Source of the DNA: Nannobrachium achirus
Taxonomy: Eukaryota > Chordata > Actinopteri > Myctophiformes > Myctophidae
DNA: 64,000 bases
Direction of reading: 5' to 3'
Assembly: GCA_963921795.1 (NCBI GenBank)
Contig: OY997650.1
Coordinates: forward strand, 12,659,653 to 12,723,652
Shown in pieces: positions 1 to 64,000 of this stretch. Under the pieces are notes generated by a model that saw only the letters and a list, made by a program, of their open reading frames with translations, had not been told where the DNA came from and did not search any database. Each line of letters begins with the position of its first letter. The stretch's first letter is position 1. A program made the position numbers and the translations under genes.

Positions 1-207
1 TGATTAAACTGTTCTATAAACTATTTATAATAATATGGACTCCTGGCAAATAGGGAGAGCTATGAATATTAATAAAGCATATTGTACTTGAGTCCTGAAG
101 TTCTGTTGAGTTCATTTCTCTTGCTAAATAAGCGGACAATTAAGCATGCGTCTTGTAGTTCATAACAATTAACATAAGAACTATGTTTGGTAATTTTTCA
201 TCAAAGA

Positions 208-546
208 GAAAACTTAAATTGAAAAATTGATGTTCAGAAACACGTTCTGTAAATCTCATAATCCTCTGGAATATTTCATATATAAAAGCAAAGGTTAAAG
301 CCTCAATCCTGCAATCTCTCTTCAACTGCTTGGCAGTATATTGTATAGAACAGCAAGAAAACATGATTAGTGTTAGAAACAACAGAAAACTTAAATTGAA
401 AAATTGATGTTCAGAAACACGTTCTGTAAATCTCATAATCCTCTGGAATATTTCATATATAAAAGCAAAGGTTAAAGCCTCAATCCTGCAATCTCTCTTC
501 AACTGCTTGGCAGTATAGTATAGAACAGCAAGAAAACATGATTAGT
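208..546. repeat. 177-bp tandem duplication
   Basis: Two near-identical copies (about 208-371 and 385-546) lie head to tail with a period of 177 bp. They differ by a few bases and a short insertion near the end of the first copy. The reading frame running through both on the minus strand is an accident of the duplication and resembles no protein I know. Confidence 0.9.
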
Positions 547-548
547 AC

Positions 549-756
549 ATTGTCTCCGTCGGGTGGAAACCTCATGTTCAAATTCAAAAGTATCAAAAGT
601 AGCAGATCTACAAGCTCGATACGTTTGGAGCTGGAGATTTGATACATTTGTGTGACGCTGTACCAAGTTCGTACTTTAAAACACACAGAAGAAGCTAGAT
701 CTGTTAAGCCTTATATTCTAGATTTTATTTAGGAGGTTTCTGCCTGACAGTGATGG
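549..756. mobile_element. degraded family A MITE with core arm
   Basis: The left end carries CCGTCGGGTGGAAACCTCATG and the right end carries its degraded inverse (GGTTTCTGCCTGACAGTGA). The left core arm AGCAGATCTACAAGCTCG lies at about 601-618, while the mirror arm is largely lost. This is the first copy of the family that recurs through the window. Confidence 0.6.
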
Positions 757-2134
757 TATAATTTAATTGTTTAGGAAACGCAGCACTAGTGGGGAAGACT
801 CCTTTCATGCTTCACAAGTTTCATGAATCATAGATTGACTTGGCCTACACGAAAAGAAAAAAAAAATCAGCCATGACTGATTTGTTTTTGCTTGAATCCC
901 TGTTGACCGATTGTTGTTGATCACCTGCCGGGTTCGGGCGAGCATAACCACAAATAATTGTCGTGTGTTGATACTGAAGAAATGTGTTTGTCTCTCTCGG
1001 TGTGTAATTATCCATGCTGGCTGCTGGCCGGGATAATCTCTTGGCTCGTGCCTCTGTGAAAGCAGAGGAATTAAGACTCGACAATCCACAGCTAGTTGAG
1101 ATGGCACAAGTGCATCATCGTTTTGACCAGGTTCTGGTCACGCACACGCGCTCATAGATCGTCTATTTTTAGTATGCAACCAAGTGTAAAATCAATCCAT
1201 TACGACACCATCGTGGCCTGCCAACATTGTTTAACTCTTTTACTGCTTCGGACGTTCCCGTTCGCCCCAATTTTGACGGCGGCGCGTTGCCAATACGGCT
1301 CGTTCTTTTTTACCTCGCCTGATGACTGTAAGCTCCGCCGTGTACAGTAAAAACCGTGTACAGTAAAAACATCTCCCGTAATGCTGCTCTCAAAAATCCA
1401 CCGCACTTTAGCAATACAAATCACTTCCTGGCTGTTTTCTGTGGATATGTTCTAGAAAATGCATTTCTATGCTCTGAATGTATGGCAACCGGAGCGGCCC
1501 AATTCACATTAATTCTTGCATAAGGCTGCCCTCTGCCGCCAGTATGGCCAAAGTACACATTTGACCGTCCATTGTAAAATGAATTAGTTTAGAAAGAACC
1601 AATAGATCATTTTCTATAACATCACAAAGGTAAGCTGCTTTTTGCTGGCACCAGTCCCAATAAATAAATAATAACATCTGGCAGTAGGACAGTTAATGTC
1701 GACTAAATAAACTGTAGATTTAGTCGACTCAAATCTTATGATATTTAGTTGACTAAAACTAGACTAAAAGTAAAACCTTTCAGATGACTGAAATATGACT
1801 AAAACTAGATGACAGTTTATTCAAGTACATTTTGATACCGCTAATGTTGTACTTTTTACTCAAGCTAATTTTGAATTCCGGGCCTCAGCTCTTACAACTT
1901 AGCGACTAAAACGTCAGGTTTCTCTCTAAACTAGACTTTGGGAAAAGCTCCACGAGGCAGCGTGAATGTTACATAAAAGTCAATATGTATTCACAGCAGA
2001 TGGGTTTGTCTTGGGCTAGAACACAGACACAGCAGATGGCACTTTCTGGCTAAATTAGACCTAACACAGGCTGTCTCAGCAGACGATGACGGGGAACGAG
2101 AGGTTGTGGATACCGATGTCCTCCGTATAGTACT

Positions 2135-2252
2135 GTATACCGTTATCGGAAGTATATTTTATACCGTTATCGGAAGTATATCTTATACCGTTATCGGAAG
2201 TATATTTTATACCGTTATCGGAAGTATATTTTATACCGTTATCGGAAGTATA
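2135..2252. repeat. 25-bp tandem repeat, about 5 copies
   Basis: The unit TATACCGTTATCGGAAGTAT plus an AT-rich spacer is repeated about five times with few changes. Confidence 0.9.
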
Positions 2253-2415
2253 TTTAGTTATTTTTAAAACAGTGCCGGAATTGTATTTTCACAGAAAACT
2301 ACTATAAAAAATGTGTTAAAACCTTATCCCTTAAATGATTTGGAATCATTTTGGTTTTTGTAGAAAATGAATACTAGGAATGGACGGTACAAGCAAGAGA
2401 ACATTAGCAGGATTT

Positions 2416-2444
2416 CATTATTATTATTATTATTATTATTATTT
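2416..2444. repeat. ATT microsatellite
   Basis: About nine uninterrupted ATT units within pcdh15 intron sequence. Confidence 0.95.
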
Positions 2445-2832
2445 TGTTTTATCATGTTGTGTGTGTGTTTGTAGAGAGAGAGAGCAGAGACTATTTAAAC
2501 ATCTTTTGTTAGGGTGTGTTATCAAAGTCTCTCGGTTATCTGAATAATTTAAAAGCAATTACCTACAGTGTTTATCAAAAGGACACCTAACTTTAAATAC
2601 TCTCCAGGCATTAAAACAGACTTAAATGAAAGGCTTAATTATCTATTATTATTAATTAACCTTCCACCGCACCACAGAATCTCTAATTAAAGGAATGTTT
2701 TTCCCCCCATTTGTTAAAAAATAAATCAGGAACAAATTGCATGGTGGAGTAAGGGAATACTGCATAATACATGTTTGCTAATTCTTCTCTTTCTTTCTTT
2801 CTCTCTCTTGCTGCTTCTGCTGCCTCCATCAG

Positions 2833-2841
2833 GTTCAAAGA
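2833..2841 (+). CDS. pcdh15: pcdh15 9-nt microexon (juxtamembrane)
   Basis: This nine-base exon, GTTCAAAGA, follows a long pyrimidine tract ending in CCATCAG and is followed at once by a consensus donor, GTAAGTAC. Read in the phase required by the next exon it gives x-F-K-E, with its last two bases GA joined to G at 5964. That makes the junction FK-E-LQAECAKT. From memory, mammalian PCDH15 has a QFKA-type stretch just before QAEC, so both the phase and the F-K residues fit. It lies immediately inside the membrane on the cytoplasmic side. The alternative is a chance pairing of good splice sites; transcript reads would decide. Confidence 0.65.
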
Positions 2842-3032
2842 GTAAGTACAATACCTCTAATGTATTATGTGTGATGATTCCTTCTTGTGTGCGTGTGTGC
2901 AATGCAGGACCATTTTTCCACAACTTAATTTTCCATTACATATTTAAAGATGAACAACAAGATAACTTTGCTGCTAGATGGATAACTTGTAGTGTATGTC
3001 CAAAAGTGTTACTTTTCAGTAAATGGGGAAAA

Positions 3033-3738
3033 AGAAGAACCTATGTTCCCCAACCCTGAACTGAGGGAACATATGGATATGGGAACATAGGGCTGAGGGA
3101 ACTTGGAGGAAACATAGGGCTGAGGGAACTTAGAGGGAACATTATAGGGCTGAGGAAACATAGGGCTGAGGGAACTTAGAGGGAACATTATAGGGCTGAG
3201 GGAACATAGGGCTGAGGGAACATAGGGCTGAGGGAACTTGGAGGAAACATAGGGCTGAGGGAACTTCGAGGGAACATTATAGGGCTGAGGGAACATAGGG
3301 CTGAGGGAACTTGGAGGAAACATAGGGCTGAGGGAACTTCGAGGGAACATTATAGGGCTGAGGGAACATAGGGCTGAGGGAACTTAGAGGGAACATTATA
3401 GGGCTGAGGGAACATAGGGCTATGGGCACATAGGCGAGGGAACATAGGGATATGAGAACATACTGTAGGGCTGAGGGAACATACTGTAGGGCTGAAGGAA
3501 ATTAGAGGGAACATAGGGCTATGGGCATATACTGTAGGCTGAGGGAATTTAGGCGAGGGTACATAGGGCTATGGGAACATACTGTAGAGCTGAGGGAACA
3601 TAGGGCTGAGGGAACATAGAGGGAACATATAGGTCTAAGGGAACATAGGGCTGAGGGAACATAGAGAGAACATATAGGTCTAAGGGAACATAGGGCTTAG
3701 GGAACATAGGGCTGAGGAAACATAGGTTTCTTCTGTTG
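3033..3738. repeat. minisatellite with inverted-repeat ends
   Basis: Units built from GGGCTGAGGGAACATA and GGGCTGAGGGAACTTAGAGG repeat for about 650 bp. The array is bounded by AGAAGAACCTATGTTCC on the left and its inverse GGAAACATAGGTTTCTTCT on the right, so it looks like a mobile element whose interior expanded as a tandem array. Proteins read from it (MFPRSSLSP repeats) are not genes. Confidence 0.8.
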
Positions 3739-3770
3739 TAACATGCCCAGAAAAGGGACACTAGGGTTAA

Positions 3771-4355
3771 AAGAGTAGTTCACCCCCAAAATCTCATTTT
3801 TTTTCCTATTGATTACTCGGGACCGTACCTATGTTCCCAAGGTTCTATGTTCCCAGGGTTCTATATTCCCCATTTACCACCTAATCCTAACCCTAACCTA
3901 AACCTAACCCTAACCCTAACCCTACCCTAACCCTAACCCTAACCCTAACCCTAACCCTTACCCTAACCCTAACCCTAACCCTAACCCTACCCCTAACCCT
4001 ACCCCTAACCCTAACCCTAACCCTAAACCTAACCTGGAAACATAGAACCTTGGGAACATAGGGAGGACCCCGATTACTCATGCCATGTAGACTTGAGTTC
4101 AATAATATGTTTTTGTTTTAGTCACATTCCTAAGACAATAATTTAATAAATAATGTAATTCCCATTGATTCCGGATGGGGACCCGAATGCATTTGGGTCC
4201 CCATCCCGAATCAATAGGAGTACATTTACTATAATACATTTTTTGTCTTAGGAATGTGAAAAATACAAAAAAAAAATATATATATATTGAACTGATGTCT
4301 CCATGGGGTGAGTAATCAATAGAAAAAAAAGTCATTTTGGGCGTGAACTACTCCT
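3771..4355. mobile_element. TTAA-flanked MITE, host of CCCTAA element
   Basis: The element is bounded by TTAA at 3767-3770 and 4356-4359. Its ends are AAGAGTAGTTCACCCCCAA and the near-perfect inverse TTGGGCGTGAACTACTCCT. TTAA duplication points to piggyBac-type transposition. Its interior has a palindrome around 4165-4205 and is interrupted by the element at 3819-4071. Confidence 0.8.
3819..4071. mobile_element. MITE carrying a telomere-like CCCTAA array
   Basis: The element is flanked by an exact 8-bp duplication, GATTACTC (3811-3818 and 4072-4079). Its ends are inverted repeats of about 38 bp that share CCTATGTTCCCAAGGTTC. The body (about 3884-4035) is CCCTAA-type repeat with a few CCCTACC variants. 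It sits inside the TTAA MITE. The 8-bp duplication suggests hAT-class or related transposition. The array is interstitial, not a chromosome end. Confidence 0.8.
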
Positions 4356-4879
4356 TTAATAAGCTGGGTAGCAGCTATTGTTATTCTGTTGTTCTGTGCA
4401 CAAATGTGTTTACTAGCACACAGTAACCCATTCCACCAAGAGCCTGCCCTCCCTTTTCAGTGGAGATCCAATTCATCCCAAACTCCAACTCCACTGCCCT
4501 GCGGGCAGCTTCTGGTTATGATTCTGATTTGCAAAAAGAAAAGGCTCTGCAGAAGCGTGTGTGTGATGCGTGCACGAGGTGCCATGCATAATTCATGTGA
4601 CACCCTCTAACCATATGTAATAACAATATTCCAAAGAGATGGAGGAAATTGTGGGAGTTTGTTTGGGGTGTGTGTGTGAGGGTTTTGGGAAATGGTTGAG
4701 TCAGGCTTAAGCTGCGTTCACACTTATGCGGTGTGTGATGATAATGCTTAGCATGCCGTCTCACTCACTGCCGGCACGAAAACCCCAACAACACAAATAA
4801 CAATGGAAAATGCTAAATGGTTAATTGGTGACAATTAAATGACACAGAGTGTCAGTGGCTCAGGAGGTAGAGCTTAGGA

Positions 4880-5307
4880 CAGTGGTCCTCAACCTTTTCA
4901 GGCCGCGACCCCCAAAATAGTCATATTTTAACTGGGGACACCTCCATCCTGACAAGCACTAAAAGTTGAGGCATTACATTTTGTATAACACGGTTCTATT
5001 GTTAAAATAGCAAATCTACATGCTCACAACGCCTCGCAACGCGTGGGGTTGTGAGCATGTAGATCGACTACTTTAACAATTTCCGTCTCTAATATTTGAC
5101 AATTTGGCCAATGTTTAATTTGTCATTTTAGAGGTATTAAAAAGTCCTTAAATTGTCACTTTAGAAATGTGCAGATATACCCTCTATACACCTCAACGTT
5201 ATGTTGGTTTTGTTTACTGTTGAGTGAGAAAACAACATTGCACATTAAGTTAATCATCTGGGGACCCCCAAAATAATGTGGGGACCCCCCGAGGTTGAGA
5301 ACCACTG
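4880..5307. mobile_element. hAT MITE, CAGTGGTYCTCAACC type (family B)
   Basis: The ends are CAGTGGTCCTCAACCTTTTC and the inverse GAGGTTGAGAACCACTG. The 8-bp target duplication GCTTAGGA is exact (4872-4879, 5308-5315). It contains no reading frame for a transposase. The palindromic core lies in its middle (5001-5077). Confidence 0.9.
5001..5077. repeat. palindromic core in family B
   Basis: The arms are AAAATAGCAAATCTACATGC and GCATGTAGATCGACTACTTT, with a CACAACGCC-type stem. This copy has the CATGCTC arm variant, also seen at 24065 and 22965. Confidence 0.85.
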
Positions 5308-5642
5308 GCTTAGGATAATGGTCCCGGGTTTGATCCCCGGCTCCATGAGTTAGCACTGAAGTGCCCTTGAGCCCCAATCTACTTCTGATGAGCAGGTTGC
5401 CGTGTGAATGTGTGAGAGTGTGTGAATGGGTGAATGTAGTGCACACTTTGAAGCGCTTTGGATAAAGGCGCTATATCGTCTCTGTCGGGGCGGAAACCTC
5501 ACATGTCCAAAACTGTAACTTTTCAGGATCCAAAGCATCAAAAGCAGCAGATCTACATTACTACTTTTGATGCTTTCGTGTGACGCCGTGGTGTGATCAA
5601 GTGGGGGCGTCAAGTTACGAAAAAACATGAAAAGATAACATA

Positions 5643-5887
5643 TCGTCACTGTTGGCAAGAAGCCTTTCTCTCCAAGTTTCAAATGTGTTTTCATAAAGTG
5701 AAGCCCTGCTTCATCATACAAGACTGACGCAGAAAACTAGTGAAAATAGCAGATATACAAGCACACAACGCCTCGCGATGCGAGGCGTCGCGATGCGAGG
5801 CGTTGTGTGCTTGTAGATCGGCTATTTTCACTATTTTAAAACATTTTTAAAATTGACAGTTTTGGACTTTCCACCCGACAACGACGA
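5643..5887. mobile_element. family A MITE, inner copy
   Basis: The ends are TCGTCACTGTTGGCAAGAAG and CCACCCGACAACGACGA, with TA on both sides (5641-5642, 5888-5889). TA duplication would fit a Tc1/mariner-type origin. The core at 5740-5832 has its GCGATGCGAGGCGT stem segment duplicated. Confidence 0.7.
5740..5832. repeat. palindromic core with duplicated stem
   Basis: The outer arms GAAAATAGCAGATATACAAG and CTTGTAGATCGGCTATTTTC flank a CACAACGCCTCGC stem in which the GCGATGCGAGGCGT unit occurs twice in tandem. Confidence 0.85.
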
Positions 5888-5963
5888 TAATATGGAAATA
5901 AGAGGTTTCTGCCCCCAACGGCAACTATAATAAACTCATCGTTTGTTTACCGTTGTGCTACAG

Positions 5964-6143
5964 GCTACAGGCTGAGTGTGCCAAAACAGCCAGGATCCAG
6001 GCTGCCACCGGCATGAGTGTCAGGAAGCCTCCGCCGGTGGCCAGGCCTCCCCCAACGGCCGCCGCCGGCCCCGCCGCCCCTGGCCCCGCCGCTGCTGCCA
6101 TCCCCCCTCCCACCACCCCTCTCTACGAAGACGTGGGCGACAT
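5964..6143 (+). CDS. pcdh15: pcdh15 shared cytoplasmic exon
   Basis: This 180-nt exon encodes the start of the cytoplasmic tail common to all isoforms. It reads LQAECAKTARIQAATG, then a Pro/Ala-rich stretch (PPPVARPPP, PAAPGPAAAA), then TTPLYEDVGD. From memory, AECAKTARIQAA and LYEELGD are hallmark PCDH15 juxtamembrane sequences, so the identification is strong. Two acceptors are possible, after CAG 5961-5963 or after CAG 5968-5970. The first is chosen because it restores frame with the 9-nt microexon and keeps the conserved Q. The donor is GTGAGT at 6144. The exon ends after AT, so the next exon must begin with G; both the CD1 exon and the exon at 34595 do. Confidence 0.92.
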
Positions 6144-6959
6144 GTGAGTCCACACTGACCTCTCGTTATTCTGTCTCTACTAGCCATCGTTTGCTTACTC
6201 TTACGATTCATCGAATGATCGATATATTGGATTTTCAGACGCAACATATTATCGATTGTCTTTTTTGTGTTGAAATTTTGTACCTATTATATCATTTTTC
6301 ATAATTTGTTGAACGGATTAGTTATGTTTTCTAATGTTCATGTTCAAACGCTTAAAATAGCAGATCAAGCAGCACAGTGTAAGCCTGTAGATAATCTACT
6401 TTATTTTATTTGTTTGCCATTTTTCTTTGTCACAATATCGCTGTTTGGTCAGAATGCTCTGATATTGTCCATAATGGTCCAGCCCTGGGCTAGCTGAATG
6501 GTTGTAGTGCCATGCTCTCACTGGGGATTATCATCTCTCTGTCTGCTCTCCAAGTGCCTTTCATTTGGAGCTCATCTTGTTGTTTTAAAAACAAGCGCAA
6601 TCACAGTCCTGTATAGGTGGATATTGATTTCTTGGGGACTTTAAATCCAGTTGAGCTTTAGACACGGTGACACCTTGGATCATTGCTTCGCCGGGGACAC
6701 GGCCGCTGCATAAATGCGGTGCTCTGTTTGTCGTGTGTACACTGCGGTGACAGTCGCTGCGCTGCTCGTTAGGATTGCGCGTGACGGGTGTCTTTCCAAT
6801 TAGACCTCATGTGACTTGTCACAGCGACCTTCTCTCAAGGTGAGAGCACGCTTTAGCTCATAAAAGAGATGAAGGTTGACTGGGAATTGAAAAGACAAGA
6901 GGAGTCTGACCCATCCTCCACGGTAAGCTATACCATAGATTGCTTTTCTGCTATGACGG

Positions 6960-7480
6960 CAGTGGACGGTAACTAAGTACATTCACTTGAGTACTTGTAC
7001 TTGGGGTATAATATTTGTGTTTTTGGATACTCCACTAATGTCAAAGACAAATATTTCACTTCTGACTCAACAACATGTCTAGGAAGGGAAACAAGTATGT
7101 ATAAATGAACCGCTAATTAAGCCCTATTTCAAATATAGAGAACAGGAGATCTACAAGCTCACAACGTGCAGTGATGGATGCCTTGTCAAGCTTGTAGATT
7201 TGCTATTTTCAGTATAGGCTAGTTGATCTTTTGGGGGAAAAGAATTGAACATCTTTAAAAAAAAAAAAGAGGGAGAAAGAAAATGTAGTTAAACTACTCA
7301 AATACAGCAATGCATTGATAATAATAATACAAAAATGACTTAGTAATTTTCGTAAAAGCATGTACTTTTGAATAGTTAAAAGTACTTTTAACTCAAGCTA
7401 AATTTGACTGGTACTTCACTAATATTTGACCAGAAGTAGTACAGTACAGAGTACTGGGATTACGTACTTTGTCCAGCACT
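6960..7480. mobile_element. teleost AAGTAC repeat (family E), copy 1
   Basis: It begins AGTGGACGGTAACTAAGTAC and ends GTACTTTGTCCAGCACT, a form very common in teleost genomes as the AGTGGTGGAAAGTAAC repeat. A core lies inside at about 7146-7210 with a shortened, imperfect stem. Confidence 0.7.
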
Positions 7481-7481
7481 A

Positions 7482-7826
7482 GTGGATGGTTAGGCCTACC
7501 ACATTTTTTACTCAAGTAAAAGTATCAATAGCACTCAATATGCTCACAATGTTCACTTGTAGATCGGCTATTTTCAAATAACCCTAACCCTATATAGAGC
7601 TGAAGCGGTTAATGCATGTTTTTTAATAATAATCTAAAGTAACTAAACTATTCAAATAATTGTAGTGGAGTAAAAGTATAATACCGTAGGCCTATAATAT
7701 TTGTTTCTGAGATGTAGTGGAGTAGAAGTAAAAGTATTGGCAATTGGAAATAGTCTGGTAAAGTACAAATAACTGAAAATTGTATTTAAATACAGTATTC
7801 AAGTAAATGTATTTTGTTACCACTGA
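7482..7826. mobile_element. family E, copy 2
   Basis: It starts AGTGGATGGTTAGGCC and ends TGTATTTTGTTACCACT. The right half of a core (CACTTGTAGATCGGCTATTT) is present near 7553-7575, but the left half is lost. Confidence 0.6.
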
Positions 7827-8139
7827 CTCACTGAGTGATAGATTGCTTTTCCGCTGTCCCCATCAGCGTCAGTAAGCCTTTAAGTCTCGAATGCTTTTTC
7901 CATTAGCACAATTGAATGAGCAATGGCATGTTACTTTTTTTCCCGGTTGAACAAGATGGAAGCTAAATTGATCAATCAGTAGCGGCGGTAAATGAGGGGC
8001 TTGGACATTTTGATTTAATGCATTTTAAACCAACGCTGCTGCTTTTAATGGCACTTTAATGGTAGGTTGTAAAGAGCTGTTGATGCCGCTGTTCAAGGCA
8101 GGTGTTGTTGTTTATCAATACGAAACGGCTTAACCTATT

Positions 8140-8405
8140 CAGAACGGGTACACATTTTGTGTATCATTATTTTATGCTTTAACTATTGAAAAATAGCAGA
8201 TATACAAGCTCACAGCGCGGCACCGAGTGCCGCGCTGCAAGCTTGTAGATCTGCTATTTTTGAAAAATCGTGAAAATTAGAATTTTGACCCGATTCTGTA
8301 AGTGTCTTTTGAATCCTTCTAAGATTTTTTGACAGCAATCTGGCCAGCTATCGTCAAAGAAAAGATCCTTTTCACTCAACTGGAGCTCAGTTAGTCTGTT
8401 CTTGA
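8140..8405. mobile_element. partial MITE with core, family unresolved
   Basis: The motif TTCAGAACGGGTACAC followed by TGCTTTAACTATTG recurs at 42517 and 47652, each time just before a core. It shares its inner flank with family C. Its termini are not clear. Confidence 0.5.
8187..8262. repeat. palindromic core, CAGCGCGGCAC stem
   Basis: Arm AAAATAGCAGATATACAAGC, stem CAGCGCGGCAC, loop CGA, stem GTGCCGCGCTG, and the mirror arm ending CTGCTATTTTTG. The stem is perfect. Confidence 0.9.
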
Positions 8406-8412
8406 GAGACTA

Positions 8413-8680
8413 TGTCAGTGGTTCTCAAACCTTTTCATGTGAAGGACCCCCAAAATGATCTAGTTCCAGGGACCACCCAGAAGCAAAATTTGAGTTACAA
8501 ACTGTTGCTTTGAAAATCCATATATTCAAAGATTTGCACACATTTTCATGACTTTTTCAAAAATAGCAGATCTACAAGCTCGCAGCGCGGCACTCGGTGC
8601 CGCGCTGTGAGCTTGTATATCTGCTATTTTTCACTGGTTAAAGCATTCAATAATTCTAGGCCTAAATGGGTTAATGGAGC
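8413..8680. mobile_element. family B hAT MITE, left half with core
   Basis: It starts CAGTGGTTCTCAAACCTTTT and contains a core at about 8557-8635 (loop TCG, stem CAGCGCGGCAC). No right terminus is found before the next element begins at 8680. Confidence 0.7.
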
Positions 8681-8965
8681 AGTGCTTCTCAAGCTTTTTC
8701 ATGTCAAGGACCCCCACATTGATATGGCCACGGACCCCCATCTGAAAATGTTTTTTTTACAGGGATCCCCAGAAGAGAAGATATATGTTATTCAAAATCA
8801 CTTCACATTTTCAGATGTACAAGCTATGAGGTTATACTGTAGATCTGCAATTGTTTTGAATAGCCAACGTGTAAATGGATAAAGTTGAATGCTACGTTAA
8901 CTACAGTACTTTTGCCGGGGACCTCCTGGAACCCTCCCCACAAAGACCCCCATAGTGGTCCCCGG

Positions 8966-9387
8966 CAGGCACGTGCACACATAGGCATGAAAGGGGGCTT
9001 GAGCCCCTGCCCCCTGCCCTTATACCCATCTGTAAAAAGTGCCCTCTCCAGACCATGAATTCAGTATTCGCTATGCAAATGCCCCTCTTTCCATGCCATA
9101 CCTAGAAGGCAGCATTCAAGAGAATTGCCTTGTCCAAACTCTCCTGAACTTGAATGCAGCATCTTATGTTGAAATAATTTCCCTCTCTTTGTAGAAATCC
9201 ATGCTGTACACCACATTGCCTTTTTTATGCTTAGTTCAGTGTGGTATCAAGTACTGAAAATAGCCGACCTCCAAGCTCACAACGCGTCGCAGCGCGACGC
9301 GGTGTGAGCTTGGAGGTCTGTTATTTTCAATATTTCCCTTTTAGATATTTCAGCCTCTGCCTCTCTAACATTCTCTGCACGTCCCTG
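8966..9387. mobile_element. hAT MITE, CAGGCACGTGCA type (family D), copy 1
   Basis: The ends are CAGGCACGTGCACACA and the inverse TGCACGTCCCTG, with an exact 8-bp duplication GTCCCCGG (8958-8965, 9388-9395). The body has the family signature GGGGGCTTGAGCCCCTGCCC. The core is at 9256-9336. Confidence 0.92.
9256..9336. repeat. palindromic core in family D
   Basis: The arm is GAAAATAGCCGACCTCCAAG, with GACCTCC in place of GATCTAC, and the mirror arm CTTGGAGGTCTGTTATTTTC carries the compensating change. The stem is CACAACGCGTCGC. Confidence 0.9.
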
Positions 9388-9823
9388 GTCCCCGGACCCC
9401 ACTTTAAGAACCACTGCCCTAGCAGCTTTTTCTTTTTTTTTTTTTTAATTCACACAAACAGAAGAGCTTGTTTGTTTGTTTGTTTGGGGATTATTTGTCC
9501 ATGCTGCTGCACCGCAAACAAGGGAAGCTGCTGATCCCCTAAACGACCCCATTAGAGCACGGAGATCTGAGATTTCCCTGCATAGGAAACAGCGTTTGTT
9601 TGGGAGTACGGATGCAATTTGCGCAGTCTGTGTATGCCTGGTTACTCTGTGTGTGCGTGCGTGTGTGCGTGCGCTACCAGTCAAATCTTATTTTGTAAAC
9701 AGTTTAGCTTATTATATTTCCTTGTCACAGTTTTCCTACTTCAGTTTCACGCCTCTGACATTTCTTCCTCTTCATCATTCCTCTGTTTCTGCCCTCCATT
9801 CCAACGCGTCCTCCATCTCCTCA

Positions 9824-9828
<5 letters not shown>

Positions 9829-9873
<45 letters not shown>
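9829..9873. repeat. CT microsatellite
   Basis: About 22 CT units. It forms an unusually long pyrimidine tract just before the possible 6-nt microexon at 9882. Confidence 0.95.
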
Positions 9874-9875
<2 letters not shown>

Positions 9876-9881
9876 ATTCAG

Positions 9882-9887
9882 ACTGCA
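9882..9887 (+). CDS. pcdh15: possible pcdh15 6-nt microexon
   Basis: ACTGCA lies between GGATTCAG, preceded by a 45-base pyrimidine tract, and a consensus donor GTAAGTAC. A 6-nt insert would keep frame between 6143 and the CD1 or linker exon, turning GD-M into GD-I-L-Q. There is no homology support, and the tract may be only a microsatellite that happens to precede an AG. Confidence 0.2.
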
Positions 9888-9942
9888 GTAAGTACGCTAG
9901 TTATAGTCACAGCACAACACGGTATATACTACAATATATCGT

Positions 9943-10192
9943 CGTTGTCGGGTGGAAACCTCGTATCTCCAAGTTTCAAATGTGCACGTTCTTTCGCAAA
10001 GTAAAGCCCTGCTTCATCATATAAGGCCGTCGCGCAAAAGTAGTGAAAACAGCCGATCTACAAGCACACAACGCCTCGCGGTGCGAGGCGTTGTGTGCTT
10101 GTAGATCGTCTGTTTTCCTAAATCATCATCTAAAATGATAAATGCAAAACGAACGGTTTTGGACATACAAGGTTTCCACCCGACAACAACGA
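9943..10192. mobile_element. family A MITE, near-complete copy
   Basis: It is bounded by TCGTCGTTGTCGGGTGGAAA and the inverse TTTCCACCCGACAACAACGA, with TA on both sides. It contains the family text TTTGCGCAAAG-like segment, AAGCCCTGCTTCATCAT, the core, and CGGTTTTGGACATACAAGG. Confidence 0.85.
10042..10117. repeat. palindromic core, CAACGCCTCGC stem
   Basis: Arm AGTGAAAACAGCCGATCTAC, stem ACACAACGCCTCGC, loop GGT, mirrored stem, and mirror arm ending GTAGATCGTCTGTTTTC. Confidence 0.9.
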
Positions 10193-10433
10193 TATATATA
10201 TTTCACCCAGTACAGTATATAGACTTCATCCTTCTGCTTTATGTCTTTCCCACCTCAGTTATTGAATACAGGGGTCATCAACATGTCCATACATGGACAA
10301 ATGTGTCCGTGTCAAAGACTTGGCCTTGTCCGTGGCAAATTCGAGATTTTCTTTTTTACACACCATTTAAATGTTCCTATTTTGATCGTAAGACCCAATT
10401 ACTGAATGTCAAGTCTCCAGGTTTTCAGAATAT

Positions 10434-10694
10434 GTCGTTACTGTCGGTCAGAAACCTTCTATCTCCAAGTTTCAAATGTGTAAATTTTTTCGCAAAGTAA
10501 AGCCCTGCTTCATCATACAAAGCCGTCGCTCAAAAGTAGTGAAAACAGCAGATCTACAAGCACACAACGCCTCGCACCGCGAGGCGTTGTGTGCTTGTAG
10601 ATCGACTGTTTTCACTAGTTTAAATCATTTTTTAAATGATAAATACAAAACAAACGTTTATGGACATACAAGGTTTCCACCCGACAACGACGAT
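10434..10694. mobile_element. family A MITE
   Basis: The left end is TCGTTACTGTCGGTCAGAAA and the right end TTTCCACCCGACAACGACGA. The core at 10536-10615 has loop ACC, the inverse of the GGT loop at 10042. It lies only about 240 bp from the previous copy, in the same orientation. Confidence 0.85.
10536..10615. repeat. palindromic core, CAACGCCTCGC stem
   Basis: A perfect stem with arms GTGAAAACAGCAGATCTACA and TGTAGATCGACTGTTTTCAC. Confidence 0.92.
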
Positions 10695-11398
10695 GCACAA
10701 CACTGTACTAGTGTCATACCACTAGTGGTCCTCAAACGTTTTATTCCCAAAGGACCCCCATAACTCTGACCTAACCTAACCCTAACCCTGTACAAATGGA
10801 ACGATGTGGACCCTTATTGAATTACAGACCTGTTATGGTCATTCAGGACTAGCTCATTGTGTTTCTGGTAATATTATTGTCCACTCATTTTGACACCACA
10901 ATCCAGCATGGCGATGACCCCTGATTGAATATGATGAGTGTCCTTTAGCAGTATAATTGTGAAATTAAACTCCTTCTCTTTAGTGGTAGCCTGTTGTTGT
11001 GCTTGAACTGCTTTAGCCCGATTTACTGTGCAACAAACTGGTGATAGGAGATTGCCTATTTTTTTTAACAGAACCCTTCAGCAGCATTTGCTTTTGTGTT
11101 AAAAAGTGGAAAAAAATGATACTCAAAATGATTTAGTGGTAGCCTCCACTAAGCCCCATATACGTTGATGTACAGTGAATAGCGACAATAGCTGATCTAC
11201 AAGTCACTTAGTCCCTTAGCTTAGATGAACTGTGACCCCTACTATAGCCCCTTTTCCACTGACATGGCCCAGCACCACACCACTCCACACCGCCCGCTTG
11301 TGCCAGGTTTTCCACAACAAGGATCTGGGTAGAGTGGTATGAAAGTGGTACTAAACATGGTACTAAAAAGTATCCACTCCAGAGTAGGTCTGAGCTAG

Positions 11399-11883
11399 CC
11401 TCGCAAGCCATCCCGAGTTACGTCATCACCAATGTGCTTCCTTTCTCGGTCTGGTACTCCTCCCATAGAGTCTCTTTATGAGAAATAGGTTTCTCAATTT
11501 CCAATCAAAAGGCTGCATTTCGAGCGAACCCGCCTCACACCGCTCCTGATTGGTCGAGCGGCTGCTACAGCTCTCGCATTTTGACAACAAACATGGCGGA
11601 CCCCATGTCCGATGCGAGTTCACAAATCGCAAATAAAAGCTGCATTAAGCGAAGTTTTATCTGAAATCAACGGCATCTCATAACTTAAAAACGAACAACA
11701 GTTTGCACCTTTGGAATTTCTGTCTGGAAAAGACGTATTTGATGTTCTCCCGACGATGTTTTGATGCGCTGATGACTACTGACTGGACCTGTCAGTCAAA
11801 GTGAGTAACTACGTCATTGCGTAATGCATTGTCTACGGAGGACTCCCAGACTCTCCCCTGGGAGAGTCTGGCTGTTGCGAGGC
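11399..11883. mobile_element. 485-bp element with 14-bp target duplication
   Basis: The ends CCTCGCAAGCC and GGCTGTTGCGAGG are roughly inverse. TAGGTCTGAGCTAG occurs on both sides (11385-11398, 11884-11897) as an exact 14-bp direct repeat. The interior holds CTGATTGGTCGAGCGGC and ends with the hairpin CTCTCCCCTGGGAGAG. It interrupts a second MITE starting near 11249 (CCCCTTTTCCACTGACATGG). No coding frame is visible. Confidence 0.75.
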
Positions 11884-12304
11884 TAGGTCTGAGCTAGGCC
11901 AAACAGGGCCAAACACTTCATAATGACTGATCTGATCACTCACTGACTTTTCATTTAGACCACCAGGATATAGTTGTAATACATGATAATAGATTCCATT
12001 GTGTTATAGGCCTAATCACTGTTATAATCTATTATAGTGTATTATAATGTAGTAATACTTTATATTGTACTATAGTCACAGTTATAATCCATTATAGTGC
12101 ATTATAACTAGGATAGTTGTAATACAAATGTATATTGTATTATAATCACAGTTAAAAGAGTACATTTGTTTCTTACCGATAGGGGTACTTTTGTGTAATG
12201 GAAAATGTAGATATTTTGCTGTGGTGTGGTGTAATGTAGTGTTGTGTCGTGTCGTGTGGTGCTAAAGCTGCAGTCGAAAAGTGGATTATAATGCACTCAC
12301 TGAT

Positions 12305-12505
12305 AGCTTTTTCGATTATCATCAGCGTTGTCTAAATCAATTTTCACCAAACCTCTTTGCTGAATATAGCCAATCTACAAGCTAAATTGTTTTAATCAAT
12401 TTCACTCAGATATAGCTTTGTTGACTATCATCAGCAGCGTTGTCTAAATCAATGTTCACCAAACCTCTTTGCTGAAAATAACTGAGCTTGTAGATCTTGT
12501 ATTTT
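12305..12505. repeat. direct repeat with split core arms
   Basis: A segment of about 60 bp (CATCAGCGTTGTCTAAATCA through CAAACCTCTTTGCTGAA) occurs at about 12321-12365 and 12435-12475. A left core arm (AGCCAATCTACAAGC) follows the first copy and a right arm (GAGCTTGTAGATCTTG) follows the second. Confidence 0.7.
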
Positions 12506-12594
12506 TGGCCAATGATCCCCTCAGAATAGGGATGCTATAGGGCTGACGTGGTTAATGTAAAAATGTAAAATGTATATACAGTACGTACTATACA

Positions 12595-12832
12595 TCGTCG
12601 TTGTCGGGTGAAAACCTTGTATGTCCAAAACCGTTTGTTTTGTATTTATCATTTTAAAAAAAGATTTAAACTAGTGAAAACAGCTGATCTACGAGGCGTT
12701 GTGTGCTTCTAGATCGGCTGTTTTCACTACTTTTGTGCGACGGCCTTGTACGATGAAGCAGGGCTTTACCTTGCGAAAGAACATACACATTTGAAACTTG
12801 GAGATACGAGGTTTCCACCCGACGACGATGAT
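12595..12832. mobile_element. family A MITE, inverted, shortened core
   Basis: The ends are TCGTCGTTGTCGGGTGAAAA and TTTCCACCCGACGACGATGA. The core (about 12673-12730) has lost one half of its stem, leaving GATCTACGAGGCGTTGTGTG. Confidence 0.8.
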
Positions 12833-12869
12833 ATACAGTCAGTGTATTCTATCACACAAAGACTTGGCG

Positions 12870-12888
12870 CCCCCCCCCCCCCCCCCCC
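12870..12888. repeat. poly-C tract (19 C)
   Basis: An uninterrupted C run next to family B-like text (GAGGACCCCCTAGGGGTCC). Similar runs occur at 29289-29299, 40721-40740 and 60776-60787. Confidence 0.9.
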
Positions 12889-13068
12889 GTAGTAACCCTG
12901 AGGACCCCCTAGGGGTCCTCCTGGACCCCCTGTTGAAGACCTCTGCTCTAGATATCCCTGTAGCCGTCCCACAATCAGGGTCCCGCATCCAGGGGCGTCA
13001 CAAGGGGTAGGAAAGTGGGACTGAGTTACCAGGGCCCAAGGTGGAGGGGCCCTAGTAACTTTAGCTAT

Positions 13069-13148
13069 TGAAAAATAGCAGATATACAAGCTCACAGCGC
13101 GGCACCGAGTGCCGCGCTGCGAGCTTGTAGATCTGCTATTTTTGAAAA
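13069..13148. repeat. palindromic core, first of two in family C
   Basis: Stem CAGCGCGGCAC, loop CGA, perfect mirror. The flanks are AGCTATTG and TGAAAAGTCG. Confidence 0.92.
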
Positions 13149-13351
13149 GTCGTAAAAATGTGTGCAAATCTTTGAATATGTATTTTTTAAGCGAACATTT
13201 GTTCCGGGGAGGGGTTCCTGGAACTAAATATTTTGAGATGGGGGTCTAGCTGTGGCCAAATACATATCATCTTGGGGGTCCTTCACATGAAAACGTTTGA
13301 GCACCACTGACATGGAAACATAGGTTTCTTGCACACATTTTCACGATTTTT

Positions 13352-13430
13352 CAAAAAATAGCAGATCTACAAGCTCGCAGCGCGGCACTCGGTGCCGCGC
13401 TGTGAGCTTGTATATCTGCTATTTTTCAAT
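13352..13430. repeat. palindromic core, second of two in family C
   Basis: Same stem as the first core but loop TCG, so this copy is in opposite orientation to the one at 13069. Confidence 0.92.
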
Positions 13431-13977
13431 AGTTAACATTCATGGGGAGGCCCGCAGTGAATCCTTGTACCCAGGGCCCAGAATTTGGTGTGACGCCCCT
13501 GCCCGCATCTAGTGCTCCTTCACAATGTACTTCACATCACAGTCTTTCCAGTGTCCTTCCTGACTCTGACTGGACTAATAATAAGTGTAGATTTTTGGGA
13601 GGTAGATCAGAGCTGTCATGCTGGCAGCCTGTGGGCCAGATGAAGCCCACAAATCAAGAAGATTTGGTGGAAGAAAAATGAATCACGGCCATTTATTATT
13701 AGCCAAACAGCTGGTTCTGCCCGCACAACGGCGGAATTTTCGCCCCAATCAGGCTCGACGTGTGACCCAAAATGACTTTGACACTCCTGGAGGCAATGGC
13801 GGAAAAAAAGTACCTACTCGTTTTCTTTTTACTTTAGTAAAAAGTATCAATACTGCAATGTACGTAGATATGCACTGTTACAAGTAAAAGGCCCATATTC
13901 TTAGTTAAGGTATAAAAGTATCAGCACCAAAAGTAAAAAGTACTAATTATGTGCACATTTCACATTCAAAAAATCTT

Positions 13978-14052
13978 TAGAAAATAGCTGATTTACAAGC
14001 TCACATTGTGTCGCATCGTGACACATTTTGAGCTTGTAGATCTGCTATTTTA
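13978..14052. repeat. palindromic core in family E
   Basis: The arms are GAAAATAGCTGATTTACAAG and CTTGTAGATCTGCTATTTTA. The inner stem is AT-richer and less perfect than in families A to D. Confidence 0.85.
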
Positions 14053-14248
14053 TATGGCCAGAATATAAATAGGGCTGAAGTGGTTAGTGTTTTTTTTAAT
14101 CAAAAACGACAAAGTAACTTTAACTAAAGTTTTCAGATAATTACAGTGGAGGTGCCTCTGATATAGTGGAACATATTGAAAATTGGAAATACTCCAGTAA
14201 AGTAAAAAATGCCTCAAAATTGTATTTAAGTACAGTTCATGGCCTTAA

Positions 14249-14718
14249 AGCTATACTATGTAACTTTTTTAATAAAACAAATCTTAAAATTGTCCTAATT
14301 ATTAAATCTCTAAAGTTTTAGAACACCCACTCTGTTCATTTCAGCTCCCAAAGCCTTTTCTTTATATGTGTTCTACTGAGCCCTGGTGGCCGTGACCGGG
14401 GCTGTTTTTCCCGGCATGCATCATTCTGTACACGTGTCTCCCTACCGGCCAATCAAAGCCCAGATCATACACTGCAGAGCTCTTCAGGAAATACACTGCA
14501 GTGTTTACAATGGGCTAGGAGTCTAGCATGTATCTCCCCAACCGAGGCTCGTAGAGGGACACGAAAGACCTCTATGGATAGGCCTCGGCGAGGCGAGGCG
14601 GACGCGGTGGTCTGAAGGCCCGGTCCGCGGCGAAAAACGGCCGAAAAACGGCAGAAAAAAGCAGACGCGACCGCGGTTTGCTATTGACCACTAGTTGAGC
14701 AACTTACACAGTATAGCT
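14249..14718. mobile_element. TTAA-flanked MITE, AGCTATACTATG type
   Basis: TTAA lies at 14245-14248 and 14719-14722. The ends are AGCTATACTATGTAACTT and the inverse CTTACACAGTATAGCT. A second copy with the same left end starts at 39869. Confidence 0.8.
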
Positions 14719-15125
14719 TTAAATACTTTACCCTACTTTACGGCTCCAACATAATTTGTAATGTATTTAGGTCAAGAATGGTCAAGTTATGGCACTGCTG
14801 TTATCTTGGCAGTTCATTGTTCCTTTAAGACAGGTGGTTAGGTTGTCGCAGGCGGACCGTGGCTGTAGAAAAGTGCGCTGAATAAGTAAACCGGATAAAA
14901 CTGTCTATCGTCGTTTGAGTCGTTGTTATGCCGTTTATGTAAGTGGATAAACATGACACAGGAAGCTTTCTGTCCCCATAATGCCTTTAATTAGTCGAAC
15001 ACGAAATGTCCACCTCTTTTCTGAGCTTTAAAGGGAATGTTTTTGGTACTTAAGGTAGATGATGTTTAACCTTGTTTGCTTCCATATTTATTAAACAGAG
15101 CAAGGTACAAAACGTCTCAAAGCAC

Positions 15126-15532
15126 CAGGCACGTGCACACATAGACATCAAAGGGGGCTTGAGCCCCTGCCCTTTTATCCGTCTGTAAAAAAAAAGTGCC
15201 CTCTCCTCCAGACCATGAATGCAATTTTTACCACAGTAAAAGAAATGCAAATGGCCTCTTTCCATGCCATCACTGGAGGCAGCATTCAAGTGAATTTGCC
15301 TTGTCCAAACTCTCCTGAACTTGGAACGCAGCATCTTATGTTGAAATAATTGCCTGTTACGCCACTTCTGCAGAATTTACTTGATTATGCTTAGTTCAGT
15401 GTGGTGTCACACACCGAAAATAGCCGCGCTGCGACGTGTTGTGAGCTTGGAGGTCTGCTATTTTCACATATTTCCACCAAAAAGCCCCTTTAGAAATGTC
15501 ATACCCTGTCTCTGTTTCTCTGCACGTCCCTG
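15126..15532. mobile_element. hAT MITE family D, copy 2
   Basis: The ends are CAGGCACGTGCACACATAG and CTGCACGTCCCTG. The 8-bp duplication is CAAAGCAC/CAAAGTAC (7 of 8). The core near 15414-15465 keeps the right arm (CTTGGAGGTCTGCTATTTTC) but has lost part of the left stem. Confidence 0.85.
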
Positions 15533-16092
15533 CAAAGTACTGCATTACGTACTGTAGGCTACATAATAATTACAGAGGGGCATGTCGGTTCCCACAGAGT
15601 CATGGCGTAACTCTTTCCACATTCTGTGAGTACTTAGTTATATTTTAGCAACAGCGGGATGATGCTAAACACTGTTCACTATACAAACAAAACGCTTGGC
15701 ATGCCCTTTTGATTTCATATTTGAATGCCTTTAGGCATAATACTTGACAGGATGCTGTTTAATTTCATGATTGCGAGTGCTGTGTGTAAGTCGTGTTTGC
15801 AAAAAGCTTAGGCACTCAATAGCTCTTTAGAAAAATAACCATGAGAAAACACATTAGGGAGAAATCAAAGCTCACTGAGTTCGAGTTCATCTAAGTTCAC
15901 ACACTCCGGTGTTCTTCTTATGTGGATAGAATTGCCTCAGTAGAAAATATGAGTTTATTTTCATTTGGTACAATAAGGGCCCACTTAAATCAGTTATCTT
16001 CTGTCTTTGCAAAGAAAATATTTCCTCTGTGCCTCCAGGTACACTTATAATGAATAATACTCGATATACTTGATTTAACCTCTCCTACTTAA

Positions 16093-16730
16093 AGGGATAT
16101 TCCACTTTCAAAATAACTTTTTGTCATTTTAACGTCTAATCAGGCTTTTGGGAACACCCAGGACAGTTTTTGAATTTCTTCATTCAGTATTTAGATATTT
16201 GATATTAATTTCCCCCCATTTTCCCACTTCCAGGACCTTCCTATACAAACCCATTATAACTTCAAAATCCATTTTAACCATGATAGATTCAAAGAAAACA
16301 CCTGTCCTTCTTTCTGGTGACTTCTGACACCCTCCAAATATGTGAGCAGGCCGTGTCTTCTTTTGCTAACTTTTTGAATTTATTTTTTAGAATTTTTTAT
16401 TGTATTTAATCATTTTCATTTTCCCAAACAATTTATAGAAATCAATGAAAAATGTTATAAAAAAAAACACGGCCTGCTCACGTATTCGGAGGGTGTCAGG
16501 AGTCACCCGAAAAAAGGAAAGTTGTTTTCTTTGAATCTATCATGGTTAAAATGGAGTTTGAAGTTATAATGAGTTTGTATAGGAAGGTCCTGGAAGTGGG
16601 AAAATGGGGGGAAATGAATATCAAATATCTAAATACTGAATGAAGAAATTCAAAAACTGTCCTGGGTGTTCCCAAAAGCCTGATTAGACGATAAAATGAC
16701 AAAAAGTATTTTTGAAAGTGTAATATCCCT
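16093..16730. mobile_element. TTAA-flanked long-palindrome MITE
   Basis: TTAA lies at 16089-16092 and 16731-16734. Two arms of about 250 bp are inverted copies with small differences (AGGGATATTCCACTTTCAAA and its mirror) around a loop of about 130 bp. As RNA this would fold into a long hairpin 480 bp upstream of the CD1 exon. Confidence 0.88.
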
Positions 16731-16921
16731 TTAAGGGGAGCACACACCGGACGTGGCGCGTCAAAACACACGCCTCGATCAACGCAATGCAACATGTTGT
16801 GACGTTGTAGATCTGAATGTTATTAGCATTTATATTTTTTTCAATTTTGGAGAGTCAGATTGCATGGTTGAATTCACCAGCATAAGACTGTGACGCTAAG
16901 AGTCCTGTGAGTGAAGACTGC

Positions 16922-17104
16922 GCAACAAAATGATAGCACAAGTAGTCACCCTCCTCGCCTCCCTCCTCGCCTCCCTTCGCCAGCCAAACAAAATGATAGC
17001 ACAAGTAGTCACCCTCCTCGCCTCCCTCCTCGCCTCCCTTCGCCAGCCAAACAAAATGATAGCACAAGTAGTCACCCTCCTCGCCTCCCTTTGCCAGCCA
17101 ACCC
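16922..17104. repeat. 63-bp minisatellite next to the CD1 acceptor
   Basis: Two full units and one shortened unit of 63 bp (ATGATAGCACAAGTAGTCAC then CCTCCTCGCC repeats). The period is a multiple of three, so an open frame runs through it into the CD1 exon. The intron position and the good acceptor at 17210 make this non-coding. The + strand is pyrimidine-rich. Confidence 0.9.
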
Positions 17105-17210
17105 TCTTCCTCCGCTTTCCTCCCCTCATTTTAAACTGTCGACTCTTCCCCTGTTTCAAAGTCATCTTCTCTTGTTTTCCACCTCCGTCTCCTCTCACGC
17201 GGCGGAGCAG

Positions 17211-18912
17211 GGTTAAAAAGTCTGTCATTGAGGCGGCTGATCGCCAGAGGCATCTTAGCACGTTTGCCCGTCGGGCCCTCGACGCCCGAGGCAACGGAGC
17301 GCTGCTGCACGGAAACCCGCCCAGGTCCGAGAGCAACGTGACCTTCCTGTCCGACCAGCGCCCGCTCACCACCCACAACCCCGTCTACCACGACGACGGC
17401 GACGACAACAACGACAACGGCCACCTCGCCGCCTTGCTGCCCGATAGAGGGACGACGGGCGCCTCCCAGACCACCGCCCCGGGGCCGCGCTACGAGGCCC
17501 TCCAGAGACGGGCTCTCATGGACCCCGCCGAGTGGGAGATGCGGCTGCTCCTGGCGGGCGCGAGAGGAGGAGGAGGAGGAGGGGCCGGGGAGGAGGAGGA
17601 GGCGGCAGGGGAGGAAGGGGCGGAGGCCAAGCTGTCGGTCCGCCAGCAGGCCAGGCAATTCGAGCAGCAGGCCCGCCAGGACTGGGGTGCCTCCCACAGG
17701 GGGTCGTCCCCCTCCCCCGTCCCGCTCTGGGACGGCGACGGCGGCTACGTGGACACGCTGGAGGTCAGCTCGGAGGCCCTGCTCTCCCTCCTGGACCGTC
17801 CCTACAGCCCCCTCCTCTCCTCCTCCGTGTGCGGGGACGTCCCGCCCAGGTTCATCATCACCCGGGGAGGTGACGACGAGGATGAGGAGGGCTCCCCTCC
17901 CTACCCGGCCTCCCTGAGGCCCACGCCGCCCATCCTGAGGAGGTTCAGCAACAGCATCTCCAGCTTTGTGACGGCCGAGCCGTGCGAGATCACCGTGGAG
18001 ATCATACCGGACCCGCCCGACAGCCCGGCGCCGGCCGCTCCTCCACCCCCGCAGCGGCCGGCGCCGCCTCCTCCCGGAGGCAGCTCCCACTTCCCGCCGT
18101 CCCCTGCCCCCGAGACCCCGCCCTCCCCTCCTCCCTCGCCTCCTCCCCCTACCCCCGCCAAGCGGGTCGCTCCCCCGCCTCCCCCGCCCGCCCCTCCTCT
18201 CCCTCCCGCCACTCCTCCTCCCGTGGGGGGCGACCGCCGGGCCTCCTCGCGCTCCCCGGCCGTCCAGTTCGTCCCCACCTCCTTGCCGCCCGCCTCCTCC
18301 CTCCGGCCGGTTTCGGCCCGCGCCGGCCGCCCGCCTCTCCCGGCGCCCGGCGGCGGAGAAGAGCGAGAAGGAGAAGGGGGTAAGAAGAGAGAGCTCAAGG
18401 GCATCCTGAAGAACATCAAGAACCTGGCCGAGCTGGAGAACGCCGTCGCCAACATGTACAGCCAAGTGGACAAAGGCAACAAGGTGCCCAAGTTCGGCAA
18501 GACGAGCCCGCAAGCGAGCCAGGAAGCGGAGGAGGTCGGCGGCAGTGACCCGCCGGCCGGCTCGGAGCCTCGTGAGGAGCAGCAGAGCAAAACGCCAAAC
18601 CCAGCGGACTGCGACCGGCAGACTCCGGCAACGAACGCATCGGACACTTCCCGGAACGGAACAAACCATGCGCACAGGAACGGAACGAACCACGTGAGCG
18701 TGACTGCAGGGGTCGAGCACGCCGAGAACGCACTGAACCATCTGAACGGGAACGGAGCGAACCGCACGAGCACGACTGAGAACGGAACGAACTGCGCGAA
18801 CGTGAGCGCAGAGGTGGAGCACTCTGGCATCAGCCAGCTGAATTCCAACGGGCTGGACCCCGTCGCTCACCAACTCAGTGAATACTTTACCTCTCAGTCC
18901 ACCTTGTTCTGA
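17211..18912 (+). CDS. pcdh15: pcdh15 terminal exon, CD1-type tail
   Basis: This alternative last exon encodes about 566 residues. It follows GGCGGAGCAG and starts with the G that completes ATG from the shared exon, giving GD-M-VKKSVIEAADRQRH. Order: VTFLSDQRPLTTHNPVY near residue 42, FVTAEPCEITVEI near 252, a proline-rich block (about 268-340, such as PPPPPPAPPLPP), LKGILKNIKNLAELE near 395, an Asn/Thr-rich stretch with NGTNH-like repeats (about 480-530), and the C-terminus SQSTLF. From memory, mammalian CD1 has a matching FTFLSD motif, polyproline runs, KGILRHVKNLAELE and a final STSL. The GC-rich codons give long false frames on the other strand. Ending T-L-F, the tail keeps a class I PDZ-ligand form; harmonin is a known PCDH15 partner. 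A frame upstream to 16930 is intronic repeat, not part of the exon. Confidence 0.93.
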
Positions 18913-19641
18913 CTCACTTCTCGCTTCTTTTTGTGACTCCACTTTGCTCTTTTCCACAGTGAAGAGTTAACCCAGAACCTTCCATATAACCTGAACCTTT
19001 ACCAGAACCTTCTGTGATAACTGTTTTCTGTTTTCATTACAACCAGAGCAACACACACATCATCAGAAAAACACTATGTGCTTTTTTTTCACTATTTTAG
19101 AAATATTTTTTAAAGTACTGTACAAGTTCTGGGACCCAAAATTCAGGGATTGTACTAGGGTTGAGTTAATTTGGATATTAACGATTCCGGTTTATTAACG
19201 ATTCCAGTTTATTAACGATTCCTTAATGGTTCCCTTTAGCGATTCCTACAGGGGGTTCCAAATAGACCCACATGGGTCTGTAACTCTGAGAGTGTACAAA
19301 TGGAACCAAATGGACCCTTACAGGTCTGTAACCCTGAGAGTGTACACATGTTTGGTTCCATTTGTACACTCTCAAGAGTTTTGGTTGTTCCTTGAAATTA
19401 AACCGTTAAAAAAATGTGTTCCAAATTTGATGGAAACTAATCCCAACCCTACTCCTGAGCAGGGCCCAAGCTAGGTTCTGAGAACCTTATCTGTTTGTAG
19501 GGCATGGAAACAAACCCACAACCTGTGAAATGTGTTTGACTTACTGTAGTTCTTGTAGTGGAAAAGAGACACAATATTGTCTTTCTCTCTCTGTGTTATC
19601 TTTCATCTTTCATTTCTTCATGCCTCATTTCAACACCATGT

Positions 19642-19647
<6 letters not shown>

Positions 19648-19726
<79 letters not shown>
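19648..19726. repeat. GT microsatellite in CD1 3'UTR
   Basis: About 40 uninterrupted GT units inside the inferred 3'UTR; on the + strand the RNA would be a long GU repeat. Confidence 0.95.
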
Positions 19727-19727
<1 letters not shown>

Positions 19728-20000
19728 TTTTCTTCCATTCCTCTTGTTTTGTACATGTGAACTATTGATTTTTTTCTTCTTCTTCTTTTTTTTTACACAA
19801 TCAATACTGTGTTCTACATCTTGGAAGCAAGATGAAGATTTTAAACTATTGATTTCTAAAGAGAGAATAGAATGTATTGTGACCGTAGACGTTCAAATTC
19901 CAATTATGTAGTAGCAATTGTTCACAGTCTTGTATTATAATATTAGAAGATGATATAAATACAGTATATGATTTCTCTTCCCCTAGTATGTCTTCATAGG

Positions 20001-20006
20001 AATAAA
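20001..20006 (+). promoter_or_regulatory. pcdh15: candidate polyadenylation signal for CD1
   Basis: First AATAAA downstream of the CD1 stop codon. Confidence 0.4.
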
Positions 20007-21239
20007 TAATCAATTACCTCCTATAATTACATATTTAATGCTCATCAAACAGCGTTTTTTCAGGTAGCATGGGGTCATATATCAATGCATAATACATAGA
20101 GATCAAACACATTAAACTGCCTAATTCAGGTCGGGGACAAAAAGGACAATTCAGTGAGCTCCCGACTTTGTTAACAAATCATGCGTTTTCTATTTTCAAT
20201 TACGATCTAAAGAAGGGATTAATGCTTTATACAAAAAAAGACCTCATTCTGGTCCAGGACAAGGACACATTTTGTGAGTCCGACAAGAGAGCCCAGGGGA
20301 CTTTATTAGCAGATCGTGTGTAAGAAGATGGTCTTTGCTCAGTGATTAGTCAAAGTGAGGACTCGAGTAGAAGAGTACAATGATAATATGTCTTGTATAG
20401 AGGGTATGCGCGTGACATCACTGTTGCTGGAAGTTATGTGGGAACACGCCTACTGAGTGGCAAAAAACTCATTTCTGCCATTGACAGCCCATACATCCAA
20501 ACAGAAAAGTCCTATCTGATTGTATTAAACAAAGTTAACTCACCAACATTGCGGCTGTACTGAAAGCTTGAATTATCCTCTTTCTATCTGCAAAGTTTTT
20601 GTTTCATAAAAATCCACCATAGGCATGCTAGGAGCTACTTTCTGTCAAGACATTCTGTGCAGGTTTTTATTTTTCCAAGTGTCAGAGTTTGGAAGCACTC
20701 GTTTTCAACAACACAACATCCTGCTGCCTCCTGCATTATGTGCAAATTAGAAACAGGTGGTATGCAGGGCCGTTGAGTGATTTGCACCTAGCACTTCAAA
20801 ACTCCAATGCTCCATGCTGCTCCATGTTTTGCCACTCAGTCTAGATTAGGGGGGCGGGTCCCAGTGGACGTGCATACCCTCTATTGTGAGAGAGATGATG
20901 CGCTGGAATAGCAGAACAAAATATCGCCCTGTCGGGCAGAAACCTTGTATCTCCAAGTTTCACATTTGTACGTTTTTTCGTAAAGGTGAAGAGACTTGGT
21001 GTAGCCTACCATAGTCTGTGCAACCCAGATCTCGTACGCATTACACAAACTATACGGCTGCATTCTTTGCTTTGCTTCCCGTTGATGCAGACCTTTTTAA
21101 TTATCCACTGACAACGTTTAACCTCATATCAAGAAAAGAATACTCAAAGACGCCTACGCACTTGCAAAAAATAAATATTATTTTACAAGAGAAAGAGTAG
21201 AGATCTACCTCTGGTGGGAAGAGTTTCCTTCTGAACATT

Positions 21240-21532
21240 GTTGTTGTCGTCGGGTGGAAACCTTGTATGTCCAAAACCCTTCGTTTTGTATTTATCGGTT
21301 TAAAAATGATCTAAAATAGTGAAAATATCCACAAGCAAAGATAGTGAAAGAAATTGTGAAAAGATCTATAAGCACTCAACCGCTCGCATCGCGAGGTGTT
21401 GTGTGCTTGTAGATTGGCTATTTTCACTAGTTTTGTGCGACAGTCTTGTATGGTGAAGCAGGGATATACTTTACAAAAAAACGTACACATTTGAAACTTG
21501 GAGATACAAGGTTTACCCGGCAGTGGCAATAT
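21240..21532. mobile_element. family A MITE, degraded
   Basis: The left end is GTCGTCGGGTGGAAACC and the right end GATACAAGGTTTACCCGGCA. The core (about 21350-21426) has stem CTCAACCGCTCGC with several mismatches. A fragment of another family A left end lies at about 20920-20985. Confidence 0.7.
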
Positions 21533-22289
21533 GTTTGGCTGGTTATCCAGAGAGTTGTTGCATTAGTTAATTTGCTAAATATAATTTATAATTTAGGCAT
21601 TTAGCAATAGCACACACTCTTATCCAGACTGACAAGGTAAGTAGAGAACGTGGAGAGAACCATGTAGGGCCTCAAGATGCCAGAATACCAGGTACTGTAA
21701 ACCAGTGGCTCTCCACCTGTGGGGTCCCCGGATGACAGTAAAATGACAACTTAAAGGACTTTAAGGCCTTTTTTGGAAAAAAGGTGGGCCTCTTATCTAT
21801 TAAATAAGGATAACATGCCCACTTAACTCTACCTTTTGTTTTGTCCATTTTATTTGTATTTCAGACACAATCATCAAACAAAAAAGCCTCTTTATCTTAT
21901 TTTCTTATTTTCTTTTTTGTTCTCTGTATAGTAGTTTGTGTAGGTGATGAGTTTTTGCACTTACATACAGGGCCATGACATGTAACAGAAAAATATGAAT
22001 AATGACAGTGAACTTGTTGAAAGATATGTTACAGTTTGAATGACTTTAATAAAGTATAACAAAATTTAAAAAATAAGGCCTTTTTAATTCCAATTAGAAA
22101 AATCTAAACAAAATTTAAAAAAAGAAAAAAAAAGGCCATTGGTGCATCAAATGTAATCAACAAACTATACTACAGTAATAAAAACTGGTCAAACATTTGC
22201 CAAATTGTCAAATATTATAAGAAAGAGGCATTTTTTGGTTGAAAATAGATAAGCTCACAACGCCTCACGCTGCGAGGTGTTGTGAGCTT

Positions 22290-22620
22290 GTATTTCAAGG
22301 TTCAAGGGTTCAAGGTTGTACTTTATTGTTACATCTTTTGTACAGGTATAAGAGTAAAACTTATTTTTGTTCGGCTTCCTTCAGAAAATACAATGGTACC
22401 GTATATATAAAATAACCGCAAAACAACAAAAACTATACATCTAAAGATAAAATAATAAGTAATATTAAGTAATAATGACGTAGAAAAGAAAGAGAGTGCA
22501 AAAGGCAAAAGAGCAAAGAGAATGAAAAAGCATCCTCAGCTGTACATGTGCATAAATTTTGGTATATTGTACCAATGGCATTATTTTCCCGTAGTAAACA
22601 ACTTCACAGTGTGTGCAACA
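22290..22620 (-). mobile_element. LINE/SINE 3' tail, antisense
   Basis: The + strand begins TTCAAGGTTCAAGGGTTCAA followed by GTACTTTATTGTTAC. That is the reverse complement of the AACCTTGAACC-ending tail typical of teleost L2/Rex-type non-LTR elements, so the element points leftward. Only the 3' end is present; no reverse transcriptase frame is visible. It cuts a family B element whose core right arm ends at 22290. Confidence 0.5.
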
Positions 22621-22691
22621 GGATGGTATAATTAAAAACGTCACCGTGTCCGTATATATTTATGTACAGTAGGTGCAATTCAGCCTCACAG

Positions 22692-23130
22692 TAGGGCATT
22701 CACCAAATATTTTGAATATCAAAGTCACTATTCGACGTTGTTCACCGAAGTCGAATATTCGAATATCAAAGTCACTATTCGACATTGAGCTGTCAATGCC
22801 CCTGGTGGGTGAATTTGTTAATGCTCTATACCAGGGGTTCTCAAACCTTTTTAGGCTGTGACGCCCAAAATAAACATATTTGAACTGGGGACCCCCACCC
22901 TGACAAGCACTTGGAATTGTAGGTATTACATTTAATGTGACTCTGTTCCGCAGATAAATATTGTGAAAATAGCGCGTTGTGAGCATGTAGATCTGCTATG
23001 TTCTGCTATGTTCTCCTCTTGCTTACTTCATATTTGACAGTTTGGCCAGTCCTGTCGAATATTCGACTATTCGAATACTTTGAGGTCGAATAATTTGAAT
23101 ACTAAAAATCACTATTCGTGAATGCCCTAC
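22692..23130. mobile_element. AGGGCATTCAC MITE with nested family B half
   Basis: The ends AGGGCATTCACCAAATATT and the inverse ATTCGTGAATGCCCT enclose TCGAATATTCGA-rich sequence. A family B left end (CAGGGGTTCTCAAACC) starts at about 22833 and carries a partial core (GAAAATAGCGCGTTGTGAGC, about 22964-23000). Confidence 0.7.
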
Positions 23131-23456
23131 CTCAAAGTATCTATTTATGTACTGTAGGCGAGGCTCAGGCATAATGGTGCAGAAAAGGGACGAATGGGGT
23201 GGGGATGAAGGGGTCGGCTATCGATTCTTTTTGCCCTGGCCTGTTCTCATCTTTGACAGTTTGTTCATGTGCCTGTAGTAAAGGGCATAGCAGTGGGCGT
23301 GGTTTACAAGCGCCACTAAAAAATCTCCCATTAATCTTAGACCTTTACAAAAATATTTATAACAATTATTGAAGTACTTTTTCCACCGCTGAGAACTACC
23401 ACCACTGGCCTGGGGGGGAGTTGCCTCTCCACATTGTCTCCTGAAGGTCCTCCCAG

Positions 23457-23780
23457 CAGGGCTGGATTAACATCTCAGAGGGCCCCTGGGCACTGAAGCG
23501 TCAAGGGGCCCCCGTGTGCGCGCAAAATGTTTTGTAGGCATATGTAGGCATGTATGTCCAATATGACATCTGCAGCAGCGGCCCGGTGGAGTTTTAATCA
23601 GTTGACTTGACTTTCATGAAATATTGTACATTGTACTTAACACACAATAAGCACTTTTCAGCAGCATTCTCACAGCATTTGTTTCAGGGGGTGGTGGACA
23701 TCATTTATGTCATTCCGATTCAAAAAAAGAGGGGCCCCTGGGCACGTGCCCAAAGTGCCCATATGGTAGATCCGGGCCTG
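23457..23780. mobile_element. hAT MITE, CAGGGCTGGATTAAC type
   Basis: The left end is CAGGGCTGGATTAACATC and the right end TAGATCCGGGCCTG. The 8-bp duplication CCTCCCAG is exact (23449-23456, 23781-23788). It has no core. Its short terminal repeats still leave hAT as the best fit. Confidence 0.88.
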
Positions 23781-23944
23781 CCTCCCAGCATGATAAAGTA
23801 CTCACCGCTGCCCTGTGGTACACGCTAATTAGAGGACCAATCAATCCTCAATCACCAGAGGACCGCTGCTAGCGGTGCTGCTGTGAACCACTGTTTAACT
23901 TTCTCCTCCTTGTCTTTAAACTTTATATGTCGCTCTGCTTCAAC

Positions 23945-24345
23945 CCACTGGTTCTCAACCTTTTCAGTCCGCGACCCCCCAAATAATCATATTTTAACTG
24001 GGGACCCCCTCCGCCCTGACAAGCACTAAGAGTTGATGCATTACATTTTTTATAATACGGTTCTATTTTGAAAATAGCAGATCTACATGCTCACGACGCT
24101 TCTCGTTGTCGGGCGTTGTGAGCGTGTAGATCGTCTATTTTCACAATTTCTGCCTCTAATATTTGACAATTTGGCCAATGTTTAATTTGTCATTTTAGAG
24201 GTATTTAAAAAGTCCTTAAATTGTCACTTTAGAAATGTGCATATACCCGCTATACACTTAAACTTTATGTTGCTTTGTTTAGTGTTGAGAGAGAAAACAA
24301 TGTTGCACATTAAATTAATCATCTGGGGACCCTCAAAATAATTGT
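23945..24345. mobile_element. family B hAT MITE, right end lost
   Basis: CACTGGTTCTCAACCTTTTC starts the copy, which closely follows the 4880-5307 copy in order of text (TAACTGGGGACC, GACAAGCACTAA, core, ATTTGACAATTTGGCC). It breaks off near CTCAAAATAA, where a partial core right arm follows (24345-24370). Confidence 0.8.
24065..24145. repeat. palindromic core, CATGCTC arm variant
   Basis: The arms GAAAATAGCAGATCTACATG and GTGTAGATCGTCTATTTTCA flank a CACGACGCTTCTCG stem with mismatches. Confidence 0.8.
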
Positions 24346-27300
24346 GAGCTTTTGATCTGCTATTTATTTCCAAAGGATTTTTTTAATACATTATATTAAA
24401 ACCTGTGAAATGGGACATTCTGCATAATGAGCACTTTTACTTTTGGTACTAAAAGTGCATTTTGTTGCCAATACTTTTGTTCTTACAGTATATATATTAT
24501 ATATACATTTTTTATTATATATATAAGTACATATAAATGTGAGTACTTCTGCAATCACTGCCTCCCTAAGCCCTTGGGCCAGTGGTCCTTCTAGCACACC
24601 ACCTCAATCGCCCACACAGATGAGTAATGTTTCATTCATCACGCCTTGTATTCGACCCCCGCGGGCAGATCGAAGCGCTGCTAATTCTGCATTCTGTGTT
24701 CAGCGTACGTGGCCTGGTCAGTCTCCCCTGGTGCAAAGGCCAGCCCGCTCACATGCTGTTTTCTCTCAAACCAAAGGGAACCGTTGGCTGTGATGGTTAT
24801 TCTTCATCTTCTTAACCCCCTGCAATGCCAGTGATTTGAGGGCCAGGCCATTTTAATTGCTCCGGTTTTTTCCAGAGTGACATTTTGAACCTGGTGTCAG
24901 GATTACATGTTGAAAAGGCAGTTTGTAATAAGCTGCGTTAACCCTGGCAGCTACAAGGCTATAAAGCTACCATTCATTTTCATTATGTAGATCAGCTATT
25001 TTAAAACAATCTTCAACGATTTCGATTTGTATGGACCCACCATACAAATCTGGTATGGTGGGCCCCTGGCACAAATATTATTAGACAAATGCCTATTAAC
25101 TCATTTTCCGCGATCCCCGTCGAAACCGTTGATTTCCCGCTGTACCACGCTGCGATGCCCGTCGTTCCCGGAAACTTAATTAGCTTTAATCATTATGAAA
25201 CAATTAAAAGTATGATCACTGTATATAGCCGTTTCGGAGTCTTAGGCACGCCTCCTAACTGTATCCTGCCGTATTTCCGGTTCTGACCGGATCTAGGTTT
25301 CCGTATCCTGTCCAAGGCCCAATCGTAGCTTCCGTCCCATCTGTTTACATTGTAAACAGAGGAAGGAGCAGCACGGTCATTTCATCGTCTTTTTTCACGC
25401 GTTTATTTTTTAATTTGATAGCGGTTTGATTCTTGTGCCCGCCTGGCATATGATCCGCGCACATATCGTCTGCTATGTGCGCGAACGTGTCCACGTGTTA
25501 CCATAGCGCACAACTGGCCGTTTCCAATGTTTTCTTATGTAACACCGGCGGATACAGCAGGGGTAACAGCCTGGCAACGGATTTGTCTATTCCAATGGAC
25601 TTTTTTTTATTCGAAAGCTGTCATCTTGTCTACCGGTCTACTACATGAGTCGCGCACAGATCATGCACTATGCGTGCACGTGCCCAAGTTAAATGGTAAG
25701 GACAATTTGGCAGCTGCTTACTACAGCTATGTTTAAAATGGCAGCAAAATTGTTAATTAATTTGAAAATCACTGGTTAGGAAACAAACCCAAATAATAAC
25801 TACACTTTAGAAACTAGTCCAAAAAAACTGCAACCCGCAATAAAAAGTGCAGAAAGCCCAAAGTCGCTTATTATAACAGACATGGCAACACTGCGTGCAA
25901 CACTTTTATCTTGTGATGCTCGCTACAGAGCTACAAAATAAAGTTGAGCTGTTGAGCTCTGAAATATAAACAGCATGAGGTACTGTACAATCAGACATTG
26001 ATTAAGGCTAAAAGGATAACACACAAACATCCTGAGGACTTGTTTCTATTGTGGTCTTGTGTATTCAATTCATAGCAACTAATACAATGACTACATGTCA
26101 TCAACAAATCCAAAACACTACATGTACAAACTAAGGAGAAAAGGGAAAAACATCAGCAGTGAATGACACGTCCTTTCTATGTGAAATTACATTTAGGCTA
26201 CCTCCCCCTTGTGGTCTGATAGATAGGCTTTCAGGCCAGATATGAGAATTTTCCCATGTTTGAACTCCATCAGCCAGTTCCCTGTTCTTTTTAACCCAGG
26301 CCTTTATATTTTCCTTTATATTTTGATCACTCTTCGGAAGCGCACACTTGATGACGTTAACGAGAATGCTGCGCAACACTTAAAAAACAGAGACTCCACA
26401 ACAGATATTTTATGCTGCTTTGTTTTGCAGTTTTGTATCCCTGGTCGCTGCATGCCCGTACCATATTACCTTTCAACTTACCTTATCCACACTGCCTTTA
26501 TCGTATATTAAAATTGCCTAGTGAGCGGACTTCCTGTTTATCCGTTTGTGACTTCCTGCATCTGTTCCTGTCCGTTCCCCTTCTTCTACCGCACCTTGCG
26601 TACATTTACCTCCAGTCTATGCACAAATAATAATGCATGCTATGGGACAATTTTCATGCTTTCCATACACGTTTCGTATTTATGAAACAACATGATTGTG
26701 CAATATTTTTACCCAGTTAAGGGCTCTTAGGTGTTATTTGATACACAGCGCATGGAGAGACATGCTGTTCTCTGAAAAACAACTCCACAAGTATACACAA
26801 CCCTATTTTTGGGTTAAAACAAAATGTTGTTTTGTTCCAAATGTTAAATCTCTACTGCATATTCTGATAGTATTCCTTGCTATATGGAGTGTTTCTTCAA
26901 TAACGGCGGTCTCTCCCCGTCCCTCCATTACTTTAATAAAGAGAGAATTCATTTTCAGGAGGGTTATCAATTTCATCCAATCATGAGAGAGAACCGATTT
27001 ATCATCTCCAATTTCTGTAGTGTTCCAATTTTTTGGCTGCTCATTACTTCCAATTTCACTTTGGAAATTGGAAAATGTTATCTTTCTGTTTGCTAATGTA
27101 ACAAGCTAGAGATACGAGAAGACCCATGTTACTGAACCAGCACTCTGTAGTAATGATTACCGTGAGAATGTGGAACTAAATAACACTTTAATACTTATTT
27201 TGGAAAAACGAATCACTTAACAGTACTCTACTTCTCACTACCTAATCAGAATGCGTACCACAGCAAGCGCCTGTCTGTCTGTCTGTCCATCTGTAACTCC

Positions 27301-27974
27301 ACGTTCAGCCGTTGTTCAAAACATAATACAAAAATCAATAACGCATCTGCCTTGCTGACCATCTACTTTTCCACTTTCAGACGTGTCTCTAGTTCTCTTA
27401 AACACAAAATGTTTAAATGTTTTCCCCAAATATTGGCCTGTAGGCGGTGCAGGGCCGGACTGGGGCACCATACAGTAGGCATTGCAGGGCCGGACTTTGG
27501 CCTGTAGGTGGTGCCACTAGGGACATGTGGACACTTGGAGAGGTGAACCACCTGGACAACACAGCACTAGTGACATGTGGCCACCTGGACAACAGGTATC
27601 GCTCTCCATTTCGACACGTCGCCACTCCGAAATTGACTTCTTATTGTCGGAGTGGCGACACTTCCATAGAGGTTAAATTTAGGGTAAGAGTTAGAGATAG
27701 GGTTAGTGTCGGAATGGAGACATGTCGGAAAGGAGACATGTCGGAGTGGCGGGGTGTAACGCTGGACAACTGGCCACCACCACATGTGGGCACTTGGAGA
27801 GGTGGGCACTTGGAGTGGGCAAGTGTGCAAGGACTGACAGATACAGATCTCCATATATGGCCATATCAGTTGGATCACTGCTGCAACGTAGCTGTGAGCG
27901 CCTGCAAAGCGGCCGTGATCTCTAGATGTGAGCGGCCCGAAGGGCCGCAAACTTCTAATCTCCTTTAAACAGTA

Positions 27975-28173
27975 TAAGCTTTCTGCCGGGTGAAAACCTC
28001 ATGTCCAAAACTGTTACTTTTATGGATCCAAATAAAAAGAAAAGATTGCCAAAGTAGCAGTTCTGCTAGAGTACTTTTGATGCTTTTGTGCGACGCTTTT
28101 AGTGTGATCAAGCAGGGCGTTGATTTACAAAAAGAATGTGGCGATACAAGGTTTCTGCCCGGCAGCAACAATA
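27975..28173. mobile_element. family A-like MITE without full core
   Basis: The left end is CTGCCGGGTGAAAACCTC and the right end AGGTTTCTGCCCGGCAGCAA. The middle keeps AAAGTAGCAGTTCTGC only. A close relative lies at 30990-31115 (GAGGTTTCCACTCGACAGAG). Confidence 0.65.
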
Positions 28174-28273
28174 GCGCCATTACACCATGTAAAATGTATG
28201 CTGCACAAATTGTGATAGATGGGGATACGCTGTCAATCTTTCATTGATTTTACTGTGTGTGTGCATGCGTGAA

Positions 28274-28471
<198 letters not shown>

Positions 28472-28745
28472 TATGTATGTGAGAGGGCTCATCCATTTCG
28501 GTGAAGTTGGTAATCGGTTTCAGGGTAATCGGCTGTCCAATCGGTTGACTCCCTGGTGGGCCGGCCAACCTATCCATGGACACTGTCCACTGGAAACCTT
28601 GTATGTCAAGCCTTACTTATCAGAAAAACAGAGATACCAACGGATCCAATGTAGTTGTCATATAGTTGTGGCGGAGAGAGTCACAGCCCCAGCCTGAAGC
28701 CTCAAAAGTCTAGTATCTGCCCTCGTTCCATAGGGATATCCCTTT

Positions 28746-28810
28746 GGCGTGATGGTTAAGATGTTGGACTATTCACGTGGGAGACCCGGGTTCGAAGCCG
28801 GGTGTGGAGG
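28746..28810 (+). other. tRNA-like sequence in left LTR
   Basis: GATGGTTAAGATGTTGG resembles a tRNA A box/D arm, and ACCCGGGTTCGAAGCCGGGT is a full T arm with the B box GGTTCGA. The segment between (TTCACGTGGGAGACC) resembles the anticodon region of Asp/Glu-type tRNAs. No paired acceptor stem is evident, so a working tRNA gene is unlikely. Confidence 0.65.
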
Positions 28811-28966
28811 TTCGGATCACCTCCGTTACATTGGTGCCGTGACCCGGATCCGGGCTTCCCCTTAGGAGGAGGTCAAAGGGGGGTGAGTGTGGCGGAGAGA
28901 GTCGCAGCCCCAGCCTGAAGCCTCAAAAGTCTAGTATCTGCCCTCGTTCCATAGGGATATCCCTTT

Positions 28967-29031
28967 GGCGTGATGGTTAAGATGTTGGACTATTCACGCG
29001 GGAGACCCGGGTTCGAAGCCGGGTGTGGAGG
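28967..29031 (+). other. tRNA-like sequence in right LTR
   Basis: Same segment as in the left LTR, with A-box-like and B-box-like motifs intact. A short hairpin (GGAGGTTCGGATCACCTCC) follows it in both LTRs. Confidence 0.65.
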
Positions 29032-29296
29032 TTCGGATCACCTCCGTTACATAGTCACAAGTTCAAACTCCCATTGGAGTTTCCGGGAATACGGAGGCTA
29101 GTTTTTAAGTGGGTAATATCAACCCCTCTCCCCCCAAACATGGATGAAAAAGGGAGATACGAGGTGTTTCTGACAGCGACGCCGTCCCGCGGTGCCTGTC
29201 TGTGCACCTCGGCTCCATTTGTCATGAACAGACTGGCTGCTAGAAAGTGCATGAACGCCCAGCCGGAGGGCCCAAGTCGTCAATCAAACCCCCCCC

Positions 29297-29298
<2 letters not shown>

Positions 29299-29339
<41 letters not shown>
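29299..29339. repeat. CA microsatellite after a C run
   Basis: A C run of about ten bases is followed by about 20 CA units. Confidence 0.95.
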
Positions 29340-29341
<2 letters not shown>

Positions 29342-29410
29342 CCCTCCAGGGACATGCTGGGCCCCTGATTCAGACCAGGAAAAAGAGTTGGAGAGGCCCT
29401 CATTGCACGC

Positions 29411-29444
29411 TATAGAGAGAGATCTCTCTCTCTCTCTATAGCGC
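29411..29444. repeat. perfect short palindrome
   Basis: CGCTATAGAGAGAGA is mirrored by TCTCTCTCTATAGCG around a short centre. The hairpin stands alone, without MITE flanks that I recognise. Confidence 0.8.
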
Positions 29445-29517
29445 TGCTGCTACTTTGCCATTTCAGATCATGACAAGTGACAAGCCAGTGGGCCAATTAC
29501 TGAGTTATATTTCCTCG

Positions 29518-29770
29518 TTGTCGGGTGGAAACCTTGTATGTCCAAAACCGTTAGCATTTTAAAAATGATTTAAACTAGTGAAAACAGCCGATCTACAAGC
29601 ACACAACGCCTCGCACCGCGAGGCGTTGTGTGCTTGTAGATCAGCTGTTTTCAATACTTTTGTGCGAGTCAGTGCGACGGCCTTGTATGATGAAGCAGGG
29701 CTTTGCTTTGCGAAAAATTTTACAAATTTGAAACTTGGAGATACAAGGTTTCTGCTCCAACAGTGACGAT
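29518..29770. mobile_element. family A MITE
   Basis: The left end is TCGTTGTCGGGTGGAAACC and the right end AAGGTTTCTGCTCCAACAGT. The core (29575-29655) has a perfect CACAACGCCTCGC stem with loop ACC. Confidence 0.82.
29575..29655. repeat. palindromic core in family A
   Basis: Arms AGTGAAAACAGCCGATCTAC and GTAGATCAGCTGTTTTCA, with a perfect inner stem. Confidence 0.92.
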
Positions 29771-29982
29771 TTACTTTTTGGCCGCCCAGCCCCCAAAATG
29801 GAACAAAGGCCGACATTGTATTTTACATTTTTTCCTAATGGCCGGCCTGGACCGGCCGGGAATGAACCGGCCGTTCGGGAGTTGTCCCGCTTTTCCCAAT
29901 GGCCAGCACGTCCCTGCACACACACACCCACACACACACACACACTCCCCTCCCTGTCTCCCGCCACTTAGCAGCCCGGGGA

Positions 29983-30000
29983 GGGGGGGGGGGGGGGGGG
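29983..30000. repeat. poly-G tract
   Basis: About 18 G followed by TGGTGGGTGTGGTGGTGG. Longer G runs occur at 45534-45566 and 60004-60029. Confidence 0.9.
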
Positions 30001-30082
30001 TGGTGGGTGTGGTGGTGGTGGTCATACATGAGGCTCTGCTCCGTGGGTCATCATAACGGATTAGACCTCTCCATGGGAAGCA

Positions 30083-30375
30083 ACACACACTGGTGTAAAG
30101 TAGTTTGTGGTATTTGTACTTTACTTGAGCATTTCCAATTTCTTTTACTTCTACTCCACTACATCTCAGAGGCAAAATATTGTACTTTTACTCCACTACA
30201 TTTATTTTAACATTTTAGTTACTAGTTACTTTGTTGATACGTTTGAAAACTTGAAATGTGAATTCTGCCTAATGAGTATTTTACTTTTGGTACTTTAAGG
30301 AAATTTTGATACCAACACTTTTGTACTTTTACTCAAGTAAATGTTGAATTCTGGACTTTTACTTGTAACAGATAT
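30083..30375. mobile_element. family E fragment without core
   Basis: GTACTTTACTTGAGCATTTCC and CTACTCCACTACATCTCAGAGG are diagnostic of the teleost AAGTAC repeat. A full core is missing here. Confidence 0.65.
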
Positions 30376-31271
30376 TTCTACATTGCAGTATCTATCTACT
30401 GCGCCACACACTGGCTTTGGTCATGATATCTCCACCTCTGTCGGGTGTGACCTAGTGTGGAGACTCCACACTAGGTCTCCACAAATAAAGACTCACTCCA
30501 CAGTGGAGTGAGTGGTGCTACTCTATGTATGAGTTAATTTCATTAATTGTGCACTTTTTTTCCAAGTTGTAGGCCAGATGATTGATTGACTGATTAATTG
30601 AAGTACTTTTTAGAGGTTTGCTAAAGAAAAGGTACAGTTTTGTGAAAGTACGTTCAGTTCACTGGTACAAGGTCAACTAAAGGCAGATGAAGGCCATATG
30701 TAGGCCACGCTTCAGAGCCCGGACAAAGCAAGATGTTGGAGCTCAGCTCATTCCAGGAGCACCGCTCAAAAAGAAAACATGGAGATGAGAGGTTTCTGCC
30801 CTACAGCGACGATATATGTGAACGCGAGAGATGCTCATTAGTCACATGCCTTCAGACGGGCTACAGCTGTACGTCGGTGAACCCAGACGCGTTCGGCCAG
30901 GCCCGCTCCATTAAGCCCCTGCTCTTCATTGACCTGTATGAATGAATGCATGTGGTGCCATTAGGACCACCAGGCCTGTGTGTTGCGTTGTTTTATGAGG
31001 TATATCTGCAAGCATCGCGCCGCGTTTCGAACTAGTCGATCTGCTACTTTAGCTGCTTTTTATTTTATTTATTTGAATCCTGAAAAGTTTTGCACATTAA
31101 GAGGTTTCCACTCGACAGAGACTATCTAAGCATAAAACCAAGAGTTTATTTGGAGTGAAGAGCCGGTGAGGCTCAAAACGTCCAAATGGAAACAAATGCG
31201 TAGTAAACTTTTGGAGCGTGATCCAGTGTGCGGACCATTGTTTTTGGATTCTGACCTCTGCCCAGCCTGGT

Positions 31272-31390
31272 ACTTTAGCGCAGTGGTTCTCAACCTGTGG
31301 GTCGGGATCCCCAGTGGGGTCCCCAAATTATTTGGGGGGTCCCCAGATGATTAATTTAATGTGCAACATTGTTTTCTCACTCAACAGTAA
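31272..31390. mobile_element. family B fragment running into CA repeat
   Basis: CAGTGGTTCTCAACCTGTGG begins the copy, and the right part merges into the CA array at CAACAGTAAACTCACACAC. Confidence 0.7.
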
Positions 31391-31456
31391 ACTCACACAC
31401 ACTCATCACTCACTCACACACACACACACACACGCACGCACGCGCGCGCACACACA

Positions 31457-31543
<87 letters not shown>
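31390..31543. repeat. CA microsatellite, compound
   Basis: CA units with a GCACGCAC/CGCGCGCA interruption near 31432-31450, then about 44 uninterrupted CA units. Confidence 0.95.
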
Positions 31544-31546
<3 letters not shown>

Positions 31547-31949
31547 CACCAGTAAGACTCCCTAATCGGGAGATAAGCGACCGTAGGTCACATGTATACA
31601 CAAAGAGGGCTGTAACTGCCATTGGTTCCTAGTTGTGTGGGCAATGTGTAGACATACTGTGTACCGATGTGCGTGATTTTAGGGCAAAAATTGTAGGAGC
31701 AGTGTCCAAAAATGTGTTTTGCAAGAATCGGCCTCATGGTGGCGCTAGAAGAGGTCCATGTGACAAATGAGGGGTGGGGTGTCCGCGTTGCCTTGGCGGA
31801 CAAATAGGTACCGGCCCCGGCTCTCCTGGACGCTCCTAGCCCGAGTTACGGCATTTTATGTGAGCTGCAGTGGAGGGGGTCCTCCACTGGGGGCGTCACG
31901 ACTTTTGCATCCGTTCTGGAGCACCAGGAGTGGGTGGTCCCCGGGAATT

Positions 31950-32495
31950 CCCCGTGAGCAGCTCCGTTGGGGTGGTGATTTGGTCATTTTTGCACATTAA
32001 ATGGTAATTTTTTACACTTGGGGGTCCCCCAGGGACCTGGGGGTCCCTGGAGCTCCGGGGGTCCTTGGAGGTTGTAGTTTGGCAGGTAAGGAGTGTGTGT
32101 GCAAAATGTGGCATGGATGGGGGCAACGGTTGTGGAGATATGAGCAGGGCAAAAGTGTGACGTGTGACTCACGGAGGGACATTTTTTTACACCTGGGGGT
32201 CCCCCCCTGGAGCTGGATGGGGGCAACGGTTGTGGAGATATGAGCAGGGCAAAAGTGTGACGTGTGACGTGTGACTCACGGAGGGAATTTTTTTTACACC
32301 TGGGGGTCCCCCAGGGACCTGGGGGTCCCTGGAGCTCCGGGGGTCCTTGGAGGTTGTAGTTTGGCAGGTAAGGAGTGTGTGTGCAAAATTTGGCATGGAT
32401 GGGGGCAACGGTTGTGGAGATATGAGCAGGGCAAAAGTGTGACGTGTGACGTGTGACTCACTCACTCACTCACTCACTCACTCACTCACTCACTC
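31950..32495. repeat. long tandem repeat ending in TCAC array
   Basis: A unit of about 280 bp containing GGGACCTGGGGGTCCCTGG, GTTTGGCAGGTAAGGAGTG and GATATGAGCAGGGCAAAAG occurs at about 32034 and 32313, with a partial copy near 32212. It runs into about nine TCAC units at 32457-32494. The sequence GGACAGCCGGTGGAGGTTTT after it recurs at 35800. Confidence 0.8.
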
Positions 32496-32985
32496 AGGGA
32501 CGGACAGCCGGTGGAGGTTTTGGTAGTAAATGCGACCTACGGTCGCAACAATTGAGTACTTTTTCCACCACTGCACCTGGTACCTGGTACTTTAGTGAGT
32601 GTGTGCTTTATTGTTTGTTTACTGTGTACTGTACTCAGCTGTACAGCTCTCATCCCACAAATTAATGAGCCTTCCAAATGGGAAATAAACAGGATTTCAA
32701 AATGTTTGAAAGCTTGTAGATCTGCAACTTTCACTATAGAGTTTTTCTGCAATAAAGACGTTTCGCTATAGGTTATTTGGGGGTACAGGGAAGTTTTAGA
32801 TCCCCTGTTTAAGGCGACTTGCACGCACCTGAGAGTTTCACGAGATTGACTTTTTATGCGCCTCGATTCAGGTACAAAAGCGGGTGGGAGTGTTTTTTGT
32901 AAGTTAATGGCACATTGTGCAGCCTGAAACAACTCAGCATTGCTGTCTGATAAGCACTTTGCCTGCAGTCAGTCGGCAACGTGTT

Positions 32986-33611
32986 CAAGGGTGTCGCACC
33001 AAATTCTGGGCCCTGGGTACAAGGATTCACTTCAGTTATTTTGTGCTTTAACTATTGAAAAATAGCAGATCTACAAGCTCGCAGCGCGGCACTCGGTGTC
33101 GCGCTGTGAGCTTGTAGATCTGCTATTTTCCAATAGCTAAAGTATAAAATAATCAAGGCCCCTCCACCTTGGGCCCTAGTAACTCAGCACCGAGTGCCAC
33201 GCTGCGAGCTTGTAGATTTGCTATTTTTGAAAAATCGTGAAAATGTGTGCAAGTCTTTGAATGTTTCAAATCATTCTAAGGTTTTTTGAAAAACCTATGT
33301 TTCTATGTCAGTGGCGCTCAAACCTTTTCATGTGAAGGACCCCCAAAATGATATATGCATATTTGGCCGCAGACCCCCCATCTCAAAATATTTAGTTCCA
33401 GGGACCCCCCCAGAAGCAAAATTTGAGTTAATTTCTTTTAATAAAAAATACATATTCAAAGATAAAGAAAAAACTGATCTACAAGCTCGCAGCGCGGCAC
33501 CGTGAGCTTGTAGATCTGCTATTTTCCAATAGCTAAAGTATAAAATAATCAAGGCCCCTCCACCTTGGGCCCTAGTAACTCAGTCCCGCTCCCCCCCTTG
33601 TGATGCCCCTG
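32986..33611. mobile_element. hAT MITE family C, composite with family B
   Basis: The ends are CAAGGGTGTCGCACC and TTGTGATGCCCCTG, with an exact 8-bp duplication AACGTGTT (32978-32985, 33612-33619). It holds a full core at 33055-33132, a half core near 33188-33230, family B text (CGCTCAAACCTTTTCATGTG, 33314) and another reduced core at 33470-33525. Parts of its left and right thirds repeat each other. Confidence 0.85.
33055..33132. repeat. palindromic core in family C
   Basis: Stem CAGCGCGGCAC, loop TCG, with one mismatch in the right stem. The arms extend to CTATTG and CAATAG. Confidence 0.9.
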
Positions 33612-33894
33612 AACGTGTTCCTGAATCGCGGCGCGGCCCCGCCGTTGTCGTCGGGGAGAGAAATGACTGTTGATACGTCTATACAAACACTGTGATTACT
33701 TTCCTCCCCTCCGTTCTCCCTAAGCTAGCATTTTTCTGTTTGGATGAGATAATAGAAAAGAAATGGCCTTCCTCAAAATGATAACACACACAAAAAAATA
33801 AAAACAAAAAGTGACCTTGAGTAGTTTTCTTGAAAATGAAACACCAGTGTTTTTTTTAAGACATTTAGCCCTAGAATTATTGAATGCTTTAACT

Positions 33895-33972
33895 ATTGAA
33901 AAATAGCAGATATACAAGCTCACAGCGCGGCACTTGGTGCCGCGCTGCGAGCTTGTAGATCTGCTATTCTTT
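33895..33972. repeat. palindromic core
   Basis: AAAATAGCAGATATACAAGC, a CAGCGCGGCAC-type stem, and a mirror arm GCTTGTAGATCTGCTATTC. Confidence 0.88.
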
Positions 33973-34309
33973 GAAAAATCATGATTTGTTTTAGCAATTC
34001 TTTGAATATATCTATTTAAAGATCGAACATTTGTAACTCAAATCTCTGCTTCTGGGTGGTCCCTGGAACAACATATTTTGAGATGAGCTTATTGTAAGTC
34101 GCTTTGGATTAAAAGCGTCTGCTAAATGCCTAAACTGTAAACTGTAAACTGTAGATGGGGTCAGTGGCCCAATGCCTGTAATTTTGGGGGTCCTTGACAT
34201 GAAAAAGTTTTAGAACCACTGATTTAGAGGAAGGATTTAGAAGTCGGATCAAAGATCAGGCGAAAGATATTCAAAGACTTGCACACATTTTCAGGATTTT
34301 TCAAAAGAA

Positions 34310-34372
34310 TCTACAAGCTCGCAGCACAGCACTCGGTGCCGCGCTGTGAGCTTGTAGATCTGCTATTTTTCA
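34310..34372. repeat. palindromic core, left arm shortened
   Basis: The left arm is reduced to ATCTACAAGCTCGCAGC; the right arm GCTTGTAGATCTGCTATTTT is complete. Confidence 0.85.
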
Positions 34373-34594
34373 ATCGTTAAAGCAGTGGTTAAAATCTAAC
34401 GCGACTCGGGCGCGTTCCAGCTCTTTGAGGGTTAATACATTATGGTATAAGTAAAAGTGAAAAACGTCCTCATTGGTCAGCAGAATATAAATGGATTATT
34501 ACTGTAGGAATTGTCGCTGTCAATCCGTAGTATTCATTATATATTTTTTTCTTTGTTTGTTTTTTCTCTCTCTCTCCCTGGCTGACACACACAG

Positions 34595-34616
34595 GAGGCG
34601 AGGCTATGGCAGACCG
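34595..34616 (+). CDS. pcdh15: pcdh15 linker exon 1 (22 nt)
   Basis: The exon lies between GACACACACAG, preceded by a CT-rich tract, and the donor GTAAGC. It starts with the G that completes ATG from the shared exon and then encodes RRGYGRP, ending in phase 0. With the CD1 exon skipped, the tail reads GD-M-RRGYGRP. Both splice sites and both phases match its neighbours. I do not recall a mammalian counterpart of this segment, where the tail continues toward PQYGSRRRL after GDS-type residues. Confidence 0.82.
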
Positions 34617-34767
34617 GTAAGCACTCTTATTGTCATTTTTGTTTATGTTATTAGTTTTCGGATAATAGATGCTGTCAGGACAGAGACCTTATATGTCCAT
34701 ATAAAAATATATATGTTTTTGTGGTTTTTTAATGCCCTACTTTGTAGAGCAGTGGTGCTCAAAAGTT

Positions 34768-34848
34768 AGCGATATAGTGATCTACAAGCTCACAACGAGC
34801 TACATGCTGTGAGCTTGTAGATCTGCTATTTTCGCTATAGTTATAACA
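34768..34848. repeat. palindromic core with CTATAG flanks
   Basis: The core GATCTACAAGCTCACAACG with mirror GAGCTTGTAGATCTGC sits between GCGATATAGT and TTTCGCTATAG, flanks different from other families. A family B-like CAGTGGTGCTCAAAAG begins at 34750. Confidence 0.85.
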
Positions 34849-34974
34849 TGTTGAAAGTGTGAGATTTGAACCCACAAGTGCTGACATTTTTACCACTGAT
34901 CCACCTGCTTGCTCAGGGGATGAATTGTATGATCTAAATGTCTCAATAGAAGAACAGGGAGACAAAATACAATT

Positions 34975-35395
34975 CTATAACAATATTACACGAGAGGGTG
35001 TGCAATATCGTCAATATAATCACACCTGCATTGCCTCAGGAAGAGCCCGAAGGGAGAGTTCCGTTGGCAGCGTAGAAGTGATTATATTGACATATCACAC
35101 ACCCTCTTGTGTAATATTGCGATTATACAACCGTCAACTTCATTTGATTGTAATTAAGATATTCGATAGAAATGTGTAATCTTTTAATGCCACATTTAGC
35201 TACTAAGTCCCTGAATGCCGCTAGCATAGTGCTGGGAGAGGCAGCCCGGCAGCTTTTTTCGCGACCAGCGCAGCTGATTTCTTTGATCGATGAAGCCGTT
35301 CCATAATGCTGGTTATCATCACGGTCACATGATTGTTTCAGCCAATCAGATTGCTTAGTCGATACTACCTGTTGTATAATCTACAATACGAAAAC
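34975..35395. mobile_element. palindromic MITE, AATATTACACGAGAGGG type, copy 1
   Basis: A hairpin (AATATTACACGAGAGGGTGT and its mirror) is followed by a body with TATACAACCGTCAACTTCAT and CCAATCAGATTGCTTAGTCG. The same body occurs in opposite orientation at 45845-46230. Confidence 0.75.
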
Positions 35396-35477
35396 ATTTA
35401 CATAGGGCCGCTTTAAGCGTGTCTGTGTGTTTAAAAACACGTGTTTTAACAAAAGCGATGTGATTAAAGTAGCTATA

Positions 35478-36293
35478 GTCAACTTTTTCTTGAAAAACGG
35501 ACGCTAAAATAAAAATATTGTTTCGAAAATATTCTATAAAAAAGATTAAGCTTCATATATGTGTTTCTATTCAAAAATGACCGTAAAATAATGATAAAAT
35601 AATCATTTTGGCCCTTGTCAGACTGACTTTGTTTACATCCCTCTTCTATTCTTTTATATGGATTGATTAGGGATGTAAACAAAGTCGGTCTGACAATGGC
35701 CAAAATGATTATTATATCATTATTTTACGCTTTTTGCTGTCATTTCTGAATAGAAACACATATATAAAGACGTGACGGACAGACTGACAGAGGGACTGAC
35801 AGACAGCCGGTGGAGGTTTTCATAGTAACTTGCGACCTAGTCTTCACTTTACATTAGGGCTCTTGATAACATCTACTAATGATTTATAGATATATTAGGA
35901 ATGTTTTACAAGGTATATACAGTAGATAGCTTGTAAATGATTAGTTACTAATCTACAAATAGCATATAAAAAAGCATAATTTTTTGTTACAAATGATTTA
36001 TTAATCATTTATGAATGTGTATAAATGGCTTATTCATGATTAGTTTACTACTTACTAATACCTTACTAATAACATGTAAATTATGTTTAAAACAGTTATA
36101 CATGTTTAGGTAAACATTTACAAATGTCAATTAACAGTTTGTTCATGTTTATTACTCATCTACAAACTGCTTATAAATGTTTATAAATTATTTATAACAG
36201 GTTATAACAAGTGCTACCAATCATTTTTTATAAAATATTTTCAAAACATAATTTTTATTTTAGCGTCCGTTTTTCAAGAAAAAGTTGACTTTG
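35478..36293. mobile_element. long-palindrome MITE with internal insert
   Basis: AGTCAACTTTTTCTTGAAAA on the left is mirrored by CAAGAAAAAGTTGACT on the right, with about 60 bp of matching arm. Inside lies a second palindrome (35540-35775, around GTAAACAAAGTCGGTCTGAC), then unrelated repeat. It is itself flanked by family A end text at 36295-36328. Confidence 0.7.
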
Positions 36294-36764
36294 GACATAC
36301 AAGGTTCCCGTGCGACAGCGACGGTTTATGTTTTATTTATTTGTTTCTGTTCATCGTGTGCCTGCCAAGGCATTTCAGTCGCCATCAGTGCAGTCCTTGT
36401 TCCCCATTATTCTTATCTATTGTACCTCGCCGCTCGATAGAGAAAAAAAAGAAAGACTAACACGGAATGACATCAAGATGAGATCTCAGAGGTAACACTT
36501 CTGCCACTGACATTACAGTTTGCCTTTGGTTTTAAAAAAATGGAGCCGCGCTTTCGCATTCGCCAATCTTCTATCCTGTCAAGTGGGTTCGATAAGTGTC
36601 TGCAAGCACTTTTTTTTTTCGTTCCCCCCCGCACAGAAAGAAAAGAAGAAGAAAAACAAACTTAATCAGGAAGAATATAAAGCAAAAAGATTTGGAGAAT
36701 AAAGAAGAAGTGACTATTTGATGTTGTGGCGAATATGTCGCTTCTAAATCGCCATTCAATCTAG

Positions 36765-36990
36765 CCTCGAGAAAAACCTTCTATGTCAGAAACGGTTCGT
36801 TTCGTATTTATCATTTAGAAAATTATTTAAAATAGTGAAAATAGCCGATCAACAAGCACACAACACCTCACAACACGAGGCGTGTGTGCTTGTAAACCTG
36901 CTATTTTCACTAGCTTTGTGCGACAGTCTTAGCAGGGCTTTACTTTACGAAAAAACCTACAAATTTGAAACCGACAGTGACGTTATACTA
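36765..36990. mobile_element. family A MITE, degraded ends
   Basis: CCTTCTATGTCAGAAACGG and GAAACCGACAGTGACG mark the ends. The core at 36830-36912 has arms GTGAAAATAGCCGATCAACA and TTGTAAACCTGCTATTTTCA and a shortened CACAACACCTC stem. Confidence 0.7.
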
Positions 36991-37256
36991 AAACGCTGCC
37001 TATACTAAGCCGCCTTTGCTCTGGTCTGACCCCGCCGTGTACCTCGTTTTAGCACACTAATGGATATTTAATTGCCTCGTATGTCTCTCATTTTTATCTT
37101 CCACCTTTCCTCTTTTGCTTGTTTTGCCTCCAATAACATTTCCAGCTTTCTCATTTCGTTGTGTAAATGATTCGGCGTGAGCTTTGATACCTAACCTTGA
37201 AAGAGACCCGTGTTTTCTGCATGTATGCATCTAGGAATATGAAGAGTGAATATAGT

Positions 37257-37946
37257 CGGGGATCCACATGCCCAAAAGCTCAAGGAATAGGGTAGGACCT
37301 GTGATTTTCTGCCACACTTTTTATTTCTGTTTTATCTATTCGTTTGGTCATTAAGGTCCACAGAATGAGAGGCCTGCTCTGCCAGAAACATCGCGAAAAA
37401 AAGTTATGGCCATTTTTATATTCACTGCCCCATGACTCCATATAAAAAAAGAAGAAAAAGAATCTGCTTTAAGTAGCATGTGAGGGGTCAAACTAGGGGT
37501 TCTTCATCATTCTGAATCCATTGCAAGCATTTGTTTTGCATGAAAACATTCCTTGGGCAAAATATTGGCCCCCAACAACTGTGAAAAGTGATGAGTCATC
37601 ACTTTTTTTTCCACTTTTCACAGTTTTGGGTGGCCAACATTTTGCCCAAGGAATGTTTTTCATGCAAAATAAATGCTTGCAATGGATTCAGAATGATGAA
37701 GAACCCCTAGTTTGACCCCTCACATGCTACTTAAAGCCGATTTTTTTTCTTTTTTTAATATTTCTAGTGGAGTCAATGGGACAGTGAATATACAAATGGC
37801 CATAACTTTTTTTCGCGATGTTTCCGGCAGAGCAGGCCTCTCATTCTGTGGACCTTAATGACCAAACTAATAGATAAAACAGAAATAAAAAGTGCGGCAG
37901 AACATCTCAGGTCCTCGCCCATTTTGGTGACTGGATCCCCGGCTAA
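37257..37946. mobile_element. 690-bp near-perfect palindrome MITE
   Basis: The ends are TCGGGGATCC and GGATCCCCGGC. Two arms of about 330 bp mirror each other closely, including ATGAGAGGCCTGCTCTGCC, GTGAGGGGTCAAACTAGGGG and CATTCCTTGGGCAAAAT, and meet at about 37595. A copy of the left end starts near 63875. Confidence 0.88.
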
Positions 37947-38245
37947 TAGTCTTTCTCTTTGTGTCGTCTTCACGGCCCTTCCTTTCATTACCTTTTTTTC
38001 CTTTCCTCTTTTCCTTCTGTGCTGATGTTGAAGCAGCAGCTGCTGAGGCCATCTCTCCTGAGACCCGAGGTAGAATTATTACTGCTTCTCTTCAGTCGCA
38101 GGGATGACAGTAATCCTGCTTTATGCTGTGTCCTCAAGGCAGTGGTTCCTCAACCCGTTTCATGTCAAGGACCCCAAATTGACACATATTAGCCGGCGGA
38201 CGGACCCCCATAAGAGAGGATTTCATGGACTACAGACGGCTATAG

Positions 38246-39193
38246 CAGTGATTCTGAACCATTTTAATTTCAAAGTCCCCCAGTTTGATATGCATGGACC
38301 TACACAGTAGTTGTATCCTCAGTGTTCATTTAACTCTGAGCGTGTACAAATTGACCCGTCAGCAGTGGCGTCAGTTCAGAAAAAGCTAAGGTATGGCAAC
38401 ATGACTAAAGGCCTGTCCATACTTTGACCGAAACCGCCGTTTTCGGTCAAAAGGTCCTTTTCTACCATAAAATTATATCCCTCGGGACTTCTGAAAAGCA
38501 TTGGACCGAACGAGAGTTCGGAAATTTGCACGTCGGAAAACACAACTCACCGAACATTTCGGTCGAAGTATGGAGAGGCCTTTAGACACCAGTCATGTTG
38601 CCATATCTTAGCAACAGGCATGATACATTTATTTTAAGAAGTACATTACATTTTTTCCCCTGTTTCTACGGTTTCTTGGGCTGGATATGGCAGCCTGGAA
38701 CAGTTGTTCAAGTGCAGCTAAACGTGGCATGTTAGTAAATGCGCCACAATTAAGAATAATGCATTGCACCTGTGCAGCTGACCTGCGGAACCTGGGAATA
38801 TACCATTTTGTCAAGATGGGGAGAATACAAGTGTGGAGAATATAATTATAATACCTTGTTAAAGTGACCATTTTGTTAAATTTTGCATTTGTAGTTATTT
38901 TACTGTAATTTAACAACATAATAACCAGAACAGATAGACAAAGAGACATTCATGGATTTATATTTAAAATTAACTTTTATGTTCATGTTCCCCCCTGGAC
39001 CCAGGGTATGGCAGCTGCATACCCCTGCCATACCCAATTGACGCCCCACGCCCGTCAGAGTCCATTTGTACACTCTCAGAGTTACAGACCCATAAGGGTC
39101 CATTTGGTTCCTATTTATCATTTGCCTGGGGACGGCCTTGAATCCCCTGAAGGACCCCATGGGGATCCCTGGCCCCTGCTTTGAGAACCACTG
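38246..39193. mobile_element. family B MITE hosting further elements
   Basis: CAGTGATTCTGAACC on the left and TTTGAGAACCACTG on the right bound the copy. Inside is a GAGAGTGTACAAATGGACC-type repeat, split by the hAT element at 38363-39050. Another family B start (CAGTGGTTCCTCAACC) lies at 38140. Confidence 0.7.
38363..39050. mobile_element. hAT MITE, CAGTGGCGTCAG type, with inner MITE
   Basis: An exact 8-bp duplication CCCGTCAG (38355-38362, 39051-39058) flanks ends CAGTGGCGTCAGTTCAG and CAATTGACGCCCCACG. At 38408-38585 a smaller palindromic MITE (GGCCTGTCCATACTTTGACC and mirror) is inserted. About 400 bp of its body recurs at 53811-54215 at high similarity. Confidence 0.88.
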
Positions 39194-39327
39194 CCTTAGG
39201 GTGACCATAAAAAATGATCTGTCTGTCTCTTTCCCTCTCTCATAATAGTTCTTTTTGATTTGTTTATTCATGTATGTATTTTTACCTAGTAAGTGCTGAC
39301 GTATTTGTCTCCTCCTTTGAAACGCAG

Positions 39328-39380
39328 GGATACGACGACCCGGGCCAAGACTACTACGACCAGGGGTATTACGACCAAGG
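39328..39380 (+). CDS. pcdh15: pcdh15 linker exon 2 (53 nt)
   Basis: The exon lies between TTTGAAACGCAG and the donor GTAAGC. In phase 0 it encodes GYDDPGQDYYDQGYYDQ plus two bases GG, which are completed to Gly by the next exon. The Tyr/Asp/Gln/Gly composition is low-complexity and strongly acidic-aromatic. The phases fit the exons on both sides. Stop codons close the frame soon after the donor, as expected for an exon rather than a longer frame. Confidence 0.85.
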
Positions 39381-39430
39381 GTAAGCCTCCATCACACTGT
39401 CCCACGCACGCACGCACGAACGCACGCAAG

Positions 39431-39864
39431 CACGCACGCACAGTGGTGAAAAGTAACAAAGTACATGTACACAAGTACTGTACGGTACGGGACACATTTT
39501 CAGTAATTGTACTTCTACTTTACTACCTGTCAACGGCAGAAATTGTACTTTTACTCCACTACAATTATTTGAAAACTTTATTTAGTTAGTTACTATTTTG
39601 TTTACTATTACAAAACATACATTACCACTTCAGCCCTAGGCCTATACACATTTCAGCCATTTGAACATAGCCGATCTACAAGCTCAACACAATTTGTCGT
39701 GATGTGATGCATTGTGAGCTTGTAGATCTGCCATTTTCAAAATATTGTATACATTTGAAAACTGGGACATTCAGCTAATGAGTACTTTTATTAAAGTACA
39801 TTTTTAATTCAAAACTTTTACTTTAAACAGAGAATCTCTAAAATTGCAGTTTTGATACTTTTAC
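39431..39864. mobile_element. family E copy with core
   Basis: CAGTGGTGAAAAGTAACAAA starts the copy, which contains TTTTACTCCACTACAATT. The core at 39660-39738 has an imperfect AT-richer stem (CAACACAATTTGTCG). Confidence 0.78.
39660..39738. repeat. palindromic core in family E
   Basis: Arms ATAGCCGATCTACAAGCTCA and GAGCTTGTAGATCTGCCATT around a decayed stem. Confidence 0.85.
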
Positions 39865-39868
39865 TTAA

Positions 39869-40330
39869 AGCTATACTATGTAACTTTTCCAATAACTCTA
39901 ACCCTAATCTTAAAATTGTCCTAACTATTAAATCGCTATAGCAGATCTAGTTTTTGAACATCCACTCCGTTAATTTCAGCCCCAAAAGCCTTTTCTTTAT
40001 ATGTTTTTTACTGAGCCAGTGAGCCGTGACAGGGGCTGCATTTCGCGGCAAAATTACGTCATCTGTATACGTTGTCTCCAGATCATACACTACCGGCCAA
40101 TCACAGCGCGGATCATACACTACCGGCCAATCACAGCGTGTCTTGCCGGAAGTAGCTTGCTTCAACAGCAGTGTTTACGCTGGTGTAGGAGTCTAGCCTG
40201 TTACTCCCCAATGCCTGGTCGCATAGGAACGTGAGAGCCCTCTACGGATGCGTATCGGCGAGCTGCAGGCGGTCGCGGTGGTTTTGCGGCCCCGTTCCGG
40301 TGGTCCGTGGCGACCCAGTGTTGTAGTGCT
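39869..40330. mobile_element. TTAA-type MITE, AGCTATACTATG copy 2
   Basis: TTAA at 39865-39868, then AGCTATACTATGTAACTTTT as in the copy at 14249. It also shares GCCTTTTCTTTATATG and CTACCGGCCAATCACAGCG text. The right end is not resolved. Like copy 1, it sits in a family E element. Confidence 0.65.
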
Positions 40331-40804
40331 AAATTTGGAAGTGTGGGTACTCCCCATGCACGCACGTGCACGCGCGTCAATGCGCGTGCACGCACGTGCG
40401 TCCGTGCGTGTGCACATAACGTTTTCGCTGGCTTAAAACGGGTCTGCGCGGCAGCAGAAATAGCCTTAGACCAGTGGTTCTCAACCAATAATTTGATGAC
40501 CGGATCTTCAGCCAAACTTCCCATGCAAAATAGCTCCACAACTGATATTTCCAATTAATTAATCCATTTTCAAATCTTATATTACCATCTGCTGTTAGTC
40601 ATGCTCATTTCAGCACGGCTGGCGAGCCTATTTCAACCAATTGCTGGGTCAGAACAACCTGAAAATATAATATCAACTGACTTGACTTGAGAGAAGTGTG
40701 GGCACTCCGTACCCCCGCGTCCCCCCCCCCCCCCCCCCCCACTACATCCCTGGCAACTTCCATATAGCTTTAACTAAAAGATATGAATACTTTTTTCACC
40801 ACTG

Positions 40805-40809
40805 CACGT

Positions 40810-40878
<69 letters not shown>

Positions 40879-40890
40879 CGCACATGCGCG
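40805..40890. repeat. CA microsatellite
   Basis: About 32 CA units, then interrupted CGCACACG/CATGCGCG units. A C run of 20 precedes it at 40721-40740. Confidence 0.95.
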
Positions 40891-41112
40891 CACACACACT
40901 CCCATGTCTCATCGGTCTTACTCCAATCCGGGGAATTTATCGATCTCCATCGGTTCATTTATCACGCGGCCATTAAGAGCTATTTATCATGAACATAGCA
41001 TTCTGATTTCTCAACGTTGAGATCCTTGTGGGATTGGAAGGCATTTAAGGGCAGATCCAGAACACAAGGCGATAACTGTTACTATACGCTTCCTCCCACC
41101 AAAGCAGTATGG

Positions 41113-41455
<343 letters not shown>

Positions 41456-41683
41456 ACTCCAACACCAAATGAGATCAATGACTCTTTGGACACCTGAGAG
41501 TACGGTGGTGTTTTCCTCTGGCTTAATGGATTGAGCCAGTTGTGGGAAAAGTGCTCAATTTTCTATTTATCTAAAGGTAGAGTAAGTGATATGTTTTGGT
41601 TAAACAAAAAGTTTTGTTGTTAAAAGGTTAAAGCACTTTATTCTGAGTGCGATAGAGTGTTTCAGTAACAAGAGTCTCCCTGT

Positions 41684-42153
41684 CAGGCACATGCACACAT
41701 AGACATCAAAGGGGGCTTGAGCCCTGCCCTTTTATCTGTCTGTAAAAAGTGCCTTCTCCAGACCATGAATGCAGTCTTAACTATGGTGAAAGAAATGCAA
41801 ATGTGCTCTCTCCGTGCCATACTCTCCTGAACTTGAATGCAGCATCTTATGTTGAAAGAACTGGCCTAGAAATCCATGCCGTTACGCCCCATCTCCAGTG
41901 TTAACTTGATTATGCTTAGTTCAGTGTGGCACTGAATTGTAAGAAACATCACAATTCATACTGTTATGCTATGATGTTTTCTAATAAAACTTGAACTTGT
42001 ATCACGCAAAGGAAATAGCCGACCTCCAAGCTCACAACGCGTCGCAGCGTGGCGCGTTGTGAGCTTGGAGGTCTGCTATTTTCAATATTTCCACCAAAAG
42101 GCCCTTTTAGAAATCCCAGCCCCTGCCTCTCTAACATTATCTGCAAGTCCCTG
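41684..42153. mobile_element. hAT MITE family D, copy 3
   Basis: The ends are CAGGCACATGCACACATAG and CTGCAAGTCCCTG, with an exact 8-bp duplication CTCCCTGT (41676-41683, 42154-42161). A short AT-rich insertion (about 41935-42000) precedes the core at 42012-42087. Confidence 0.9.
42012..42087. repeat. palindromic core in family D
   Basis: It shares the GACCTCCAAGCTC arm and CACAACGCGTCGC stem with copy 1 (9256), so this arm variant is family-specific. Confidence 0.9.
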
Positions 42154-42565
42154 CTCCCTGTCTCTCCAGCTCTTTGATAATAATAATCAGTAATATCAGA
42201 ATGATTTTTTTTTACTTTATTTGTCCATTTCGGGTGGCCAATCAGGAGAGAGTACCCATTCATCAGCTTACATTTTATAGTGTTCCAGTTCCGATGTTGT
42301 CTGCTCATCTCGTTGTGTCTCCACTTCGAATGTCACTTGTTTAATCTGTATCCAGTCTGAGTTCTCTCTTGTGATTAGATAAAATACGTGTCTAGACCTG
42401 AAAATGCTTTTTCTGTTTAATCAAGAGCTGGGGAGACATGGAGACTCCTGTTACTGAGTACTATCAGAATATAACACTAAGCTATATAACACTTATTATA
42501 TCACTTACCCCCCATTCAGAACAGGTACACATTATTGTGTATTATTATTTGATGCTTTAACTACT

Positions 42566-42637
42566 GAAAAATAGCAGATCTACAAGCTCACAGCGCGGCA
42601 CCGAGTGCCACGCTGCAAGCTTGTAGATCTGCTAAAC
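42566..42637. repeat. palindromic core
   Basis: AAAATAGCAGATCTACAAGC, CAGCGCGGCAC stem, loop CGA, right arm GCTTGTAGATCTGCTA. It is preceded by the TTCAGAACAGGTACAC motif seen at 8140. Confidence 0.88.
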
Positions 42638-42689
42638 ATCTTGAACATTTGAATTTTGGGTTACCTCTCATGTCCATATTCCAAATTTG

Positions 42690-42868
42690 TGTCTTCTCGT
42701 AAATCAAAACGCCCTACTTGATAACAGCGTCGCTCAAAATCATCAAAAATAGCAGATCAACAAGCTCGAAACACGGCGCGAAGCGACACGTTTTGAGCTT
42801 GCAGATCTGCTATTTTTTGCCATTTTTGAATTTGACCAAGGCTTTGTCCACACCCAACAGAGACGATA
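42690..42868. mobile_element. family A-related MITE with core
   Basis: TATTCCAAATTTGTGTCTTC and CACACCCAACAGAGACGAT are degraded family A text. The core (42745-42820) has a GAAACACGGCGCG stem. Confidence 0.6.
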
Positions 42869-42933
42869 TACATAAAGATGGCATATGTGAAAGCAGATAC
42901 AGTACATTATATATATATATATATGATATTTAA

Positions 42934-43615
42934 AACGATCCCTGACTAATAAGCCTTATATTTAAAATATTGCTTTGTAAATATTGCAGATATTTAAACT
43001 CAGGATTAAGTTGTTTGCACATGCATTCCATACATTGCATAGGGCAGGACCACATGGACATATGTGTCCCAGCACGGCTGACGGCTAGTCATTGAATTTT
43101 TTTTTCATTTTAATTTTTTCCATTTCATTTGAAAGCTGGGAATCATAGCTACAAAATGATATATTGGTTGTGGAGCCAACAGTTTTGAAGATATGGCTTA
43201 TAGAATGATGCCATGCTGAAATACTACTTTTGAGATATTCAAGTTCTAAATAAATTTCTAACCTGCAATGGCCTGCATGATCTCTCACATTAATTAAAAA
43301 AAGTCTTATTTACATGCAGAGTTAAGCTCTGGCGTTTAAGTGAAATGTAGCCTGATATTTATGAAATGCTTTTGTGACTTTATCACATTTTAGTGAAAAA
43401 AAAAGGTAATTTCAGCTGTGGTCTAAAGTAGTGGCTTCCGAAATGACTGCCCCTGTGTCACACTCAGTCACATATTATGACATCAACTTGCGACGGGAGC
43501 GATCCCTATTGAGTGAAAGATGTGCTATTTCTTAAACAAATTCAACATTTAACCTGTTTTTAATTATTATAATGTATTAGGCACATAAGGCTCCTTAAGG
43601 CGTCAGGGATAATTT
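42934..43615. mobile_element. TTAA-flanked palindromic MITE, CGATCCCTGAC type
   Basis: TTAA at 42930-42933 and 43616-43619. The ends AACGATCCCTGACTAATA and the inverse CGTCAGGGAT match the element at 63237. Inside, CACATGCATTCCATACATTG and AACTTGCGACGGGAGCGATC also match that copy. Confidence 0.75.
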
Positions 43616-44078
43616 TTAAGAACATTAGGCCTATTAGCATCATAATGCAAGTCGTTGATGCCAAAATGTGTACAATTTTGTACAAAAAACAGACATTTCC
43701 CAGTCCTGCTTAATGGATGGAGGGTGTTTTGGCTGCTTAATGGATCGAGGGTGTTTTGGCTGCTTAATGGGTAGAGGGTGTTTTGGCTGGTGTGTTCTTG
43801 TTGCCCATATGGTCTGTGGGAGGAGAGTCTGGAGCACAATACTGTAGCAGCTGCTGAGAAATTGTTATTCATTAAATGCTCCGGCTATGTGGCAGCGAGC
43901 CAGGTGACATGTTCCACTCTGGAGAATTAAAGGGGGGATTTCACTTTTAAAACACTTTTGGGGTCATTTTATAACGTCTAACTCAGGCTTCCGTGTGTGT
44001 GCAACCCAGACAGTTTTTTCTTTTAGGTTTCTTGGTTCAATATTGATATTCATTTTTTATGCCTGACACTTTATTTAA

Positions 44079-45532
44079 AGGTGTATTCAGTGATAATGAA
44101 AGTGGCCGGGGGTCATCTTGTCCCTTACTGGCCTTACAGCGTGGAAATGTTTAGTTTTTTATAGATTTTTTATCACGTCCTTATATGGTCAGCACCAGTG
44201 GCGAATTTTCAGGACCTTCAGGGTATTCAGAGAAGACCCAGGGATCCTCAGAAGAAAGAAAATAATATTTTTATTTTTAAATAAAAAATATATTTTTATT
44301 TTTTATTATTTTTATTAAAATAATTACAATTATTTGTGTTGGTAATCTGTTAAACTGCACTGTTTCGCTCGCTATACTCGTTGTAGTTGTTTCTTCCCCA
44401 AGTTCTGTGCATAGGGAGTGCTTGTGTGCTGGGAAAAATAACAGCCAATGAGAGATTTTTTCTACTGAGTCTCTGCGCAGATTACTCTCACTCGCAGTAC
44501 TTCTAGAATTCCCTGAGCCAGTTCCCCATAATACAAGCCTTGGTGTGGATTGACAGTTTGATCAACCAATCATATTTTGAGGGCTCTGGTCAAGGGTATA
44601 CGGAACACCCACGTTCAACCACCAATCAAAATGAGTCAAGTGACTACTGGCCAATCACAACACGGCTTTTCCGGGACTTGGAGTGGAACAACAAGCATGT
44701 TTCACACTCACTATGCACAACACGTGAAACTTGTAAAGTAAACAGACGCGACATGGCTGCAGCTGGAGTGAACGCTGTGGATTTATTATTATCGTTGCCT
44801 TTTTCAAGAAGACTGTTTTATGAAAAGATGGACAGAACTTAAAAGGAATGATAGCTTTATGAACCCATCTTTGAGAAATTCACCCAAAAGGACAGGAGGA
44901 TGTTTTTCTTTTCTTCAAGTGAACAACTTCATTGGTGAGAGAAACTGAATTAATTTATATTGCTGGATATGCCGCTGTGCATTTAATTTCCATTGATTGA
45001 TCATTGAAGAATGTATTAGAAGTTTGCAATTGGAAAAGGTACAGTTTCATGACAGTACAAATCACTGGTCAGCTAAAAGGAGATCCTAGTAAACCTTACA
45101 GCTTATTTACACAGGAACCACTTTATGTATCTCATATAACATTGAAAGACAGATTGATACACTTAGGCCTGTTTTTGTCTATTTAATGTGGGTCTTTCTT
45201 GACGTGGTCTTTCTTTGCATTGATAGCTGGTGTTGTTACATGATGGTGGACAGTGCGTTTTGCTTTGTAAAGCGCGCTATGTTAAATGGACGTTTCGATT
45301 GGTTGCGCTGGTTGTGTCTTGTGTGGCTCTGTCTGTCAGCAGCGCACATCTATTTAATCCTTATATTGGCATTGGTTTGGAAGTCTTGGTTTGGAGTATG
45401 TGTGTAGTGCTAATTAGGTTAAGCCTACCCAGCGTGCTTGCCTTGTACACAGTCTGCTGTTCATTGTTAACCAGTTTTGTAAAAGAAAAAGAAGAATGAA
45501 AAAGGCATACAATTTGCGCGCATGTGCACGCG

Positions 45533-45566
<34 letters not shown>

Positions 45567-45703
45567 CGGTGGTGCGTCCCCGAAGGTCCGGTCCCTTGGG
45601 GCACGCATCGCCACTGGTCAGCACACATTCTAGTGAGGAGAATGAATGCAAAATGTACCAATTATATTTTTATTTGAATGAAATACAATCACTGAATATA
45701 CCT
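44079..45703. mobile_element. TTAA-flanked MITE split by hAT element
   Basis: TTAA at 44075-44078 and 45704-45707. The ends are AGGTGTATTCAGTGAT and the inverse ATCACTGAATATACCT. The host itself is only about 200 bp once the hAT insert is removed. Confidence 0.8.
44196..45616. mobile_element. 1.4-kb non-autonomous hAT element
   Basis: An exact 8-bp duplication GTCAGCAC (44188-44195, 45617-45624) flanks ends CAGTGGCGAATTTTCAGGAC and GCACGCATCGCCACTG. It contains a 33-base G run at 45534-45566 and no transposase frame that I recognise. It is the longest hAT-type insertion in the window. Confidence 0.88.
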
Positions 45704-45844
45704 TTAACCATATTAGACTCATTGAAAATACACATCGGTCACGTTCTGGTGACTCATCATGGTCCTTCTAAAGCGTGATTTATTTTATTTTAATGTTTAG
45801 TCAGTGTTTATGCAAGGGATAATTGACAAAAAGACGGTCGTTAT

Positions 45845-46230
45845 TGAGAATTATACAACTGGTAGTTCCGATGAAGCAATCTGATTGGTTAAAGTAGCTC
45901 TCTACCCGTGTGAATAACGAGCACTACCACACAGGTCTAATCAAACAAAGTTATCAGCTGCATTGGTCGCAAAAGAGCTGAAGCGCTCCCCTCTCCCCTA
46001 GCCTAGCCTAGCTGCTAGCAGTTTTCATGTGAAGTCAATGGACAGCTAAATGTGGCATTAAAAAAAATACAAATTCCTATCGAATACCTTATTACAAAGA
46101 AATGAAGTTGACATGTTTTGGCAACAGTTGTATAATAGCAATATTACACTCGAGGGTGTGGGTTAAGTGATTATTGTATAATCACATTAACCCACACGCC
46201 CTCTCGTGTAATATTACTTAAATAAACCCA
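45845..46230. mobile_element. palindromic MITE, AATATTACACGAGAGGG type, copy 2 (inverted)
   Basis: It carries ATTATACAACTGGTAGTTCC, GCAATCTGATTGG and the terminal hairpin AATATTACACTCGAGGGTGT with its mirror, in reverse order to copy 1. Confidence 0.75.
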
Positions 46231-46933
46231 GACATGATGATTGGATCCTGACACAAAGTGGCGGGGTCAAGCTGGCCATGATTGATATGAGCATGTGCTC
46301 TGAGCCTTTGATTAGAGCTCATCAGTCATTATTCAGAGATAACTCAACACTGAATTCAGTGATTGACCAATTAGAATCAAGCATGAATGCTACATATCCA
46401 GGGTCCAGGGAGAGGGTGCAGTTTCTCTTGTCTTGGTTTAGAAACTGTCCCACAGCCCTCCTCTGAGACACAGATCGAGTAGACCGAAATGGTGCCGTCT
46501 TATGATGAGGCATTAGTGAGGGCCATTTATATGCAGTTGGAAACGGGTGAAGTGGCCCTTTAACACAACCGAGAGCAAGGCTGTAATAGATCTCGCCAGG
46601 CTCGAAACATGACAAACCTCACAACATGGACTTGTTGAAATTAAGTGCCTTTAATTACCTCTTCACTTACTCAGCGACTTAGCCTCTCCTCATCCTCTTT
46701 AATGCCCCTCTCCTCGGCGGACGTGTAAAGTGTGCGTGCATCACAGCGCCCTTCATTTAGCGACGGCACGTAATTACATCTTGAAGACTCGGGTCGTGGC
46801 CGTGTCATAATGCACCACCCACAGCAAAGCTGCTATATTCCTGCTGAGCGTGTGCTGCTGTCACTTATATAACCTGGACTGCCTTTTATCCCTTTCTATT
46901 TAAGGAGCACAACTTAATAGCAGTTAAGCTGTT

Positions 46934-47643
<710 letters not shown>

Positions 47644-47649
47644 TGTTAA

Positions 47650-48200
47650 CCATTCAGAACGGGTACACTGTATTGTGTATCATTATTTTATGCTTTAACT
47701 ATTGAAAAATAGCAGATATACAAGCTCACAGCACGACACCGAGTGCCGCGCTGCGAGCTTGTAGATCGTGAAAATTAGAATTTTGACCCCCAAAGTGTCT
47801 TTTGAATCCTTCTAAGATTTTCTAAAAAAAAACTATGTTTCTATGTCAGCAATCTGGCTAGCCATCGTCAAAGAAAAGGTCCTTTTCACTTAACTGGAGC
47901 TCAGTTAGTTTGTTCTTGAGAGACTACTGTCAGTGGTTCTCAAACCTTTTCATGTGAAGGACCCCCAAAATTATATTTATTTGGCCACGGACACCCATCT
48001 CAAAATATTTAGTTCCAGGGACCACCCAGAAGCAAGATTTGAGTTACAAATGTTTAAAAAATACATATATTCAAAGATTTGCACACATTTTCACAACTTC
48101 TTCAGAAATAGCAGATCTACAAGCTCGCAGCGTGGCACTCGGTGCCGCGCTGTGAGCTTGTATATCTGCTATTTTTCACTGGTAAAAGCATTCAATAATT
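47650..48200. mobile_element. B/C-type composite with two cores
   Basis: It repeats the order seen at 8140-8680: the TTCAGAACGGGTACAC motif, a core (47703-47767, right arm cut short), a segment with CTTTTCACTTAACTGGAGCTC, then family B CAGTGGTTCTCAAACC and a second core at 48106-48178. The two regions are long-range duplicates of each other. Confidence 0.78.
48106..48178. repeat. palindromic core
   Basis: GAAATAGCAGATCTACAAGC, a CAGCGTGGCAC/GTGCCGCGCTG stem, loop TCG, and a right arm with TATATCTGC as at 8557 and 13352. Confidence 0.88.
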
Positions 48201-48857
48201 CTAGGCCTAAATGGGTATCCAGCGATCACTATAAGCCCTTGTGAAACAGCCTGCCATGTTCGCCAGTTGTCAGTAATGCGGATCGCCTTTGGTCTCTTTC
48301 ATTCATGGCTACCAGGTTCAATAGGATGCATTGAGCAGGATATTTGGCATCTGTACACAGGGTTTCAGTACCAATGCCTGATGCCTCAGGACTGACACAG
48401 ATGTTACAATTATACTGATTGATGGTTGCTCAACATCGCACCTCATTTATAATATTACCAAGCTATTCATGATTCCCACGATGCCATTCGTCAACAGCGA
48501 TGCAAAGATTGGACTGTCTCATAGGCTACCATTATGCATCATTCACTTAAACTTTCACTTGGGTGAGCTTACTTTTTTACCGTCAATTGCCAATGCAATT
48601 AAAGACTGCCGGTGCAATCTTTCATTTCATTGGCACCACCATCATTTGTATAATAGTGACATGTCATGTATTAGAATGCAATTAGTGCAAGCCACTGGCA
48701 TGAAAGTTAATTGAATGGAGCATGGAATGGTTTTGTCAAATTCGGTATAGTAAGGCTTATGGATTTACTTGTGTTTCTCCAAGTGTTCCATAGTAAGAAA
48801 TGATGTTGCTGTGTTGCATATTATGACCTTATAATGACTCACCGTTGTCTCTCTCAG

Positions 48858-48954
48858 ATACCCCCAATATGGCAGTCGCAGGAGGCTGATACCTCCTATG
48901 TATGATGAGTATGGAGAGGTGATTATGGAGGATGACTATTACTACGACGCAGAG
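48858..48954 (+). CDS. pcdh15: pcdh15 linker exon 3, YPQYGSRRRL
   Basis: The 97-nt exon lies between TGTCTCTCTCAG and the donor GTACAC. Its first base A completes GGA (Gly) from the previous exon; it then encodes YPQYGSRRRLIPP, MYDEYGEVI and MEDDYYYDAE. From memory, mammalian PCDH15 CD2/CD3 tails have PQYGSRRRLLPP followed by EEYGEV and an acidic run, so this is the strongest single identification in the window. It ends in phase 0 and can join either the CD2-type or the CD3-type exon, both of which begin in phase 0. Confidence 0.95.
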
Positions 48955-49196
48955 GTACACCATCAATCTCTAATGCCGTACACAATCATTATCATAATCA
49001 TGTTGGAATCACTTAAAAGGCTGATTGCCCAATGCATTATTGAAAATATCGATGTCAGTGCTTCATGTACAATGTAAAATATTGAACTGCATACTAATAG
49101 CAAAAGCAATTACTTTTCACCTATTATGATATTCAAGCAATTTAGCAATCGATTATCTTTATTACATAATTGTGTCTCTATCTATCTATCCATCTG

Positions 49197-49271
<75 letters not shown>

Positions 49272-49587
49272 GTCTATCTAGTAGGGGTGTTACAATACAT
49301 TTTAACAGCGATACGATACACATCACGATACCTGGTTAACGATACGATACATGACAATATTGGTTCATTCATGGTGATACAATATGATTCGATTCAATGA
49401 TTTAAAATCGATATAGTAACTATTTAGCAAAGAAAAGTAAATGCTGTGATTATCTTGCAAATACATGGACATTGTAAAACGATACAAAGCCAAAACGGTA
49501 CGATATTTTTCTTTTGCAAACGATATAGTAGATCATTGCAAATTAAAATAGATTTTTCAATTCAGTTACTATATCGTTACACCCCTA

Positions 49588-49622
<35 letters not shown>

Positions 49623-49663
49623 ATACTGTAGTTCAATTAACCCAATGAATTAACCCTACTCAG
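48955..49663 (+). other. pcdh15: intron before CD2 exon, TATC arrays
   Basis: Two CTAT/TATC arrays (49172-49281 and 49588-49621) flank a palindromic MITE (about 49282-49587; ends TAGGGGTGTTACAATAC and ATATCGTTACACCCCTA). The MITE probably inserted into a single array. Confidence 0.8.
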
Positions 49664-51424
49664 ATGCGAGGCAGAGGACGAGGAAGGGGCCGTGGCAGAG
49701 GTAGAGGTGGACCCAAGAGGGTCGGATTTAGAGACCTGCCGCCCGAAGAGGAGGGAGGCGAGCCCTCCAAGGCCGCCAAGAGGCTGAAGTCCGTCATGAA
49801 ACTCAGCAAGCTGCTGGCGGCCGGCAAGGTGGGAGAGAAGAAAGCCTCTCCGTGGAAGAAAGCCAAGATGTTCAAGATGTTTGGCGCGAAGAAGGACTCG
49901 GATCAGGCCAAACTGATCGGTGCCCGCCGCACCGATGGCCAGGATGACGTGCCGGCGGGGCCGCCGGGTCTGGGCCCGATCGACACCAAGTCCGACGCCC
50001 GCAGCAGACTCGGGAAAGCATTCAAGAAGATTTCCCTGGGAGCCAGGTTCGGAGGAAGGAGGAAGTCTCAGGTTAGCGAGGCGGCCAGCGACGAGGATAA
50101 GAAGTCTAAGGTGTCTATTAGTGTAACCGAGAGTGAGCCGGAGAGCAAGGAGGAGAAAGACTCTGACGCAGAGTCCTCGGACAGAGGCAGCGCCGATCGT
50201 CTGAAAGTTGACTTGGACCAGGATTCAGTCCGAGAGAGCACCGTAGACTCAGAGGAAGAACCCGACGAGGAGGGGTCTGAGGCAGAGAGCAAGTCCAAGT
50301 CTGAAGACGAATCAGAGAAAGAGTCAAAATCAGAAGAATCCGAGAAAGAGTCAAAATCTGAAGAATCTGAGAAAGAGTCGGGAACCGATAAAGGATCCGA
50401 GTCCGGAACGGGCACGGGAACAGAGAAGGAATCGGGTACAGAGAAAGATTCCGATGAAGAGTCTAAGGAAGAAGGATCTGAGGAGGAAAGTGGTTCAGGC
50501 AGTGGCAGTGGAACCGATAAAGGATCCGAGTCCGGAACGGGCACGGGAACAGAGAAGGAATCGGGTACAGAGAAAGATTCTGATGAAGAGTCTAAGGAAG
50601 AAGGATCTGAGGAGGAAAGTGGTTCAGGCAGTGGCAGTGAAAGTGCTAGTGCTAGTGCTAGTGCTAGTGCTAGTGCTAGTGGTAGCGGGAGTGGTAGTGA
50701 GAGTGGGAGCGGTAGTGAGAGTGGGAGCGGTAGTGCTAGTGCTAGTGCTAGTGCTAGTGGTAGTGCTAGTGCTAGTGCTAGTGGTAGTGCTAGTGGTAGT
50801 GCTAGTGCTAGTGCTAGTGGTAGCGGGAGTGGTAGCGGCAGTGAAAGTGGCAGTGCCAGTGAGAGTGGGAGCGGTAGTGCTAGTGCTAGTGCTAGTGGTA
50901 GTGCTAGTGCTAGTGCTAGTGGTAGTGCTAGTGCTAGTGGTAGTGCTAGTGCTAGTGCTAGTGCTAGTGGTAGCGGGAGTGGTAGCGGCAGTGAAAGTGG
51001 CAGTGGTGGTTCTGGCAGTGCAGCCTCTGGATCCGGCAGTGGGGGCAGCGAGGACCAAGCATCTGGGTCAGAGGGAAGTGGTTCAGAGGACCGAGGAAGT
51101 GGAAGTGGAAGTGGAAGTGGCAGTGGTGGGGGCAGTGGTAGTGGTGGGGGCAGTGGTAGTGGTGGGGGCAGTGGTAGTGGTAGCGGTAGTGGCAGTGGTG
51201 GTGGCAGTGGTAGCGGCAGTGGGGGTTCAGAAGGGGAAGACTCTGAGGCGGCCAGCGATGTCAGTGATGAAGCACCTCCTCCCAGGAAGCCCAGGCCGGC
51301 TCCAGAGCCAATGCCTGCAGACCCCTACTCATATGACTATGGTGGACTGTCCCCCATCACTGAGGTGGACGAGGATGCCATCGCAGAAGAAACCTCTGAT
51401 TCGGAGTCTGGCACCGAATTCTAG
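49664..51424 (+). CDS. pcdh15: pcdh15 terminal exon, CD2-type acidic Ser-rich tail
   Basis: This 586-residue tail follows ACCCTACTCAG in phase 0. Order: an Arg-Gly box (MRGRGRGRGRGRGRGG, residues 1-16); a basic region ending SPWKKAKMFKMFGAKKD (about 62-78); an acidic region with DLDQDSVRESTVDSEEE (about 183-199); KSEESEKES repeats; a 43-residue unit present twice in tandem (240-325); a Ser/Gly/Ala tract of about 200 residues (324-523); and an ending of ITEVDEDAIAEE, SDSESGTEF. From memory, mammalian CD2 has a TYTTWKRARIFPMIFKKVR basic motif, then LDQEEATESTVESEEE and long Glu/Ser runs; order and motifs agree. The Ser/Gly/Ala tract and Arg-Gly box appear peculiar to this gene. The end T-E-F fits a class I PDZ ligand. 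The weak acceptor suggests regulated use. Confidence 0.88.
   Translation: MRGRGRGRGRGRGRGGPKRVGFRDLPPEEEGGEPSKAAKRLKSVMKLSKLLAAGKVGEKKASPWKKAKMFKMFGAKKDSDQAKLIGARRTDGQDDVPAGPPGLGPIDTKSDARSRLGKAFKKISLGARFGGRRKSQVSEAASDEDKKSKVSISVTESEPESKEEKDSDAESSDRGSADRLKVDLDQDSVRESTVDSEEEPDEEGSEAESKSKSEDESEKESKSEESEKESKSEESEKESGTDKGSESGTGTGTEKESGTEKDSDEESKEEGSEEESGSGSGSGTDKGSESGTGTGTEKESGTEKDSDEESKEEGSEEESGSGSGSESASASASASASASGSGSGSESGSGSESGSGSASASASASGSASASASGSASGSASASASGSGSGSGSESGSASESGSGSASASASGSASASASGSASASGSASASASASGSGSGSGSESGSGGSGSAASGSGSGGSEDQASGSEGSGSEDRGSGSGSGSGSGGGSGSGGGSGSGGGSGSGSGSGSGGGSGSGSGGSEGEDSEAASDVSDEAPPPRKPRPAPEPMPADPYSYDYGGLSPITEVDEDAIAEETSDSESGTEF
50381..50638 (+). repeat. pcdh15: 129-bp coding tandem duplication in CD2 exon
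   Basis: Units 50381-50509 and 50510-50638 are nearly identical (GGAACCGATAAAGGATCCGA onward). The period of 43 codons keeps frame, and near-identity at silent sites implies a recent event or gene conversion. Confidence 0.92.
50634..51230 (+). repeat. pcdh15: AGTGST-type coding minisatellite (Ser-Gly/Ala tract)
   Basis: Hexamer units AGTGCT, AGTGGT and AGTGGC repeat for about 600 bp and encode alternating Ser with Gly, Ala or Glu. Larger blocks (for example GCTAGTGGTAGCGGGAGTGG) are themselves repeated. All units keep frame. Confidence 0.93.
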
Positions 51425-52276
51425 AGACATGGATAGACTGCTGTGAAGTAAGACTGAATGAAACAAATTCCTCTTGCATGGGAGTGAAGGATTCTTTCTT
51501 CTGAAGAACTGCGTTTGCCTCCTCAGAGTGTTTCAGATTGACTCTTTCTCTCTCTTTCCCCTGGCAAAGCAAAGCTTTGAAGGTTTTACTTTAGTTCTGG
51601 TGTCTGTCCGTCATCTTTGACACATTGGCCTCTTTGAATTCTTATTTTCCAAGTGTGGATTTTGTTCTGTTTTTGTATAGCATAGTGCTCCTGTTTCCTG
51701 ATATTCTGCATGTTATTCTGTCCCATGATTCTATTTGCTGTGTTGTTTCTTCAGTGCTTTTTTGTGTTCTCAAAAGGCTTTTTTTGACTACAAGGGGTAA
51801 CCTAGAACTTCCATTACTGAAAGTTTACAGATTTATTTGCCTTTCCATTATAACTAGAACCATCCCTGATGGGGGAGGTACTTCGTAAAAAAGTTTAAAA
51901 AAAAAAAGAAAAAGAAAAAAAGAAACGCATAATAATAGTGAAATTTGCTGATCTACAAGCTCACACAATAGCCGATCTGTGCGCTTCTAGATCATATCAC
52001 CAATTGTAATTATTGCAAGCCACTGGCTTGATTGAAAGTTGTACTCTAACTTATTAGTATAAGTTCTAAGTTCTGGTTAGTACCACAGGGTCCAAATTAG
52101 GTCCTAAGAACCTCATGTGAAACCGAGCCGTAACGTATGGAAACAAACGTGGTACCTGTGAAATACGCTTCACGGCACGGTTTCACTTAAGTTCTTGTAG
52201 TCAAAAAGAGCCAAATGTAGTTTATGAATAAAAACCTGTACGTTGATTTACTGACAACCGTATCGTTTCTCTCCAG
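51425..52276 (+). other. pcdh15: CD2 3'UTR or intron before CD3 exon
   Basis: It includes an A-rich stretch at 51895-51930, a decayed core (51940-51995; GCTGATCTACAAGCTCACAC) and a repeat related to that after the CD1 exon (GGTCCTAAGAACCTCATG). An AATAAA at 52227-52232 lies only 45 bp before the next exon. Confidence 0.5.
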
Positions 52277-52927
52277 GGTGGGAGAAAGAAGCGCATTAAG
52301 CTGGTGGTGGACAGAGAGTACGAGACCAGCTCCACCACCACCACGGGGGAGGACAGCACCACGGAGACGCAGCAGCAGCAGCAGCGCAACAGACTGTCCA
52401 ACGTCAACAGCCACAGCACCGTCAACGGGAACGTCTACCTCGCCCAGAATGGAACTATAGTCAGAACGAGGCGACTGCCCCACCACCCCAACAACCTCGC
52501 GGGAGGCTCTCCGTGTCGGCTGGGCAAGCAGTTTAAAAAATTGGACAAGCTGGGCGTGACCCACGAGGAAACCCTCCCCGTCACCAACAGCATCGGGAGC
52601 ACGGGGAACGGGACGCCGGGCATCACGTGCGTTCCCTCCTCCATCGTGGACATCAACCTCAACTCCCGGCCCTCCTGCGGCTCCCTGGGATCCGGCCTCG
52701 CGGGTCTGAAGACTTTCGGGCCGATTAAGTCCAATCCCGCCATGGCCTTGATTGACAGGAACGGCAGCAGTGGCCACTGTGGCGGCGACGAGCGAGAGAC
52801 TTCCGTGGACAGCCTTAAGGAGAGCAGGGAGACTCTTCAGTCGCACAGTGACAACACGCTGTCGGACGAGGACGAGCTGTGGATGGGACCCTGGAACAGC
52901 CTGCACATACCAATGACAAAACTCTGA
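52277..52927 (+). CDS. pcdh15: pcdh15 terminal exon, CD3-type tail
   Basis: This 216-residue tail follows CGTTTCTCTCCAG in phase 0, joining DAE to GGRKKRIKLVVDREYETSS. A Gln-5 run, NRLSNVN, NGNVYLAQNGTIVRTRR, FKKLDKLGVTHEE (about residue 86) and DEDELWMGPWNSLHIPMTKL at the C-terminus follow. From memory, mammalian CD3 has IKLVVDREYETSSTGED, NGNIYIAQNGSVVRTRR, FKKLDKLAVTHEE and WMGPWNNLHIPMTKL, so the match runs the full length. T-K-L fits a class I PDZ ligand. It is the best-conserved tail here; in zebrafish hair cells CD1 and CD3 are, as I recall, the reported forms. Confidence 0.95.
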   Translation, partial: GGRKKRIKLVVDREYETSSTTTTGEDSTTETQQQQQRNRLSNVNSHSTVNGNVYLAQNGTIVRTRRLPHHPNNLAGGSPCRLGKQFKKLDKLGVTHEETLPVTNSIGSTGNGTPGITCVPSSIVDINLNSRPSCGSLGSGLAGLKTFGPIKSNPAMALIDRNGSSGHCGGDERETSVDSLKESRETLQSHSDNTLSDEDELWMGPWNSLHIPMTKL

Positions 52928-53785
52928 CTGACCATTGCTGGACGATAGTTTTCATTCCTGTTTATTACCATGTTTGCCATGCAATTTTTGTTGTTGTTGT
53001 TGTTTGTTTTTGTTTGTTTGTATATTAGAGAACGCGTGCGTAACATTTTATTGTGCTGTTATGCCTCAGCTTGTCAAGTACCAATCATTTTCCGAGGCAT
53101 ACGACTGCGACGCTCACAGTATACTTTATATTACGGCTGACCATTTTCCAAATCATTGAGAGAGAGGTAGTAAGGAATGCAATTGTTATTGTTTTTACAG
53201 CCAATTCAAAATTAATGACAAGAAAATTCCTGTTGGGCCTCCATCTTCCACTGCAATAATTCAGCATAATCTTGGTGATTTTGCTGATAATGTAAAGCCA
53301 GGAATTTAGGAGCAAATTTACCACAAATGTAATTAATCCAAGTAAATGAGGTGGTCTGGTCTCACAAACCTCATCTCCAATTCGTTCAGAACGCAGCAGC
53401 CAGATTGTTAAGTATAAAACTAAATAGCGAAGCACACTACACCAGTTTTAGCCTCCCACACATTAGCCAAACATGGCCCATTGGTCACCCAAAATCACCC
53501 AGAAGCCTTGCCAACTGCCAGCAGTCTGTGTTGTTTGTGTCAACACAGTTGACATATTAACTGGTTTGGTATTACAATATGTGGTGGCACATGTGCTCGA
53601 CATTGGCAAATGCAGAGACATTATCCTTTAGTATATTGTGGAAGTATTCATATTAATTTGGATTTGTTAGTGAAAGGAGTAAGTACATCAAATGCAAATA
53701 AGCCTATATGACAACTGTCCACCCTCCAAGCATCTCCAAACCCAGCACAGCTCCACAACACTCCTGGCCAGCAAGACTGGTGTCT

Positions 53786-53822
53786 TGCACACGCGCCTTC
53801 GCGCACGCGCAAGACACCAGTC
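53786..53822. repeat. GC-rich hairpin
   Basis: TGTCTTGCACACGCG is mirrored by CGCGCAAGACA, with CCTTCGCGCA at the centre. Confidence 0.75.
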
Positions 53823-54215
53823 ATGTTGCCATACCTTAGCAACAGGCATGATACCATTTATTTTAAGAAGTACATTTTATTTTTCCCCCGTTTCTATGGT
53901 TTCTTGGGCTGGATACATGGCAGCCTGGAACGGTTGTTCAAGAGCAGCTAAACTTGGCATGTTAGTAAACGTGCCACAACGTGCAACAATAATGCATTGC
54001 ACCTGTGCAGCTGACCTGCCAGTATACCATTATGTCAAGATGAGGAGAATACAAGTATGGAGAATATAATTATAATACCTTGTTAAAGTGTCCATTTTGT
54101 AAAATGTTGTTATTTTACTGTAACTTAACAACATAATAATCAGCACAGATAAACAAAGAGACATTCATGAATTTATATTTCAAAGTAACTTTTGTTTTCC
54201 CCCCTGGACCCAAGT
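53811..54215. mobile_element. partial copy of the 38363 hAT element body
   Basis: GACACCAGTCATGTTGCCAT through CCCCCCTGGACCCA follows the copy at 38585-39002 with few changes. The termini are missing. Confidence 0.85.
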
Positions 54216-54464
54216 GGGTCCACCCAAAAGTGGACCCACTTTTTAATGCCAATAATCCTCTAACGTTACCCAACACTTGTCTCTAGACTGAAGACTGCTA
54301 ATGCCTAAGGACATCACGCTAGCAAGTTCAATGTTCTCTTTGAAATCACTCCTTAAAAGACACTTTTATAGACATGCTTTTACCTGATAAATCTGTTTTG
54401 AGGTTTAAAAAAGCTCTATTGTTTTGTGCACAATTTCAGTTTTTATAATTATATTTACATATGC

Positions 54465-54571
<107 letters not shown>

Positions 54572-54988
54572 GCTTGTGATGACTTCGGGGACGCCCCTTT
54601 ACACTTTTCAAAACACCTTTGAAATAATTATCGTTGTTTTGAAATGTCTAGCTGAAAATACACCCTGGAGAAAATGTTTCTTTACAAACAAAACTTTAGT
54701 CCATGACCTTTATATCACAGAATGACAGAATATCACCTGGAGTAGCAGATACTTTTAATATGTTTTTTATCTTTGAACACATTGTGACACATCGTGTCAG
54801 ATCCGATCTGCTGTTTTCTGGGAATGCTTGGAGATTTTTTATCTGATGTTCACCTATGCTCAGAGAAGAAAGGGAGGGTTCACACGGTTAGGAAAACAAC
54901 AGTAATGTGTGGTAATTATTTCTGAATCTAACAGATTGCGGCCTGCTTTGGAAAATGGTCAACAGTCATCTCAAGTGTACCGTTTATT

Positions 54989-55290
54989 AGGGCTGGGAAA
55001 TCAATCAAAAATGTATCAAAACCAAAATGTAATAATACAATTTAATAGATTTTTTTTTAAATTGACTAAACCTGATTAGTCTGATTAGGCACTTAAACCT
55101 TAATAAAATAGCCGACATACAAGCTCACAACATGCCACGATGTAACACGTTGTGAGCTTGTAGATCTGCCATTTCCACTATTAGTTATTTTCTGATATCC
55201 GTTCAGTAATCGTAATCGAGATTCGAGAGTAATCGTTAGTTTGAAATAATCGTGATATTGATTGTGATATTGATCGTGCCCAGCCCTACT
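54989..55290. mobile_element. GGGCTGGGAAATC MITE with core
   Basis: GGGCTGGGAAATCAATC and the inverse GATCGTGCCCAGCCCT bound AT-rich text. A core at 55107-55185 (AAAATAGCCGACATACAAGC and mirror) sits in the middle; its stem CACAACATGCCACG is decayed. Confidence 0.8.
55107..55185. repeat. palindromic core in GGGCTGGG family
   Basis: The arms are well kept and the inner stem is imperfect. The host family is unrelated at its ends to families A-E. Confidence 0.85.
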
Positions 55291-55384
55291 GTCTACTGTG
55301 AGTCATAATCATTGGATTAAACATGCCTGACCACTGTTGTGATCCTTTTTATAATCTATGATACACAAAGACTTTTGTTCAGTG

Positions 55385-56180
55385 GTTCCAAACCTGTGGG
55401 TCGAGGGCCCACTGGTGGGCTTTGAGTATTGCGAGTGGGCCCCCAAATAATTGGTAACATACTGTGGGCCCAATCTTGCCTTGTCCCTAAACCTTTTTCT
55501 GCCATGTTTTACTATTTTAGAAAAAAAGATTCCTGATTGGCTACGGGTGTAAACACAGACAGATACGCTACAGAAACACAGAACGCAGTACTTGCACACC
55601 ACTAGAACTTGCAAGTAAATATAAACCAGTAAGACGTCTAAAGGGCAAAAAGCGACCTCGTCCTTTAGGGCCATGTCGCGCCATCTGTCTTGGCCATCTG
55701 TCTTGGCCATATATGGATTCTGTTAGTGTGGTTTTCCTAACAGGGCATCATCTGGGATACAATCCCTTTAATGCCCATAAATGGAGATCCCTAACAGAAT
55801 CCCTTTTATGCCCATATATAGAGAGCCCTGCTCTGAGTATATGACATCACTGTGATGTCACCTGTGATGTGTCAGGGGAACCACAGTGTCAGGTTACCCG
55901 TCCGTCCGGACAGACAGACAGATGCGGTCAAGCTGTGACTGTTCTGATAGTACATAATTACAACCTTGAAAAGTTGAGTTGTCATTGTGATACTAATAAA
56001 TAGAAACACAAATTAAAGGTCATCCCCGCAAAACAATTACTCCAAGCTGGAAGTTAATGGATTAAATGATCATAATGCGGTCACCCATCTGACCACGTTA
56101 AGTGGTCTGATGGGTGGACCGCGAAGGCTTTTCAGAATGTCAAGTGGGCCCCGGATCCAGAAAGTGCTGGGAACCGCTGA
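55385..56180. mobile_element. CAGTGGTTCCAAACC hAT-like MITE
   Basis: CAGTGGTTCCAAACCTGTGG and the inverse GCTGGGAACCGCTG bound it. Text around 55735-55830 (CCCTTTTATGCCCATATATAG) recurs near 62775. No clear target duplication is visible. Confidence 0.65.
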
Positions 56181-57637
56181 TCTCCTCTGATACATAACAA
56201 CACTTTTAGGTTCATCAGGCGCTTATCACAGACAGGGCTAATATGAATTGGGATAAAGTGCTAGGATCTTTGCTTCAAAGAAATATGAGGTGTTACACGA
56301 GTTTGACTGCGATTGAATTTTATGTTCTGAAGAGAAGTTGGAACTCTTTTCATCAAGCGACTTCATCTTTTGGTTAATTTGTTTTTTTTGTATTTTGTAT
56401 GATCTTGAGAGGTTTTTTTAGAAACATGTTTCGCACAGAGATTGTCTTTTATGTGGATGTGGAAACGAGCCCGTTTCTAAACTGCAGATATTTACAGAAG
56501 AATCATGGTGACAAGTATGATTAAATTGTGATGATATAGTATATGATACAGTGAAAATGTATTTTGCTATGATGGCCTTTTTATTTGCAAAGATTGTCTG
56601 TTTGATTATGTTACGTTGTGATTACCTGACAAGAAGAATTTTGAAAAATCTATCTGAAAATTCTATGAGATTATTTTTGTCTATTTTATATTTATCAGAG
56701 AGTACAGAAATTCTAACATGACAATAAAAGGCATAATACGTGCAGTACATGTCTATCAAAAGCTATATTTCAGCAATGAAATAAGATCATTTTCCACAGT
56801 GTTTTATATGGACATTTGTAAACTACAGAATGTCATATTTTCAAGTCAACCCCTTTACATGAAGCATCAAGATCTTATATTAATTGATACATCAGCTTGC
56901 CCACACATTATGTGGGGGGTACAGAACTACCAAATAATGTATCAGACTTAACAATAAAGTTCTAACTCGATTTGTTGTGAACTCTTAATTGCAACAGTTA
57001 ATTAAGTTTAGTTTATAGTAATTAACTGTGTGGCAGTATGCTCATAAAAACAACAATCATCAAGAGAGGACTCTTCTCCAGGCATGGTCGCCAGAATAAA
57101 AGGTTGGCATTGTACATTTCTGCACACCACGCCTATGTTGAATCTGGAAAATGTCTGAAACAATTAAAAGTAAATATTGTCATATTGATATTTCTAGATA
57201 ATACGCAGAGGCACCCTTTCGCATACCACGTTCACGATCATGGAACTATGGTTCTCTCAATGCTGTCCAACTAACCCCAACTCTACACACAGGATTTGTT
57301 TTTTGTTTGTTTTTTTGTTTTTTCACCAGGCTGAACAGCAATTGAATGCTCAAGCTCTCCCACTTTGAGAATCAGTGGTTCTCAAAGTGGGGTTCCGGGG
57401 AGCACCAGGGGTTCCCCATGGCTAAAGGAACCACATCGACTCCTTACAGATCTTTAACTCTTACTCCTTACAGATCGCTAACTCTTACAGGTCCGGTTGG
57501 CTCCAACATCATCCACGGCACGCATCATGTTTGCTGACTGGAGCAGTTGAACATTTGACCACCGATGCATGCAATATGACACTGTAACAACTGTAGCAAT
57601 TAAACCAACCTCTCCTCCTCCTTTCACCTGACTCACA

Positions 57638-57923
57638 TAGGGGCCTTTTCCACCGGCAAATAACCAGTTCCGGTTCTTTCTCCCGCCTATGGGATGAACC
57701 AGAGGTGTGCTTTTCCACCGAGAACCGGAGTTGGTTCCGAACCGTAAAAGTTGGTTCGGAACTGGAACCACAAAATCCTTGGTTTTTGTGGTTCCAGAGC
57801 CAAATCCTTGGCTCTGGTTCAATCTGGTGGAAACGCAAGCTGGTTTGCAAGAACGAACCAAGGTTCCAAGAAAGTTGAACCGGCACTGGTTCTGGAACCG
57901 GTTCTTTGCCGGTGGAAAAGGCC
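57638..57923. mobile_element. palindromic MITE, GGGCCTTTTCCACCGG type
   Basis: GGGGCCTTTTCCACCGGCAAA and the inverse TTTGCCGGTGGAAAAGGCCC bound GGTTC-rich arms that mirror each other imperfectly. Related ends occur near 11249 and 61970. Confidence 0.8.
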
Positions 57924-58713
57924 CTACACAGGCATGAGCAGGACATTCTGGAGAAGGAACTTGTGTTCACACCAACACCTGTCCCATTCGACCTGGGGTT
58001 GTGTAGAACATTAACACATACCGTAGGAGGCTCACATTACCCGGGCTACCTTTCACCAACGTGGTTCAGGCAAGCCAAATGACAACTCACCGCTCATGCA
58101 AACCCAAGTAAAACGATCTGGACACCCTAACAAAAACATGTTGTTTTGGTTACACTGCACCGAAGGTTATTCCGTCTCAAATAAAGCCTTTAAAAGACCA
58201 GAGGCTGAGGCTAGATATTATCATAATACCAGTTGCAAAAAGGGGGCCAAATTATCATACAGGACAAACTTAATTACATCTCGGAGGCACACACAGACAG
58301 CTGAACGACCTCGTTTACTACAGACCCTTGGAGTTCCCAACAGGAGATGCGCTAAACGCTAAGAAGAATTAATAACTCAACTGGCAGAAGTGTCCTGGCT
58401 GCCAAATGAGAGCACCTGTGGGGTCCAGATGGTATATCTATCTGCTTCCAAATGCGTGGTGCCTTTTCACAATCACAGACTCGGAAACTGCGGAAAAGAC
58501 CCTAGCTAAAAGTTACAGTATTTGAAGCTTGTAGTTTGGCTATTTTAACCCGCTTGGCCAACTTCAGTGTATGTCAGTGAAGCCTGGATTAAGGTATATC
58601 TGCACATCATGTCCAGTTTGTTGCACATTTATTTATTTGTTACACTGATGTTACACCTTTTCCGGGACCCGTGGGAATCCTGAAAAATGTTCATCCTCTG
58701 GTACAGACTAGAC

Positions 58714-59132
58714 CAGGGGTGCCCAAAAGGTAGATCGTGATCTACCAGTAGATCACAAAGGCTGTGTAGAAAGATCACATGACAGGCCCCTAAAAATATA
58801 ATTAAAACCACAAAACCCCTCTTTTTGACATCTGTCAATTAAGGCAACTTGATTGACATCAAGAAGGGCCTGTCATCTCCATTCATGGATTCTAAAGTAG
58901 GCAAATTGGGGGGCAATGCTTTGTTTTCGTAGCTTTACAAAGAACCTGAAAACCTACCACTTCCATACATGGAATGACGATTTTTTCCCCCCACTATTTC
59001 CCATTCGATGTGTGTGTTATGTCAGTGCCGCTATTCCAAAGCCCCCTAACATACATTTTTTGGGGTGGGTAGATCACATTGAGCTGGTCATTCTAAAAGT
59101 AGCTCTCAAGTGAAAAAGTGTGGGCACCCCTG
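58714..59132. mobile_element. hAT MITE, CAGGGGTGCCCAA type
   Basis: An exact 8-bp duplication GACTAGAC (58706-58713, 59133-59140) flanks CAGGGGTGCCCAAAAGG and the inverse GTGGGCACCCCTG. The left part has the GTAGATCGTGATCTACCAGT signature of a family widespread in vertebrates. It has no core. Confidence 0.92.
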
Positions 59133-60003
59133 GACTAGACAATGGTAATGACTGACTATACTAGACCCGGGACATGTGCCATCGGGCCGCGATGAGGCAA
59201 GCAGGAATTCCTAATTCATGGATTTTACAAATATGTGCAAACGACGTTGAAAACATTGCATGACAGCATGACAGTGACATTACTGATGAATCCTTGGTAT
59301 AAGCAACCTCGAGCATAATCGAATCATAGGTTTTTGTTGTTTTCAATTACATATTTTTTTTTCTTTTTCATGGTTTTCGACGTCATTCTATATTACATGA
59401 TATTCATATTTCATTTAGATGAAGTGTAAATATATATTATAACATTAAAATCTTGAATAATTTTGAATATACTGTATCTTTTAAAACATTGAAGTGATTA
59501 CAGTGATTCTGCGACCAAACACATTTTTATTTATCGGCCAGGCGGGACCACTGAAGCGTGTGACCCCTGACCGTCCGTTGTTGCCTTGATGTGAGAGAAA
59601 TTGACAGATCTAACACCTTTAGCGTGACATTTACGAAGCAGCGCAGTAGTCAATAGCACCATGAACAATGTCAATCAAGTTCACCGTGTTTCTTTGAAGA
59701 CACAAGTTCACAAACTACCTGGAGCTGAATGCCAGAGAGGAGAGAAACGCTGCTTCACAGAATAGGTCAGAAGGGAACCCTGCATAACAAGACGGGCAAT
59801 CTGAAGGATAAAAACCTAGAAGTCTCGTGCAGCGGCCCACAACTATATTCATTCCACAATGCCTACACATCCCCAAATACGAGAAAGGAAGCTAACATTA
59901 TTAAGCTAGCATTATTACGCAATATTGTGTGCTTTAACTATTGAAAACTAGACCAGGTCACCTGGTTCTGCCAGACCCGCAATGAAAATCAGAATGCAAG
60001 GAA

Positions 60004-60029
60004 GGGGGGGGGGGGGGGGGGGGGGGGGG
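60004..60029. repeat. poly-G tract (26 G)
   Basis: An uninterrupted G run inside a region with single core arms (60155-60180, 60245-60260). Confidence 0.9.
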
Positions 60030-60479
60030 TGGATCAATCTTAGTCTGGCCTCTCTCCTTTGACCTGTCCGGCAAGCGTGACGCTGGCAGGAGTGCAAGAC
60101 TCCAGCTGGTATAGCTCGTGGGATCCTTAAGGCACGCAAACCTCCCACCCCACCAGAGCTTGTAGATCGGCTGTTTTCACTAGTATGGCACTGAACTAAC
60201 ACATGAACACACAGGATTGTATAGGCTGAGCAGCTGGAAATGTTTCTGAGCTTGTAGATGGGCTGAGGAATTTATAGTGTCAGCAGCTCGTCAGCCAACT
60301 CAACTCAGCTGGTCCTGTACAGGTGACGGCACTCAAGGCAATCAGCCGAGCAAGGGAAGGGAGGGGCAGATGAGCAGTCAGAGGCAAACACAGGCACACT
60401 GAGGAAAAGAGGGACCGACCGACTCCGACCGACAGACCGACAGACCGACAAAGCCTTTTGTAGGCCGACCCCCTGGGTC

Positions 60480-60800
60480 TGGCAAATAGCAGATATATTA
60501 GCTCGCAGCGCAGCACTCGCCCATCTCAAAATATTTAGTTCCAGGGACCTCCCAGAAGCAAAATTTGAGTTAAAAATGTTCGGTTAAAAATACATAGATT
60601 TGCGGACATTTTCACGACTTTTAAAAAAGAGCAGATCTACAAGGTCGCAGCGCGCTGTGAGCTTGTAGATTTGCTATTTTTCAATAGCTAAAGTATAAAA
60701 TAATTAAGGCCCCTCCACAAAGGTACCTTGCCACCTTTCTAAAGTACATTCCAACCACTTTGGGCCCTAGTAACCCCCCCCCCCCCCCTCCCCCCCTTGT
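60480..60800. mobile_element. B/C composite, truncated, with reduced core
   Basis: A left arm GCAAATAGCAGATATATTAG at 60481 joins family B text (TCTCAAAATATTTAGTTCCA). A shortened core at 60625-60682 then joins the family C end (CCCTCCACAAAG, GTGACGCCCCTG at 60799). Confidence 0.7.
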
Positions 60801-61219
60801 GACGCCCCTGTGCGAGACAATACCACTAGTGACAAATAATAAACCCTCTCTCCATTCTCGATTCCTCTCCATTCCCCAAAGGAGGCGGGAAAAAAACATG
60901 GCTTCAATTTTGTGATTTCATTGAATCTACACAGCAGAATTTGACATTGATCGTCAAATTCAGTAATCCCAGTAATTAGCCGTTTCAGTGCTTTGACCTC
61001 TAAATACAAATGACTCCCTTGGATGTTCCTCCATATGAAGGCATGTATTGCTGCAGAAATAATGAGGCAGTCGTCATACTGAAACAATACAGCGCTGCAG
61101 AGCTTCATGGAGCTCCATAAATCTCAGAGGACACGGAGGAAATCCTGCCTTAAGAGGCTGATTATCCCTCCAGCAGGGAGTCTGCACAGTTCGTAGTGGC
61201 TGTGGCTATGTAGCCTACA

Positions 61220-61445
61220 CACAGCCAGTCAGGGGTGTCACACCAAATTCGGGGCCCTGGGTACAAGGATTCACGGTGGGCCCCCCGTGAATGTTCTTCA
61301 TAGGGGGAGGGGCTTTAACCCATTCCGGGAACGCATTATTTTGTGCTTTAACTATTGCAAAATAGCAGATATACAAGCTCACAGGGTGGCACCAAGTGCC
61401 GCGATGCGAGCTTGTAGATCTGCTATTTTTGAAAAATGGTGATTT
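61220..61445. mobile_element. family C left half with core
   Basis: CAGGGGTGTCACACCAAATTC starts the copy. A core at 61354-61434 has stem CAGGGTGGCAC with mismatches. The right half is absent; a different element (CTAGGGGTCTTCAACG) begins at about 61478, carrying its own reduced core at 61775-61825. Confidence 0.75.
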
Positions 61446-62885
61446 TTGGTCACTGCACCTCAGAGGTTAGCCGTCTAGGGGTCTTCAACGTTTTCAGGCC
61501 AAGGACCCCTTAGCTCAGAGACAGATGAAGCAAGGACCCCCACTACATGTTGTATAAAACTGCGTTGCAGATTATCATCGATTTCATAGGTAGATTCATA
61601 GACTTGTTTGACAGCACTGTCATCAGTCGATGTTGGATTCGTGTTAGGCCTATGTGGGTTTTTTTTCCAGACATCTAATCACTTCAATTGTTGATGCATG
61701 GTAAACTTGACCTATCACTCGGTACTTGGTCTGCTCTTTTTTTTACCTCCACACCAAACCTATTTGCCGAAAATAGCGGATCTGCGAGGCGTTGAGAGCT
61801 TGTAGATCTGCTATTTTAGGCAAAAGTTCAAGTTGTGGTTGGAATAAAGACTTAATGCAAATGCAATTTCCGGAAGTTGGTGGTTTAAGAGGCATACATA
61901 TATTATATCAACCTTTTCGACTAAAAAAATATTTTTTTACATCATCATGTGTGCGCTCATAGTGGCCCTTTTCCACTAAGAAAGGAAATCCAGAACCTTC
62001 CAAATCCTGAAACTTTCCAGAACCCATTATAATAACTAGAAAACTTAAAAAGCATATAACTTCCGAGTTCTTCTGGATTCCCCCAGAACTCGGACTAACC
62101 AGCATGCACAGCATGCACCTCCCCTGGGCTCAAATTAGGTCCTGAGAAATGTATGTGAAAGCAAGCCATAGCATATGGAAACAAATCCAGACCCTGTGAA
62201 ATATGTTTCACAGCGCTGCCTGTTTCACTAGGTTCTGGTATTGTCGAACAGAGCTATAACTTGCCATGGGTGGAGCATGCAGCAGCGTGCAGGGCTGCAG
62301 CAGATGAGCCCACAATCCTTCAGTTCAATCCTTCAGTTCAGAATAAAGTATCTTCACAAGAAAGGCATCAATAAAGAATCTCGGTGCGATCAAATATTGA
62401 TGGTGAATGTATAAAAACAATGACGCAAACTCAATGGAGCGAGGGTCTCATGAAAGACAATTCTGTCCTTTCAAATATACGAGGACTCGGCTCTGCGTTG
62501 GAATATTATTAACGTATACTGTATTATTGCTAACATCTTTCATGCGTCCTGAATAGCGTTCATATATTTAGCATGACAAAAGAAAACATACAAAACCACC
62601 TGGGAACTTTGCTGACATAATGAATCCAATCATTCATGCTGTGAGTAGGGCATGTGCAAATACATGACATATTACAATTTACAAGTTATGCAGGGTTGCC
62701 AACTTGCCAACATTGGACTGTCGTTATGTGAAAATCCTATGACGTTTATCACATCTGACAACACACATTTAATCCCTTTTATGCCTATTCATAGAGATCC
62801 CTGTCTGAACCAGCCACACAGATAGGGGCTGTCTTCCTCCATATATGGGCATTCCCATATGAAGTCCTGTTAGATATGGGCTTAA

Positions 62886-63099
62886 GGTGGTTGCACACTG
62901 CTGCGTTTTTCGGGACGAATATCGGACTGAATTTCGGAGCACGCAAATAAAAAAATCAACCTCACGTTATGTCAGTCACGTTTGCACACTGCCGCCCGTT
63001 TCGCGCACCACTCGGTCCCTTGCTCTCTCTATCTCTCTCTCTCTCCTTGCCCTGAAAAACGCATTTCGCAACGAAAAACGCAGCAGTGTGCAACCACCT
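62886..63099. mobile_element. TTAA-flanked MITE, GGTGGTTGCACACTGC type
   Basis: TTAA at 62882-62885 and 63100-63103. The ends GGTGGTTGCACACTGCTGCG and the inverse CGCAGCAGTGTGCAACCACC are near perfect over about 30 bp. A short CT array lies inside. Confidence 0.88.
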
Positions 63100-63236
63100 T
63101 TAATATTGACGACATCAGGAATCTCTATATACAGTACTAGGTCCTTACCCGTTATCTTACCCGTTACCATATGAACTCTGATAAAAAAAAGGTTTGTATT
63201 TTGGTGTAAAAAAAACACACATTATGTATATGTTAA

Positions 63237-63723
63237 AGTGATCCCTGACTAATACGACAAATATGCCTTAATACATTATAATTGTCCTCTATAACTACAA
63301 TGTAAAATTAAAAACATCTCAAATATTTTATTTCTTCTAGAAATAGCTAATCTTTCAGTCAATAGGGGAAATGCCTGTCGCAAGTTGATGATGTCATAAA
63401 TGTTATGTGTGGTCTAATTTATGGCATGCATGTGCAAAATAAACCACAAACACATTTGAAATATTGATTTGATGCTCATATTAACCATAGGAAGTATTAC
63501 GTTTGTTTTTATTTGCACATGCATTCCATAAATTCCATAGGGATAGATCACAAATTACATTTATGACATCATCAACTTGCGACAGGCATTTCCCCTATTG
63601 AGTGAAAGATTAGCTATTTCTAGAAGAAATAAAATATTAAAGGTGTTTTTAATTTTACATTGTAATTATAGAGGACAATTATAATGTATTAGGGCATATT
63701 TGTCATATTAGTCAGGGATCCCT
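63237..63723. mobile_element. TTAA-flanked palindromic MITE, TGATCCCTGAC type
   Basis: TTAA at 63233-63236 and 63724-63727. Arms of about 200 bp mirror each other (AGTGATCCCTGACTAATA; GAAATAGCTAATCTTTCAGT; GGGGAAATGCCTGTCGCAAG). It is a better-kept relative of 42934-43615. Confidence 0.88.
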
Positions 63724-63782
63724 TTAAAATGTCTTTATATACAACATTAATCATTTTCTTGCGTTTAGTGTTGTCTACGTCA

Positions 63783-63872
63783 GGGGTTTTCAAACTTTTT
63801 TGACTCGGGGCACCCCGGTAAATAACCTTTTCAACCACGGCACCCCTGAATTACGCTGTTAATTTTTAGAAT
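63783..63872. mobile_element. CAGGGGTTTTCAAAC hAT-like fragment
   Basis: CAGGGGTTTTCAAACTTTTTTG and CGGCACCCCTGAATTACGC resemble the left end of a common vertebrate hAT MITE. It is interrupted by the next element and the window end. Confidence 0.6.
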
Positions 63873-63874
63873 CC

Positions 63875-64000
63875 TATTAGCCGGGGAGCCACAGGCCCAA
63901 AAGCTCAAAGAATAGGGTTTTACCTGTGACGTCATGACATACTTTTTATTTTAGTTTTTTCTATTCATTTGGTCATTAAGGTACACAGAATGAGAGGCCT
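63875..64000. mobile_element. left end of the 690-bp palindrome MITE, cut by window
   Basis: GCCGGGGAGCCACAGGCCCAA, AAGCTCAAAGAATAGGG and ATGAGAGGCCT follow the text of 37257-37390 closely. Confidence 0.8.

Follow-up and report, generated by a model that had tools for sequence, protein, structure and literature searches.

A 71-bp palindromic core common to MITE families of different transposon types in Nannobrachium achirus

The formation of MITEs is explained in the existing model by internal deletion or abortive gap repair. The elements of Nannobrachium achirus described here as hosts of a palindromic core (families designated by letters) resemble MITEs of that origin, whether hAT, piggyBac-like or TA, in being short and of high copy number, with ends and target duplications of known types and two unlike halves joined inside, but at their joint a single 71-bp palindrome recurs across families that differ in transposon type. 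In Angel and similar elements, the entire element is the palindrome of a single family; Izsvak et al. are said to have proposed in 1999 that the hairpin of these fold-back MITEs of teleosts acts in amplification. Angel and the hosts of the core are alike in having a fold-back, whereas here a small palindrome is common to several families instead. A zebrafish copy number for such elements is reported in PMC2579443. Nested and mosaic transposons are also present here, C1 lying within C2, a portion of B within the AGGGCATTCAC element and H0 within hAT-like hosts, but nesting gives no account of a core common to A, B, D and H0. Template-switch mutations of quasi-palindromes and palindrome instability are known at single loci; to our knowledge, such template-switch cases do not seed transposon families. 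As in these mutations, the arms of the core appear to be templated from each other and short-homology deletions occur inside the palindrome. Bacterial insertion sequences of the IS1397 type encode a transposase and enter the hairpins of repeated palindromes; the target is a short palindrome in both cases, but the core is too short for a transposase and has no demonstrated transposition. No description of a shared core of this kind was found among the literature titles matched, which does not prove that it is unpublished. A precisely bounded joint across transposon types would be a countable trace of the birth of MITE families, with a bearing on why a few of them explode whereas the majority remain small, and makes competing models testable in any carrying genome.

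The core is a self-complementary hairpin with a modal length of 71 bp: 37 of 68 near end-to-end copies measure exactly 71 bp and six measure 70 bp, the remainder being mostly shorter. It starts with AAAATAGC and terminates with GCTATTTT. A profile made from 19 cores of the window (the whole 64-kb stretch of DNA analysed here) and their complements detects 147 non-overlapping copies at E<=1, and 119 at E<1e-3, in the window and 28 other loci, against a single match in the reversed sequence. Forty-six copies lie in the window, confirming the repeated fold-back of the preliminary description, and 93 in 192.7 kb of scattered genome; core arms are also found upstream of position 5001, at 596 and 1148. 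When a 22-bp core arm is searched in the window with up to 6 mismatches, 36 forward and 45 reverse matches are obtained, compared to 0-3 in ten mononucleotide shuffles of the window. The repetition of the core is thus real and far above chance. The 1.66-Gb assembly contains one exact 20-mer of the arm 134,293 times, and extrapolation from the sampled sequence gives roughly 0.8 million cores genome-wide. An exact-pattern scan for the core gave 0 matches in IMG/VR contigs and 0 in GTDB genomes. For five cores folded as DNA, the energies range from -23.7 to -38.9 kcal/mol, with z between -8.4 and -14.2. The two arms covary, the same non-consensus base being present on both in 81 cells versus 39 ± 7.5 after permutation (maximum 62), where cells count copies rather than events and C copies are numerous.

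The core is hosted by hAT-like elements, with an 8-bp target duplication, by TTAA types and probably by TA types. Host B is represented by a hAT-like MITE at 4880..5307 (forward strand), with ends CAGTGGTCCTCAACC...GGTTGAGAACCACTG, the 8-bp duplication GCTTAGGA on both sides and a core at 5004..5074; another B core lies at 24071..24141. Host D, also hAT-like, is found on the forward strand at 8966..9387 (ends CAGGCACGTGCA...TGCACGTCCCTG, duplication GTCCCCGG, core at 9257..9327 with a GACCTCC variant on both arms), at 15126..15532 (shortened core at 15423-15464, 8-bp duplication matching at 7/8) and at 41684..42153 (duplication CTCCCTGT, core at 42012-42082). The window copies of B, C2 and D have the 8-bp duplication and CA...TG inverted ends of hAT MITEs; C1 and H0 have the TTAA at both ends and the CC...GG inverted ends of piggyBac-like MITEs, with ends such as TTAACCCATTTAG/CTAAATGGGTTAA and TTAACCACTTGAACC/GGTTCAAGTGGTTAA in several copies, degenerate or one-sided in others. 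Several A and G copies have TA at or near their ends, the positions of which are inexact. Host A occurs at 9947..10184, between end repeats GTCGGGTGGAAACC (core at 10046..10116), at 10443..10685 (core at 10542..10612) and at 12603..12823 (core cut to 48 bp, 12677-12724); further A cores lie at 5743..5828 (86 bp, with an enlarged centre), 29581..29651 and 36838..36907 (70 bp). The A2 sub-family accounts for a shortened core at 5535..5573, flanked by GCATCA/TGATGC, and for an A2-type element at 558..748 with a partial core at 596-623; the core at 42746..42816 lies in an A2-related element. Host G (54988..55288, ends TAGGGCTGGG...CCCAGCCCTA) has its core at 55105..55175.

The preliminary description had proposed that hosts with unrelated ends have a core in common, and the edges of this core are indeed sharp: identity between families is 0.22-0.41 over the 15 bases outside the edge, compared to 0.8-1.0 at 20 of the first 22 positions inside. 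The absence of long homology outside the core, on which this proposal depends, holds for A, B, D and H, among which no far-flank match was found, the core alone being common to A, B, D and H0 in these tests; it does not hold for C1/C2, for H/Hp/J and, weakly, for E, nor for C1, which contains a B-like hAT end of about 70% identity over 66-74 bp. When cores are grouped by either far flank, 13 groups are obtained, in which B is merged with C, because of the B-like hAT end inside C1, and A with H; the latter link passes through one A copy (L026:2446) and L016:1503, and is read as nesting.

Entry of the core into hairpin tips had also been suggested. As a set, the hosts do have short specific stems: with one random copy from each of 15 families (an earlier family set, not the 13 far-flank groups), the inverted-flank score is 73.0 versus 54.0 ± 4.9 permuted, with 23 of 90,000 permutations as high. 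The score is 60.1 versus 46.2 ± 4.2 (271/90,000) for the 13 families left without J and M, 61.9 versus 46.9 ± 4.4 (57/40,000) under the far-flank grouping and 91 versus 63.7 ± 6.0 (0/20,000) in 18 hand-picked contexts. The signal is contributed by A, B, H, I, J, K and M, roughly half of the families, whose cores have such family-specific inverted repeats at their sides; C, D, E, G and several isolated contexts stay close to background. The stems are moreover limited to about 8 bp, where the left-right match across families drops to background, so that a long palindrome does not usually surround the core. The core has no target duplication, for which the preliminary description had proposed to look: in the 18 contexts, direct repeats of 2-6 bp show no excess over permutation, and 8-mers give 49 versus 38.9 ± 5.0 (584/20,000), a value that palindromic flanks can yield. 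Helitrons, which have TC...CTRR ends and insert between A and T without target duplication, were considered and rejected, as only the missing duplication fits the core and its AAAATAGC/GCTATTTT ends.

Our preferred reading, to which we give a probability of about 0.38, is that the core is a discrete palindromic cassette captured at the birth of each MITE by hairpin-primed template switching. It draws on the sharp edge, the lack of target duplication, the inverted repeats that flank it in roughly half of the families, the covarying arms and the rarity of core-less copies. The repair, template-switch and joining steps that we infer would be as follows. During repair of a transposon with a large internal gap, a 3' end would switch to a core hairpin elsewhere, copy the core and fold back, one arm templating the other and sometimes a few flank bases; the folded end would then join the opposite transposon end, and the new core-bearing MITE would be amplified by its own transposase. 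C2, part of E and the element at 22691 would instead have gained the core through nesting of core-bearing MITEs. The near-background inverted flanks of C, D, E and G, the CACTA-like outer bases and the near-clean A and B sites (see below) speak against capture. Template switching alone does not account for the constant AAAA/TTTT edge of many families. It is unlikely, although conceivable, that more generally a non-coding palindrome with fixed edges moves among transposon superfamilies, leaving no target duplication as it enters or founds the hairpin joints of new MITEs, and that its carriers reach very high copy number. If true, the core would be a reusable amplification module seeding MITE families. 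At about 0.5 copies per kb, it can fuse unrelated families in automatic repeat clustering.

The core could alternatively be a mobile unit of its own that makes no target duplication when it inserts into the tips of short palindromes; these would mostly belong to other MITEs, by which it would then be carried along. This is possible but somewhat doubtful. Fixed edges across unrelated contexts, and host-specific inverted flanks without direct repeats in about half of the families, are in agreement with it, as are the outer bases of the stems: CACTA is the commonest pentamer in 5 of 52 flank clusters and is approached within one mismatch in 14 (about 0.8 expected; B, D and some clusters of the same host are included), as if one longer form had spread, and some outer stem bases are thus inherited and not family-specific. 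The core is nevertheless too small to code for a protein, each family has it at one position rather than many, and in C, D, E and G no inverted flanks can be seen. In the A1 and A2 sub-families, one homologous host arm is kept, yet the five bases between this arm and the core match at only 1/5, while they match the opposite side at 5/5 within A1 and within A2; a pentamer differing on the side of an unchanged arm is not expected from insertion and is in favour of capture. The A1/A2 contrast is a single case.

Core-less copies bear most directly on such mobility. There are 249 core-less places versus 21,048 core junctions in A, and 106 versus 5,849 in B. Among the matches listed (100 of the 249 for A and 100 of the 106 for B), no exact core-free host site was found and, by eye, core letters are kept in 99/100 A and about 76-80/100 B strings; four of these 200 strings are near-clean, namely CTAGTGACTAC in A (1/100), and ATTGTTCACAATT (2) and ATTGTGACAATT (1) in B, which is in favour of insertion. 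Independent mobility of the core, as suggested in the preliminary description, is therefore not established, since neither a target duplication nor, among the listed A and B strings, an exact core-free site was found. Fourteen core-less B copies were fetched, representing three junction types, of which both type 1 and type 2 occur in more than one sub-lineage, with core-bearing copies among the near neighbours; the six whose 5' end was located have six different flanking 8-mers. Both observations are in favour of capture. Against it, copies of one junction type are slightly closer to each other (mean distance 0.29) than to other types (0.34), two of them being near-identical. The rare core-less A and B copies look mostly like deletions. 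A TA-flanked inner unit, leaving AAAA-TA-TTTT as empty site, was considered and rejected: GTGAAAATATTTTCACAAT occurs at 5 listed core-less B places, but many other endpoints, AAAATAGCAGCTATTTT and AAAATAGCTATTTT among them, occur as well. Four copies of the GTGAAAATATTTTCACAAT type were fetched, two forming a near-identical pair and two placed elsewhere in the tree; we read this type as a probable deletion.

Nesting explains some hosts. Family C, formerly described as one, consists of C1, a TTAA element with two cores, and of C2, a hAT-like host with ends CAGGGGCGTCAC that contains C1. C1 (TTAACC...GGTTAA) is found at 8130..8674, with cores at 8190..8260 and 8560..8630; other C1 cores lie at 33900..33970, 34309..34369 (left arm truncated) and 47706..47767 (end truncated), the second core of the last element being at 48105..48175. 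C2, at 12990..13501 (duplication CCCGCATC), encloses an inner block of C1 with cores at 13072..13142 and, inverted, 13355..13425. A C2-type host has a core with 34 base pairs and a loop of 3 at 33059..33129, and inside another C2 host a C1 end, TTAACCCATTCCG, is still visible at 61315 beside the C1 core at 61359..61429. C family cores at 33476..33525 and 42568..42638 are shortened and altered at the right end, respectively; a partial core at 61782..61817 has the flank AGGCAAA. The AGGGCATTCAC element (22691..23130) does have a core remnant, at 22972-23002, as first proposed, but next to a nested stretch of host B of about 100 bp (22832-22933). The AAGTAC repeat, host E, also carries the core (13981..14051 and 39664..39737), near which lie motifs resembling an H0 end (at 14073 and 39621), and probably contains a TTAA-element arm. 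In other teleosts, the AAGTAC and AGGGCTGGG repeats are not known to contain the core.

Could core-bearing TTAA elements (H0, C1) have been nested in every host and later eroded to the core? We disfavour this as improbable. C1 in C2 and H0 in hAT-like hosts are consistent with it, the latter through five H copies in which the core has a TTAACCACTTGAACC-like end (<=4/15 mismatches) on either side (L007, L009:7016, L016:8459, L017:9523 and L023), as is a TTAACCACTTGAACC-like motif on one side near the core in three E copies, for which the chance level was not computed. However, when compared with the arms of H0 and C1, the flanks of A, B, D, G, I and K score no higher than the best of 60 shuffles, and erosion would not halt at the identical base on both sides in all families. 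That the arms of H0 and C1, which are of similar length and have CCTAG, go back to a common origin is not supported (global alignment 7.5; 41/500 shuffles as high).

Swapping of ends between hairpins, also put forward initially, is seen as nesting (C2 enclosing C1, the 22691 element enclosing part of B) and not otherwise. Breakage and rejoining of such palindromes are known from other systems, and cruciform breakage with rejoining between distant cores could swap MITE halves, in line with the numerous central deletions observed here and with the unlike flanks on the two sides of the A2-related element at 42746. We hold this very improbable: mixed ends would be expected, whereas 1 of 12 pairs of ends (L023:4081-4604) is clearly unlike, with an H element within, in a weak test of hAT-type ends only. 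That a single core-bearing MITE was ancestral to all hosts, with outer parts diverged beyond recognition, is hardly credible despite the common centre, the evidence being against it for A, B, D and H0, as most core positions agree at 80-100% but identity drops to about the chance level at the core edge, target duplications differ among hosts and the homology beyond the core that such a family would need is near background in the edge profile, being found only in C1/C2, H/Hp/J and B/C; an early acquisition of the core by each family seems the likelier course. In many families, the common part ends at the AAAA/TTTT edge.

Within the window, the 22-bp arm of the palindromic core (AAAATAGCAGATCTACAAGCTC and its complement) is matched 81 times with at most 6 mismatches, compared to 0–3 times in ten shuffles. 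When paired arms are considered (near end-to-end matches), the palindrome measures 71 bp in 37 of 68 cases and 70 bp in six, the others ranging from 46 to 95 bp, and for five window cores folded as DNA, energies of -23.7 to -38.9 kcal/mol are obtained, with z-scores of -8.4 to -14.2. A profile search of the window and 28 other loci, within a genome sample of about 0.3 Mb (window included), retrieves 147 copies at E<=1 and 119 at E<1e-3, with a single match in the reversed-sequence control. The 147 copies comprise 46 from the window, in agreement with the preliminary description of a fold-back of about 75 bp occurring about 50 times, 93 from 20 scattered 10-kb stretches (192.7 kb without N) and 8 from loci chosen because they carry the arm. 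The density in the scattered stretches, 0.48 copies per kb, thus corresponds to roughly 0.8 million cores in 1.66 Gb, as an extrapolation including weak copies. A single exact 20-mer of the arm occurs 67,315 + 66,978 times in the genome, and the control 0 times.

The flanks of the core fall into clusters according to the host, i.e. the surrounding MITE family, superfamily names being given from ends and target duplications. In the window, the B, C2 and D copies carry CA...TG termini and are bordered by 8-bp target duplications, the TTAA elements C1 and H0 have TTAACC...GGTTAA ends, and TA seems to flank A and G, whose end positions are inexact. Outside the window, host H is found at L007, L009, L016, L017, L023 and L025, Hp at L004 and L016:1503, I at L001–L003, J at L005, L006 and L013, and K at L013, L017 and L028. 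As all three I copies lie inside 8 kb of contig C1 and L005 and L006 are separated by about 2 kb, these close copies may be local duplications.

Between families (one consensus each, 367 arm pairs), identity is only 0.22–0.41 over the 15 bases outside the core, but inside it 20 of the 22 outermost positions are at 0.8–1.0, the remaining two being at 0.43 and 0.73. The high identity at the first inside bases is partly built in, since this test admits only copies whose profile match reaches the core end (K contributed none), while the outside drop is not.

That the hosts have unrelated ends, as initially proposed, holds for A, B, D and H, among which no match is found past the first 12 flank bases; likewise, the H0 and C1 arms give no score above shuffles against the A, B, D, G, I and K flanks. 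Between B and C there is a match of about 70% over 66–74 bp, in a B-like hAT end within C1. Part of the supposed unrelatedness is nevertheless accounted for by nesting, as for C1/C2 and the AGGGCATTCAC element. The inner block of C1, with both cores, is present in C2, where the C1 end TTAACCCATTCCG is still recognisable at 61315. In the AGGGCATTCAC element (22691–23130), a core remnant is adjoined by about 100 bp of B (81% over 104 bp). In five H copies, TTAACCACTTGAACC-like ends (at most 4 mismatches) flank the core on both sides, inside hAT-like ends. In host E, the AAGTAC repeat, a candidate TTAACCACTTGAACC-like motif occurs at 14073, 39621 and 7598, each time to one side of the core, and the arm score of the copy at 13981 is just above the shuffle maximum (17.5 vs 17.0). 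A UnaL2 LINE 3' element separates two cores within one C-type host, at 34081–34135 (Rfam RF00436, 55.1 bits for a cut-off of 55).

The two arms of the core vary together. In 37 full cores, the same non-consensus base is present on both arms in 81 cells, compared to 39 ± 7.5 after arm permutation, these cells counting copies rather than events and many of the cores being C copies. Paired differences also separate family centres (GCGGCAC, GCCTCGC, GCGTCGC, GCATCGC). As asymmetric cells are more numerous (127), the pairing was probably fixed at family origin and followed by drift. Sub-families A1 and A2 share one homologous host arm, yet the 5 bases between this arm and the core match at only 1/5, while in each sub-family they equal those of the opposite side at 5/5. 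This single case, with one copy per sub-family, points to a stem base that would have been copied from side to side, or to the exchange of a longer stem. Elsewhere, L025:2688–2828 contains several core-arm repeats, some in tandem and some inverted, resembling a stuttering of arm copies. L012 carries a solitary 20-bp half arm at 7342–7361 and 8748–8767, in near-identical surroundings; half a core was probably duplicated locally here along with its neighbourhood.

In 18 hand-picked contexts, the first bases flanking the core on its two sides resemble each other in inverse orientation, with 91 matches compared to 63.7 ± 6.0 after side permutation (0 of 20,000 as high). When 15 families are each represented by a single copy drawn at random, the inverse sum is 73.0 (66–79) vs 54.0 ± 4.9 (23 of 90,000 permutations as high), and 60.1 vs 46.2 ± 4.2 without J and M (271 of 90,000). 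Family means, for a chance level of about 3.5 of 8 taken from the 18-context test, are 7.0 for J, 6.7 for I, 6.5 for A, 6.0 for K and M, 5.6 for B and 5.4 for H, and lower for C (4.4), D (4.0), E (3.5), G (3.0) and single contexts (3.0–4.0); the inverted flank therefore characterises about half of the families. Target duplications around the core, whose search had been proposed, are not apparent: direct repeats of 2–6 bp show no excess in the 18 contexts, and direct 8-mers only a slight one (49 vs 38.9 ± 5.0). CACTA is the commonest first pentamer in 5 of 52 flank clusters, and 14 of the 52 are within one mismatch of it, for about 0.8 expected at even base frequencies. These 14 take in B and D, plus some clusters of one and the same host; a longer, CACTA-like form of the core unit is likely, on a count of clusters rather than hosts.

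Our preferred but tentative reading (probability just under 0.4) is that the core is captured at MITE birth, when hairpin-primed copying would bring it into the new element. Such a capture would account for several features: the core is positioned at the joint of unlike host halves and lacks target duplications, its arms change in pairs, short inverted flanks accompany it in some families, A1 and A2 contrast as described above, and core-free hosts are rare. The constant AAAA/TTTT edge is not yielded by capture at birth alone. It would be by a unit inserting at hairpin tips, as would the inverted flanks, but this less likely alternative predicts inverted flanks in every family, as well as core-free hosts.

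Core-less host copies, which the preliminary description proposed to look for, do exist, but few have near-clean joints. Core-less A, defined as both flanks with 0–30 bases between, is found at 249 places vs 21,048 exact matches to the junction of the left flank and the core, and core-less B at 106 places vs 5,849 core junctions, ratios that are approximate because core-less patterns demand exact letters on both sides and junction patterns on one. Among 100 core-less A listed of the 249, inspected by eye, 99 retain at least three or four core-end letters, and only C6:10048342 (CTAGTGACTAC) retains none; here the two flanks would meet cleanly but for one missing base. Among 100 core-less B listed of the 106, about 20–24 are by eye without clear core letters, with varied joints: GGTTCTATTTCTGCC at five places and, within one base of clean, ATTGTTCACAATT at two and ATTGTGACAATT at one. 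Of the same 100, 14 have one form in common, keeping only TTTT.

Three joint types that recur among core-less B were sampled with 14 copies; the six with a located 5' end have six different flanking 8-mers. The core-less copies diverge from the joint consensus by 0.02 to 0.37, compared to 0.04 to 0.17 for core-bearing copies, the top values being partly due to unalignable flanks. In a tree of B copies with mostly low support, joint types 1 and 2 each occur in more than one sub-lineage, and distances are slightly shorter within a joint type (0.29) than between types (0.34). We read most core-less copies as recurrent deletions with short homology, although a few might instead form a group that never had the core or lost it by precise excision. 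The near-identical core-less B copies at L028:7800–8135 and 8961–9296, separated by about 1.16 kb, have flanks that are near-identical as well and are a segmental duplication.

A hAT-like MITE, CAGGGGCGTCAAT, with several copies in the sample (L020:810–1311; window 38578–39047 and 53769–54212), is probably a core-less family alongside the core-bearing ones, no core being seen in the L020 copy, the one checked by its ends. Long inverted repeats at 16088–16735, 37286–37923 and 63230–63730 (arms of 310, of 148 and 112, and of 187 bp) contain no listed core, so that the core is not carried by every fold-back element here. Finally, a direct duplication of about 180 bp, seen by eye at 204–540, directly precedes the A2-type element at 558–748.
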